64,000 nucleotides of DNA, from the NCBI RefSeq assembly GCF_963678975.1, contig NC_089280.1, forward strand, positions 15,908,780-15,972,779. Reading direction: 5' to 3'. The DNA comes from Dysidea avara. Taxonomy: Eukaryota; Porifera; Demospongiae; Dictyoceratida; Dysideidae. The position numbers and the translations under genes are program-made. Below the pieces are notes generated by a model. It ran no database searches, had not been told where the DNA came from, and was given only the letters and a program-made list of their open reading frames with translations. Below, in pieces: positions 1 through 64,000 of this stretch (position 1 is its first letter; each line of letters opens with the position of its first letter).

Positions 1-3000
1 GAAGAGCTAGATAACTACAAGATAGCTTGGATGCTCACAGTATTCACACTGAAATTGTAGTATGTATGCATGTCATTCTTAAACCATGCAGTACATGTGG
101 CCTCATTAACAGACATCACACTGTAAGAAATGAAGTGTGCGCCGTGACACCAAAATAGCACACTTTGGTGTTATGGAGCACACATTTTGTGTGCAAAGTG
201 CATTTCATTTTTTACAGCGCATAATTAATAATTATAGAGCTATACGGCATGGTTTCAATGGTGAGGACCAGGAGGTCTTACAACGAGGTCATAGTATTTA
301 TTTTCCATTGACTGTGCATCTTTGGACTGCATGCTATGTATGACTTAAACTAATGAATCCCTTGTTCCCTTTAGAAGTATCATCTGCAGTATCAGTTGAT
401 TAGTAAATCTGCAATACATATTGGATATCGGCTTGGATATAAAATGTGTTATTGGTACAGCCTTAATAATGGCACCTGCAGAAGAGCAACTAAAGCAGTT
501 TATTACATAAAAGATTTTCTGATAGTACTTGATACAAGAAAGCCATTCAAATACACTTGTGTGGTTTAGTAGCTATTGGGTCTCAACAATTATGTTAAAA
601 GTTCCAAAACAAGCCCTAAGGGATGTCTTGAATTATTGTTTATAATAGTAGCTACACATTGCTCAACTGCCACAGAAAACTTGGTGTGCATGTGTTTATA
701 CCACAAAGTGAACAATTCTTGCAAAATTTGTTGCTTAGTCACCCTGCTGCAAAGTCATTATGTATATTCTAAATACGTCGTGTATGTCTAGTCATTTTTA
801 TTTATATCTATGTCCTTGACATGTTTTTGGAAGCATTCTCGGAAGAGATTTGTTTTTGAATCTTTTCCCTTTGATTGCTTAAGCCATATGCAACTACAGA
901 CTGCATCAACCACACGGTAACACTGTGCTTACATATAATTATATGATTACCATTCATTAATCATATGTAGCATGGGCGGATCTGGGATGCACCGTGAGCA
1001 TGGTAGTAGGTAGCTATATAAAGCAGGAGGTCTGGGGGCACAGAAGCTGTAAATATTTCACATGTTTCAGGACTGAAATTTTAAATAAAAATTGTTAATT
1101 TAAAAATGAAGTAGGGATCTAGCTAAGCGATAAAAGATAATGAAACAAGAGATGAATGAAAGTAATACAGCACATATAGCTCAGTAGGAAATTCCCTACT
1201 TTGGCAATGAACAAATTTGATGTAGAGTATAGCTTTTATGGCACATATCAAAGTAATAAATCACACTTTCTAAGTGGTCTACATTGATCAAGAGCTGCAC
1301 AGATCAAGGGATCAGTGACTGTCATGAAATCAGCTATGAGCCTAAAATCAATATAAGAATAACATAGGACATACGAAGGACTATAAGTGAATTTAATTAA
1401 TTCCTAGCAGGATGCTTAGCTAAGCATGCTCATGGGTTGGTGCTACAGATGCAAGTTTTCATACTCAATGGAGGACTCTAAATAGTGTTACACGTGGTGA
1501 TTGTTCTATTAGAGTATGTATTTTACTGACTGCTCTACAGAATTTTTTAAAGGTAGCGGTGTTAGTGAAGGAGGGAAAGGGGGTGGGGGGCTTGAGCTGC
1601 CATCTGGATCCACTACTGAGCAGGTCTGCAAAAACTGGACATAAATTATGAGCAAAGACATAACAGGTTATAATAACAGTACTGCATTCTGTGAAGGCAA
1701 TTAAAAGTTTAATAATAGTCATATCATATTGTCATTAAAAAATTATGAGTCATAAAAAAGTTTAGTAAAATTTATGTGCCCATGCATGCACCTGGTTTAT
1801 GCAGACTCCCAGTTACCTTTTCTATCTGGTGATATAGACATGTACATGTAGTTATTTGTAAGCCAGTCAAGCAGTAAGTTGTTTAATTATCATGTTTGAC
1901 AAAATTGCAAACAGAAATGGTAGCAAAAGACAATTAAACACCAAAAACATGACTAAATACAGTCTTCCTCTACCAAACATGTAACAATAAATGATGGTAT
2001 CTAAAATGCAGCATCAGTAGAATGAAGCCATATACCCATAAGTTGGACAGAAGCCAATTATATCACAGCAGTCATTAGTTATTTACACTAGTTCTTGGCT
2101 TTGCCTCGGACTTGTGTCAATATCTAAGATAATTCAATTACCCTGCTGCTTAAAAAATGGAATTGCTGAAAAAATTCATCCAGATTACTATTCAGGTCAG
2201 TGGGCCAACTGGGTCAGCAGTACTGGCCCACTTACAATGCTGGCACTGAATGATATAAATGTACAACTGTACATGTACTAAAATAGGATAATAAAATATA
2301 CATATGGGTGTTTTTGTGTGACTCCGTACACTATGCAGGAATACGTTTTGTGAATTTGTCCAGGAGTGCATGTATTCATTCATACTATAGTCATTAATAG
2401 ATGACTTATTTTAAATCTCCTTGTATATGTATAAATAATTAACCTAATGTATTGCCATGCTACAGGAATCAGAAATTTTCCCTAAATAGTTAATGCCACT
2501 CACATCACACAACAAAGTAACCTTAGACCACACACATCTGCCTGTGGCTATTGTTATCACCCATGCAGTTATGTTGTGGTAACAAATGAGATTTGTGGTA
2601 GTGTTAATAGGTAGTTTCTCATTCTTAACAGTCTGCTACCCACATGCATGCATGGGAGTACCATGCTTAAACTAATGATTTTCAATAAAGCAATGTGCTA
2701 AATTTTGTAGTGTAAACGTGTATTAAGCATGCAAAAGTTCATGGCTCTCAGTAATATAAATGGTGTCAACGCTTGTAATGATATTAGTGATACTGCATTG
2801 CTACAGAATGCATGAGAAACTAACAAACTATATGGAGTGTGGAAGTTTGTACTAATGACATGCACAGGTCCAACAGAAGCCATGTAGTTTCTTCCTATAT
2901 CCAATTTAGTAATTTTCATTACATGACTTCCACTGTTTATTTGCAAAGTGTACCCAGCATCTATATACTCATGATCACAATATACAGTGTCACTTGCAAT

Positions 3001-3342
3001 CATTAATATGCTGTTACAGTTAGGGTGTATGGAAGGTAAGTATTAACACCGAATAGTACGTATATTTTTTAACTATTATGTGTAGCAAAGCTAATGTTTG
3101 AACGTTCAATAAATATACAAATTACAGAGGTGTACTAATTGCATGTTATATCCATATGGTATATATAGATTGCCTGCATATATAGTATAATTTACACTGT
3201 TAGCACAATGTTATTTGGTAAATATTTTATTAAAAATTTGGCAACATTTACATTTACAACACAGTTGTATAATACAATATATATACAATACATGATTTTG
3301 TGCATGCTTTAAAATTCAATTCATTGTCATGTATCAGTTGTC
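1..3342. other. Gene-free start of segment A
   Basis: No supportable gene. The sequence is a close copy of 15394-18735. Short open stretches are not conserved in frame between the two copies. A block near 965-1060 with GGGCGGATCTGGGATG and GTCTGGGGGCACAG looks like an old GGGGCGGATC-type element, and a degenerate ACTCTAATAGAG-type motif (reverse orientation) lies at about 1500-1540. Confidence 0.6.
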
Positions 3343-4933
3343 CTACGTCCTCAATCTTGGCATGATATCAAGTAGTGAGGATAGTTGATCATTCTGTTCT
3401 GTAACATAGAAGTATATATTGAATTTCATTGTGGAGTTAATTGCAGTTAAATTACCATTAGCAACAACCACTTGATGTGCCACTTCATCTACAGCACTTC
3501 CATCTCTTATAGTGAACACTAGACACTGATATTTACCATCATGTTTCACTGAGTGGACAGTGAGATGGTGAGTGGTGCCTTGTAGTGACCTGAAGCTTGG
3601 AGACACAGAAACAGAGTGATCATCATCTCCATTTTGGTGGATGATGGAACTTTTATAAAACCATCCCACCCAGTAGTGATTTGGATCACCATCCACTTCA
3701 CATGATAAAGTGATGGGTAGACCAGGTCTAGTAACAGTAGCATTGAGTGGGGGACTGACTATCTTTGGTTTGGATATCACTGCGTGAGAATAAACACCAT
3801 ATCATACCATTTGCAGTCATGCATATATATTCTATTATGTGGAATTATTACTAAACATACCTTGAATGGTTTCAGTTTTCTTTGCTTGTGTATCAGTGAA
3901 GCATTTTAAGTCAAAAGTAATGTCTTTTTTTAAACAGGTGATATTAAAGTTGTTAGTATAGTTGGAAGATTGTAGAGCTTCTTTACCTCTTAGAAAACCT
4001 CCATGAACTGAACAATTTGAATTCTTTTGCAGCTGAACTTTTATAAATGATGGTTTCTTTTCACCAGTGAAAATGCATCTACCACTGACTGTTTCTCCAG
4101 CATATATAGTACTTGAAATGCTTAGTTCTACATTGTTTTCTGAAACTATAAAACAATATGTACATTACACCAATTAGTATAACTTATGTTCTACCTTGAA
4201 TGATTTTATGTTTCTCTGCTTGTGTATCAGTGAAGCATCCCAAGTCAAAAGTAATGTCTTTTTTAAAACAGGTGATATTGAAGTTGTTAGTATAGTTGGA
4301 AGATTGTAGAACTTCTTTACCTCTTAGAAAACCTCCATGGACTGAACAATTTGAATCCTTTTGCAGTTGAACTTTTATAAATGATGGTTTCTTTACACCA
4401 GTGAAAATGCATCTACCACTGACTGTTTCTCCAGCATATATAGTATTTGAAATGCTTAGTTCTACATTGTTTCTTCCTAAAACTATAAAACAACATGTAT
4501 AGCCATTGGTATAACTTATGTTCTATGTATGTACCTTGAATGGTTTTATGCTTCTTTGCTTGTGTATTAGTAAAGCATCTCAAGTTAAAAATAATGTCTT
4601 TCTTAAAACAGGTAATATTGAAGTTGTTAGCATAGTTGGAAGATTGCAAAGCTTCTTTACCTATTACAAAACCTCCAAGAACAGAGCAATTTGAATTCTT
4701 TGGCAGTTGAACTTTTATGAACAATGGCTTCCTTTTACCAGTGAAAATACATCTACCACTGACTGTTTCTCCAGCATATATAGTACTTGAAATGCTTAGT
4801 TCTACATTGTTTCCTGAAACTATAAAACAATATGTACATTATAGCCATTATATAGCCTAGCCTATGTTCTCTTACCTATAATACAGAGAGACATCAGTAC
4901 ACTAGCTGTTGTTATGATTCCAGGGATCCCCAT
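3343..4933 (-). CDS. Secreted Ig-domain protein with three four-Cys domains (gene 1)
   Basis: Six exons on the minus strand: 4933-4876, 4813-4535, 4476-4195, 4139-3861, 3779-3456 and 3398-3343. All introns are GT-AG, 55-81 nt and phase 1; the predicted protein is 425 aa. Residues 1-19 (MGIPGIITTASVLMSLCII) form a signal peptide. Residues 20-112, 113-206 and 207-299 are three copies of a domain with Cys at about positions 22, 43, 69 and 80. Residues 300-407 are Ig-like: TLSC, a Trp 13 residues later, then DGKYQC. The tail ends SSLLDIMPRLRT. NATVT and NIT are likely N-glycosylation sites. No membrane segment is visible, so it is probably secreted; a weak GPI signal is possible. The start is the second ATG, because the upstream ATG at the same site is out of frame with the signal peptide. 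A TATA box lies ~90 bp upstream. Function is unknown; recognition or immunity is inferred from architecture only. Confidence 0.82.
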
Positions 4934-5023
4934 TGTACATTGACTTCAGTTATAGACAGTTAGGTACAATGGCTTGTATACAATATACTGTTTGAACTAT
5001 GTGAACCACTCAGAGTCAGCTGC

Positions 5024-5076
5024 TTTTATAGCTTAACTGTTCACTTCCCCTAAATGGATGTGGTTCCCCTTTGACC
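5024..5076 (-). promoter_or_regulatory. Core promoter of gene 1: TATA box and two GGGGAA motifs
   Basis: Read on the minus strand, AAAGGGGAAC (about 5063-5074) and AGGGGAAGTGAAC (about 5039-5051) precede GCTATAAAAGC (TATA at 5024-5030). The ATG is ~90 bp downstream. The arrangement is repeated at every family member. GGGGAAGTGAAC resembles an ETS or ETS/IRF composite site; that reading is inference. Confidence 0.6.
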
Positions 5077-5379
5077 AAATATAGCTAATAGCTATACTTC
5101 AGTGAATTTTTTTGTCTTAGCCACTGAGTGTGTCTTCTGTATTGAGGTAAGGGTGTCTAGTTTGTATGGTTTTGATGATGGATCACATAATAGCAGCGTA
5201 AACAGTTGTGTTTGTCTAAGACATGTTGGATGCAGACGCTGTTAAAGAGTATACTGTCCTCATTAAAGAACTTTTGCTATATCAGCAAGTATTTCATTAT
5301 GTAACTACATACTACAAAAGGGGAATATGCCAGATGGAAGGTTTCACTGTTATCATAACTAGCTGTGAATACAATCATT

Positions 5380-5485
5380 GCAGATAACAATGTGTAGACA
5401 AAAGATGTGTGGGCTAAAGGTCATGGTATGAGCGGTCCATATCAAAGGGAATAAGTTTACTAGTCCCATATGATAATGTTTGTCA
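5380..5485 (+). promoter_or_regulatory. Conserved upstream module with DR1-like site (gene 1)
   Basis: Contains GGGCTAAAGGTCA (5411-5423), then AAGGGAATAAGTTTAC and TAGTCCCAT.TGATAAT. The same series of blocks recurs near other family members. GGGCTA-A-AGGTCA fits a direct repeat with 1-bp spacing, as bound by RXR/HNF4-type nuclear receptors; binding is inferred. Confidence 0.5.
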
Positions 5486-5870
5486 ATACACTGACCATTA
5501 TCACCACAGTGCAAAGCTTACAGGTATGTAGCTTCCCACATAGTAACACTGCTGTGACTCATGATCACTTCATAGTTAATTGACAAGGGCGTCAGAGTAG
5601 GTGCAACCAGTGAGGCCTAGAGCCTCACCACATTTTGGCTCAGTGAAATAAAAAAAAACTTACGAACATATGCATGATAGCTAATGCTTGTCAATACACT
5701 GACCATTATCACCACAGTGCAAAGCTTACAGGTATGCAGCTTCCCACATAGTAACACTACTGTGACTCATGATCACTTCATAGTTAATCGTCAACAAGGG
5801 CGTCAGAGTATTTGCGACCAGTGAGGCCTAGAGCCTCACCATATTTTGGCTCAGTGAAATAAAAAAAAAA
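5478..5870. repeat. Tandem duplication spanning host DNA and the hAT left end
   Basis: About 185 bp starting at TTGTCAATACACTGACC (about 5478) is repeated from about 5688. Each copy contains ~105 bp of pre-insertion host sequence plus the first ~80 bp of the element, including GAGGCCTAGAGCCTCACCA. The duplication therefore happened after the transposon landed. Confidence 0.7.
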
Positions 5871-6286
5871 TAAACATGATGAAGCCAAATTAAAAGTAGT
5901 TAGCACGTAATACTTGGCATCAATTTAATAGCAATAATAGACAGAAGCAACACTAATCTAACCTGTCTTTTACTCAGAACAGCTTCGTGTCGACTTCGTC
6001 CGAATTAGGCGCCTCTAAAATAATTACCGTTATACTATCTTTGGCTTTGTTTCTCTTTGCAGCTGCTTTGGAAACACTTCTTACTGTTTATTATAGACTC
6101 AAATGATAAGGTTAGGAATTATGGAGGTGCTTTTTGGTCAGTCTCCATGGAACACTTGCACACAGTACCACGGCAACCAAAGAGTGCCTCCAAATGGCAT
6201 CTCTAAATGTGCAATTTAAAAAATTTCCTTGGGGGCATGCCCCCAGACTGAGCCTTACCACTTTCACTTTTACTCTGATGTCCCTG
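5583..6286. mobile_element. hAT-type miniature element with internal duplication
   Basis: The flanks are perfect 8-bp direct repeats GTTAATTG (5575-5582 and 6287-6294). The ends match as inverted repeats: CAAGGGCGTCAGAGTA on the left and CAGGGACATCAGAGTA reading inward from the right. It is absent from the equivalent site in segment B (about 21115). It includes GGGGGCATGCCCCC near 6232. No transposase is seen. Confidence 0.75.
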
Positions 6287-6294
6287 GTTAATTG

Positions 6295-7506
6295 TTTTGT
6301 CTCAGCTCTACGTGATGTTGTTGCATGCGCATGCCATTATACATGCTTGCATGTAATATTTAATTTCTAAAGTATATGAATGTGCTAATGTTTGAGCACT
6401 TGAGTTACTATTTGCTGTACTTACATATTAGTTTATGCTACCAAGTATCTGCAGTACATGACCATGCATGCCAACATACAAATGGATATTCGCAAGTTAT
6501 CATTGCATTGCCCACACACATCACACAGGTAGGAAGTAAGTAGACAACTCATAAGGGAAAAACCAGCACAGCATTTAAGAATTTCCTGTACTTTGAAGAG
6601 GATAATTATTTGAACACTAGCAATAGATAGACACATGGATGTGTGGGCTATAGGGACTTATGCAGTCTACCATGCATGTGGGGTTCACGTAAGCAATGCA
6701 TAATCAAGTATTCTATGTATTCCAGCAATTATTTGTCCCTGGATAATCAGGTAGTTCATTCAACTCTGTACTTGCAGCAATTGTGTAGAGACACTACTAG
6801 CATTTACATGAATTTATGCATACACATGTTTAGCAATTTGATAAGAAGTGCTATATTGTAGGAAGTCCATGTCACCCACTAAGTTCTAGCTAGCCTGTAA
6901 GTGTATAATGGCAATATAGTACGTTTAGTGCAAAAGATCATGATCAAGAAATTACACATAGCAACATATCATGCTGTTACTAGGATGTCACTGATGACAC
7001 TGAATGCTGTAAATATATAATTTACATGATCGGGTTGTGTAATTTAGCACTAAAGCCATTTAGCTATAATATTGTCGAACGAAAGTGAAATAATATCTCA
7101 TCATACACACTGTTAGCATAGTATACCACATGTCACACTTACACTTACACTGATACATTTATATAGAGCATATTACAGCATGTGATCTCAGTAGAAAAAA
7201 ATACAATCTGGTGATTATCAAATGGGATTTAAACATGTTAAGTTCCCCTTGTTTGTGCAAATCCGACCACAACATGATGACCTTAAAATTTAACCCACAC
7301 ATACCCATTGTCATCATATACAATGATTGTTCCCATAAAAGTCATACAGCAAGCTGGTATTCCCCATGTTGTATAACATACATACATACATTCTAATTAT
7401 AACTGATCATCAATACACTGTATGTAATACATCCTTTTAAAGCCATGCATGTAATACACCAGTACAGTAGAATACAAGTACTACATGTATTTGAGGAAGT
7501 TTTCCA
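6295..7506. other. Gene-free spacer between genes 1 and 2
   Basis: Matches segment B from about 21130 to 22270. Apart from the inverted module at 7211-7340 I see no gene or structured RNA. A block near 6630-6660 (ATGGATGTGTGGGCTATAGG) is another weak relative of the DR1 module. Confidence 0.5.
7211..7340 (-). promoter_or_regulatory. Degenerate inverted module 3' of pseudogene 2
   Basis: Read on the minus strand: ACAATGGGTATG, TTAAGGTCATCATG, CAAGGGGAACTTAACATG and AAATCCCATTTGATAA, in the same order as the upstream modules. The DR1 is broken by an insertion of T and A. It has a counterpart at about 22021-22135. Confidence 0.4.
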
Positions 7507-8344
7507 CTAAGAGAAAAGTCCAGATAAAGTATTCAAGGATGATGGTGATGACTTTTTACTATCACCTGGAGTATAAAGCAAACAATAACATCATTAATGC
7601 TGGTAATTAATGCTCAACTGTGTACCTTTACTGATAGTCACTTGATGGGTTAGTTGATCTACAACACTTTCATCTCTTATAGTGAACACTACAGACACTG
7701 ATATTTACCATCATGTTTCACAGAGTGGACAGTGAGGTGGTGAGTGGTGCCTTGTAGTGACCTGAAGCTGGGAGACACAGAAAGTCAAGCAGAGTGATCA
7801 TCATCTCCATTTTGGATGATGGAAAGTTTATCCACCCAGTAGTGATTTGGATCACCATCCACTTCACATGATAAAGTGATGGTCTAGTAGCAGTGGCATT
7901 AACTGGATTGCTGATTACTATTGGTTTGAATGCTATAAAGTAAGTATGCAGATTGGCATTCAATAAACCCTATACACTGTGTTTTGTGTTATTTTATCTT
8001 GAATTATATTTACTTGTGATTTCATTATTGTTGTTAGTGTTGCATTCCAAATCAAAAGAAATGTTACTCTTTAAACAGGTAATCTTGAAGTTTGCATGTT
8101 GTAGAGTGAGACCCATTGCAAGTCCTTGGACCCATCCTACTGACACATATAATCCTGGGTTTGTTTACTTCAGTAAAAACACATCTTCCATTGACTGTTT
8201 CTCCAGCACAAAGGGTACTTGAGCCCATTAAACTCAACTTTAGCTCTCCTAAACATTGTGATCTGGAAATGTTACAACTACATAAGTGCAGATTCTCACC
8301 TTTATATGAGTACTATCAATTGTCGTTGCAACAATTCCAATCAT
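7507..8344 (-). pseudogene. Ig-family pseudogene (gene 2)
   Basis: The minus strand retains recognisable exons: signal peptide from 8344, four-Cys domain about 8255-8030, Ig exon 7932-7626, and tail exon 7565-7507 ending LNTLSGLFS. The signal peptide is shortened and frameshifted relative to its duplicate at 28397. The four-Cys exon has lost the segment with the second Cys. The Ig exon carries several small deletions and insertions around the GWFYKS and VSVSP regions, so no continuous frame remains. A TATA box (8433-8439) and upstream motifs survive. This is a host gene relic of the gene 3/6 type (AFKP replaces VSDHEP at the start of the Ig exon). Confidence 0.75.
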
Positions 8345-8432
8345 CTTGATTAAGGTAAAATTGCAGCAGTCAGTTAGTTACCCTACACTAGAAGTGTTAT
8401 ACGTAACTTAAGGAGCACAGATAAAGATCTGC

Positions 8433-8500
8433 TTTTATAAGCTGGTTGTTAATTTCCCCTGGCCCACCATCAATTGTAAGTACTTCCCTTTGCACAAATG
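8433..8500 (-). promoter_or_regulatory. Relic promoter of pseudogene 2
   Basis: TATAAAA at 8433-8439 (minus), with GGGGAAATTAACAACCAGC and an outer AAGGGAAGTAC block upstream. It has survived despite the broken coding exons. Confidence 0.5.
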
Positions 8501-10209
8501 TACTTCCTCATCATTGATCTTTACAATTTGATTTGATCTGTTATGTAGTACTATTGCATAAGACCGACCATAACATAATATTTGTTGTATGTGTACAGTT
8601 TAAAATGTCCCAGCATCTTGAGTATTCAGTCTATGAGTTCCCACAAAACTAACTGTATTGATTAAAATGTAATTAATGGCTAAGGTGATTTCCATAATTA
8701 CTGACTTCTATATGGACATAATATGTATTAAGAGGAGATGGTCATTAATTGATGACATAGCTAGCTATATGCTACTGTAACAGTTACACCAGACCTGCAA
8801 CTTTGTTGTACATCGCCATTATTTTGAATACATGTTTCTAATCACTTTTTGTGTATGGTCATTTCCTTAACAACTCTTTGGAAAAATTGTCAGATGTGTT
8901 TTACAATTAAATTTTGTGTCCCTGGGTTTCTCTGATGCTTTAATAGTTTGCCCACCTGTAACATGTTTACCCATTGTGATCATGTAAAAAATTTCCCTTT
9001 TTATATACAGGGAATTTTAGCATGGCACAATCATTATGCATACATAATTGGCTGTGACATTCCCCACATTAGTGATTTGTGTGCTTTGCAATTGTTCAAC
9101 AGAATCACAACTACATATACTTTATAGCAATGACATAGAGGACTACAATAATGCTTTCTGATAGCATAATATTACCCAATGACAACATATACATTTGTAC
9201 ATACGACCTCATTTAGATGGGCATGCAACACTTATCACTTAATCACATACAATAGATAGCAGCTACGTACATGTACACATACTTGCAGGATATTTTAATC
9301 AGCTTTCCTTGTAATGCACACAATGGATGAAATCACTGAAAGATGTATTTGTATTTGAAAGGATGTTACAAGCTAAAACCATTGACATCTACTGATTTAG
9401 GTGCTACAATTAACTCTAATTGATCTGTGAAGAATTGTATATTTTTCATCTTAACTCCTTAAAACCCAGCCTTAATTCTCTGTTTATTTGTAATGCATAC
9501 TATTATTGGCTATATTGCCATTACTTTGCAAATCACATTAACTATGTAATGTAAATAGCCAAACAACTGTAATAGAGTAGAGTAACACTATTAAGCATGC
9601 TATGTTTAGAGAAAGAGTAATAGATCGAGAGTAACTAATGTGTGTAGGATCATCAAGCTACCTAGGAATACATGCATTCGGATTGTAGTTCGATTTTGTG
9701 TGAAATAATTGGTGAGATAACATAGTGCAAGGTCCAAGTAAATTCTGTGATTGCAAAATATGAGACAAAATTGCATAATGCTTCTCCACATATTATGTAT
9801 AAATACTACTATACAATCTTCTTAGTCTTCTAGTAGAATTTTTGTGCAAGTCAGACATTAATACCTAGAAACGTGGACCTTCACTTAAACTCATTACAAT
9901 GGCTTAGTAAATGTATTGAGACTGTATAGCAGCTGTGCAGAGGGTAAGTTGATGTCCTTCTGATAATATAAGTTTACAAAGGTAATGGACTCAACATATG
10001 TTTGAACTCTTGAAAATGTACATAGAGAAATCCTATAGCTTACAACTAGCTACGTATAGGACAACTCAAGTGAGATGCTGTAGTCTATGTATAGTTATCA
10101 TTAAATCTAAAATGATACAGTTACTATTTATCTTCAGTAGATGTTCATGGGCCTAACTTTCCCACCTGATCAAAATATTAAAACACACTTCTATCAACAA
10201 AAGATTAAA
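8501..10209. other. Gene-free spacer upstream of pseudogene 2
   Basis: AT-rich, matched in segment B at about 28560-29700 with indels. No gene seen. Confidence 0.5.
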
Positions 10210-10215
10210 GCAAAA

Positions 10216-10925
10216 CAGGGGTATAGCCAGGATTTTTTGAAGGGGGGTTCCAGCACCAGCATTGAGTTACTAGAAGCAGGGGTCTGGGGGCACAGCCCCC
10301 AGCCGCTGAGAGACTTTCAATATTTTAGTAAATCAAAACTCAGCAAATCGCTATATTTTATGCAAAAAGTACATTAATTATGATGCATTAAGTGGCCCTG
10401 GGATGAAGGTATACTGTAGTACTAGATAAAGTCACCTAGTGGAAGCAGACAGCATAACACATAGAGACACATATAGCTAGTAATCTGTAAGTGATGGTTA
10501 TATCTCACTGTGGTATAGGAGCCATGAATCCACTGATACAAATGACGATCAAACAATATAACTATACAAATATGCATAGCATGAATTCATTTTGCATAAC
10601 ACAAGTGATAAATTACTGGAGCTCTATATCTTTAAACACTGCATACCAAAGCTATAGCAGTATAAGGTCATGCTAAGTTTTGCATTTAATGTTGGAATGT
10701 TTGAAAAACTTCATATGGATATGGATATTTACATGCATGTTCTATTAGAGTATACCTGACTGCTCTATTAGAGTAAATACCTGACTGCTCTATTAGAGTA
10801 TATCGATCTTTTTAACAAGTTTTGAAGAGGGCTCATGTTACCTCTGTAAATCCTTCCCTGAGAGATGAATGTAAGTTTTATCAATTGTTGTGCTGTGCCA
10901 CTACACTATATTGCTCACGCCCCTG
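10216..10925. mobile_element. CAGGGG-ended miniature transposon
   Basis: The ends are CAGGGGTATAGCCAGG and, reverse-complemented from the right, CAGGGGCGTGAGC. It is flanked by GCAAAA direct repeats (10210-10215 and 10926-10931). The equivalent site in segment B (about 29712) is empty. It contains GTCTGGGGGCACAGCCCCCAG and three ACTCTAATAGAGCAG-type motifs. No coding capacity. Confidence 0.7.
10740..10812 (-). repeat. Three copies of the ACTCTAATAGAGCAGTC mini-repeat
   Basis: Reverse orientation: TCTATTAGAGTA occurs three times, with GACTGCTC between copies, ending in ATCGATC. It lies inside the 10216-10925 element. Confidence 0.75.
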
Positions 10926-10931
10926 GCAAAA

Positions 10932-11744
10932 TGTCACTATCAACTCTTGAAGCATATTATGATCATCTACTGCATTTAGCTAACTGCACTAGTAACCTAC
11001 AAATGATTAACACTATATGGCTGCAAGTGAGCGTGTTGTTATTGTAGTGTAATATTTTTAATATTTGCATTTTGAATTTTTTTTAAATTCCGATACGTAT
11101 ATTTTCTTTATTTGTATTGAACCTTCATGTTCTTGATGCTATGGTGTCTTCACCTGTATCAAGATAAAAGTGACCTTAACATGGAAGTAAAGTTTATTAC
11201 ATCGAAGCTAGCTATACATACAGTTACGAAATTCGTCAATGAGTGAAAGTAATCTTAATATACACTGAAAGCAAACATTTTTGTAATAGTAGTGTGTGCA
11301 TATACACAATTTTCCTTACTTTGTAATTTATCACGTTTATCTTTGTTTTGTTTCAGTGAGTTCAATATTTTTGTTTTTGGATTGTTTTAGATTCTTCTAC
11401 TGCTGTTTTCTTTGGAGTAGTTTAAACAACACATTATTATGTTGTCTAGCTATCCATTTGTGTTGTCCCTATACACTTTCTCATCAATTATTCAGTGTGA
11501 TTTGGTATCAATCTTGTTCTTCACTTATAATTTATTGCACATCTACGTACCGTATACTTCTGTGATCTTTTTATTGAATTCTAATTTCTTATGCTGTTTT
11601 TTGTCAGGTTTTGGCATTATTTAATCTCCATGCAAAGTTTGCGAATGATTATATGTAGGGATCTCAAGTATCTCATTTCATTGTATTAGCAAAGTTTATG
11701 GAACTTACATGCACATTTAGGCAGCACCAAGAGCTTGTTGCCAC

Positions 11745-11780
<36 letters not shown>

Positions 11781-12015
11781 GATCAGGTGCATGCAGTTGT
11801 ATCAAAACCTTGTAATTAGTTTCATGGGCACCAACATATGAACGTATTTCTGTGTTAAATTATGGGACAGATAAAGAGAGCCATTAACACTTGAATATTC
11901 ATTCACTCTTTACTAATGTACAATACATAATTGAGTTTGGTTATCTCTGAATAACCCTGTAGTATTAATAACATTATAATAACCTAGCCTTAAACTATTA
12001 GTAATGTCAGTCAAG
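10932..12015. other. Gene-free spacer with AT dinucleotide tract
   Basis: Matches segment B on both sides of the nested insertion (29715-30000 and 35550-36310). An (AT)n tract sits at about 11747-11776. No gene supported. Confidence 0.5.
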
Positions 12016-12023
12016 TGTATAAC

Positions 12024-12539
12024 CAGTGTTGGGAGTAACGCGTTACGTAATATTAGTATTACTTTTGTGGTAACTAAGTAATATAACGAAATACGCTACA
12101 AAAACGAGTAATATAACTGATGTTACTTTACTTACAAATGTAACGCGTTACCAAAGTAATATAGTTACTGTAACGAGTCTAATATTACATAATATTATTA
12201 CTACAAGTAACAAAGTTACTGATCTCATTAGTTATCCTCTGAGTAACGCCTAGCCACAACGAAGTAACGAAGTCTACTGAATGAAGCTTATTCACCAGCT
12301 TCTTACTTATAACCAAGATTTGCACATTGTCCAACAATACAATCATGGCACGTGATAAAGTGGTAGTTTCACACGTGACAGCTAAAGGCTGTGGACACAA
12401 ATTAATATAATATGTAATATTATTATAGTTACTTTATTTTATGGGTAATATGTACGTAACTGTAACTAAATAGTTCAGTTGCAAGTAATATGTAATATAT
12501 GTAACTAGTTACTTTTACAAAGTAACTTGCCCAACACTG
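12024..12539. mobile_element. hAT miniature element, CAGTGTTGGG ends
   Basis: Ends are CAGTGTTGGG and CCCAACACTG, with perfect 8-bp duplications TGTATAAC (12016-12023 and 12540-12547). The 516-bp interior is rich in GTTAC/GTAAC repeats. The matching site in segment B (about 36312) is empty, so this insertion postdates the segmental duplication or was lost cleanly from B. Confidence 0.85.
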
Positions 12540-12734
12540 TGTATAACATATATAATTGACATGATAAGTAAAATAAGACTAAAGTTGCATTTGCTATACG
12601 TATATTGCTCTAGTATACAAGCAAGAACTCTCTACCATAAAAGGGCTAGGAAAATCTATATGTAGCAGACTATAGATGTAATATATGGCACTATTATCAT
12701 AACTTCCTACAGTGAATGTACTTAGTGACAGTTG

Positions 12735-12855
12735 CTATTGATGACAAAGAGTAGACACATGTATGTATATGGGAGCTAAAGGTCATCATGTGAGTGGTTA
12801 ATAGCAGCATTTTAAGGGGAATAACATTACAAGTCCCATCTGATAATACTTGTTA
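12735..12855 (+). promoter_or_regulatory. Conserved upstream module (gene 3, distal)
   Basis: GAGCTAAAGGTCA ends at 12785, followed by AAGGGGAATAACATTAC and AGTCCCATCTGATAAT. It lies ~1.5 kb upstream of gene 3 in the direct orientation. Confidence 0.48.
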
Positions 12856-13443
12856 CTAAACGTATGTGCTAAGATTAAGGAAAGTTATTAAATTTTTCCA
12901 GTGCATGATATTGCTCATTATAGTTTCTATGTGTATCGGCAGTAGGACAGTAAGAAATAGTCAACCCTTGTGATATATAAGAGGAGCCACTATTAAATGC
13001 ATATTGATTAAATACAAAAGTTTCAAATCTCAGTTGTGTGGCTTTTAAGGCACTTTATAAGAATGCTAGTTGCATGGAGATAACTTGCCAGGTTGGAATT
13101 TTTCTGCATTTGATGGAGAACAAAGATTCTGACTCACAGTAGACTTTATGCAGGTCCCTAGTGGGAAAGTAAAAACTGATGATGATAGGTACATTAATTT
13201 AACCTGCATAGGGAAATGTTAACAGTTGCTTGAATGCTCCATCAGAAATGTATATATTCAACGTCATCATACTGTACATATATGGATGCTTGTACAATGC
13301 AAGTTATCCCTCACATAGCACATAGGAATATGGGCAGCATACATACTCCAATTAATTTCATCACAATGTGACACTGTTGTCATAATTTCCTGTAGTTTGA
13401 AAAAGCTGGTAATCTTTTAAATACCATAACAATAACCAAACGT

Positions 13444-13600
13444 ATGGATGTGTGGGCTAAAGGGATTTTAAGCGGCTCAACCAGGAAATCATTGTATGAT
13501 AACAATGTGCATGTGTGGGCGAAAGGTCATGGTTTACAGCAAGACAGTTATATATGGGAACTTAAGATTTCCATGCAAGTCCCATCAGATAGTGCTATGA
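13444..13600 (+). promoter_or_regulatory. Conserved upstream module (gene 3, proximal double)
   Basis: GGGCTAAAGGG (13454-13464) and GGGCGAAAGGTCA (13517-13529) are followed by AAGTCCCATCAGATAG. It is ~0.7 kb upstream of gene 3 and conserved at gene 6. A 67-codon open stretch here (13444-13647) is not convincing as a gene. Confidence 0.48.
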
Positions 13601-14149
13601 ATATCCATTATCACCATACTGTGAATCTTCCTATACACATGTGTTGAGATTTACAAACAATTTAAGAATTAAAGCAATACTGCAACAGTGTATATACTTA
13701 GATCTCCATAATAATGTCATCTCAAATAAGATCATGCATGTGCATGTTCTTAGTCAAGATTGTAATGTGCTATATATAGCGCTGTATGTGTATTGTGACA
13801 TATTATTTCACTTTCTGTAAAGAACAATGCATATAAACAACAAGTGTTAAACACAATGCAGGATATCATTTGATCACATCTAGTAGCTAGACAAGTTTAC
13901 TCGGCTGAGCTAGTAAATTAAGTTTCATTCTATATAGACCGACTAACAACTAGGCGATGGCTACTACACATATGTAGGTGTAGTACTACAAAAGCACGAT
14001 CTCATAGTGATAAATTAGGCAATAGAACAAATTAAGTGCACTACACAAATATGTAAATCTATAGTTCCCACAAAATCACACTGATAAGGTGTTTTTCTCA
14101 TGGTTGATAAACTTATTCAACATGAATGGTAAAGGGAAGTACACTCAAT

Positions 14150-14189
14150 TGATGGTCGGTGAGGGGAAGTCAACAACCAGCCTATAAAA
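14150..14189 (+). promoter_or_regulatory. Core promoter of gene 3
   Basis: An AATTGATGG block, then GAGGGGAAGTCAACAACCAG, then CTATAAAAGC with the TATA box at 14183-14189. The start codon is at 14260. The block is conserved in gene 6 and, on the minus strand, at pseudogenes 2 and 5. Confidence 0.62.
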
Positions 14190-14259
14190 GCAACACGTGC
14201 TCTGTGCTGTGTTATATCATTTCAAACCAGCTCAGTGACTAACTACTACAATTACGAAG

Positions 14260-15181
14260 ATGACTAGAATTGCTACAACAGCAAGTCTCATATTGGTAGT
14301 ACTCATATATAAAGGTGAGGATCTCACTCATATGTTGAAACATTCTGGAATACAGATATATTTTTAACACTGAATAGGAGATGCTAAAGTTGAGCTTAAT
14401 CTTTCAAGTACCCTTCACAGTGGTGAAACAGTCAATGGAAGCTGTATTTTTACTGGAGTAAAGAAACCCAGGTATATACGGATCAGTGGGATGGGTCAAA
14501 ATTGTACAGTTGAAGGAGAAATTGCAGCAGGTCTTGCTCTACAACATGCAAACTACATTAACAACTTTAAGATTACCTGTTTAAAGAGTAACATTTCTTT
14601 TGACTTAAAATGCAACACTAACAACAAGAATGAAATGATCAGTAAACCAGTTCAAGGTAAATAGCACAACATGCATAGAATGATTTTTACATTCTACATT
14701 CTATGTACCTACAGTGGTATCTGATCACGAACCAAAGATAGTCAGTCCCCCACTCAATGCTACTGTTACTAGACCTGGTCTACCCATCACTTTATCATGT
14801 GAAGTGGATGGTGATCCAAATCACTACTGGGTGGGATGGTTTTATAAAAGTTCCATAATCCAAAATGGAGATGATGATCACTCTGTTTCTGTGTCTCCAA
14901 GCTTCAGGTCACTACAAGGCACCACTCACCACCTCACTGTCCACTCTGTGAAACATGATGGCAAATATCAGTGTCTAGTGTTCACTATAAGAGATGGAAG
15001 TGTTGTAGATCAACTAACCCATCAAGTGACTATCAGTAAAAGTACATAAATACATGTACAGTTGAAATTTACATGTTTAAAATGTTCTCCTTTTCTTACT
15101 CCAGGAAATAGTGAAATATCATTGTCATCTTCTCCATCATCGTTGCCATTGTTGGATACTTTGTCTGGACTTTTGTCCTAA
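14260..15181 (+). CDS. Secreted Ig-domain protein with one four-Cys domain (gene 3)
   Basis: Four exons: 14260-14314, 14378-14656, 14715-15041 and 15105-15181; 245 aa; introns 58-63 nt, all phase 1. Residues 1-18 are a signal peptide (MTRIATTASLILVVLIYK). Residues 19-111 are the four-Cys domain (GSC, QNC, ITC, LKC), only roughly half identical to that of gene 1. Residues 112-220 are the Ig domain, almost identical to gene 1. The last 25 residues are Ser-rich and end LLDTLSGLLS; these could be a plain tail or a marginal GPI signal. A TATA box lies ~70 bp upstream of the start. A TATG microsatellite begins just after the stop, at the boundary of the duplicated segment. Molecular function is not recognisable beyond the Ig fold. 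Confidence 0.83.
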
Positions 15182-15228
15182 TGAATACATGTACTTGTAT
15201 ATGTTTAGCCAAACATGTACTTATCTGA

Positions 15229-15366
15229 TGTATGTATGTATGTATGCATGTATGTATGTATGCATGTATGTATGTATGTATGTGTGTATGTGTGTATGTG
15301 TGTATGTGTATGTGTGTATGTGTGTATGTGTGCATGTGTGAATGTATATATGTATGTATGTATGTA
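15229..15366. repeat. (TATG)n / (TGTGTATG)n microsatellite
   Basis: About 135 bp of TATG units with TGTG and CATG variants. It starts ~45 bp after the gene 3 stop and ends ~28 bp before the A/B segment joint. The corresponding site after gene 6 has only a short TGTATGTACATATAT stretch. Confidence 0.9.
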
Positions 15367-15393
15367 TTTAACATTGATATGCTGCACATATTA

Positions 15394-18300
15394 TGGAAGA
15401 GCTAGATAAATACAAGATAGTTTGGATGCTCACAGTATTCACACTGAAATTGTAGCATGTATGTCATTCTTAAACCATGCAGTACATGTGGCCTCATTAA
15501 CAGACATCACACTGTAAGAAATGAAGTGTGCCCTGTGACACCAAAATAGCACACTTTGGTGTCATGGAGCACACTTTTTGTATGCAAAGTGCATTTCATT
15601 TTTTACAGTGCATAATTAATAATTATAGTGCTATACGGCATGGTTTCAATGGTGAGGACCAGGAGGTCTTACAACGAGATCATAGTATTTATTTTCCATT
15701 GACTGTGCATCTTTGGACTGCATGGCATGCTATGACTTAAACTAATGAATCCCTTGTTCCCTTTAGAAGTATCATCTGCAGTATCAATTGATTAGTAAAT
15801 CTGCAATACATATTGGATATCGGCTTGGATATAAAATGTGTTATTGGTACAGCCTTAATAATGGCACCTGCAGAAGAGTAACTAAAACAGTCTATTATAT
15901 AAAAGATTTTCTGATAGTACTTGATACAAGAAAGCCGTTCAAATGCACTTGTGTGGCTTAGCAGCTATTGGGTCTCAATGATTATGTTAAAAGTGCCAAA
16001 ACAGGCCCTAAGGGATGTCCTGAATTATTGTTTATAATAGTAGCTACACATTGCTCAACTTTCACAGAAAACGTGGTGTGTTTATATCACAAAGTGAACA
16101 ATTCTTGCAAAATTTGTCACTTAGTCATGCTACTACAAAGCCATTATGCATATTCTAAATACATCGTGTATGTCTAGTCATTTCTATTTCCTTGACATGT
16201 TTTTGGAAGCATTCTCGTAAGAGATTTGTTTTTGAGTCTTTTCCCTTTGATTGCTTAAGCCATATGCAACTACAGACTGCATCAACCACACAGTTACACT
16301 ATGCTTGTATATAATTATATATTTACCATTCATTAATCATATGTAGCAGGGGAGCATCCATAGGGATGGATGCACTGTGAGCATGGTAGTAGGTAGCTAT
16401 ATAAAGCATGAGGTCTGGGGGCACAGAAGCTGTAAGTATTTCACATGTTTCAGGACCGAAATTTTAAATAAAAATTGTTAATTTGATAATAGAGCAGGGA
16501 TTTAGCTAAGTGATAAAAGATAATGAAACAAGAGATGAATGAAAATAATACAGCATATATAGCTCAGTGGGAAAATCCCTACTTTGGAATTGAACAAATT
16601 TGATGTAGAGTATAGCTTTTATGGCATATATCAAAGTAATAAATCACACTTTCTAAGTGGTCTACATTGATCAAGAGCTGAATGGAGGGATCAGTGACTG
16701 TCATGAAATCAGCTATGAGCCTAAAATCAATATAAGAATGACATAGGACATACGAAGGACTAAGTGTATTTAATTCCTAGCAGGATGCATAGCTAAGCAT
16801 GCTCATGGGTTGGTGCTGCAGATGCAAGTTTCATACTCAGTGGAGGACTCTTAATAGTGTTACATGTAGTGATTGTTCTATTAGAGTACATATTTGACTG
16901 ACCGCTCTAGTAGAGACTGCTCTAGAGAATTTTTTTTTTAGGGTAGCGGTGGTAGTGAAGGAGGGAAATGGGTAGGGGGAATGATGTGCTTGAACTACCA
17001 TGTCTGCAAAAACTGAGCATAAATTACGAGCATAGACATAACAGGTTATAATAACAGTACTACATATTGTCATTAAAAAGTTATGTATCATAAAAAAGTT
17101 TAGTAACATTTATGTGCCCATGCATGTGCCTGGTTTATGCAGACTCCCAGTCACCTTTTTTATCTGGTGATATAGACATGTACATGTAGTTATTTGTAAA
17201 GCCATATAGTCCAGGCCATGCAGTAAGCTATTTAATTGTCATGTTTGACAAAATTGCAAACAGAAATGGTAGCAAGAGACAATTAAACACCAAAACATGA
17301 CAGTGTACACTAAATGCAGTCTCCCTCTACCAAACGTGCAACAATAAATGTTGGTAACTAAAATGCAGCATCAGTAGAATGAAGCCGTATACCCATAAGT
17401 TGCCAATTATATCATAGCAGTCATAGAATATATTAGTTATTTACCCTAGTTCTTGGCTTTGCCTCGGACTTGTGTCAATATCTAAGATAATTCAATTACC
17501 CTGCTGCTTAAAAAATGGAATTGCTGAAAAACTTCATTCAGATTACTATTCAGGTCAGTGGCCAACTGGGTCAGCAGTACTGGCCCACTTACAATGCTGG
17601 CACTGAATGATATAAATGTACAACTGTACATGTACTAAAATAGGATAATAAAATATACATATGGGTGTTTTTGTGTGACTCCGTACACTATGCAGGAATA
17701 CATTTTGTGAATTTGTCCAGGAGTGCATGTATTCATTCATACTATAGTCATTAATAGATGACTTATTTTAAATCTCCTTGTATATGCATAAAGAATTAAC
17801 CTTTTGTATTGATATGCTACAGGAATCAGAAATTTTCCCTAAATGGTTAATGCCACTCACATCACACAACAAAGTAACCTTAAACCACACACATCTGCCT
17901 GTGGCTATTGTTATCACCCATGCAGTCATGTTGTGGTAACAGATGAGATTTGTGGTAGTGTTAATAGGTACATTCCCATTCGTAACAGTCTGCTACCCAC
18001 AGGCATGCATGGGAGTATCATGCATAAACTAATGATTTTCAATAAAGCACTGAGCTAAATTTTGTAGTTCATGCAGTCTATTGTGAATGAATATCTACTG
18101 TACATGTGTGTTAAGCATGCAAAAGTTCATGGCTCTCAGTAATATAAATGGTGTCAATGCTTGTAATGATATTAGTGATACTGCATTGCTACAGTAATTA
18201 ATGTATGAGAAAATAACAAACTATGCAATGTGGAAGTTTGACATGATGACATGTACAGGTCCAACAGAAGCCATGTAGTTTCTTCCTATATCCAATTTAG

Positions 18301-18735
18301 TAATTTTCATTACATGACTTCCACTGTTTATTAACAAAGCATATGCAGCATCTATATACTCATGATCACAATATACATTGTCACTTGCAGACAGTAATAT
18401 GCTATAACTATTACAAATAGGGTGTATGGAAGTTAAGCATTAATGCTGTAGTACGTATGGTTTTAACTAATATGTGTAGCAAAGCTAATGTTTGAGTGCT
18501 CAATTAATATACAAATTACAGAGGTGTACTAATTGCATGTTATATCAATATGGTATATATAGATTGCCTGCATATATAGTATAATTTACACTATGAGCAC
18601 AGTGTTATTTGGTAAAACTATTTTATTAAAAATTTAACAACATTTACTTTTACAACACAGTTGTATAATACAATATATATACAATACATGATTTTGTGCA
18701 TGCTTTATTCAATTCATTGTCATGTATCAGTTGTC
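15394..18735. other. Gene-free start of segment B
   Basis: A close copy of 1-3342 with small indels. No gene supported. A degenerate mini-repeat pair (TTCTATTAGAGTA, GCTCTAGTAGAG) lies at about 16868-16930. Confidence 0.6.
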
Positions 18736-20323
18736 CTATGTCATCAATCTTGGCATGATATCAAGTAGTGAGGATAGTTGATTATTCTCTTCTGTAACAT
18801 AGAAGTATATATTGAATTTCATTGTGGAGTTAATTGCAGTTAAATTACCATTAGCAACAGCCACTTGATGTGCCACTTCATCTACAGCTCTTCCATCCCT
18901 TATAGTGAACACTAGACACTGATATTTACCATCATGTTTCACAGAGTGGACAGTGAGATGGTGAGTGGTGCCTTGTAGTGACCTGAAGCTTGGAGACACA
19001 GAAACAGAGTGATCATCATCTCCATTTTGGTGGATGATGGAACTTTTATAAAACCATCCCACCCAGTAGTGATTTGGATCACCATCCACTTCACATGATA
19101 AAGTGATGGGTAGACCGGGTCTAGTAACAGTAGCATTGAGTGGGGGACTGACTATCTTTGGTTTGGATATCACTGCGGGAGAATAAACACCATATCATAC
19201 CATTTGCAGTCATACGTATATATTCTATATATGTGGAATTATTACTGAACATACCTTGAATGGTTTCAGTTTTCTTTTCTTGTGTATCAGTGAAGCATTT
19301 TAAGTCAAAAGTAATGTCTTTTTTTAAACAGGTGATATTGAAGTTGTTAGTATAGTTAGAAGATTGTAGAGCTTCTTTACCTCTTAGAAAACCTCCATGA
19401 ACTGAACAATTTGAATTCTTTTGCAGCTGAACTTTTATAAATGATGGTTTCTTTTCACCAGTGAAAATGCATCTACCACTGACTGTTTCTCCAGCATATA
19501 TAGTACTTGAAATGCTTAGTTCTACATTGTTTTCTAAAACTGTAAAACAATATGTACATTACAGCCATTAGTATAACTTATGTTCTACCTTGAATGATTT
19601 TATGTTTCTTTGCTTGTGTATCAGTGAAGCATCCCAAGTCAAAAGTAATGTCTCTTTTAAAACACGTGATATTGAAGTTGTTAGTATAGTTGGAAGATTG
19701 CAGAACTTCTTTACCTCTTAGAAAACCTCCATGAACCGAACAATTTGAATTCTTTTGCAGTTGAACTTTGATAAATGATGGTTTCTTTTCACCAGTGAAA
19801 ATGCATCTTCCATTGACTGTTTCTCCAGCATATATAGTATTTGAAATGCTTAGTTCTACATTGTTTCTTCCTGAAACTATAAAACAACATGTATAGCCAT
19901 TAGTATAACTTATGTTCTATGTATGTACCTTGAATGGTTTTATGCTTCTTTGCTCGTGTATTAGTGAAGCATCTCAAGTTAAAAATAATGTCTTTTTTAA
20001 AACAGGTGATATTGAAGTTGTTAGCATAGTTGGAAGATTGCAAAGCTTCTTTACCTATTACAAAACCTCTGAGAACAGAGCAATTTGAATTCTTTGGCAG
20101 TTGAACTTTTATAAATAATGGCTTCCTTTTACCAGTGAAAATGCATTTTCCACTGACTGTTTCTCCAGCATATATAGTACTTGAAATGCTTAGTTCTACA
20201 TTATTTCCTGAAACTATAAAACAAGATGTACATTATAGCCATTAGTATAACCTATGTTCTCTCACCTATAAAACAGAGAGACATCAGTATGCTAGCTGTT
20301 GTTATGATTCCAGAGATCTCCAT
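18736..20323 (-). CDS. Secreted Ig-domain protein with three four-Cys domains (gene 4, duplicate of gene 1)
   Basis: This is the counterpart of gene 1 in the second segmental copy, with stops offset by exactly 15,393 bp. Exons: 20323-20266, 20207-19929, 19870-19589, 19533-19255, 19172-18849 and 18791-18736. All exon lengths match gene 1 and the frame is open throughout (425 aa). The signal peptide is MEISGIITTASILMSLCFI. The first four-Cys domain differs clearly from the second and third, which are close to each other. The Ig domain has only two or three amino-acid differences from gene 1. The tail reads SSLLDIMPRLMT. Promoter motifs and introns are conserved with gene 1. Retention of the frame in both copies suggests both are functional. 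Confidence 0.82.
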
Positions 20324-20413
20324 TGTACATTGACTTCAGTTATAGACAGTTATATATTATAGGTACACTGGTTTGTACTGTTTGAACTATGTGAACCACT
20401 CAGAGTCAGCTGC

Positions 20414-20462
20414 TTTTATAGCTTAACTGTTAACTTCCCCTAAATGGATGTGATTCCCCTTT
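20414..20462 (-). promoter_or_regulatory. Core promoter of gene 4
   Basis: The same layout as gene 1: TATAAAA on the minus strand at 20414-20420, GGGGAAGT at 20433-20440 and AGGGGAAT at 20453-20460. Confidence 0.6.
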
Positions 20463-20879
20463 GACCAAATATAGCGTAGTTATACTTCAGTGAATTTTTG
20501 TCTTAGCCACTGCCAGACCACCTTAATAGAGTTACAATTAATGGTACTGCTATAATATGTAAGATATTATTTTAGTCATGAATTGACACAAACAGGAGCA
20601 GCAACAGCAAAACACCTACTGACTAAGAGTGTCTTCTGTATTGAGGTATGGGGTGTCTAGTTTGTATGGATTTGATGATGGATCACATAATGGCAGTGTA
20701 AACAGTTGTGTTTGTCTAAGCACATGTTGGATGCAGAAGCTGTTAAAGAGTACTGTCCTAAATAAAGAACTTTTACTATATATCAGCAAGATTATGTAAC
20801 TACATACTACAAGAGGGGAATATATATACCAGATGGAAGGTTTCATTGTTATCATAACTACCTGTGAATGTACTTAGTG

Positions 20880-21020
20880 GCAATCATTGTAGATAAAAAA
20901 AAAAATAATAAAAAAAATAACAATGTGTAGACAAGATATGTGTGGGCTAAAGGTCATGATATGAGCGGTTCATATCAAAGGGAATAAGTTTACTAGTCCC
21001 ATCTGATAATACTTGTCAAT
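20880..21020 (+). promoter_or_regulatory. Conserved upstream module with DR1-like site (gene 4)
   Basis: GGGCTAAAGGTCA at 20944-20956, followed by the AAGGGAATAAGTTTAC and AGTCCCATCTGATAAT blocks. An A-rich insertion (about 20896-20920) splits its 5' part relative to gene 1. Confidence 0.5.
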
Positions 21021-22020
21021 ACACTGACCATTATCACCACAGTGCAAAGCTTACAGGTATGTAGCTTCCCGCATAGTGACACTGCCGTGACTCATGATCA
21101 CTTCATAGCTAATTGTGTACCTTGTCTCAGCTCTACGTGATGTTGTTGTTATACATGCATGTAATATTTAATTTCTAAAGTATATGAATGTACTAATGTT
21201 TGTGCACTTGAGTTACTAATGCTGTACTTACATATCAGTTTATGCTACCAAGTATCTACAGCAGTAGATGACCATGCCAACATACAAATGGATATTTTGT
21301 ATACAACTCAAAAGTTATCATTGCATTGCCCACACACTTCACTCAGGTGGGAAGTATACAGCTCATAAGGGAAAAACCAGCAAAGCATGTCATTGCTGGA
21401 AGAATTTCCTGTACTTTGAGGAGGATAATGATTTGAACACTAGCAATAGACAGCCACATGGATGTGTGGGCTTTAGGGGCTTATACAGTCTACCATGCAT
21501 GTGGTTATGTATGTAAATGGTTCATGTAAGCAATGCATAACCAAGTAATTCTAGCAATTATTTGTCCCTGGATAACCAGACGGTTAATAATACTTGCAGC
21601 AGTTGTGTAAAGTCATTTGAAGACACCACTACTAGCATTTACATGTATACACATGTTTAGCAATTTGATAAGAAGCACTATATTGTAGGAAGCCCTTGTC
21701 ACCCACTAAATTTTAGCTAGCCTCTAAATGTATAATGGCAATATAGTACGCATTAGTGCAAAAAATCACGATCAAGAAATTACACATAGCAACATATCAT
21801 GCTGTTACTAGGATGTCACTGAATGCTGTAAATATATAATTTACATGATTGGGTTGTGTTTAACACTATAGCCATTTATAACATTGTCAAATGAAAGTGA
21901 AATAATATCTCATCATAAATACTGTAGCTTTGTATACCACATGCAATTTACACTTACACTGATACATTTATATAGAGTACATTACATCATATGATCTCAC
22001 TAGAAAAAAAAATACAACAT

Positions 22021-22135
22021 GATGATTATCAAATGGGACTTAAACATGTTAAATTCCCCTTGTTTGTGCGAATCCGATCACAACATGATGACCTTAAAAT
22101 TTAACCCACACACACCCATTGTCATCACACAACGA
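22021..22135 (-). promoter_or_regulatory. Degenerate inverted module, second segmental copy
   Basis: The counterpart of 7211-7340, with the same block order. It is now separated from pseudogene 5 by the 4.86 kb insertion. Confidence 0.4.
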
Positions 22136-23131
22136 TTGTCCCCATAAAAGTCATACAACAAGCTGGTATTCCCCATGTTGTATAACATACATACAATCTA
22201 ACTGATCATCAGTACACTGTATGTAATATGCTATCTAGACATCCTTTTAAAACCATGCATGTAATACACCAGTTAGGCTTGAGTCTATTATGCTCCAAAA
22301 TTTGCCTATTATACTTTTTGGCATTTCCCTAATTTTCTGCTTATTATGCTTGTTTTTATGCTTTTCAGAAATGCATTATGCTTTTATTTTGTGTTTTTTC
22401 TTTGTGCAGAGAAGTTCTTCATATGATACAAAGTAAACGGAGAAGTGTCACTTCAACTGCAACATACAAATAATAGCAATAGCTTGAAATTGGATGTGTT
22501 CCAGAGTTCGTAGGCATATTAGAGCAGGGGGTCTGGGTGCATATCTATAGTCCCTTAGAAGCTATAGACATTTTATTGTCTAATATCTTTGTAGTTTTGT
22601 ATGCAAATAAAATATTATGCATCGTTTCTGATTGATCATCTGAGTTGCATCAATTGGTATTCAAAGGACAGCAACCGCTCGGTATAATATGTAACATCAC
22701 CATGCCAAGAACATATTAGCCTCCTGGGGATAAACACTTAATAGTTCTCATTCTCTCTGTTGCATGCGATGACTATTCTATTAGAGTGTTTGACTGTTCT
22801 ATTAGAAAATCTCGATCTTTTGGAAGTACTTTCCTGGTTTGATATTAACCTCAGTCTCACTCCAGACCTCGTGCACTATTTTCAATGTCCAGACATTCAC
22901 TAGCTATCTGACTAAACACTGACCTTATTATCATTAGAGCTTCTATTGTATTGTTTTCCAATCGAGTTTCTTATAATCATAATCATCATAATCACAAAAT
23001 CAGACGATGAGACGTGTTATATGAGAATGATTTTTTCCCCCGGGCTAGATGGAATGCCCTTACCACTACCCCCAGCACTGGCTGTCAAGTGCTGGACAGT
23101 TGGATAACACCAGTGACTATTAAGAACAAAG

Positions 23132-24127
23132 CTATTCGAGGGCATCGGCATTAAGCCTGCCCTCAGAATAGGCCACAGATGTTGGACAATGTACAGTAGA
23201 GTGATAAACCCTCAAACACATAATGGCTGATCTTAATAAAGAGAAGCAAAGTCTGCATCTCATCCAGTACAAACACCGACTAAAATTCATTTCCCACTTG
23301 TCAGCCAACATGGAAGCAAGTTTCTTATACACTGTGGTTGCAGTTAGCCCCATACCTCCACAAGCAGAAAAAAACCAGTGGATAAAAGCAAGCCCTCTCA
23401 ACCTCTCATCATAAGCATGTCTCTTCTCTTGCTCAATAGTTACATAGTACTGGGACAATGGAGAACGTGAATAGGAGCTTGCAAATGGGTTAAACACCCT
23501 AATGTCAAAAAACGCATGTTGCCTATTCGGACCCCAAAAGTCCCGGGCCACAACCTCAAGTCGTGCACCATCCTCTCGATTAGCAGTGGCATACTGTAGA
23601 GGCTTGCTATCCAAAGGCTGGAGAGCAGGCCCAATGCCAACATCAGTGCACACCTCACTAAGAAGTTCAGCTGTTAGATTACGCAATTCGTTATGGAAAA
23701 TAGATGGAAAACCACCACAAGAGCAGCTGAATGCATGTTGAACAGTAAAAGATTTGCCACACACACAAGTCTGAGGCAGGTTGGGAACCTCCCAACCAAA
23801 ACATAGACAAAGAGCATCGCTAAACTCACACTTGGGCATAGCAAGTCCATGATCAGCAAAGGGGAGAGTAGTTAACCAACCCGATGCACCGCAGCATTCA
23901 GAAGCAGCCTCAAAAACACATTGTAAAGAAGATGAGAGGCGATCAGGAAAAGACTTAGCTAGAGAATTCAAGACATCACAGCGAGAATACCTTGCATCAC
24001 GCTTGCACTGAAACATATGCAGAGCTCTCAACCTGTAGCCTTTTCCAGGAGTGAGATCAACAAAGTCCTGCCATCCATCCTGTGCAACTTGATGGGAGAG
24101 GACAAGTACAGCATACATAAAATGCAC
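23132..24127 (-). mobile_element. Non-LTR-like retroelement protein, C-terminal fragment with RLE-like endonuclease
   Basis: A 331-codon open frame. It shows a zinc-finger pattern CVCGKSFTVQHAFSC followed by HNELRNLTAELL. Next come EDGARLEVVARDFWG and AFFDIRVFNP (acidic residues in a restriction-like-endonuclease arrangement), then GGMGLTATTVYKKLA and RCRLCFSLLRSAIMC. I recognise this as the C-terminal part of a reverse-transcriptase protein widespread in sponges and cnidarians. Assignment to the RLE-type LINE group is inferred. It is a partial copy, with a related upstream piece at 25861-26289. No host gene function is suggested. Confidence 0.7.
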
Positions 24128-25045
24128 CCTTAGGCTGATAATGTGTAGTTGTAGTTGTGCACCTATGCTTTCTATCTATCCACCTGTTTATACAGGCTGA
24201 GTTGCCTATGAGCCTTTTCTGCAATGCAAAAATAATGCAAAAATGGCAAAAGTGTGGGGGCCGAGTAGGGGTGCTTTGTACAGAAGGGGTAACGTTTCGA
24301 GATGTTCCCCGTGAAGAAAGCACAAGAAAACTCTGGTGAGGCTTATTAACTATCTTCCTATGTAGGGGCACGCATTTTCGTATTTCTTGAATAGCTAGTC
24401 CTACAGTTTGGTTTTGTTTTCCTTCCAATGGCTCTCTGTACAAAGGACCCCCTTTCGCCATTTTTTGCATTGTGACATAATTGTGGAAAAGGCCCATTAA
24501 TTGTATCTATACATACATTCTGCCACCATCTGATGCCGGACACTATAGAATTAGTTGAACACACTGACGTATCCATGGAATTCTGGTAGCGCACTTTTAT
24601 CCTTTGAACTCTTTTAGTGTTCAGCCACATGTAGTAGCTTGTTCTTTGTTTTCGTCTTGCAGTGTATCCATGGCATCACGTGATCATTTTATGACACATG
24701 GTCCAGCACAAAATATAACTAAAATAACACTTGTAGGTGCCAGGCAGTCGAAACATTTTATTCTACATCCCACTGTATTGCCCCCAGCCATGTCTTAATC
24801 CAGTTCTCTGATCCAGAGCCATTTCCTCGTTTAAATAACAGGAGAATGATCACGTGACACAAACTGTGTATATACAACTACATAAATATCCAAAGATTTA
24901 AGTTCTGATATAGTTTAGTGTCATCATTTTTGTGGAAGTTAAGCTACATTGTTTGTAGGCGTGAGATTCAATACCTTGGGCATGTGAGCGTGAGATTGCA
25001 CCTCAAATTGTGAGAATCATGCCAGAGGCGTGACAGTTGAGAGGT

Positions 25046-25805
25046 ATGCATATTAGTGTTCTGCGATACAGTGCATTTTGTGTATCATGTATCACCATCA
25101 ATAAACTGTTCGATACAATACTGTATCACGATACTATAATGAAGTGGTTATGGCTAGTTATACTAACTAATAGGTGTAACAACATCCAATTATCTGTACC
25201 TCTCAAAGAGCCGACACTGATTCTGCATTCACTGTGTATACAAATGTCTTTATTCAGTGAATGCTGATAAACTACAGTATTCTACTGATGTAACAAATAG
25301 CTAGTGTGTTATGATATGATTTTTAGTATGGAAAACAGAGTTGCTGTTAAAAGCACATCTCTACCTTGGATACCTGCCTCTATTACACCACCCAGACAAT
25401 TAGCTACCACAAAAATTTTAACACATGCTCCCACAAAGGCTTGTCCGGATTATTCTGCATTTTGATGAGTTGTCAAGATGGCTAGTATATACAGCAGATT
25501 TGTTTACTGCTTAGTGGTGCAGTTCTTTATACTTAAAGTGTAACAGCTATGTTTTAGAAGACTGAAGTAAGAATATTTTAGCCATAACAGCAGCACTTAT
25601 ACATGCAAATTTGTATGGCTTCTTGTAACGTTCCATTTTACAGTACAGGTAAATAGAAAGGCTTTCAATTTGAGTATATAGATCACTGTTGACTGTTCTG
25701 CTAGAAAAGTTCGATATATCGATACTTTCTATGTACAGTATCGTATCGCGATACTTATTTGCTGTATCGATATATTGCCGTATCAATATGTATTGCAGAT
25801 CCCTA
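25046..25805. mobile_element. Palindrome-rich miniature element (TATCGCGATAC type)
   Basis: The ends are TTAGTGTTCTGCGATACA and, from the right, TTAGGGATCTGCAATACA. Both terminal regions have many interleaved TATCGATA and GTATCGCGATAC palindromes. It is flanked by GCAT-containing sequence. It sits between the two retroelement fragments. No coding capacity. Confidence 0.55.
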
Positions 25806-25860
25806 ATGCATATGATCATAAATATCGAGGGAACAAGATAAACATTGCTTCAGCAGCTGG

Positions 25861-26289
25861 TCAACAAGAAGGGTTGTAATATTCTGGGAAGTAGAAAACA
25901 ATGAGGAAAAATGGGTAGACTATGATACCCAAGCCACCCAAACAAGTGGGTAAAGATAACAACTCTCTTTCTAAGGGACCAAAGGCTGGCTTACCAGTAA
26001 CAGCAGGCAGGAAACAAGTACTAAGAACATCATCAAGAGATTGGAAAGACGCTGATGACCAAGGAGAAGTATGGGCAATATAAGACCAGCGATGTAAAAA
26101 CACATGTGTAAAAGCAGCAAAAGCTGCCTGAGGCTGGGTAACGTCAATAACTGATAGCTTTTCAATCTCCGAAACCCAAGAAGCAACTTTACCTCTAACA
26201 TAACTAGCCACAAAATCTTCAGAACCAATTGCAGAACCCAAGTGGCGTTTTCCTGAATCTGAAATAATAATACCTGTTCCACGAAACAA
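25861..26289 (-). mobile_element. Same retroelement family, middle fragment
   Basis: A 142-codon stretch with GKRHLGSAIG, VRGKVASWVSEIEKLS, TQPQAAFAAFTHVFLHRW and ERELLSLPTCLGGLGI. These normally lie between the reverse transcriptase and the C-terminal zinc finger in this family. It lies on the same strand and in the expected order relative to 23132-24127, with an unrelated palindrome-rich element between them. The reverse transcriptase itself is missing, so the copy is dead. Confidence 0.65.
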
Positions 26290-26597
26290 ATATATATAAT
26301 GATTAAAGCTCAGCTAACTGCTTTGCCATGTCTTGGTGCTAGTTGGCACATGACTGCATGTGTCTTATAAAACTCAAACCCACAATGAAAAACATTCATT
26401 TCGTCGAGGGCGTAAACTGTAGTTGTGCATTTTTCTACTCGTTATCAGGATTCATTTCACCATCCAAAGCAGGTTATCCCTTGGCTTTGTGACTGTTATA
26501 GCAGAAGTTATACTTATTGTGGCAGAAATTTTCCCATTGTACTCCTAAGGCCATACCTACTGGATCTTATGTTGTGTGGGCAAAACCTCAGAAAATT

Positions 26598-26702
26598 TGG
26601 GTAGGTAGGTCGATTTGATAATGATAATAATTATATCATGATAGAAAATTCGGGTAGGTAGGTCGATTTGATAATGATAATAATTATATCATGATAGAAA
26701 AT
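26598..26702 (+). repeat. 53-bp direct tandem duplication
   Basis: A block beginning GGGTAGGTAGGTCGATTTG and ending in CATGATAGAAAATTC occurs twice back to back with almost no divergence, which suggests a very recent duplication. Confidence 0.8.
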
Positions 26703-27191
26703 TCAAGTGTTATTACTGAAATTTACATTTAAAAAAGAGCCACAATTACAGAAGCGTTGCATGAACCATATAGGGTGTTCTGCAGCACCATGATGTATTA
26801 CTATACAATGAAACAAACCTCTTGAGTACTAAGAACTACTTCGTTTAAAGTATCGTCACCATTAAAGCTCGATCTTTTGAAGAGTTTAATCCTCAGAGGA
26901 GCTATCCCAATAGCTGATTTTCACTCGCACATACGAGATTGACCTTCTTGGTACACGTGATCCTATATCACGTGATTATCATTATCATTGTATGAAAAAG
27001 ACGGTCTGTCGGGCCCGTGCAACATAAAATCCAATAGGTATGGCCTAATTATGCTAGCATTATGCTTTATGCTTTTCATCCCCTATTATGCCAAAATATA
27101 TATATATGCCGGCATAATCGACGCAAGCCTAACACCAGTACAGTACATAACTAAGTACACAAGTACTACATGTATTTGAGGAAGTTTTTCA

Positions 27192-28397
27192 CTAAAAGAA
27201 AAGTCCAGATAAAGTATCCAAGAATGATGGTGATGACTTTTCACTATCACCTGGAGTAAGAAAAAGTGACATCATTATATAAATGGTGATGATAAACGTC
27301 TTATTGATTATTAAGACAATATAATTATATAGTATACAAACAGGGGTCTAGACTCAGGGTTACTGTACACTGATAACCAGAGTAATCAGTGCAGGAACCC
27401 TGGCAAGACTTACATTACTTAACTTATAGTACAAAATTATAACTGAAAGTAACAAGGTTCAGGTCAAAAGGTCCAACAGATCCCACTCTGGGGAAGCTCT
27501 AGAATTGCAGGAGATGGCAATACGAGCAGCCTGCTCAAACAGTGACTAAACAGTTTTCTTTGACACACAACAAGCAGTAGCCACTTGAGCAAGTGTTACA
27601 ATTAAATGTCAACTGTGTACTTTTACTGATAGTCACTTGATGGGTTAGTTGATCTACAACACTTCCATCTCTTATAGTGAACACTAGACACTGATATTTG
27701 TCATCATGTTTCACAGAGTAGATGGTGAGATGGTGAGTGGTGCCTTGTAGTGACCTGAAGCTTGGAGACTCACTAAGAAACAAAGCGATCATCATCTCCA
27801 TTTTGGATGATGGAACTTTTATACAATTATCCCATCCAGTAGCGATTTGGATCACCATCCACTTCACATGATAAAGTGATGGGTAGACCAGGTCTAGTAA
27901 CATTAACAGTAACTGGATTGCTGATTATTATTGGTTTGAATGCTATAAAGTAAGTATGCAGATTGGCATTCAATATACTGTATACATCGTGTGTTGTGTT
28001 ATTTTACCTTGAATTACTTTTCTTATAATTTCATTATTGCTGTTAATGTGTTGCATTCCAAATCAAAATAAATGTTACTCTTTAAACAGGTAATCTTGAA
28101 GTTGTTAATGTAGTTTGCATGTTGTAGAGTAGGACCCTTTGCAAGTCCTGCTTCAACTGTACAATTTGGACCCATCCCACTGACATGTATAATCCTGGGT
28201 TTGTTTACTCCAGTAAAAACACAACTTCCACTGACTGACTGTTTCTCCAGCATAAAGGGTACTTGAGATATTAAGCTCAACTTTAGCATCTCCTAAAATT
28301 AAGGTATCTGTGTTCTGGAAATGTTACGGTGCAGATTCTCACCTTTATATATGAGTACTATCAATATGAGACTTGCTGTTGCAATAATTCCAATCAT
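27192..28397 (-). pseudogene. Ig-family pseudogene (gene 5, duplicate of gene 2)
   Basis: Exons can be placed at 28397-28343 (intact signal peptide MIGIIATASLILIVLIYK), 28292-28008 (four-Cys), 27942-27621 (Ig) and 27250-27192 (tail ending LDTLSGLFF). A repeated CAGT near the first Cys shifts the frame in exon 2 and leads to an early stop. A second indel lies near the exon end. The Ig exon has a 5-bp insertion at the GWFYKS site and another change near VSPSF. Intron 3 has gained ~300 bp (27270-27600). The lesions differ from those in gene 2, so the two copies seem to have decayed at least partly independently. Confidence 0.75.
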
Positions 28398-28487
28398 CTT
28401 GATTAAGGTAAAATTGCAGCAAAGTCAGTTAGTCACCTTACACTAGAAGTGTTATACGTAACTTAAGGAGCACAGATAAAGATCTGC

Positions 28488-28555
28488 TTTTATAAGCTGG
28501 TTGTTAACTTTCCCTGGCCCACCATCAATTGTAAGTACTTCCCTTTGCACAAATA
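28488..28555 (-). promoter_or_regulatory. Relic promoter of pseudogene 5
   Basis: TATAAAA at 28488-28494 (minus), with an AGGGAAAGTTAACAACCAGC block and an outer AAGGGAAGTAC motif upstream, as in pseudogene 2. Confidence 0.5.
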
Positions 28556-28559
28556 TAGA

Positions 28560-30000
28560 AGTCGGTTTATCAATACACGAAAATCACTTTAGCCATTAAT
28601 TGAATGTTTTGTGGGAACTTATAAACTGAATACTCAAGATACTGGGACATTTTTTTAACTGTACACATACAACAAATATTATGTTATGATCAATCTTGTG
28701 CAATAGTACTACATAACAGATCAATCAAATTGTAAAGATCAATGATGAGGAAGTATATGGACATTTGTATAAGAGCAGATGGTCATTAATTGCTGACATA
28801 GCTAGCTATATGCAACTGTAACAGTTACACCAGACCTGCAACTTTGTTATGCATCGCCATTATTTTGAATACATGTTTCTAATCACTTTTTGTGTATGGT
28901 CATTTCCTTAACAGCTCTTTGGAAAAATTGCATGTCAGATGTGTTATACAATTAAGTTTTGTGTCCCTGATGCTTCAATAGTTTGCCCACCTGTAACATG
29001 TTTACCCATTATGATCATTTAAGCAATTGCCCTTTTTATATACAATAAATTTTAACATGACATAATTATTATGATATACATAATTGGCTGTGGTGTTCCC
29101 CACATTAGCGATATGTGTGCTTTGCAATTGTTCAACAAAATCACTACTACATATGTACTTCTTATAGCTATGGTATAGAGGACTACAATAATGCTTTCTG
29201 ACAGCATGATATTACCCAAATGACAACATATACATTTGTATATACAACCTCATGTAGATGGGCACAAGGAAAACTGATTAGAATATTCCTGCATTCTGCA
29301 AACATGTGCACATGTAGCTACTAGCTATTGTATGTAATTAAGTGATAAGGATTGCATGCACACAATGGATGAAATCACTGAAAGATGTATTTGCATTTGA
29401 AAGGACGTCACAAGCTAAAAGTGCTGATATCTACTGATGTAGGTGCTACTATTAACTGAATTAGCCTAATTGATCTGTGTATTTTTTCATCTTAACTTCT
29501 TAAAGAGCGGCTCAGTTGACTTCTTTCATCGATACGCTCATTGGTGGGGACTAAGTAGCTGGTGGCTCTCAAAATAAGCACTTAATTGCTGTGCCACAAT
29601 CTTCTCCAGGATCTAGTTAGGGCACTTTATCTTCATTAGACTTGACATTCACGAGCCAAACTTTCCCACCTGGTCAAAACATTTAAAAACTCCTGTCAGC
29701 AAAAGATTAGGGTAAAATGTCACTATCAACTCTTGAAGCATATTATGACCATTTACTGCATTTAGCTAACTGCACTAGTAACCTACAAGTGATTAACACT
29801 ATGGCTGCAAGTGAGTGTGCTGTTATTGTATATACGTAGTGGAATATTTTAATATTTGCATTTTGAATTTTTTTTAAAATTCTAATACGTATCTTCTTTA
29901 TTTGTATTGAACCTTTATGCTCTTGATGCTATCACCTGTATCAAGATTAAAGTGACCTTAGCATGGAAATAAAGTTTATTATACATTGAAGCTATAGCTA
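28560..30000. other. Gene-free spacer upstream of pseudogene 5
   Basis: Matches segment A 8520-11220 minus the 10216-10925 element, with some deletions. No gene supported. Confidence 0.5.
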
Positions 30001-31260
30001 TATATACGCAGTGTTGGGCAAGTTACTTTGTAAAAGTAACTTACTACTTGCAACTGAACTATTTAGTTACAGTTACATATTACCCATAAAATAAAGTAAC
30101 TGTAATAATATCTGATTACATATTATATTACTTTGTGTCCACAGCCTTAAGCTGTCACGTGTGAAACTACCACCTTATCACGTGACACGATTGCGTTATT
30201 GGACAATATGCAAATTTTGGTTATAAGTAAAAGCTGGTGAATAAGCTTCATTCAGTAGGTCTCGTTACTTTGTTGTGGCTAGGCGTTACTCAGGGATAAC
30301 TAACGAGATTAGTAACTTCGTTACTTGTAGTAATAATATTATGTAATATTATACTCGTTACAGTAACTATATTACTTAGGTAACGCGTTGCATTTGTAAG
30401 TAAAGTAGCTTGCGTTATATTACCTGTTTTATAGCGTATTTCGTTATATCAAGACACACGGTAGTGTGTCGTGCGGCCCAAGAAGCCGGCGCGCAACCCC
30501 GTGAGTATATTGACAGGAAGAAACAAAACGCAATTTTCGCACCTCCGTAGCTCTGTGCTTCCTTGATGAAACAAGACAAATTTTGCTGTGTAGATTTCCT
30601 CCAACTTCAGTACTCCACATTCCAAATTTGAGCGAAATCGCTTCAGGAATCCCTGAGATATGCGACTTCAAACATTGGCTTAGTTTCTTCGTTTTTTTTC
30701 TTCTTCTTATTTTTCTTCCTCTTTTCGCACACTTACAAAAATTGCTATAAAACGCGAACGCGTTATCCGATTGCCTTGAAATTTAGCACACAGAAGGGGG
30801 GTATAAAGGCGCATCTCAGTACCAACTTTGGCTGGAATACCATAAACAGGCAAAGAGTTATGAGCGATTATGCACGAAAAATAACACCAATATGTTGTCA
30901 CGCCTACAGGGTAAACCGCGTATGGGAAGAAGCTGAAAATCGGTGGGTGAATAGGGTAACTATTGAACCTCAAACCTTTTGTGGTTTGAAAAAAATCGAG
31001 CTAAAAACCAGGAAGATACAGCGAAAAAATCAACAGTGTGTAACAATTACGCAATCGAGATTAGCAAATTTTTTATTATTTTATTATTATTATTATTATT
31101 ATGCTTGCCACGCCTACCAGATAAACCACTTGGGGTAATGCTTTGAAAATCGCTGTACAGATGGAGTTATCATCTTAGAAAGGCTCTTCAATGGTGTAGA
31201 AGAATCAGACTTAAAGCCACGGAGTTATAACACGAAATCCAACTTGGTGTAGCAAGTGCG

Positions 31261-31308
31261 AGATCGAGATACTCTAATAGAGCAGTCATCCTAATAGAGC
31301 AGTCACCC
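31261..31308 (+). repeat. ACTCTAATAGAGCAGTC mini-repeat in S1
   Basis: AGATCGAGATACTCTAATAG then AGCAGTCATCCTAATAGAGC: two copies directly before the minisatellite. The same position in S2 (about 43998-44042) has the same motif. Confidence 0.75.
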
Positions 31309-34300
31309 TGAACAGAATTCAAGAGATCAGTTAGAAATAAGTAACCTGTATAGAGATCAGCTACAAACAAATCACCCTGTAGAGAGTTCAGCTACAAACA
31401 ATTCACCCTGTTCAGACATCAGTTAGAAGAAGTTTTCTTGTAGAGAGTTCAGTTACAAACAAATCACCCTGTTGAAAGATCAGCTAGAAGATGTCACCTT
31501 GTAGATAGTTCAGTTACAAAGAAGCCACCATGTAGAGAATTCAGCTACAAACTAGTGACCCTGTAGATACATCAGCTAGAAGAAGTTACCTTGTAGAGAG
31601 TTCAGCTACAAAGAAACCATTCTGTAAAGAGCTCAGCTGCAAACAAATCACCTATACAGAATTCAGCTACAAACAAATCACCCTGTAGAGAGATCAGCTA
31701 GAAGAAGTTACCTTGTAGATAGTTCAGCTACAAACAATTCACCCTGTACAGAGCTCAGTTAAAAGAGGTTTCCTTGTAGAGAGTTCAGCTACAGACAAAT
31801 CACCCTGTAGAGAGATCAGTTAGAAGAAGTTACCTTGTAGATCGTTCAGCTACAAACAATTCACCCTGTACAGAGCTCAGTTAAAAGAGGTTTCCTTGTA
31901 GAGAGTTCAGCTACAGACAAATCACCCTGTAAAGAGATCAGCTAGAAGAAGTTACCTTGTAGAGAGTTCAGCTACAAAGAAACCATCATGTAGAGAATTC
32001 AGCCGCAAACAAATCATGTATAGAGAGTTCAGCTACAAACAAATCTCCCTGTAGAGAGATCAGCTAGAAGAAGTTTCCTTGTAGAGAGTTCTGCTACAAA
32101 CAAATCACCCTGTAGAAAGATCAGCTAGAAGAAATCACCTTGTAGAGAGTTCAGCTTCAAAGAAACAATCATGTGAGAGTTCAGGTACAAACAAATTGTC
32201 CTGTAGAGAGATCAGCTAGAAGAAGTTACCTTGTAGAGAGTTCAGCTACAAAGAAACCATCATGTAGATAGTTCAGGTACAAACAAATTACCCTGTAGAA
32301 AGATCAGCTATAGAAGAAATCACCTTGTAGAGAGTTCAGCTACAAAGAAACTATCATGTAGAGAGTTCAACTACAAACAAATCACCCTGTAGAAAGATCA
32401 GCTATAGAAGAAATCACCTTGTAGAGAGTTCAGCTACAAAGAAACCATCATGTAGAGAGTTCAGCTACAAACAAATCGGCCTGTAGAGAGATCAGCTAGA
32501 AGAAATTACCTTGTAGAGAGTTCAGCTACAAAGAAACCATCATGTAGAGAGTTCAGCTGCAAACAAATCACCTGTAGAGAGTTAAGCTACAAACAAATCT
32601 CCCTGTAGAGAGATCAGCTAGAAGAAGTCACCTTGCAGGGAGTTCAGTTACAAAGAAATAAGCCATGTAGAGAGTTCAGCTGCAAACAAGTCACCTTGTA
32701 GAGAGTTCAGCTAGAAGAAGTCACATTGTAGAGCTACAAAGAAACTACCATGTAGAGTTCAGCTGCAAACAAATCACCCTGTAGAGAACTCAGCTACAAA
32801 CAAATCGCCCTGTAGAAAGATTAGCTAGAAGAAGTTACCTTATAGGGAGTTCAGCTATGAACAAATCACCCTGTAGAGAGTTCAGCTACAAACAAATCAC
32901 CCTGTAGAGAGTTCAGTTACAAAGAAACCACCATGTAGAGAGTTCAGCTGCAAAAAAAATCAATCACTCTGTTGAGAGTTCAGCTAGAAGAAGTCACCTT
33001 GTAGAGAGTTAAGGTGCAAATAAATCACCCTGTAGAGAATTCAGCTACAAACAAATCACCCTGTAGAAAGATCAGCTAGAAGAAGTTACCTTGTAGAGAG
33101 TTCAGCTACAAAGAAACCACCATGTAGAGAGTTCAGCTGCAAACAAATCACCTGTAGAGAGTTCAGCTACAAACAAGTCACCCTGTAGAGAGATCAGCTA
33201 AAAACAAGTCACCCTGTAGAGAGTTCAGCTAGAAGAAGTCACATTGTAGAGAGTTCAGCTACAAAGAAACTACCACGTAGAGAGTTCAGCTGCAAACAAA
33301 TCATCCTGTAGAGAGTTCAGCTAGAAGAAGTCACCTTTTAGAGAGTTCAGCTACAAAGCAACCACCATGTAAAGAGTTCAGCTGCAAAAAACTCAATCAC
33401 CTTGTAGAAAGATCGGCTAGAAGAAGTTACCTTGTAGAGAGTTCAGCTACAAAGAAACCACCATGTAGAGAGTTCAGCTGCAAACAAATCACCTGTAGAG
33501 AGTTCAGCTAGAAACAAGTCACCCTGTAGAGAGTTCAGCTAGAAGAAGTCACACTGTAGAGAGTTCAGCTACAATGAAACTCCCATGTAGAGAGTTCAGC
33601 TGCAAACAAATCACCCTGTAGAGAACTCAGCTACAAACAAATATGCAGTGTAAAAAGATCAGCTAGAAGAAGTTACCTTGTAGAGAGTTCAGCTACAACG
33701 AAACCACCATGTAGAGAGTTCAGCTACAAACAAATCACTTGTAGAGAGTTCAGCTAGAAACAAGTCACCTTGTAGAGAGATCAGCTAGAAACAAGTCACA
33801 TTGTAGAGAGTTCAGCTACAAAGAAACCACCATTTAGAGAGTTCAGCTGCAAACAAATCACCCAGTAGAAGGTTCAGCTATGAACAGATCACCCTGTTGA
33901 GAGTTCAGTTAGAAACAAGGAATCCTGTAGAGAGATCACCTAGAAGTATCGCCTTGTAGAGAGTTCAGCTACAAACAAATCACCTGTAGAGAGTTCAGCT
34001 ACAAACAAATCACCCTGTAGAGAGATCAGCTAGAAGAAGTCACCTTGTAGAGAGTTCAGCTATAAAGAAACTACCATGTAGACAATTCAGCTGCAAACAA
34101 ACACCCTGTAGAGAACTCAGCTACAAACAAATCACCCTGTAGAAAGATCAGCTAGAAGAAGTTACCTTGTAGGGATTTCAGCTACACACAAATCACCCTG
34201 TAGAGAGTTCAGCTACAAAGAAACCATTCTGTAAAGAGCTCAGCTGCAAACAAATCACTTGTACAGAATTCAGCTACAAAACAAGTCACCCTGTAGAGAG

Positions 34301-34735
34301 ATCAGCTAGAAGAAATTACCTTGTAGATAGTTCAGCTACAAACAAATCACCCTGTAGAAAGATCAGTTAGAAGAAGTTACCTTGTAGAGAGTTCAGCTAC
34401 AAAGAAACCACCATGTAGAGAGTTCAGCTGCAAAGAAATCACCCTGTAGAAAATTCTGCCAGAAACAAATTGCCCTGTAGAAAGATCAGTTAGAAGAAGT
34501 TACCTTTTAGAGAGTTCAGCTACAAAGAAGCCATTCTGTAAAGAGCTCAGCTGCAAACAAATCACCTATACAGAATTCAGCTACAAACACATCACCCTGT
34601 AGAGAGATCAGTTAGAAGAAGTTACCTTGTAGATCGTTCAGCTACAAACAATTCACCCTGTAGAGAGAGCAATTAGAAGAAGTCACCTTGTAGGGTGTTC
34701 AGTTACAAAGAAACCACCATGGAGATTTCTGTAAT
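31290..34735. repeat. ~30-bp minisatellite array of S1
   Basis: About 110 monomers of 30-31 bp with core GTAGAGAGTTCAGCTA. Four variants tend to alternate (ATCAGCTAGAAGAAG, TTCAGCTACAAAGAAACC, TTCAGCTGCAAACAAATC, TTCAGCTACAAACAAATC), giving a ~122-bp higher-order period in places. Open frames within it are chance products of the repeat. Confidence 0.9.
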
Positions 34736-34742
34736 CAATATA

Positions 34743-34981
34743 TGTGACCGGATTTGCGAAAAGGGGTCTTCCACAAACATCCAATTCCATAAACGTTGGA
34801 GACCATAACTCAGTGTTCAAGTAACATATTAACCTGATAATTTCACCATGTATTCAGCTATAGTGGTGCTCACCACTGTCCAAATTTCAAGGTAATAGCT
34901 CTTTCCAATCTGAAGTTATCAATTGTCAAAGTTGGCAAATTGGATGTGTGTGGAAGACCCCTTTTCGCAAATCCGGTCACA
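34743..34981. mobile_element. 239-bp inverted-repeat element, TGTGACCGGATTTGCG ends
   Basis: The two ends are long near-perfect inverted repeats (about 45 bp) starting TGTGACCGGATTTGCGAAAA, flanked by TA/TATA. The matching place in S2 (about 46940) is empty. Non-autonomous DNA transposon, probably with a TA target. Confidence 0.75.
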
Positions 34982-35150
34982 TATGTATTATACAGCATAT
35001 ATAATTTGTACATTTACTGATAAAATATTTAAAGTACATCTACTTTATCTTTTCTTCTTCCTGTAGTAAAGAAAAAAAACATAGGTTAAAAAAGTCCCAA
35101 AGCTGGCCATAGGCCGGCTTTGGGGTATACAAATACAAAAAGAAATGAAA

Positions 35151-35469
35151 TCTAATCCAAAACAGCCAAGCTGTAAAAAAAGTGTGCGGCCCTCAGAAAG
35201 GCTATGGTGAAAAAAGATGTGAAATCCAAGGTGGCGGCCAAGAAATGGCTGTGATGGTAGGTTAATGGTAAAAATTTTAATAATGACAATTTAGGTAAAT
35301 TTTGTGAAGCGGCACAAAAATTCACCTGAATTGTCGTTATTAAAATTTTTACCATTAACCTACCATCACAGCCATTTCTTGGCCGCCACCTTGGATTTCA
35401 CATCTTTTTTCACCATAGCCTTTCTGAGGGCCGCACACTTTTTTTACAGCTTGGCTGTTTTGGATTAGA
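35151..35469. repeat. Large inverted repeat at the end of S1
   Basis: Arms of ~150 bp (35151-~35300 and ~35320-35469) are nearly perfect complements, with a short spacer around AAGCGGCAC. The arms contain GTGCGGCCCTCAGAAAGGC and AAGGTGGCGGCCAAGAAATG. The transcript would fold into a long hairpin. Confidence 0.85.
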
Positions 35470-36474
35470 TTACTTTGTTACCACAAAAGTAATAATATTA
35501 CGTAACGCGTTACATAAGTAACGCGTTACTCCCAATACTGTATATACGTATACAGTTACAAAATTCGTCAATGAGTGAAAGTAATCTTAATATACACTGA
35601 AAGCAAACATTTATTGTAATAGTAGTGCACACAATTTTTCTTAAATGACACTTCGTAATTTATCATGTTTATCTTTGTTTCGTTTCAGTGAGTTCGTTTT
35701 TTGGATTGTTTATGTACTTTAAGAATCTTCTACTGCTGCTGTCTTTGGAGTAGTTTACAGTGTACACAACACATTATTACATTGTCTAGCTATCCATTTG
35801 TGTTGTTCCTACCCTTTGTCATCAATTATTCATCTACATCATACGTACAGTACCTTACACTTTTGTTGTCAGGTTTTGGTCTCCTGCGGATGATTATGCA
35901 GAGATTTCAAGTATCTTACTCAACTCATTTCATTGTATTAGCAAAGTTTATGGAGCTTATATGCACATATAGGCAGCATCAACCATCAGAAGCTTGTTGC
36001 CACCCTTATATATGTACCACTTTGATACCTTGCAACCCTCGGGCTTGGGCATATATATCAGGCAAATCCCATGGTATAACTATTAAATATATATAAGGGT
36101 ACGAATGTATTCCTGTGTTAAATTATGGGACAGATAAAGAGAGCCATTAACACTCGAATATTCATTCATTATTTACTAATGTACAATAAATAATTGAGTT
36201 TCGTTATCTCTTTAATAGCCTTGTAGCAAGATAGTGGAGCTACTATAACTCTTGTTTGTAGTATTAATGATATTACAATAACCTTAAACTATTAGTAATG
36301 TCAGTAAAGTGTATGACAGAATAAGACTGAAGTTGCATTTGCTATATGTATATTACTCTAGTATGCAAGCAAGAATTCTCTACCATATAAGAGCTAGGGA
36401 AATCTATATGTAGCAGACTAGCTGTAATATATGGGACTGTTCCTGCAGTGAATGTAGAATGTACTTAGTGACAA

Positions 36475-36580
36475 TCAAGTAGACACATGTATATACGCAT
36501 GTGTGGGCTAGAGGTCATCATGTGAGTGGTTTATAGCATTTCAAGGGGAATAACATTACAAGTCCCATCTGATTATATTT
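36475..36580 (+). promoter_or_regulatory. Conserved upstream module (gene 6, distal)
   Basis: GGGCTAGAGGTCA at 36505-36517, followed by AAGGGGAATAACATTAC and AGTCCCATCTGATTAT. The counterpart of 12735-12855. Confidence 0.48.
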
Positions 36581-37189
36581 TTTACTAAATGTATGTGATA
36601 AGATTAAGGAAAGTTACCAAATTTTTCTGGTGCATGCACAATATTGCTCATTAGTTTCTGTGTGCATCAGCAGTGGGATAGTAAGAAATAGTCAACGCTT
36701 ATGATATAAGAGAAGCCTCTGTTAAAGTATTGATTAAACGCAAAGGTTCCATATTCAGTTGTGTGGCTTTTTAGGCACTTTATAAGAATGCTAGTTGCAT
36801 GGAGATAACTTGCCAAGTTGGAATTTTTTTCTGCATTCAATGGAGAACAAAGATTCTGACTTACAGCAGACCTTCTAGTCTTCTTGCAGGTCCCAGAAAG
36901 TAACTGATATTGATACATAGGTACATTGATTTTACCTATATAGGGAAATGTTAAAAGTTGTGTGAATGCTCCATCAGATATATATTTATGTATCCAACAT
37001 CATCATACTATATGCATATGGATGCTTGTACAATGCAAGCTATGATTACATAGCCCACAGATAGCACATAGGTGCATGGGTAGCATACACACTCCAGGTA
37101 ATTTCAACACAATGTGACACTGTTGTCATAATTTCCTGTAGTTTGAAAAAGCTGGCAATCTTTTGAATACCATAACAATAACCAAACAT

Positions 37190-37375
37190 ATGGATGTGTG
37201 GGCTAAAGGGGTTTTAGTCTACCATATAAGTGATGTAAGCTGCTCAACCAGGACAATCATTGTATGATAACATTGTACATGTGTGGGCGAAAGGTCATGG
37301 TTTAAAGCAAACCAGCTATATAGGGAAACTTACGATTTCCATACAAGTCCCATCAGATAGTGTTTATGAATATCC
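37190..37375 (+). promoter_or_regulatory. Conserved upstream module (gene 6, proximal double)
   Basis: GGGCTAAAGGGG (from about 37199) and GGGCGAAAGGTCA (37285-37297) are followed by AAGTCCCATCAGATAG. The counterpart of 13444-13600. Confidence 0.48.
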
Positions 37376-37860
37376 ATTATCACCAGATTGTTAATCTTCC
37401 TACACATGTGCTGAGATTTACAAGCAATTTAAGAATTAAAGCAATACTGCATTAAGAATTAAAACAACACTGCAACATTGTATACTCAGTCTCCATAATA
37501 ATGTCATCCCAAATGAGATCATGCATGTGCATGTTCTTAGTCAAGATCGTAATGTGCTATATATAGCGCTGTATGTGTATTGTGATATATTATTTCACTT
37601 TCTGTAAAGAACAATGCATATAAACAACAAGTGTTAAACACAATGCAGGATATCATTTGATCACATCTAGTAGCTAGACAAGTTTACTCAGCTGAGCTAG
37701 TAAAACACAATCTCATAGTGATAAATTATACAATGAAACAAATTAAGTGCACCACACAGATATGTAAATCTATAGTTCTCGCAAAATTGTATTGATAAGT
37801 AAGGTGTTTTTCTCACATTTGATAAACTTATTCAACATGATTGGTAAAGGAAAGTACACT

Positions 37861-37904
37861 CAATTGATGATTGGTGAGGGGAAGTCAACAACCAGCCTAT
37901 AAAA
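37861..37904 (+). promoter_or_regulatory. Core promoter of gene 6
   Basis: CAATTGATG, then GAGGGGAAGTCAACAACCAG, then TATAAAA at 37898-37904. Nearly identical to gene 3. Confidence 0.62.
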
Positions 37905-37984
37905 GCAACACATGTGCTGTGCTGATTTATAGCATTTCAAACCAGCTCAGTCACTAACTGCTACAATTATAATCTTCAATGAAG

Positions 37985-38899
37985 ATGACTAGAATTGCTA
38001 CAACAGCAAGTCTCATATTGGTAGTACTTATATATAAAGGTGAGAATCTCACTCATATGTTGAAACATTTCTGGAATACAGATATTTTTAACACTGAATA
38101 GGAGATGCTAATGTTGAGCTGAACCTTTCAAGTACCCTCTACAGTGGTGAAACAGTCAACGGAAGTTGTATTTTTACTGGAGTAAAAAAACCCAGGTATA
38201 TACGGATCAGTGGGATGGGTCAAAATTGTACAGTTGAAGGAGAAATTACAGCAGGCCTTGCTCTACAACATGCAAACTACATTAACAACTTTAAGATCAC
38301 CTGTTTAAAGAGTAACATTTCTTTTGACTTGGAATGCAACACTAACAACAAGAATGAAATGATCAGTAAACCAGTTCAAGGTAAATAGCACAAAATGTAT
38401 AGAATGACTTTATGTATTACAATCTATATTACACCTACAGTGGTGTCTGATCATGAACCAAAGATAGTCAGTCCCCCACTCAATGCTACTGTTACTAGAC
38501 CTGGTCTACCCATCACTTTATCATGTGAAGTGCATGGTGATCCAAATCACTACTTGGTGGGATGGTTTTATAAAAGTTCCATAATCCAAAATGGAGATGA
38601 TGATCACTCTGTTTCTGTGTCTCCAAGCTTTAGGTCACTACAAGGCACCACTCACCACCTCACTGTCCACTCTGTGAAACACGATGGCAAATATCAGTGT
38701 CTAGTGTTCACTATAAGAGACGGAAGTGTTGTAGATAAACTAACCCATCAAGTGACTATCAGTAAAGGTATGCAGTTGCCCAGTTAGCATTTATATGTTT
38801 ATAATGTCTCCTTTTCTTACTCCAGGAAATAGTGAAACACCGCCATCATCTTCATCATCATCGTCATTGTTGGATGCCTTGTCTGGACTTTTCTCTTAA
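37985..38899 (+). CDS. Secreted Ig-domain protein with one four-Cys domain (gene 6, duplicate of gene 3)
   Basis: Exons: 37985-38039, 38102-38380, 38441-38767 and 38826-38899; 244 aa, all introns phase 1. It is the duplicate of gene 3 and all splice sites are conserved. An in-frame ATG six bases upstream (37979) would add Met-Lys; the downstream start is preferred because gene 3 lacks the upstream ATG. The Ig domain differs from gene 3 by about three residues, including Trp to Leu in NHYLVGW; the conserved core Trp in VGWFY is kept. The tail has a run of Ser and ends LLDALSGLFS. The CTATAAAAGC box at ~37897-37906 is conserved. Confidence 0.82.
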
Positions 38900-39091
38900 T
38901 GAAAAACTCCTCAATACATGTACTTGTATATAATTAGCCAAATTGTATTATATTATCTGATGTATGTACATATATTAATATTAATTTACATATACAAATT
39001 TAGTGTTGTACATTATGAAGAGCTATATAAAGAACTGATCAATGCAAGAGACACAGATTAATTTATATCCCTCAAAAATTTGTCCATCTGC

Positions 39092-39313
39092 TGCTCCCTT
39101 GATTATCTGACCCCCTTGGGACCTTGACATGTTCAGATAATCAAAGGTTTGGATAATCAAAGCCCCATTCATTATATACACAGAGCCCTGTTCAAATACT
39201 CTAATAGAACATACATCTTAGACAAAATACTCTAATAGAGCAGTTATTTCTACTGTTTGGATACCAAGTGTTCGGATAATAGAGATTCAGATAATTGAGG
39301 GAGCACTGTACAT
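39092..39313. mobile_element. pogo/Tigger-like miniature element
   Basis: The ends are inverted: CTGCTCCCTTGATTATCTGA on the left and, from the right, CAGTGCTCCCTCAATTATCTGA. Internal TTATCCGAACACTTGG is typical of pogo-class ends. It contains two ACTCTAATAGA motifs (39196-39246). No transposase. Confidence 0.6.
39196..39246 (+). repeat. ACTCTAATAGA mini-repeat pair in the pogo-like element
   Basis: AATACTCTAATAGAACATAC and AATACTCTAATAGAGCAGT, ~38 bp apart. Confidence 0.7.
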
Positions 39314-39349
39314 TATATATCAGTTTTATTATGATTATGATTAAAGTAC

Positions 39350-39432
39350 AGAGCCTGCCTTTAAGTACAGAGCCTGCCTTAAAGTACAGGCTCTGCCTTT
39401 ATGATTATGAGTAAAGGCAGAGCCTGTACACC
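39350..39432. repeat. Hairpin cluster AAAGTACAGGCTCTGCC
   Basis: GTACAGAGCCTGCCTTTA occurs twice, followed by TAAAGTACAGGCTCTGCC and TAAAGGCAGAGCCTGTAC, so direct and inverted copies can form competing hairpins. A related inexact copy lies at about 56870-56910. Confidence 0.6.
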
Positions 39433-39439
39433 AGAAGGC

Positions 39440-39835
39440 CTTATAAAGGCCTGTGGGACACATGGTCTCACTAAAGATGTTTATACTCACTTCACTAAGT
39501 ATGTTTGAAAAGTAGGAGAAAGAAGAAAAATCCATGACTGCAACCTCGAACCTGCAGCCATCCTATTAACACTTGAACGCTTACAGGAGTTTGCTAGGCA
39601 GTCAGGATATTTTCTTCTTACACTGCCTGACAACACACAAGGGACAACAAACAATATTACTTTCACAAGGATTTTGTCTATGATGTTTATGCCCATAACC
39701 AATAATGGCTGGCTCAAGATAGGACATATAAGTGCTTAGAGCTACAGCTAAGAATATGTGATACTTAATTCCACAGCAGGATAAGTCAACAAGTTTCAAT
39801 TGCAGTGCCTTTCATTTTGTGTCATGTAGGTCTTA
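39440..39835 (-). mobile_element. Possible tRNA-derived SINE
   Basis: On the minus strand, CCTAGCAAACTCCTG (A-box-like, about 39590) is followed ~45 bp later by GCAGGTTCGAGGTTGC (B-box-like, about 39543-39560). The rest is non-coding. Only one copy is seen, so this is tentative. Confidence 0.3.
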
Positions 39836-40149
39836 AAGTGCTTACTATCACCACACTTGCTAACTACAATTATAAGGAAAATAGTGTTGATTTAGCTATA
39901 TTATCCTTCAAATATTCCTAGTCAATCTTGAATACAGAAGATTGCTCAAATGCACATAGTATATAGACACCAGGGGTGGATCCAGACTTCCATCTGGCTT
40001 GCTAGGCTCTGGTTGGCTTGACTGTCTGCCACACTGCATGGAGTCCAGTAGCTAGCTAAATTAAGTCAGTCCAGCTACTTAGTACTAATTATGGTACTGA
40101 AGTAAATAACTTATTCCTGGACATAGTAAGTTGTTGACTCACCTACTCA

Positions 40150-42222
40150 CCAAGGTAAAACTTTAGATTTGGTGTTTTCTACTAATTCTAATATCCACGC
40201 TCGATCTAGAAGTGGTACCAGGCATGTCAGATCATGATGCTGTAGTATTCAGTTTTTCAATAAACCATGTACCTGATCAACAGCCCCTCATAAGGCCTTT
40301 TTGTATCATAAAGCTGATGTGGAAGGAATAAAAGCAGATTTATTAAATTTTCAGAACAGTTTTCTACAACAGGACCCAAGTTCGATGAATGTTGAAGTAA
40401 TGTGAAATGACTTTAAAGAAGCTGTGTATAATACTATCTCCAAGCATGTCCCTCAAAGAACTATACGATCAAATAGTGGTTTGCCATGGATTAATAAAGA
40501 GGACATGAAAGCTCGTAAGCATCTATATGATATTGCTAAAAGAAGCAATAGTGAGGAAGACTGGAGTACTTACCGCAGAATCAAAACCCAAATAAATAAC
40601 AAACCAAAGAAGCTCATAACAACTATTGTAGCATACTATTTGATGACTCCTTTGGTGGTAGCAAGAGACAGTTTTGGAAATATATTAAGGCTAAGCGTAA
40701 AGATGATGTTGGAATCTCCACTATAGTTATTGATGGAAAGCCATGTACTGATACTAAAAGTAAAGCTGAAGCCTTGAACAGTTATTTTAAATCAGTGTTT
40801 ACGAAAGAAGATACAGAGAATTTACCTAATCTGTCAGATCCAAGCTCTGAAGTCCTATTCCCAAATATATCTGACATTACATTTTCAGTGGAAGGCATAC
40901 GTCAATTATTGTCTAACCTTGATACAAATAAAGTCAGTGGTCCAGATAAAATTCCATCATTCATTCTTAAACAGTTTGCTGTGGAAATTTCTCCTATCTT
41001 ACAAGTCATTTTTACAAAAGCACTATCTACAGGCTTACTACCATCAGATTGGAAAAAAGCAAACATTTGTCCAGTCTTTAAGAAATGAAGGCATGATGAA
41101 GCAAGTAATTATAGACCAATATCCCTTACTTCTATATGCTCAAAAACAATGGAACACATCATTTTTCGCAACATAATGAGCCACCTTAATGCCAATGACA
41201 TCCTAATAGAAAACCAACATGGCTTCAGTGCTGGTCATTCTTGTGCTACCCAACTTATTACCCTAACAGAAGATATTCTACATGCTCTAGACCATCAGAA
41301 ACAAGTTGACATAATATTGCTTGATTTTGCTAAAGCTTTTGACACAGTTCCACACCAGCGATTACTTATGAAATTACAATGCTATGGCATTAGAAACAAT
41401 GCATTTAACTGAATCAAAACATGGTTAACTGATCGGACACAATGTGTACTTCTTAATGGCAAATCCTCAACACCAGTAACAGTTACATCAGGGGTATATA
41501 CCACAAGGAACAATACTTGATCCTCTGATGTTCTTGTTGTATATTAATGACATTACCAGAAGTATTTCATCCCCACTACGGCTGTTTGCTGATGACTGCT
41601 AGAGTAATTGATTCCCAGAATGATGCTTCCATCCTTCAGCAAGATCTTGACAGACTATCAGAATAGGTACACATATGACAACTTAGGTTTAATGTATTGT
41701 AATAAGATGCACCAGATCTCAGTCACCTATCATTCACAACTATGAACTGAACAACCATACCTTAACAATTACTGATAGACATACATACCTCGGAGTACTC
41801 TTGGACAAACATTTATCTTGGTCACCTCATGTGTCCAAAATAACAAGAAAATCATCCAGAACATTTAAACTTTCTTAAGAGAAACCTAAGCAATTGTTCT
41901 ACAGCAGCAGCATATTTAGCAATATGCTTCAGTAGTATGGGACCCTATTTATAACAGTGGTGTACTTAAACTTGAAAATATTCAAAGAAGAACAACAAGA
42001 CGGGTATTGAAAGATTACAGTAGATACAGTTCAGGTACTTCCATGCTCCAACATCTCTCCTGGCCTGAACTTAAAACTCGATGTAAGATATCCAGACTGC
42101 AGACATTTTTCAAAGCACTTCACAACCAAATTTCCTTATCTATTCCATCCAATTATCGTCCAATGACCAGAGAAACCAGGCAATATCATCAGTACCATTT
42201 CATACTCCTACAACATCTACTA
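40150..42222 (+). mobile_element. Degraded, 5'-truncated LINE (APE-type, CR1/jockey-like)
   Basis: It starts in the endonuclease end (TLDLVF, then PGMSDHDAV at about 40220). The linker and reverse transcriptase follow: IRQLLSNLDTNKVSGPDKIP, DWKKANICPVFKK, ENQHGFSAGHSCATQLI and LLDFAKAFDTVPHQRL (motif A), then a YINDI region and FADDC near 41590. The thumb follows (YLGVLLDKHLSW near 41790). It ends near LSWPELKTRCKISRLQTFF. Several frameshifts and stops (for example TGA-like breaks at about 41087 and 41410) split it into open pieces of ~85-104 codons. It is inactive. Confidence 0.8.
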
Positions 42223-42223
42223 C

Positions 42224-43090
42224 CAGGGGCGGATCTAGAGTTTCAGAAGGGGGGTGCTAACATAATGGTTGGTTGGATAAGAAAAATGAAAACTGGTTAA
42301 TACAAATAGCTATAGTGTGCAAAACACACTCAGCATGCAGAGCATGCTCTATCTAGGGGTCTGGGGGCAACAATTTTGCAAATTTATTTTATTCAGTATT
42401 AAAATTTGGTAATATTTTTGACCGAAAAAATTATGCCACTTTGTTTAAGTGATTCACAATGTTTTCACAATGCTTGTAAAGCATTGTGAGTTGCCTAAGT
42501 GTAATAATGATGACATGACACTAGTAGCTATTCCAGAACAATTGTAATACTAGCTGTCATATAAGGGCACAGCCAGTAACTAAAATAGATATTCTTTACA
42601 TAAAGAACAGGAAGGAGAAGGATGGAGCTATACGTACATGATCAATACTTGCCATTAATTTTGTGTTTGAAATAACTTAACTTGGCGGTACATTGAAATT
42701 AGCAATTTAGAGTTTGCTAATTGATTACATCAATTCACAGATTAATATGGTAAATTCATCAATATAAAAGATCGCTAAATTTAGCATATTGCTTGGCTTA
42801 AGGTATAGCTAGTGTGCTTTACAGTCTCATGGCTCAAACTGTAACGTCCAAACAGTAACAATGAAGAGAGGGCTTGAGAGGGCAAGTATACACTCACCAT
42901 GCTGTGTGTAGAGTACGCATAAATAGAATTTTCCAGCTAGAGGGGTCTGGGGTGATGCTTCCTCTGGAAATTTTTGGAATATAGCTATCACAAAATTGAA
43001 TCTGGAAGCTATTTTTAACCAAATACTCTACTGTACTGAAAGATTGTGGGGGTGCAAGATGAAAGAGTTTAGTTGTAAGCAATTTTAGAA
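42224..43090. mobile_element. GGGGCGGATCTAG-type short element
   Basis: Begins CAGGGGCGGATCTAGAG directly at the end of the LINE, followed by GAAGGGGGGTGC and AGGGGTCTGGGGGCAAC. The body has GGGCACAGCCAGTAACTAAA and ACAGTCTCATGGCTCAAA, shared with 53577-54250. The right end is not clear. Confidence 0.45.
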
Positions 43091-44084
43091 AAACAGAACT
43101 ACACCTTAAATGCTATTGGATTATAAGGCAATACATAATAGTGGATTGTCAAAGACATACACAGGATTGGATCTTAAGGTCACTGTAGAGATTTAAAATG
43201 CACACAAAAGTAACTTCAACTTTGTAATCAAGACACACGGTAGTGTGTCGTGCGGCCCAAGAAGCCGGCGCGCCAACCGTGAGTATATTTACAGGAAGAA
43301 AGTAAACGCGATTTTCACACCTTTGTAGCTCCATGATTCCTTATCCGATTGAAACCAAAGTTGCTACAGAGGTGCCAGCTAGGTAGGGGAGTCCACATTC
43401 CAAATTTGAAGAAAATCCCTCCAGCCATTTCCGAGATACGAGCGGCCAAAGTTTGGGTTTTTTTTCTTCGTTTTTTTCTTCTTTTCGCACACTTTGCAAA
43501 ATCCAAAATAAAACACGAATGCGTGCTCCAATCGGGCTGAAATTTGGCACACTTAAAGGGCTCATTAAGGCGAATCTCAGTACCAAGTTTGGTAGGAATC
43601 CGATGAACATTCACGGAGTTATGACCGATTATTTGCGTATAATAAGGTCGAAGGTCTGTCACGCCCACAGGGTAAACCGCTTGAAGGAATGAGCTGAAAA
43701 TTGCTATGTAGATGGAGTAACTATCGTAGAAGTGCCTTTTTGTGGTTTGAAAGGAATCAAGTTAAAGGCCATCGAGATATAACACAAAACCCAACCTGTG
43801 TCACAATTACGCGATCGATTTTTCTGAATAAAAAACTAATAGTTTTCACGCCTACCAGGCAAACCGCTTAGAGTAGTGAGCTGAAAATCGGTGTGTGGCT
43901 GGAATAATTATCATAGAAAGTCCTTGCAGTAGTACAGAAGAATCGGATTACAAACCACTGAGTTATGATTCCAAAGCCAACTACGTGTAGCATATGCGAG
44001 ATCGAGATACTCTAATAGAACAGTCACCCTAATAAAGCATTCAGCTCCGTTTATAACTTACTCCATTATAGAATTATATTACAT

Positions 44085-46930
44085 TGCAAGTTATTCTGTA
44101 GGGAGTTCAGCTACATACAGTTAATCTTATAGACAATTCAGCTATAAGCAAGTCACCCTGTAGAGAATTCAGCTACAAATATGTTACTGTAGAGATTCAG
44201 AACATTATAAGTCACACTGAAGAGAATTCAACTATAAACAAGTCACCTTGTAGAGAGTTCAGCTACAACAAGTCACTCTGTAGAGAATTCAGCTACAAAC
44301 AAGTCACTGCGTAAAGGGTTCAGCTACAAAAAAGCTAGCTAGTAGAGAGTTCATCTAGATCAGCTACAAACAAGTTACTTTATGCAATGTTCAGCTACAA
44401 GTAAGTCACTCTGTAGAGAGTTCAGCTACAAACAAGTCACTCTGTAGTACAAACAAGTCACCGTGGAGAGAGAGTTCAGCAACCAATCAAAAAACCACCA
44501 TGTAAAAGAGTTCAGCTATACAAACAAGATATAACTCTATAGAGAGATCGGGTAGAAACTTAACAGATCACACTGTAGAGAGTTCAGCTAGAAACAAGTC
44601 ATCCAGACTGAGTAGAGAGATCAACTAGAAAACATCACCTTGTAGAGAGTTCAAATCACCCTGCAGATAGTTCAGCTACAAACAAATCACCCTATAGAGA
44701 GATCAGCTAGAAGAAGTCACCTTGTAAAGAGTTTAGCTACAAAGAAACTACCATGTAGAGAATTCAGCTATGAACAGAAAATCCTCTCAAGAGTTCAGCT
44801 AGAAACAAGTCATCCTGTAGAGAGATCAACTAGAAGAAGTTACCTTGTAGAGAGTTCAGCTACAAAGAAACAACCATGTAGAAAGTTCAACTGCAAACAA
44901 ATCAAATTGTACAGAGTTCAGCTACAAACAAATCACCCTGTAGAGAGATCAGCTAGAAACAAGTCACCTTGTAGAGAAATCAACTAGAAGAAGTTACCTT
45001 GTAGAGAGTTCAGCTGCAAACAAACCATCATGTAGAGAGTTCAGCTGCAAACAAATCACCTGTAGAGAGTTCAGCTACATACAAATCTCCCTGTAGAGAG
45101 ATCAGCTAGAAGAAGCTACCTTGTAGAGAGTTCAGCTACAGAGAAACCACCATGTAGAGAGTTCAGCTGCAAACAAATCGAATTGTAGAGAGTTTAGCTA
45201 CCAACAAATCACCATGTAGAGAGTTCAGCTAGAAACAGGTTATCCTATAAAGAGATCAGCTAGAAGAGGTTGCCTTGTAGAGTGTTCAGTTATGAACAAA
45301 CTATCATGTAGAAAGTTCAGCTGCAAACGAATCACCCTGCAGAGAGTTCAGCTACGAGAAGATCACCCTATAGAGAGTTTAGCTAGAAGAAGTCACCTTG
45401 TAGAGAATTCAGCTGCAAAGAAACCACCATGTAGATAGTTCAGCTGTAAACACATCATCCTGTAGAGAGTTCAGCTACGAACAGATCACCCGGTAGAGTT
45501 CAGCTAGAAACAAGTCACCCTGCAGAGAGATCAGCTAGAAACAAGTCATCCTGTAGAGAGACCAGCTAGAACAAGTCACTTTGGATGTAGAAAGTTCAGC
45601 TACAAAAAAAATCACCCTGTAGAGAGGTCAACTACAAACAAATCTCCCTGTAGAGAGATCAGCTAGAAGAAGTTACTTTGTAGAGAGTTCAGCTACAAAG
45701 AAACCATCATGTAGAGAGTTCAGCTGCAAACAAATCACCTGTAGAGAGTTCAGCTACAAACAAATCTCCCTGTAGAGAGATCAGCTAGAAGAAGTTTCCT
45801 TGTAGAGAGTTCAGCTACAAACAAATCATCCTGTAGAAAGATCAGCTAGAAGAAGTTACCTTGTGGAGAGTTCAGCTACAAAGAAACCATCATGTAGAGA
45901 GTTAAGGTGCAAACAAATCACCTGTAGAGAGTTCAGCTACAAACAATCACCCTCTAGAAAGATCAGCTAAAAGAAGTCACCCTGTAGAGAGTTCAGTTAC
46001 AAAGAAACCACCATGTAGAGAGTTCAGCTACAAACTAGTGACCTTGTAGAGACATCAGTTACCTTGTAGAGAGTTCAGCTACAAAAGAAAAATCACCCTG
46101 TAGAGAGGTCAGCTACAAACAAATCTCCATGTAGAGAGATCAGCTAGAAGAAGTTACCTTGTGGAGAGTTCAGCTACAAAGAAACCATCATGTAGAGAGT
46201 TAAGGTGTAAACAAATCACCTGTAGAGAGTTCAGCTACAAACAATTCTCTTTGTAGAGAGATCAGCTAGAAGAAGTTACCTTGTAGAGAGTTCAGCTACA
46301 AAGAAACCATCATGTAGAGAGTTCAGCTGCAAACGAATCACTTGTAGAGAGTTCAGCTACAAACAAATCTCCCTGTAGAAAGGTCAGCTAGAAGAAGTCA
46401 CCTTGTAGAGAGTTCAGCTACAAAGAACCATCATGTAGAGAGTTCAGCTGCAAACAAATCACCTGTATAGAGTTCAGCTACAAATAAATCTCCCTGTAGA
46501 GAGATCAGCTAGAAGAAGTTTCCTTTTAGAGAGTTCAGCTACAACAAATCACCCTGTAGAAAATCAACTAGAAGAAGTTACCTTGTGGAGAGTTCAGCTA
46601 CAAAGAAACTATCATGTAGAGAGTTCAGCTGCAAACAAATCACCTGTAGAGAGTTCAGCTACAAACAAATTGCCCTGTAGAAAGATCAGTTAGAAGAAGT
46701 TACCTTGTAGAGAGTTCAGCTACAAAGAAACCATTCTGTAAAGAGCTCAGCTGCAAACCAATCACCTGCACAGAATTCAGCTACAAACAAACCACCCTGT
46801 AGAGAAATCAGCTAGAAGAAGTTACTTGTAGATTGTTCAGCTACAAACAATGCACCCTGTAGAGAGAGCAGCAAGAGGAAGTCACTTTGTAGAGTGTTCA
46901 GTTACAAAGAAACCACCATGGAGAGTTCTG
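44085..46930. repeat. ~30-bp minisatellite array of S2
   Basis: About 90 monomers of the same GTAGAGAGTTCAGCTA family. The first ~500 bp are degenerate and uneven; the rest is regular and shows the four-variant alternation. Confidence 0.9.
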
Positions 46931-47109
46931 TAATAAATATTTGTATTATATATATAATTTGTACATTTACTGATAAAATCAGAAATATTTAAAGTACATC
47001 TGCTTCCTCTTTTCTTCTTCCTGTGGAAAAGAAAAAAAGACAGGTTAAAAAAGTCCCAAAGCCGGCCCATGGCCGGCTTTGGGGTATACAAATACAAAAA
47101 GAAGTGAAA

Positions 47110-47434
47110 TCTAATCCAAAACAGCCAGCTGTAAAAAAAGTGTGCGGCCCTCAAAAAGGTTATGGTGAAAAAAGATGTGAAATCCAAGGTGGCGGCCAAG
47201 AAATGGCTGTGATGGTAGGTTAATGGTAAAAATTTTAATAACGGCAATTTAGGTGAATTTTTTGCCAAGACCAAGCGGCACAAAAATTCACCTGAATTGT
47301 TGTTATTAAAATTTTTACCATTAACCTACCATCACAGCCATTTCTTGGCCGCCACCTTGGATTTCACATCTTTTTTCACCATAACCTTTTTGAGGGCCGC
47401 ACACTTTTTTTACAGCTGGCTGTTTTGGATTAGA
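47110..47434. repeat. Large inverted repeat at the end of S2
   Basis: Arms of ~150 bp complementary to each other around a short spacer (about 47262-47285). Nearly the same sequence as 35151-35469. Confidence 0.85.
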
Positions 47435-48444
47435 TATATATAGCCACAGACTGTTCTGTTAATATTTCAATCTGACTTTCTCAACTATATGGCTCCATCA
47501 CCATATTAATGTTTTACAACCAGAGTCAAAAGTCACTTACATATACAACTAGTTTTTGGCCACAACTATCCCCTAATAATGTGACAGCGTAAATGCTGTG
47601 GTATCATTTGAGTTTATAAAAGTTCAACTTCAAGGGGTTGGGAGTGCAAATCCTGTATGACATTAAATTTTATTAGCTTAAATTGATGCTAGATTCAGAT
47701 AAATGCAGCATGGAACTTTGTACTGATAAAGCACAAACATACAGTACTTAGATACTACAGCCTTGTTGACTGTATACATGCTAAGAAATTATTTTACTTA
47801 AGCATGTTAACCAAAGCAACAACAACTGAATAGTAATAATAATAATTATTATTATTAACACTTTACAGTGACCAGCACCGAAGGTCTGACAGCAACATGT
47901 GCTGTAGCCTTAACCTAGTAATATTAAGATATTTGACAGAAGTTGGTCTCAGAAAGTGAATAGTATATGGCAGGATGTTTGGAGCAATAGTAAGATAGCA
48001 GTGCACAGGTCAAGAAAACACACTGGCAACTTTTTGAAGAAGAAAAAACATTATGTTGAATGTTCTATTATAGTAGTTGACTGTTCTATTTGAGTATTTC
48101 GATTTTTAGCAGCTTTTAGGTTAAGTCTCACACCAAAAGTATAATTTGAACCCCGTTGTAATTCTTCTAAGTAAAGATTAGTAATTCTCCCTTCTCTTTC
48201 GATCTTTTCATTGCCCATGCATATGTATAAGATGCAATTGCATCTATACTGCAACTTCTAGAAGCTTCCTAGCTTGTACATGGTAAAATTTTGGAGGGGG
48301 GTGCTTCAGCACCCCAAGCACCCCCCCTAAATCCACCCTTGAAGTGTTTATAGTTATTTATAAGATTTTTAATTTTAAGGACCTGGTAGTTCTGAGACTA
48401 CCCATAATTCCGCATGTGACTTTTCTGTTATAAAATGATGTACT

Positions 48445-48480
<36 letters not shown>

Positions 48481-49284
48481 AACGCTATGTACATGTTACC
48501 ATGAATTCATGATCTAGCTGCTGAGGCTTACTCAATGTAAAGACTTATACATTGGAACCCTTTGAAATCTGCACTTCCATATGCATGTAAAGGTACGAGA
48601 GTGGTGCTCTATGTGATCTAGTAGTAACAAACCAACATCTGATGATGCTCCTATCCTCCTGGTACAGTAATTATGAAGGAAATTTCCTGTACTGTATGAA
48701 CTCAGATGCAACATATGCATGTGCATATCCTGCCAACATTATGTGTTTAATCAGTGGCACAAAGTTAAATGTTAACGTGTCTGACAGATACGGCGTGTCC
48801 TACACAAAGAAAATATTCAGAAAAAAAGTTGATTATTACATTTTGACCAATACTTGATTTCCTTTAGTTGTAAGGAAAAAGTTGAAATTTGTGATTGATG
48901 CATAAGCCTTGTGCGAACCTAAAACAGATCAAACTAAAAAAATGGTTGCTATCTCAATACAAACTACCATTTTTCTGCTTACTAAGCACATAATTGTGTG
49001 GTACATGATTAATGGGAAAAATACCAACAACTACATGTATTAAATTACTGAAAAAGATAGTGATGGTCCATTTATCCGATTGTTTGCATAATAATGAAGG
49101 AATTATGCATGTAAAGTATCCATTCAGATTAAGAATGTAGATGTTGTTTCATGTAAATGTATAAATGTCAGTCAAATGATGCAAGAAGTGTTATAGAAAA
49201 TTACCACAACTATAATGTCTCGCAGTATCAGTGCTTTCTGTTGGAGACAATATATAGTGACCATGAGTATAGACATGGATGTGT
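47435..49284. other. Gene-free stretch with repeat debris
   Basis: Contains a degenerate mini-repeat (GTTCTATT..AGTAGTTGACTG, about 48060-48110), a GGGGGGTGCTTCAGCACCCC hairpin at about 48296-48320 with CCCCCCTAAATCCACCC, and a (TG)n tract at 48448-48476. A 71-codon open stretch at 48642 shows no recognisable domain. No gene supported. Confidence 0.5.
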
Positions 49285-49382
49285 ATGTGTGGGCTAAAGG
49301 TCATCATGTTAGTGGCTTACAACAAACAAGGGGGAAATCTGGATTTTAAGATTTCTAAGTCCCATCTGATAATGTTTCTGAA
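49285..49382 (+). promoter_or_regulatory. Conserved module downstream of gene 7
   Basis: GGGCTAAAGGTCA at 49291-49303, then AAGGGGGAAATC and AAGTCCCATCTGATAAT. It lies ~0.5 kb beyond the gene 7 stop, so it flanks the gene on its 3' side. Confidence 0.42.
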
Positions 49383-49809
49383 TGCTCTTGATTAATCAAT
49401 GGCAGATTATTTATATGTAAATGCAAGCTTTTACGTAAGTGCTAAACACAAAGGTATCAATCTCACATCATCATGTTTTATTTATTATATTATTACTAGT
49501 AGTATACCCATGGCAGTGCATGCATGCATCATTAATTTTCATAAACTTACTTAGAGTATGCATAATTTTGTAACTCTGTGCAATTTTTGTGCACTTGAAA
49601 CCCCTCTCTTCCAATGGTAAATGGTGAATGATTTCATAAAAAGCTTGGCTAAGATTTAAGAAGCAATTATACCTGGTTTTATAATTACCCAGTAATTAGC
49701 TATATACTTATATATATTTACAATTTCACAGAGCATATTGATGATGTATGTACATATGCAATACTACATAAGTATACAATACAACTAAGTTCATGTATGA
49801 AGGAGTTTT
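49383..49809. other. 3' flank of gene 7
   Basis: AT-rich, no gene. An AATAAA-like signal for gene 7 could not be fixed. Confidence 0.35.
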
Positions 49810-50733
49810 TCATCCAGAGAAAAATCCAGACAGAGCATACAACAATGACGATTTTTCACTGTCTCCTGTAGGATGATAACAACAATGACATACATTTACA
49901 TAAAGGCCAACTGTGTACCTTTACTGATAGTCACTTGATGGGTTAGTTGATCTACAGCACTTCCATCTCTTATTGTGAACACTAGACACTGATATTTACC
50001 ATCATGTTTCACAGAGTGGACAGTGAGGTGGTGAGTGGTGCCTTGTAGTGACCTGAAGCTGGGAGACACAGAAAAAGAGTGATCATCATCTCCATTTTGG
50101 ATGATAGAACTTTTATAAAACCATCCCACCCAGTATTGATTTGGATCACCATCCACTTCACATGACAAAGTGATGGGTAGACCAGGTCTAGTAACAGTAG
50201 CATTGAGTGGGGGACTGACTATCTTTGGTTTGGATGTCACTGCGTGAGAATAAACATGCATATGTTACATTATGTAAAAGCAGCTACGTGTATAACATTA
50301 GTGTTAAAATCCTATACTAATCAGAGTATGGGGAATTTTATATTACATACCTTGAATTGTTTTAGTTGTCCTTGCCCTTGTATTAGTGTAGCAGTTCAAG
50401 TCAAAGGTAACATCACTTTTTAAACAAGTGATAATGAAGTTGTTGATGTAGTGTGAGGGTTGTAAGTGTTTGTGTGATACAGCACTTCCCTCAATTGAAC
50501 AGTTTGGGTCTTTTTCTGAGATTCGCATATATGCTGGCTTATGTTTACCAATGAAAATACAGCTTCCACTGACTGCTTCTCCAGCATAAATAGTGGATGA
50601 AATGTGCAGCTCTACAATATTTCCTGAAACTATTAAACAACACATACATTATAACTATAACTATTGCTTGTGACTTCTCACCTATAAAACAGAGTGACAT
50701 TGTAACTAACATCAGCACACAAACTGTTGTCAT
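49810..50733 (-). CDS. Secreted Ig-domain protein with one four-Cys domain (gene 7, isolated member)
   Basis: Exons: 50733-50682, 50623-50351, 50239-49919 and 49865-49810; 233 aa, phase-1 introns throughout. The signal peptide is MTTVCVLMLVTMSLCFI, related to that of gene 1. The single four-Cys domain (91 codons) has the four Cys in SGSC, PNC, ITC and LNC, but is otherwise well diverged from both other classes. The Ig domain is almost identical to genes 1, 3, 4 and 6. The acceptor side of the preceding intron is the same as in genes 1 and 4. The tail ends LLYALSGFFSG. This gene lies outside the two 15-kb segments and is therefore an older family member, yet it shares the near-invariant Ig exon. 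Confidence 0.82.
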
Positions 50734-50807
50734 GATCCCAGTGATTTATATTGTATATTGACATCAGATGATCATACACTGGCTTAAAGTGTAAATAAGC
50801 CGGCTCC

Positions 50808-50876
50808 CTTTATAGGCTAACTTGGCTTTTAACTTCCCCTGATTAGAAGTAGATCCACCTTAGGTGGTTCCCCTCA
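50808..50876 (-). promoter_or_regulatory. Core promoter of gene 7
   Basis: On the minus strand, AGGGGAAC (about 50867-50874) and AGGGGAAGTTAA (about 50830-50840) precede CTATAAAGGG (TATA at 50808-50814). The spacing matches the other family promoters. Confidence 0.58.
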
Positions 50877-51489
50877 GACGAAATAGAGTGATACGTTAAA
50901 ATAATTTTACTGCAGGGAATTTCAGTTACTTTTTGTTTGTTATAGCTGTATAGTGCTTTGCTAAGTTACAATTATTTGATGTCACTGTAAGCTTACATAG
51001 GTTGATATGATGATCCTCCCATATTATTAACTTGGAATCTTGTTTGGCATCACTTAATGTGTGAGAATTGATCTCACCTGCGACATCAACAAATATTTAA
51101 ACCTCATCAGGCATTTGACTTTTGTGTAATGAGAACAATTAAGTTAGTTTTTTTGTTTTGCTGACATTGGATTGATCACAAGGTGATGTAGGAAAAGCAC
51201 TTTTTAAAACAAGAGAGCAGATTTCTTGGCAATACAATAATCAGGTATGGCTATGTCTCATAGTATTAATAACATTACATTAAATCCAACCATAAATTTC
51301 TAAGCATGCTGTAGCTGGTTGGGTATAAATAATAAGTGTCCTAGCTTAGATAAAAAGGTTTTAAGTGACATTTGCTATTAATTAATTAATTCTAAGTACT
51401 GCACAAGCAAGTATTGAGAGGGGAATATATACCAGATGGAAAATGTTTCACTGTTATCATAACTTCCTATGAATGTACTTAGTGGAGAT

Positions 51490-51592
51490 CATTGTATGAT
51501 GACAATGGGTAGACAAGTATGGGCTAAAGGTCATCATGTGAGTAAGTATTTCAAGGGGGATAAGTTTATAAGTCCCATCTGATAATATTTAT
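51490..51592 (+). promoter_or_regulatory. Conserved upstream module (gene 7)
   Basis: ATCATTGTATGATGACAATG, GGGCTAAAGGTCA (51521-51533), CAAGGGGGATAAGTTTA and AAGTCCCATCTGATAAT. It is ~0.8 kb upstream of gene 7. Confidence 0.5.
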
Positions 51593-53576
51593 CACTAAGT
51601 GATACTATATGTTAGCTAACAAAGGGTAAGTTACCAAATTTTATCTGTGATGATACTCACTACTTTTTGTACATTACAAAGGGACAGTATAGCTAGTAAA
51701 TGAACCACTATGTAATATATATAAGAAGTCACTGATTGATCCAGAAGAAATTCGAGATCTCAACTGTATGGCTTCTTTGAGTATTTACTTGTAATGCAAA
51801 CTGTCTGTAGCTCAAGGGGATATTTTATGTATTTAATTTGAAAGAGTGTTAGCACAATTTGGTTTTCACACTGGGAAGTGGCAGTGGTTAACATCAAGAG
51901 AGTTTCACAACAACTTAATTAACATTGTAGAAGCTATTCATGTAGTTGCAAGCTTTGCAGACCCTTAGTGTGATAGTAACAGATTAGCACATTTATGGTT
52001 TAAAATGTTGTGTGATTTGTTTTGCTGTTAACCACTCACGTGATTACTTCTAGCCTATGTATACACATTTTTACCCATTGCATGCAATGATTGTCCCAAG
52101 TGTACGTATTAACAGAAAGGTATGTAGTGAGACTACACTATATTAGTATTCCCCATGGCATACCTACATACAATCTCATGTGTAACATACAAGTAACACT
52201 GGACCAATTTACTCTATATGCACCTACAAGTGTACGTACTTGAACAACTGGTCTTGCATGCATATACAAATTGAGTATGGGAGATAATTAATGAAGCTGA
52301 AGGGTTACTAAGGTGTGAATGTGAATGCCCATGTTGCTTTGCTGTCTATAGCCAGACTCTTAAATCTGTAGCAATACTTAGAAATGAAACCTAAATTTAT
52401 GAGCAGTTATCCATCCAGTTTTCTTTATGCATAAACCTTGTTTTTATGATGTAGCTACTACCAACACTTTCAATTAATAATAATGCTTTCATTGCTATGA
52501 TGCAAGTTAACCTGAACCATGTCTGTGGCATCACCCATTGGTAGGCTGTAATCCCTTTAGCCCACACATCCATGAGTCTGGTTATATTGTTAGCAAATGA
52601 ATTCCTTTACAGGAATTGCAATATAATTAGCTGGTGTTTCTTCCTATTGTGCATGCTGCCAACCTGTGTGGTGTGGATGGGCAATACAATGATAGCCTAT
52701 ACAAGTGCTGATCCATAGTTTGATGGTGTTATACATATACAGGTGCAGTTTTATATGCAGCCTCTCTCCTACGGACACCTTTCATGCATCTCCATGAGTT
52801 CATCATTGACTCAAGTTCCAGCACTTGCAGACTAAACACTATTATAGGAATGCTATACAGTCTTGGTAGTACAACCTACTCCAAAACAGTCATCATTTGG
52901 TTTTTAGGAAGTAGGATGTATTTTGACTGCAAACTACAGCATGTGCTATAGTGCTTGGGCACTTCCAACTATACATTCTGTTATAAATTCAATATCAGGA
53001 AGAGCTTAGAACATTACTGCTTCTGCCAGTACACAATAGTTCACATTAGGTAGCATTAACAATATAACCGTACAGATCTTTGCCTTCCTGACTTTGTCAA
53101 TATTGCATCTGAGTGGCCTATAAACAAGGTGCATATATTAATGAATATTAATTTTAAGGATCTTAATTGTTTAATAGCAACTGATTCGATTTCAAACATA
53201 TGTGTTATTACAATGACTGTACCATGACTGTTCTATATCAGAGTATATGTCTATGCTTGTAAAATTCTTTTGTAGTTACCTGGTTATATGTAGGAGAGGA
53301 CTGTTGGGAGGATGCCCTAGCTTGTGCTCCTTCCAAATCTACCTTGCAGAAGCTATGGTTTACACATGCAGGGTACTTGAAGAGCTAAACTTGAAAGTGG
53401 GCGAAGAGGAGCATTTACCTAAATGTCTCATCTTGATGCTGGATCTGTCATTGCATATGGTAGCTGTCTAAAGGGGTATGATGGAATTCATCAAATCTTA
53501 ACTAAGATTTAGCATTAAGATATAATGATTTTGATCATTAGATGTTTAAAAGGTATTTAGAATGGGTAGTGTCTTT
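51593..53576. other. Gene-free stretch upstream of gene 7
   Basis: Includes a further inverted weak relative of the module at about 52550-52580 (minus strand ATGGATGTGTGGGCTAAAGG). A 74-codon open stretch at 53247-53471 has no recognisable domain. No gene supported. Confidence 0.45.
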
Positions 53577-54250
53577 GCAGGAGTGGATCCAGAGGGATTT
53601 CTGAGATTTCTTGAAATTGGTCAAGCAATTAAAAATATATTTTGCATTGGTACAAACATTTAGAATGGGCACAGCCAGTAGCTAAAATTCAATCTTAGAC
53701 TATAGCTGACATCTTAAAGAACTAGTAGTGGAACATATAGGTATCAGCTGCACATGATCAAATCTATAGTGTTTTGAAGTATAGCATAATTTACAGTCTC
53801 ATGGCTCAAATTACACTAGCTGTCCAAACAGTAGAGAGGGTAAGTGTGAGTGGAGAGGGCAAGTGAAATGACTCTAATAGCCATCCTAATAGAACAGTCG
53901 CATTTATATCTCTCTTAAAAACTGTAAATAGCTATAGCTAGCTAGCTACTGAATTACTGGTAACAGCACAGAGAAATACTCTAAAATCATATCTCAGGGC
54001 GTTTACAACATGACAATTTTCCTGGCATCTATATCTGTTGTATAACTGTCCCACGCATGTACCCCTAACTCTTTGGCCTGCTCCACCAGTACCATCACCT
54101 CTGATATTGTGCAAGTATTAGTATTAGTTTGTTTCAATAAGTTCTAAACATATGTGAAGAAAACACCACTGAGCTTTTAAAGATTCTTTTGTGAAAATTG
54201 CTACATAGTATTCAAAATTTCCTGGGAATGCATCCCTCCAGACTATCTTA
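53577..54250. mobile_element. GGATCCAGAGG-type short element, partial
   Basis: Starts CAGGAGTGGATCCAGAGG. The body shares GGGCACAGCCAGTAGCTAAA and ACAGTCTCATGGCTCAAA with 42224-43090. Two mini-repeat copies (ACTCTAATAG, CCTAATAGAACAGTC) are at about 53870-53902. The end is unclear. Confidence 0.4.
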
Positions 54251-54641
54251 GATTTAGCATGCTATAAGTGTGCTTGAAGCAGGAAATTTGAAAACTAGTT
54301 ACCAAAATTCTTGGAGTTACCCTTGAATTGGATTTTATTTGCCAATACATTAGCATGGAGAGTACACTATGAAATAATTTCCAATGTTTACAAGTCATCT
54401 GCATTACTGATGTGCTGGGTCTTCAAGGACTCGCCTTGTTCTCAGGCAAGAACATATGCATGAAAATGCATCTCAATTACTACTCTACACTGTGGAGGCC
54501 TTAGCTATTTATTAAAAGACATGAATAAATAATTTATAAATTATTTCATAAAAATGCAAAGGCATGCTAGAAAGTCTATGCTTTCAGATTATTCAACACA
54601 CTACAAAACAACCATCTCAGCTAGTTATGCTGCCACCAATG

Positions 54642-55494
54642 CAGGGGAGGATCCAGGGGAGGGGCTTTGGGGGCTGAAGCCCTTCCCCTTCACTTTTAGG
54701 CCTTACTTGATCAATATGCTGAGTATTATAATGAAAGTTTGTCTTAGCATAATTATATGATCACTAATAATACAAATACTCATAAAACAACCTTATAAAC
54801 ATCTTTCCAAGGCATTATGGATTCATGCTAAAGGTTATGTAACAAGGACCCGGATCAGCATTGGAGGTATATAAGATTGAGATACTCTAATAGAGCAGTC
54901 ACCTAACTACTCTAATAGAACAATCACTGGAGAATATAGTTGATTCTGTTATGGAATTTTTCCAAATCTGCCTGCACCTATACATACAATGAAGTGCATT
55001 GGTCTGTTTACAAGGCTTGATTCATCTACTTGTGTAGTTAATATGTATGGCAATACTTAATTTAGATACACAATTTCCATTGAAAATGCTCTCAGATTCA
55101 ATCTCGTATCATTCAAATTTCAAAATTTTCCACCTCTTCAACATTATTATTCTAACATGCACCTATTGTTGTGCAATTGTGAGAGGGTGCATCATGTGCT
55201 TGGTTGTCAGTACCTACCCAAACTTTTCCATTAACAAAATACTTTAGAGAGCCATACCTATAAGCAGTGTATAAATATCTACAGGCAGAAATATGAATTT
55301 TATATGGAAATGTCTCCAAATTGCAGTATTTTAGCATCTATTTTTCAAACATTTCCTGGGGGGGGGGCATGCCCCCAGACCCCCCTAGTTCCAGCATGCT
55401 TTGCATGCTGGGAGATGTGTAAAGCACACCACTACCCAAGAGATTAGTACTTTGAGTTAGGCCCCCCCTTTTATAAATCCTAGATCCGCCCCTG
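54642..55494. mobile_element. GGGGCGGATCTAG-type element with inverted ends
   Basis: Left end CAGGGGAGGATCCAGGGG; right end, reverse-complemented, CAGGGGCGGATCTAGG. The right half has GGGGGGGGCATGCCCCC then AGACCCCCCTAG, and a GCATGCTTTGCATGC hairpin. A CAATG sequence flanks both ends. Contains the mini-repeat pair at 54875-54928. Non-coding. Confidence 0.6.
54875..54928 (+). repeat. ACTCTAATAGAGCAGTC mini-repeat pair
   Basis: GATTGAGATACTCTAATAGA then GCAGTCACCTAACTACTC and TAATAGAACAATCAC, inside the 54642-55494 element. Confidence 0.75.
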
Positions 55495-57129
55495 CAATGT
55501 ACATTTATGAAATAGCTAGTTAACTAGCTGACATCTTTTTTTCTTCATCACAACTCTTAACAAATCCATCAGACAAGTTAAACTGCATTGATTTTTCACA
55601 ACTGTCACTACAAGAACTTCTGGTAAGTGAACTAATGCATAAGACAATCAATACTAATTCAACTACTTTTTTGATCTACCTAGACTATTGTCTTACCAAT
55701 AATAATCACAATCCGGCAAATCTGACAATAGCAGTTAAGCAGAAACTGAAGAAATTTAGTGAATATCTTTTTAGCCAACTTCTACAATATAGCTATACTC
55801 TTGGTACAATAAAAAATTAGTAGTGAATTTCACTATACTAATTTCTGCCACAATTTCTACTCACTAGCTAGCTATTTTTATGCAGTGATAGTCACTACTT
55901 TTGTAGCGACCTTCACTACTTTCTTGTAGCGACCTTCACTACTTTCTTGTAGCTACCCTCGTGGATTGGTAATGATGGTCAGTTGCTACAAAAACAATAT
56001 GAAGCTAGTGACTGTCACTAGCTACCTTAAAAAATAGTGCATTGTGGTAGGCATCATGATCACTACCTTTAGTAGTGATGTTCACCACCGCCCACCAATA
56101 ATGGCAGACCTGAAAACCAGCATTGCCAGTAAATGAATGCTGCTACCTTGTCTGTACTGAATCTGAACAAGAAATGTGCAACCACTAAGAAGATGGTCTA
56201 CTGTTTTATCGTGGCTGTGACACAGCCAACAACTGGGAAAAACTGGCAGTTGGTAAATTCTACACTTTTTATTAAGTTTACTGTAAGGCTATTATAAAGT
56301 AATCTGTTTCTGGGGTAAAACCATTATTAGTATGCAATTACAATCAGTATGAATTCTGAGGGACTGCTATGTTAGAGTATAACTGTTCTCCCACGGAAGA
56401 TATTAAAAGCCACATTATACAATCTGAGGTATAATCTTATGCCCAATTTTAAGGTATTGAATCTCACACCTACAAGCAATAAATCTCAAATTTCCATTAA
56501 AGCTTAGTAAATTTTATGTATCTGTACATAGTTTGTATCACTTCATGTGATAGTTAAATCAGAGTTCTAGATTGAGACTGGAGTTGCCAAGAGCAGACCA
56601 CAGTGGGATATGGGATAAAAGAAGCAGAGTATTTTGACTGTTATCTTAATGTTATTCGAGTTATATTTTAATGTGAGCTGGGCCATATGTTCTATAGTGT
56701 TCTAAAATGATCATGTGATGGCATGAATACCCCTGCAAGATGAATTTGGAGAACAGTTAGTGGCTGATCATTGTGAAAGATGCCAAGGATAAAAATGCAA
56801 TAGCAGGATACATATATCAGTTTGCACAAGTATGATTTCAATGTGTGTGGGTCCGGGACCACTCATGATTATGATTAAATACGGGTAAAGGCAAAGCCTG
56901 TATACCTGATCAATGCATTAACATTATACAAAAATAATCTAAAATCTAGTAAAATCTAACAGTGATTTAAAAGTGTTAATTGTGAAGTACAAACTGTTCC
57001 CAATCAATAATCATTCTATTCATAAAGTAATTTGATCTGCACAATGAATAATCTCGAATGTTGTTTAAACAATTTAAACTAGTGCTCCCTGGTAGTAGTA
57101 GTAGTAGTGGAGTAGGTGTATAAATTAGT
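55495..57129. other. Gene-free stretch with a short tandem repeat
   Basis: At about 55885-55970 the block TTCACTACTTTCTTGTAGCG is present about three times, with inverted relatives (TAGTGACTGTCACTAGCTACC) near 56010. A (TAG)n tract lies at about 57093-57108. No gene supported. Confidence 0.5.
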
Positions 57130-57420
57130 AAAGTCAGAGCTGAAGCAGTGGTGGAGAACAGTACTTAAAAGTGGGGGGAGGGGGGAGAGAGAAAGTCAGG
57201 TGGGATGGCTGTAACTGAGTTACAAAAAATTTTAAAATCATCAGCTGTACTTTGCACACTAGCATGCAAAGTAAGCCAACACTAGGGGGGTCTGGGGGCA
57301 TGCTGAGATTTGAATGCTTTGAGATTGAATCTGAGAGCATTTTCAGTGATACATGTGAACTTGAATAGGATACTCCTATAAATATTATGACAATGACTAT
57401 CATCAAGATACTTACATCAG
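57130..57420 (-). mobile_element. GGGGCGGATC-family fragment, inverted
   Basis: GATTGAATCTGAGAGCATTT is the reverse complement of a block near 55085 in the 54642-55494 element. It also holds GGGGGGTCTGGGGGCATGC. Partial copy. Confidence 0.45.
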
Positions 57421-57529
57421 TAAAATTGATTAAGGTATTTCAGATAGACCCATGCTCTTGATTACGTACAGATTATTAGATATACGTGTTAATGAAGACA
57501 TATTGAATAAATTGCATAGCAGGACTAGC

Positions 57530-58080
57530 TTATGTGATTCCGCTGAATGTTCTATTAGAGTAATTAGGTGACTGCTCTACTATATTGATCTCGTGCACTG
57601 ATTCCATTTCTGCATAGTAAAACAAGGTGCTAATGACTACAATAGTTGCTTTACTTTGGAAACTGAGCATTGGAATTAGTGAGGGGAGCAACTCCCCCCT
57701 CCCCCTTTTCTGCTCCCCTGAGCTGAAGTAATCATTAAGAAATTTGTATAGAAAAATTATGTCACCCTTCTGGCATCTATACAACAGTGATGGTAAGGAT
57801 ACAGCCTCTTAATATAGGATTTGTCATGTAAAAATGGGAGGAGAAGGGTAGCTCTACATTGTACCTTTTCAACCTTTCTCTGATCAAGAATAAATAGTGG
57901 TCCCCAAATGGCATCACTGTATTCCAAGATGGTGCAGTAAACAACTTAGATGACATGTCAAAGCCAAGATATTCAAAGGATTCTTGATCATGCCAAGTAC
58001 TCGCTTAGCTTTTGTGGTAACTTCAGTGATATGATTATGGAACCTTTTCACACTGCATGTGTACCCGTTGCTCCGAGACT
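57530..58080 (-). mobile_element. LINE 3'-end fragment (CR1/L2-like)
   Basis: Minus-strand pieces: KRFHNHITEVTTKAKRVLGM, then LEY.DAIWGP, then REKVEKVQCRAT-like coding in changing frames, then RCQKGDIIFLYKFLNDYF. This is the thumb and C-terminal tail of a LINE reverse transcriptase. It is broken by frameshifts and 5'-truncated near 58080, where an opposite-strand fragment begins. Confidence 0.6.
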
Positions 58081-58535
58081 CCTCCTGGCTCCTGCATGAA
58101 CGGTCCAGTGTGCCCATACAGCAGGCTGATCATGCCAAATATCTTGGAGCGTCTGTAGATAAAAATCTAAATTGGAATGAGCACACAAGACAACAAGTTG
58201 TAAGTAATGCAAACAAAGTGAGAGGGTTCCTTCAGCATTATCTTAAGAAGTATTCACCAGATGTTAAAACATTATTGCTTGTTTCCCCAATATTAGAATA
58301 TGCCCGTGTAGCCTGGTCACCATACCATCAATGTAATGTACATACTTGGATGGCCCACTTTAGAAAGCAGACGCAACACCCTAAGAACTCTTATGATGTA
58401 TAAAATTATGAAGAACTTGGTAGATGTACCTACTGATACAACTTTACAGCTGAGACGACATACTGAGAAACTTCAATGGCTACATACACATGACACATGT
58501 ATGACAATACTCATATCTGAGTTTGTACATTAATG
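58060..58535 (+). mobile_element. LINE reverse-transcriptase thumb fragment
   Basis: ADHAKYLGASVDKNLNWNEH, ANKVRGFLQHYLKKYSPDVK and PILEYARVAWSPYHQCN, then in other frames LMMYKIMKNLVDVPTD. These are typical of the region after the RT catalytic core in CR1/jockey/Rex-like LINEs. Truncated at both ends; frameshifted near 58370. Confidence 0.65.
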
Positions 58536-58936
58536 GAAATAATAAATAACAGTTACTACTCCTCGTAATTAATGTAGTCATTATTATCTATACATGGTGC
58601 AATTAAGAGTCAATGGAGTTTAATAGCTAGGTTATGCGGAGTGCAGGTCTGGCACTACTATACTGGACAGCCACTAATTATTGATGCATCCAGGAGGACC
58701 AGCCCCAAGAAAAATCAAATACACACGTACATTATGACTACTTGTACACATGTAATTACATTAGCTAACTACAAATAAACCAACTGACTCGAATTCAGTA
58801 AATGGTGGCCCCATGGGGTAGCTATAAGTGGTTCCAATTTGATCATGACTGCTAGCCTCTAGACCAGACCCTTAGAATTGTATGTCCCCGAAAGAAAACT
58901 TGCTACCTTTTGTCAATTTTGTAAAGTGATTAAATT

Positions 58937-59034
58937 CAAGGCGGTTAAAGTTCATAGATAACAATAAGTATTTTAGAGGCGTTTAAGGCGGTTAAAGTTC
59001 ATAGATAACAATAAGTATTTTAGAGGCGTTTAGG
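58937..59034 (+). repeat. ~49-bp direct tandem duplication
   Basis: The block AGGCGGTTAAAGTTCATAG...TTTTAGAGGCGTTTA is present twice in succession, practically unchanged. Confidence 0.8.
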
Positions 59035-60284
59035 AAGTTGCGATACCCGGAGTAGTTTCTGATGAATTTATTACAAAAGTAGTCTCGCGTGGCCAAACCG
59101 CTTTTTCTCTCTTGTCATCGGGTAGGATGTAATCTGAGTGGCTTGGCCACTAAGGTTAGTTTACAGTTTACATTAAAATACTCCCTTTGTGATAAATAGT
59201 CCAGTATCCGCCAACTCGCGAGGTATCCGCCAGTGGGGCCGCTCACACAAACCGCCGGGAACGCGATTTTTGAATGTTTCAACCACAGAGTGGCCAAGAC
59301 TGTCTAGCCCTGGGTTCTCTACTATTTATTATACGATTTCAATATCATACATCGTCTCTTGAACCAAGCGCTGGCGGTTATTGATTAGCTAGAGGTTATT
59401 CGAAGGGGAGGTTGAGCTATAGATTATAGAGAGATGGTTGAGCAATGTAGCTAACAATAAACTTTTCGCGGATTTGTAAACGGTTTCTAATTTATTATAT
59501 GAAGGTCTATGGTAAAATTTTCACTATTAACCTACATGATATGTCCACCATACTATGCCACAACAACTGAACCCACCAGTGGATGGAAATGTAGCTAAAT
59601 GTAGCTAGTCAGTGCTGCAATTAATTCAGTAGAGAGAATTGTTACTATACAAACCAATGTAGAAGTAAACCCACATCTTAAGAATGCTTGTTGCTACATA
59701 TTCATATAGATTTTCAATTATATTACTATCCGGCATTCTCATCTCTTGTTTTACTATAGTTTTTATTGCTTGGATCCCTACCGTGTCATTTTTATTTAGT
59801 TTTTTTTTTTGTTATAGCTGTGATATGCTGTATAACCTAAATATTTCCAGGGAGGTGATTTCGAGGTTTTGGGGGTTATCAGTGAAAATTTTATCCTTAG
59901 GCCTCCATATAGCTATAGTCTAATACATTTTGGGATTGTTTGTAAATCTGCAAAAAAATTAAATTAGGTAACATTGTTCAACCCTGTGACCCTCAAAATA
60001 TTTAGGCTATACTGTACAATATATGACTGTTCTATTGAACATAGCTGTTGCATTACGGTGACTGCTTTATTAGAGTATTTTGAGTGGGCCTCAGGCGACT
60101 GGTTTACACAATATTTTCAAGGGGCATGGTTTTTCATGCCACTTTTTCACTGTAAGAGGTGTGGTTGATATGATCGATACGGCTAGGACATGTTGCGGTG
60201 CTTTGGTGCTCCTAGTTTGTAAAGAGGCATGGTCAATCCTAACATGCAGCTACGAGTACAGTGTCTACTAGCTAGCAATACCTC
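59035..60284. other. Gene-free stretch with a GC-richer patch
   Basis: 59090-59300 is richer in CG than its surroundings (CCGCCGGGAACGCG) but holds no recognisable gene. Degenerate mini-repeats occur at about 60025-60085. Confidence 0.4.
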
Positions 60285-60292
60285 TTACAGCA

Positions 60293-61121
60293 GGGGTGTA
60301 TCCATTCACTGGACTGGACTGGACTGCTGGACTCAAGTTTTTTTTGTTTTCTTGCCTATTATCACCAGACTTAACTAAAATAAGTGTCTTAGAAACTGAC
60401 ACCATTTACCACGAGACATAAAACTTGTACATTGATCACAAAAACTACACTAAAACCTTGGTACAGTTTTTTATCGTAATTTGCCTACTGCTAGCAATGT
60501 TTCAAGCACTGTGCACTGTTAACACTGCCGTCTTACCTATTTAGCCTTCTTTTGTGAAATAGCCACCATATAATATGTTTTACACCATTATGATATAGAA
60601 ATTGCCTGTAGTCTGTGCATTCACTCTAGCTTTGCCAGCTCTTTGGTTTATAATGTTTGTAAATAACAACGAGTATGCAGTGTTAAAGAATTGCTTCCCA
60701 ATGCACTCACTTTCAAACAGGAAGGTAAGGTTACACATATTTGCAAAAAAAATACAGTGGGTGTAACAGGAGTTCAAACCGAAGTTATAGACCTCCAAAA
60801 CTATATAGCACCTTTTCAAACATATTTAATATAGCTAGCATCTTTAAACAGGCCGCAGGACCAGGTATCTTACACTTGTGCTGTAACGATTTAAAAAAAG
60901 ATAGACTACGGTTAGCTGTATGTGCCTCTTTTTAATGCAAGACATGACATTGAGAGGAGAGCCCTAGCTTCAAGTGTGATGTACTACTCTATGAAATCAC
61001 TTTTGGTGGTTGAAAAAGGTGTTTGTGGTTTGAAAAATGTGTTTGAGCAAATTTTATGTGAGTCCAGTAGTTCAGTCCAGTAGTCCAGTCCAGTAGTCCA
61101 GTCCAGTGAATGGATACACCC
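60293..61121. mobile_element. hAT-type miniature element, GGGTGTATCCATTC ends
   Basis: Perfect 8-bp duplications TTACAGCA at 60285-60292 and 61122-61129. The inverted ends GGGTGTATCCATTCACTGGA are followed by subterminal GGACT/AGTCC tandem repeats. 829 bp, no transposase. Confidence 0.85.
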
Positions 61122-61129
61122 TTACAGCA

Positions 61130-62086
61130 GCATAAGTGCTTTAAATAGTTTTGGGGTGTCTAAATACAGAAAGTGTCAAAATGGAAATTCATGCCACGAT
61201 ATGGTTTCGTTGCATGAAGACATGATGACCAGCATGATTGAAGATAAAAGGAAAGGCAAGACATAGAGAGCAGACACTCGTTGGAACCACAAAAGACATA
61301 CACCAAACATGTGATAATATCCAAATAGCAACAGCAGCTACAGATGTACCTACACTACTATGGATTGGCTACAAAAATCACTAGTACATTAAAAACACTT
61401 TGCTTGATAGACTATTATTATAAAGTAAGTTCTGATGTAAAGTACATGTGTGTATAGTGATGCTTGCTTTTGGTTTTGCTTTTTTCTTCCTAGCTCACTT
61501 TTTGTGTAGAACAGCATGATATATCCGTACTACTTTTTACCAGACCATACCACATTTGAAGTTATGCATGAGTATAGTTACATGTTAAGTAGAAATTTTA
61601 AATTACTTTGTGAACGATCACATAATAAATACAGACACAGAATGAGTTTATTTCACTAAGCCTCAGCTTCAAATTTGCTTTGTTTGTATAATAAAAATAA
61701 CATTCTACACTTACTGGTTATAACATACATATCTATTCATGCTTGGAAATATTATGAGCTGTGGATATATATCTTATCTGTAGAGTCCTTTATGGAAAGT
61801 AAAATCACTGTTATTCCAGATGGAAAATCAAGTAAGTTATTGTTATAATTATCATCAATTTTGTCTAACAACAGGGTACACAAAAGGCTAAGTGACAAGG
61901 TGGTCCCCAGTGATACAAAAACTAAAATCTACAATAACGGTACAATTTGCAAGAACAAATAAAAGAACAATTAAGAGGACACACAGACATGTAATAGCTA
62001 GCAAACAAAATTATGCCAAGTTTTAATTTAATAGTCACAGGTAAGTTTATACATACCATACATTAGTGTTATTCCACATTGACAAG
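61130..62086. other. Gene-free stretch
   Basis: AT-rich. I see no gene, repeat or RNA that can be supported. Confidence 0.4.
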
Positions 62087-62094
62087 CAGCTACT

Positions 62095-62803
62095 CATAGG
62101 CGGATCTGAGGGGGGGCCAAGGGGTGCTGTGCCCCCCCTGGCCCTTCTCTGGCCCCCCTTGGACCTACAGTACCATATGTATACCAGAAACTAGAATCAT
62201 GCATTCACACTGCATTTAGAAGTATAGAAAGCCAATTGGCAAATAGAAGACATCGCTTATAAATGTGCCTAACATTTATAGTTAAACTGTACACTGTAAA
62301 GAAAGTGAGGCAAATAAATTTGAATTTTGTGCAAGGATCGAGATACTCTAATAGAGCAGTCACTACTCTAATAGAGCAGTCACTACTCTAATAGAATAGT
62401 CGCAATTCTGATGTCATCAATTTACAAATTTTACAAATCGTAACAATGCTAGCTACTCCTTATTTTGATTTGGTATACACTTTACCATCAAACAGGTTAT
62501 CTCAGATAGGCTAACCAATCTTTGTACGCATTGCAAATCATACACTTTTAAGCTAAGCATTATCAAAAATGCTCTGAAATTCAAACCTGGGAGGTCTGAT
62601 TTTTAAAATTTTCTCCAACTACAGTTTTACAAACTGTATGTCCATCGTTCATCCAGCTATATGCTGAATAAGGTTATGCAAATGAATATAACTTGTGTTC
62701 TAGAATTTCCCCATAGCTCATAGTAGAATAAACACTGTTGTGCACTAAAACTTCTTGCCCCCCCCTTGGCCCCCCCTGACAGTGTCTCCTAGATCCGCCT
62801 ATG
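62095..62803. mobile_element. hAT-type miniature element, CATAGGCGGATCT ends
   Basis: Perfect 8-bp duplications CAGCTACT (62087-62094 and 62804-62811). The inverted ends CATAGGCGGATCT are followed by GGGGGGGCC-rich subterminal blocks on both sides. It contains three tandem ACTCTAATAGAGCAGTCAC motifs. Confidence 0.88.
62335..62403 (+). repeat. Three tandem ACTCTAATAGAGCAGTCAC motifs
   Basis: GGATCGAGAT leads into three copies of ACTCTAATAGAGCAGTCACT with a 20-bp period; the third is slightly changed (AATAGTCGC). This is the clearest array of the motif in the window. Confidence 0.85.
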
Positions 62804-62811
62804 CAGCTACT

Positions 62812-63146
62812 TATGCTACATAATATCCCTTTAGTATCTTACATACACTGTAGGACATAACCATACAAAACATATTTCAAAATAGAAGTTTTAAGGCCAT
62901 GTAAACTTAATTATTAGCTTCTCACCCCCACTCACATTGCCATTTTCCTTACCACATCAAGGATTTTGTGTACCATTAGTGGCTGAGTGCAGCTACCCAG
63001 TACCTTTTAAAGTTGGTAACTAGCTAGAGCAGTCTAAGAAACTGCATTATTCTGGGTTGTTTTAGCTAGTTAATTCAGCTATTTAGTTAATGAAAATAAA
63101 ATTCTACCTTTCTGCATTTATATCTTGAGTATTGAAGGATGAGAAA
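62812..63146. other. Gene-free spacer between two hAT elements
   Basis: No gene or repeat identified. Confidence 0.4.
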
Positions 63147-63154
63147 CTAATGAT

Positions 63155-63712
63155 CAGTGTTGGGAGTAACCCATTACATATGTAACACGTTACACATGTA
63201 ACACGTTACATAAGTAACGCGTTACATAATAATTATTACTTTTGTGGTAATGAAGTAATATAACGAAATATGGTGTAAAAACAGGTATTATGACTCAAGT
63301 TACTTTACTTGCAAATGTAATGCACTATCTAAGTAATGAAGTTACTGTAACAAGTCTAATATTATGTAATATTATTACTTTAAATAATAAAGTTACTAAT
63401 CTCGTTAGTAATCCAATGAGTAACACCTAGCCACTACGAAGTAACGAAGCTTACTGAATGAAGCTTATTCACCAGCTTCTTACTTATAACCAAGGATTGC
63501 ACATTGTCCAACAACGCAATCATGTCATGTGATAAAGTGGTAGTTTCACACGTGACAGCTTAAGGCTGTGATACAAAATAATATAATATGTAATATTATT
63601 ATTATAGTTACTTTATTATATGAGTAATATGTATCTGTAACTAAATAGTTCAGTTGTAAATAATATGTAATATGTAACGAGTTACATTTAAAATGTAACT
63701 GTCCCAACACTG
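63155..63712. mobile_element. hAT miniature element, CAGTGTTGGG ends
   Basis: Ends CAGTGTTGGG and CCCAACACTG, flanked by CTAATGAT and CTAATGCT (7 of 8 match). Same family as 12024-12539 and 30009-35540. The interior is rich in GTAAC/GTTAC. Confidence 0.83.
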
Positions 63713-63851
63713 CTAATGCTTAAGTTAATGAGCAATGTTTTACGCTAAAAACTAATGTGTGATTCTTTACCATAAGCAAACTATAGAACAGTAACCACAA
63801 TCTCATTAACAAGGAAGCACCAAGGAGTGTGTCTTCCAATACTAAGAGGAT

Positions 63852-64000
<149 letters not shown>

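Follow-up and report, generated by a model that had tools for sequence, protein, structure and literature searches.

The main finding of our analysis is that genes encoding small secreted immunoglobulin superfamily (IgSF) proteins in the sponge Dysidea avara have a cassette, reaching from the promoter to the Ig exon, in common with an adhesion GPCR gene, which is a new observation. Seven loci of this family lie in the window (the whole stretch of 64,000 nucleotides that was analysed). The Ig half of the proteins appears homogenised and the head diverging. We propose a role in recognition or adhesion, to which we give about an even chance. No published report of the family was recognised in the literature listings, abstracts and passages searched (subscription journals were mostly outside the search).

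We delineated the loci from open reading frames in all six frames and from a tblastn search of the window with the exons, which gave no other convincing match. Their common exon order is signal peptide (SP), one or three exons for a domain with four cysteines (four-Cys), Ig exon and tail exon. Three four-Cys exons are present in the genes A (3343..4933, minus strand; SP 4876-4933, four-Cys 4535-4813, 4195-4476 and 3861-4139, Ig 3456-3779, tail 3343-3398; 425 aa) and D (18736..20323, minus strand; SP 20266-20323, four-Cys 19929-20207, 19589-19870 and 19255-19533, Ig 18849-19172, tail 18736-18791; 425 aa). A single four-Cys exon is present in C (14260..15181, plus strand; SP 14260-14314, four-Cys 14378-14656, Ig 14715-15041, tail 15105-15181; 245 aa), F (37985..38899, plus strand; SP 37985-38039, four-Cys 38102-38380, Ig 38441-38767, tail 38826-38899; 244 aa) and G (49810..50733, minus strand; SP 50682-50733, four-Cys 50351-50623, Ig 49919-50239, tail 49810-49865; 233 aa). 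These five genes are intact. The two pseudogenes, both on the minus strand and with different stops and frameshifts, are B (~7505..8344; a signal-peptide remnant from ~8344, a broken four-Cys exon at 8009-8249, a broken Ig exon at ~7606-7927 and a tail remnant) and E (~27190..28397; an open SP exon at 28341-28397, a frameshifted four-Cys exon, an Ig exon with stops and a tail displaced to ~27190-27260). ORFs, tblastn and gene models thus confirm the five intact genes and two pseudogenes with a common domain order of the initial annotation, as well as its differing domain number; its short tail is indeed present, but is encoded by an exon of its own that is spliced on, in A and D as well; their tail intron of 57 bases leaves the reading frame open even if unspliced. 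The introns of the gene models (GT..AG, 53-111 bases) are all in phase 1, and every domain exon is therefore 1-1 symmetric. Among the intact genes the exons match far beyond chance, with E values of 1e-23 to 2e-32 for four-Cys exons of different gene types and below 1e-61 for the Ig exons.

A core promoter was found upstream of gene A (5023..5050, minus strand), with GGGGAAGT at 5043-5050 and TATAAAAG at 5023-5030, and the arrangement is repeated upstream of all five intact genes, for instance of C (motif at 14163 and TATA at 14183, plus strand). Upstream of A, D and G there are NF-kB-like sites as well, but each departs from the motif at one base and the window holds 68 of the kind; we make no claim for them.

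The Ig exon corresponds to PF13927 (Ig_3) in the two of the five proteins that were scanned against Pfam (F and G; E 5e-10 to 6e-10, 40 bits versus a cut-off of 30), in line with the Ig domain annotated initially. Its sequence matches are to I-set/Ig_3 domains of titin, Robo1/2, Tyro3 and Axl (UFO), a generic kinship at the domain level only. The four-Cys domain gave no consistent Pfam or PDB sequence match: an Ig family profile was found in none of the 12 members scanned with Pfam, hhalign gave a probability of 0.2% when it was compared with the Ig alignment, PDB profile searches returned only matches at E 0.4 or worse, and a pattern search of genome and viral contig collections yielded no relatives. 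Matches to DUF3617, CUB_CDCP1_1 and the DnaG zinc ribbon (one member each) and to Defensin_1 (a single copy, E 1) were taken as chance. All four cysteines are kept in 12 of 12 diverse copies, and the AlphaFold2 model is an Ig-like beta-sandwich (pLDDT 87.5), as is that of the G copy (52-59% identity to the other copies; pLDDT 84.8), with the same eight strands. From the strand order, two disulphides would join C23 with C79 and C43 with C68. With this predicted Ig-like sandwich, the four-Cys domain may be regarded as a candidate domain without a Pfam family.

The proteins end in a conserved tail peptide that is not a membrane anchor and was found in all five intact genes of the window, in 13 of 17 further loci read, in C6 and in one of three C8 relatives read. 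The best 19-residue hydropathy beyond residue 30 was 0.68-0.73 in the five window proteins, and the lack of a membrane segment noted earlier holds for the accessible reading frame of the window genes. A membrane-bound form could in principle arise through an alternative 3' splice site, the other frame of the tail exon encoding a hydrophobic helix. That frame is markedly hydrophobic in B, C, F and G (and, by eye, E); synonymous shuffles reached its hydrophobicity in 0 of 5000 cases for C, 0 of 5000 for F and 0.6% of 5000 for G; and an AG acceptor for it is present in L003 and, by eye, in the pseudogenes B and E. However, no AG acceptor into the hydrophobic frame was found in C, F and G, in which stops precede it, and for these genes we rejected the membrane form. 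Moreover, the peptide of the other tail frame is conserved across clusters with changed codons, and when B, C, E, F and G were compared pairwise, the would-be wobble base of the hydrophobic frame had the fewest substitutions, alone or tied, in 9 of 10 comparisons. Overall, a membrane-bound form is most improbable.

The clustering and duplication of the family proposed earlier take the form of two copies of a three-gene block. Copy 1 spans 1..15236 with A(-) B(-) C(+), and its left end may fall outside the window; copy 2 spans 15396..38968 with D(-) E(-) F(+) and is longer, with a satellite and further insertions (an exact search with 28 bases of the satellite found nothing in the sequence collection searched). 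The occurrence of both orientations was thereby borne out, with the correction that it stems from duplication of the A(-) B(-) C(+) block. Compared piece by piece, the copies are 70-91% identical. An assembly artefact is unlikely, since the block copies differ by 9-30% and the 36.7 Mb contig has no N across the 174 kb joined. The family continues past the window on both sides, the block copies being part of a cluster of 18 loci, and 38 related loci were counted in the genome. Judged from the sequence, the family has grown by tandem duplication of the three-gene block.

The two main exons have diverged to very different extents between the gene types. For 40 pairs of A-type with B/C-type genes the mean dS was 1.05 in the four-Cys exon versus 0.20 in the Ig exon, and synonymous divergence differed between the exons in all six hand-chosen gene pairs tried (Fisher p 5e-6 to 2e-10). 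In seven close pairs, likewise hand-chosen, the pooled pS was 0.131 and 0.089, respectively, a small gap as compared to that between the old types, which implies that the gap widens with age. The difference is best explained by gene conversion that would homogenise the Ig exon, with the four-Cys head left to diverge from one gene type to another. For the trees and dS tables 19 genes were used; of the four-Cys exons of A, D and 04A only the first was taken, and neither broken loci nor C8 members were included. In the four-Cys tree, a single clade for the main cluster is rejected (p-AU 0.005). Selection on both exons was purifying in the seven close pairs (pN/pS 0.40 and 0.41), which leaves the immune or allorecognition role that was proposed for these genes unsupported. 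Diversifying selection on the four-Cys head was not found in these pairs, taken from one assembly; the ratio for residues 31-60 (0.62) was indistinguishable from 1 (p 0.17).

The chromosome of the window also carries, at 24.5 Mb, this cassette of promoter, signal peptide, four-Cys and Ig upstream of EGF, HRM, GPS and 7tm_2 exons, and by its exon content this gene is an adhesion GPCR. In the copy at 24568 kb one strand carries, in this order, four-Cys (C4), Ig, EGF, HRM, GPS and 7tm_2 exons; the GPS exon scored over the cut-off (E 1.5e-7), 7tm_2 was matched in five of eight stretches scanned, three of them over the cut-off (best E 2.9e-14), and a genome search placed 7tm_2 at C9:24556610-24558173. 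In the copy at 24516 kb the four-Cys (C4), Ig and EGF exons were read, with 7tm_2 located 18 kb further on by genome search (C9:24496440-24498209). Similarity between the receptor front and the secreted gene 02B begins ~50 bases before the TATA box and breaks off where the Ig exon ends, and the receptor four-Cys (C4) groups with that of 02B in the tree (support 97/92). Passage of the head cassette from a B-type secreted gene to the adhesion GPCR gene is supported by these comparisons.

The window genes likely encode secreted adhesion or recognition proteins. Their target might be microbial, allogeneic or self, general recognition and adhesion at the cell surface or matrix being the most probable role. 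The four-Cys head would bind an extracellular target, with the Ig half and tail as a possible common handle; the soluble forms could serve as ligands, as bridges or as competitors for the target met by the receptor-borne head. A stricter version, which we consider unlikely, is a paired soluble-ligand/receptor system, in which ~20 secreted Ig proteins of two to four domains compete with, bridge to or activate an adhesion GPCR with the same promoter-driven head, the Ig half being kept uniform by gene conversion for head-receptor compatibility. Structural or developmental matrix proteins without a recognition role, their copies reflecting dosage and drift, would agree with the purifying selection in both exons, with the lack of demonstrated hypervariability and with the abundance of Ig-set genes in sponges (637 I-set genes reported in D. 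avara, PMC12909245); the heads of different gene types have, however, only about half of their residues in common and the same head is present on a receptor gene, and we regard this as rather unlikely.

Somewhat unlikely is innate immune recognition, in which secreted Ig proteins bind microbes and, like VCBPs or FREPs, opsonise or agglutinate bacteria. The secreted Ig architecture, the clustering, the copy turnover with pseudogenes and the TATA-type promoters, which would suit induced expression, are consistent with it, and an Ig-superfamily gene of D. avara, with no connection made to the window family, was upregulated (logFC 10.0) 5 h after exposure to microbial molecules (PMC6208332), but the Pfam scan of F and G gave no lectin, fibrinogen or chitin-binding family and the pN/pS of ~0.4 in both exons argues against it. 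Allorecognition, with the cluster as a histocompatibility-type locus like the Alr complex of Hydractinia, is very unlikely. Clustered IgSF genes, pseudogenes and tandem duplication are found in both, and to this extent the likeness to cnidarian Alr noted initially holds; yet the window genes have no transmembrane or signalling part, whereas Alr1 and Alr2 are described as single-pass membrane proteins (PMC11067881), and the close pairs of this one assembly carry no sign of diversifying selection. In addition, a term search did not find the word immunoglobulin in the main text of an Amphimedon graft transcriptome study (PMC5450542).

Sponge molecules for the recognition of self, nonself and microbes are poorly known. 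Here, secreted genes and a receptor gene have an exon and promoter cassette in common, and of two neighbouring exons one is apparently homogenised while the other diverges. The same head on the adhesion GPCR gene makes a recognition or adhesion role testable. With its intact genes, its candidate domain and a definite receptor gene bearing that head, the family opens hypotheses on ligand-receptor pairing and recognition to direct tests.

The FREPs of snails and the VCBPs of chordates are multigene families of secreted immune proteins with a signal peptide and Ig-type domains; the window family resembles them in its secretion, domains and multiple genes. FREPs have a C-terminal fibrinogen domain, and VCBPs combine V domains with a chitin-binding domain, whereas the Pfam scan of F and G gave Ig families only, without a chitin-binding family. 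FREPs are also mentioned in PMC11999971. Domain architecture and predicted structure place the Hydractinia Alr genes in the superfamily, as they do the window family, and the polymorphic ectodomains and membrane attachment described for Alr1 and Alr2 set these apart from the secreted window proteins (PMC11067881). Sponge adhesion GPCRs whose domains include Ig, EGF, HRM and GPS are already known (PMC4302439), and the 24.5 Mb relatives resemble them in their Ig, EGF, HRM-like, GPS and 7tm_2 exons; the 24.5 Mb relatives differ in that they start with the four-Cys domain and in that their promoter-to-Ig cassette also occurs in secreted genes.

Between positions 3343 and 50733 we recovered seven loci of one secreted Ig family, five intact (A, C, D, F and G) and two broken (the pseudogenes B and E), as claimed in the initial annotation. 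The order that it gave is present in all five intact gene models, i.e. a signal-peptide exon, one or more four-Cys exons (encoding a predicted Ig-like sandwich), an Ig exon (Ig_3) and a short tail exon, separated by introns that are phase-1 throughout and 53-111 bases long. The divergence in domain number and the duplication in both orientations were likewise found: C, F and G have one four-Cys exon versus three in A and D, and the unit A-B-C (strands minus, minus, plus) recurs as D-E-F. The proteins count 425 (A and D), 245 (C), 244 (F) and 233 (G) residues, with 9 N-glycosylation sequons in A and D, 5 in C and F and 2 in G. Each block copy has a similar open frame downstream of its A or D gene (2701-3042 and 18224-18439, minus), and a Pfam scan of these frames gave no match. 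The same held for the sole start-codon ORF of at least 150 codons in the window (23132-24127, minus; 331 codons), which perhaps derives from a mobile element.

The C-terminal ends are SSLLDIMPRLRT (A), SSLLDIMPRLMT (D), LPLLDTLSGLLS (C), SSLLDALSGLFS (F) and SSLLYALSGFFSG (G). A second frame of the tail exon is very hydrophobic and resembles a membrane helix, beyond what synonymous shuffles give (15105-15181, 38826-38899 and 49810-49865). A search for a splice acceptor into this frame in C, F and G found none, in agreement with the absence of a membrane segment noted initially; acceptors opening it were seen in the pseudogenes B and E and in one other fetched stretch (L003). We conclude that the window proteins are secreted and bear a conserved tail. 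Of 17 further loci read, 13 have a related tail peptide, the exceptions being three at 24.5 Mb and one out-of-frame copy; the locus on contig C6 ends in SSSSLLSSLRTFLF, and one of three C8 relatives read has ASLLDVIYELLF.

The window corresponds to C9:15908780-15972779 in a genome of 550.8 Mb (108 contigs). A search of this genome (locus counts are lower bounds) gave at least 38 related loci in total: 18 in the joined 174 kb around the window (C9:15878780-16052779, the main cluster), five at C9 13.04-13.16 Mb (one with a stop), five at C9 24.5 Mb (one intact), nine Ig loci at C8 21.12-21.51 Mb (three fetched for reading) and one on C6. Seven further Ig exons on C14 (33-38% identity; Ig exons alone read) come on top of these. 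Strands in the main cluster run, from the left, minus, minus, plus four times, followed by G, and the four-Cys and Ig exons are unbroken in 13 of the 18 loci (one of which, at 15900985, has its tail out of frame) and broken in five. The cluster also holds a 31-base satellite (consensus CCTGTAGAGAGTTCAGCTACAAAGAAATCAC, with variants) in two arrays (31345-34725 and 44096-46925), with similar sequence at C9:15898401-15899460, and LINE-type retrotransposon fragments at 40406-42297, one ORF of which matches reverse transcriptase (RVT_1, E 6.7e-14). A long ORF of 1,423 codons with beta-helix and Chlamydia-PMP-type repeat matches lies among family members and runs to the end of the fetched stretch (L036:5731-9999, C9:15998510-16002778); weak Death-domain matches right of the window (L034:3714-4133 and L035:1423-1905; E 0.0025 and 0.0039) fell under the cut-off.

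All five occurrences of GGGGAAGT in the window belong to intact genes, where the motif starts 20-25 bases ahead of the start of the TATA-type box; the pseudogenes B and E each carry it with one change. Of 27 genes scanned, 24 have a TATAAA box 163-224 bases upstream of their first four-Cys exon, and for the remaining three the best box picked by the script is more distant. Exact AGGGGAAGT stands upstream of this box in 8 of the 18 main-cluster loci and is absent in the nine scanned genes outside the cluster. All these promoter figures are raw counts.

At 24.5 Mb, EGF exons follow the C4-Ig (four-Cys and Ig) exons on the same strand, as part of a predicted adhesion GPCR gene that was read in two copies. 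In the copy at 24568 kb, of which the four-Cys exon holds a stop, EGF is followed by two half-HRM matches (both under the cut-off), a GPS motif and 7tm_2 exons. The C4-Ig exons of the copy at 24516 kb are intact, and the genome search placed 7tm_2 18 kb downstream (C9:24496440-24498209). Two of the three nearby 7tm_2 regions (C9:24459715-24459990, 24496440-24498209 and 24556610-24558173, all minus) are downstream of C4-Ig exons. The phase of a short Cys-rich exon after the receptor C4-Ig fits the Ig donor; Pfam has no name for it. Similarity of the receptor to the B-type secreted gene 02B extends across promoter, signal peptide, four-Cys and Ig (79.5% over 958 columns) and then stops. A head shared by secreted and receptor genes is shown, as are the anatomy and copy history of the family. 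The receptor four-Cys domain groups with 02B in the four-Cys tree (97/92), and the outlying C6 locus and at least one C8 member carry the secreted-type tail, so a secreted gene is the likelier donor of the cassette, with the receptor as recipient.

Divergence differs between exons. Mean dS between A-type and B/C-type genes (40 pairs) is 1.05 for the four-Cys exon versus 0.20 for the Ig exon. The corresponding values are 0.95-1.25 versus 0.39-0.42 for the main cluster compared with the 13 Mb cluster, and against the receptor head 1.07 versus 0.17 (A-type) and 0.40 versus 0.22 (B/C-type). In seven close pairs pooled, the synonymous difference proportions are 0.131 and 0.089. The gap, small in close pairs and large between old types, thus grows with age, as expected under repeated homogenisation of the Ig exon. 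The main cluster as one clade was rejected by the four-Cys tree (p-AU 0.005) and weakly by the Ig tree (p-AU 0.059). The dS contrast and the trees favour gene conversion of the Ig exon, falling short of proof, and a slightly lower substitution rate of this exon may have added to the gap. Pooled pN/pS is below 1 in both exons (four-Cys 0.40, p 3e-7; Ig 0.41, p 7e-6). Among 13 main-cluster genes, mean residue entropy is 0.86 in the four-Cys head versus 0.26 in Ig, with residues 31-60 and 81-90 of the head most variable.

We infer that the four-Cys head binds something extracellular, and by analogy an immune role for the secreted family is plausible. Section 3.2 of PMC12909245 puts the Ig-set genes of a sponge in the hundreds (637 I-set genes in D. 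avara), so clustering by itself is unremarkable; what is unusual here is the four-Cys domain, together with how unevenly the exons have diverged and with a cassette common to secreted and adhesion GPCR genes.
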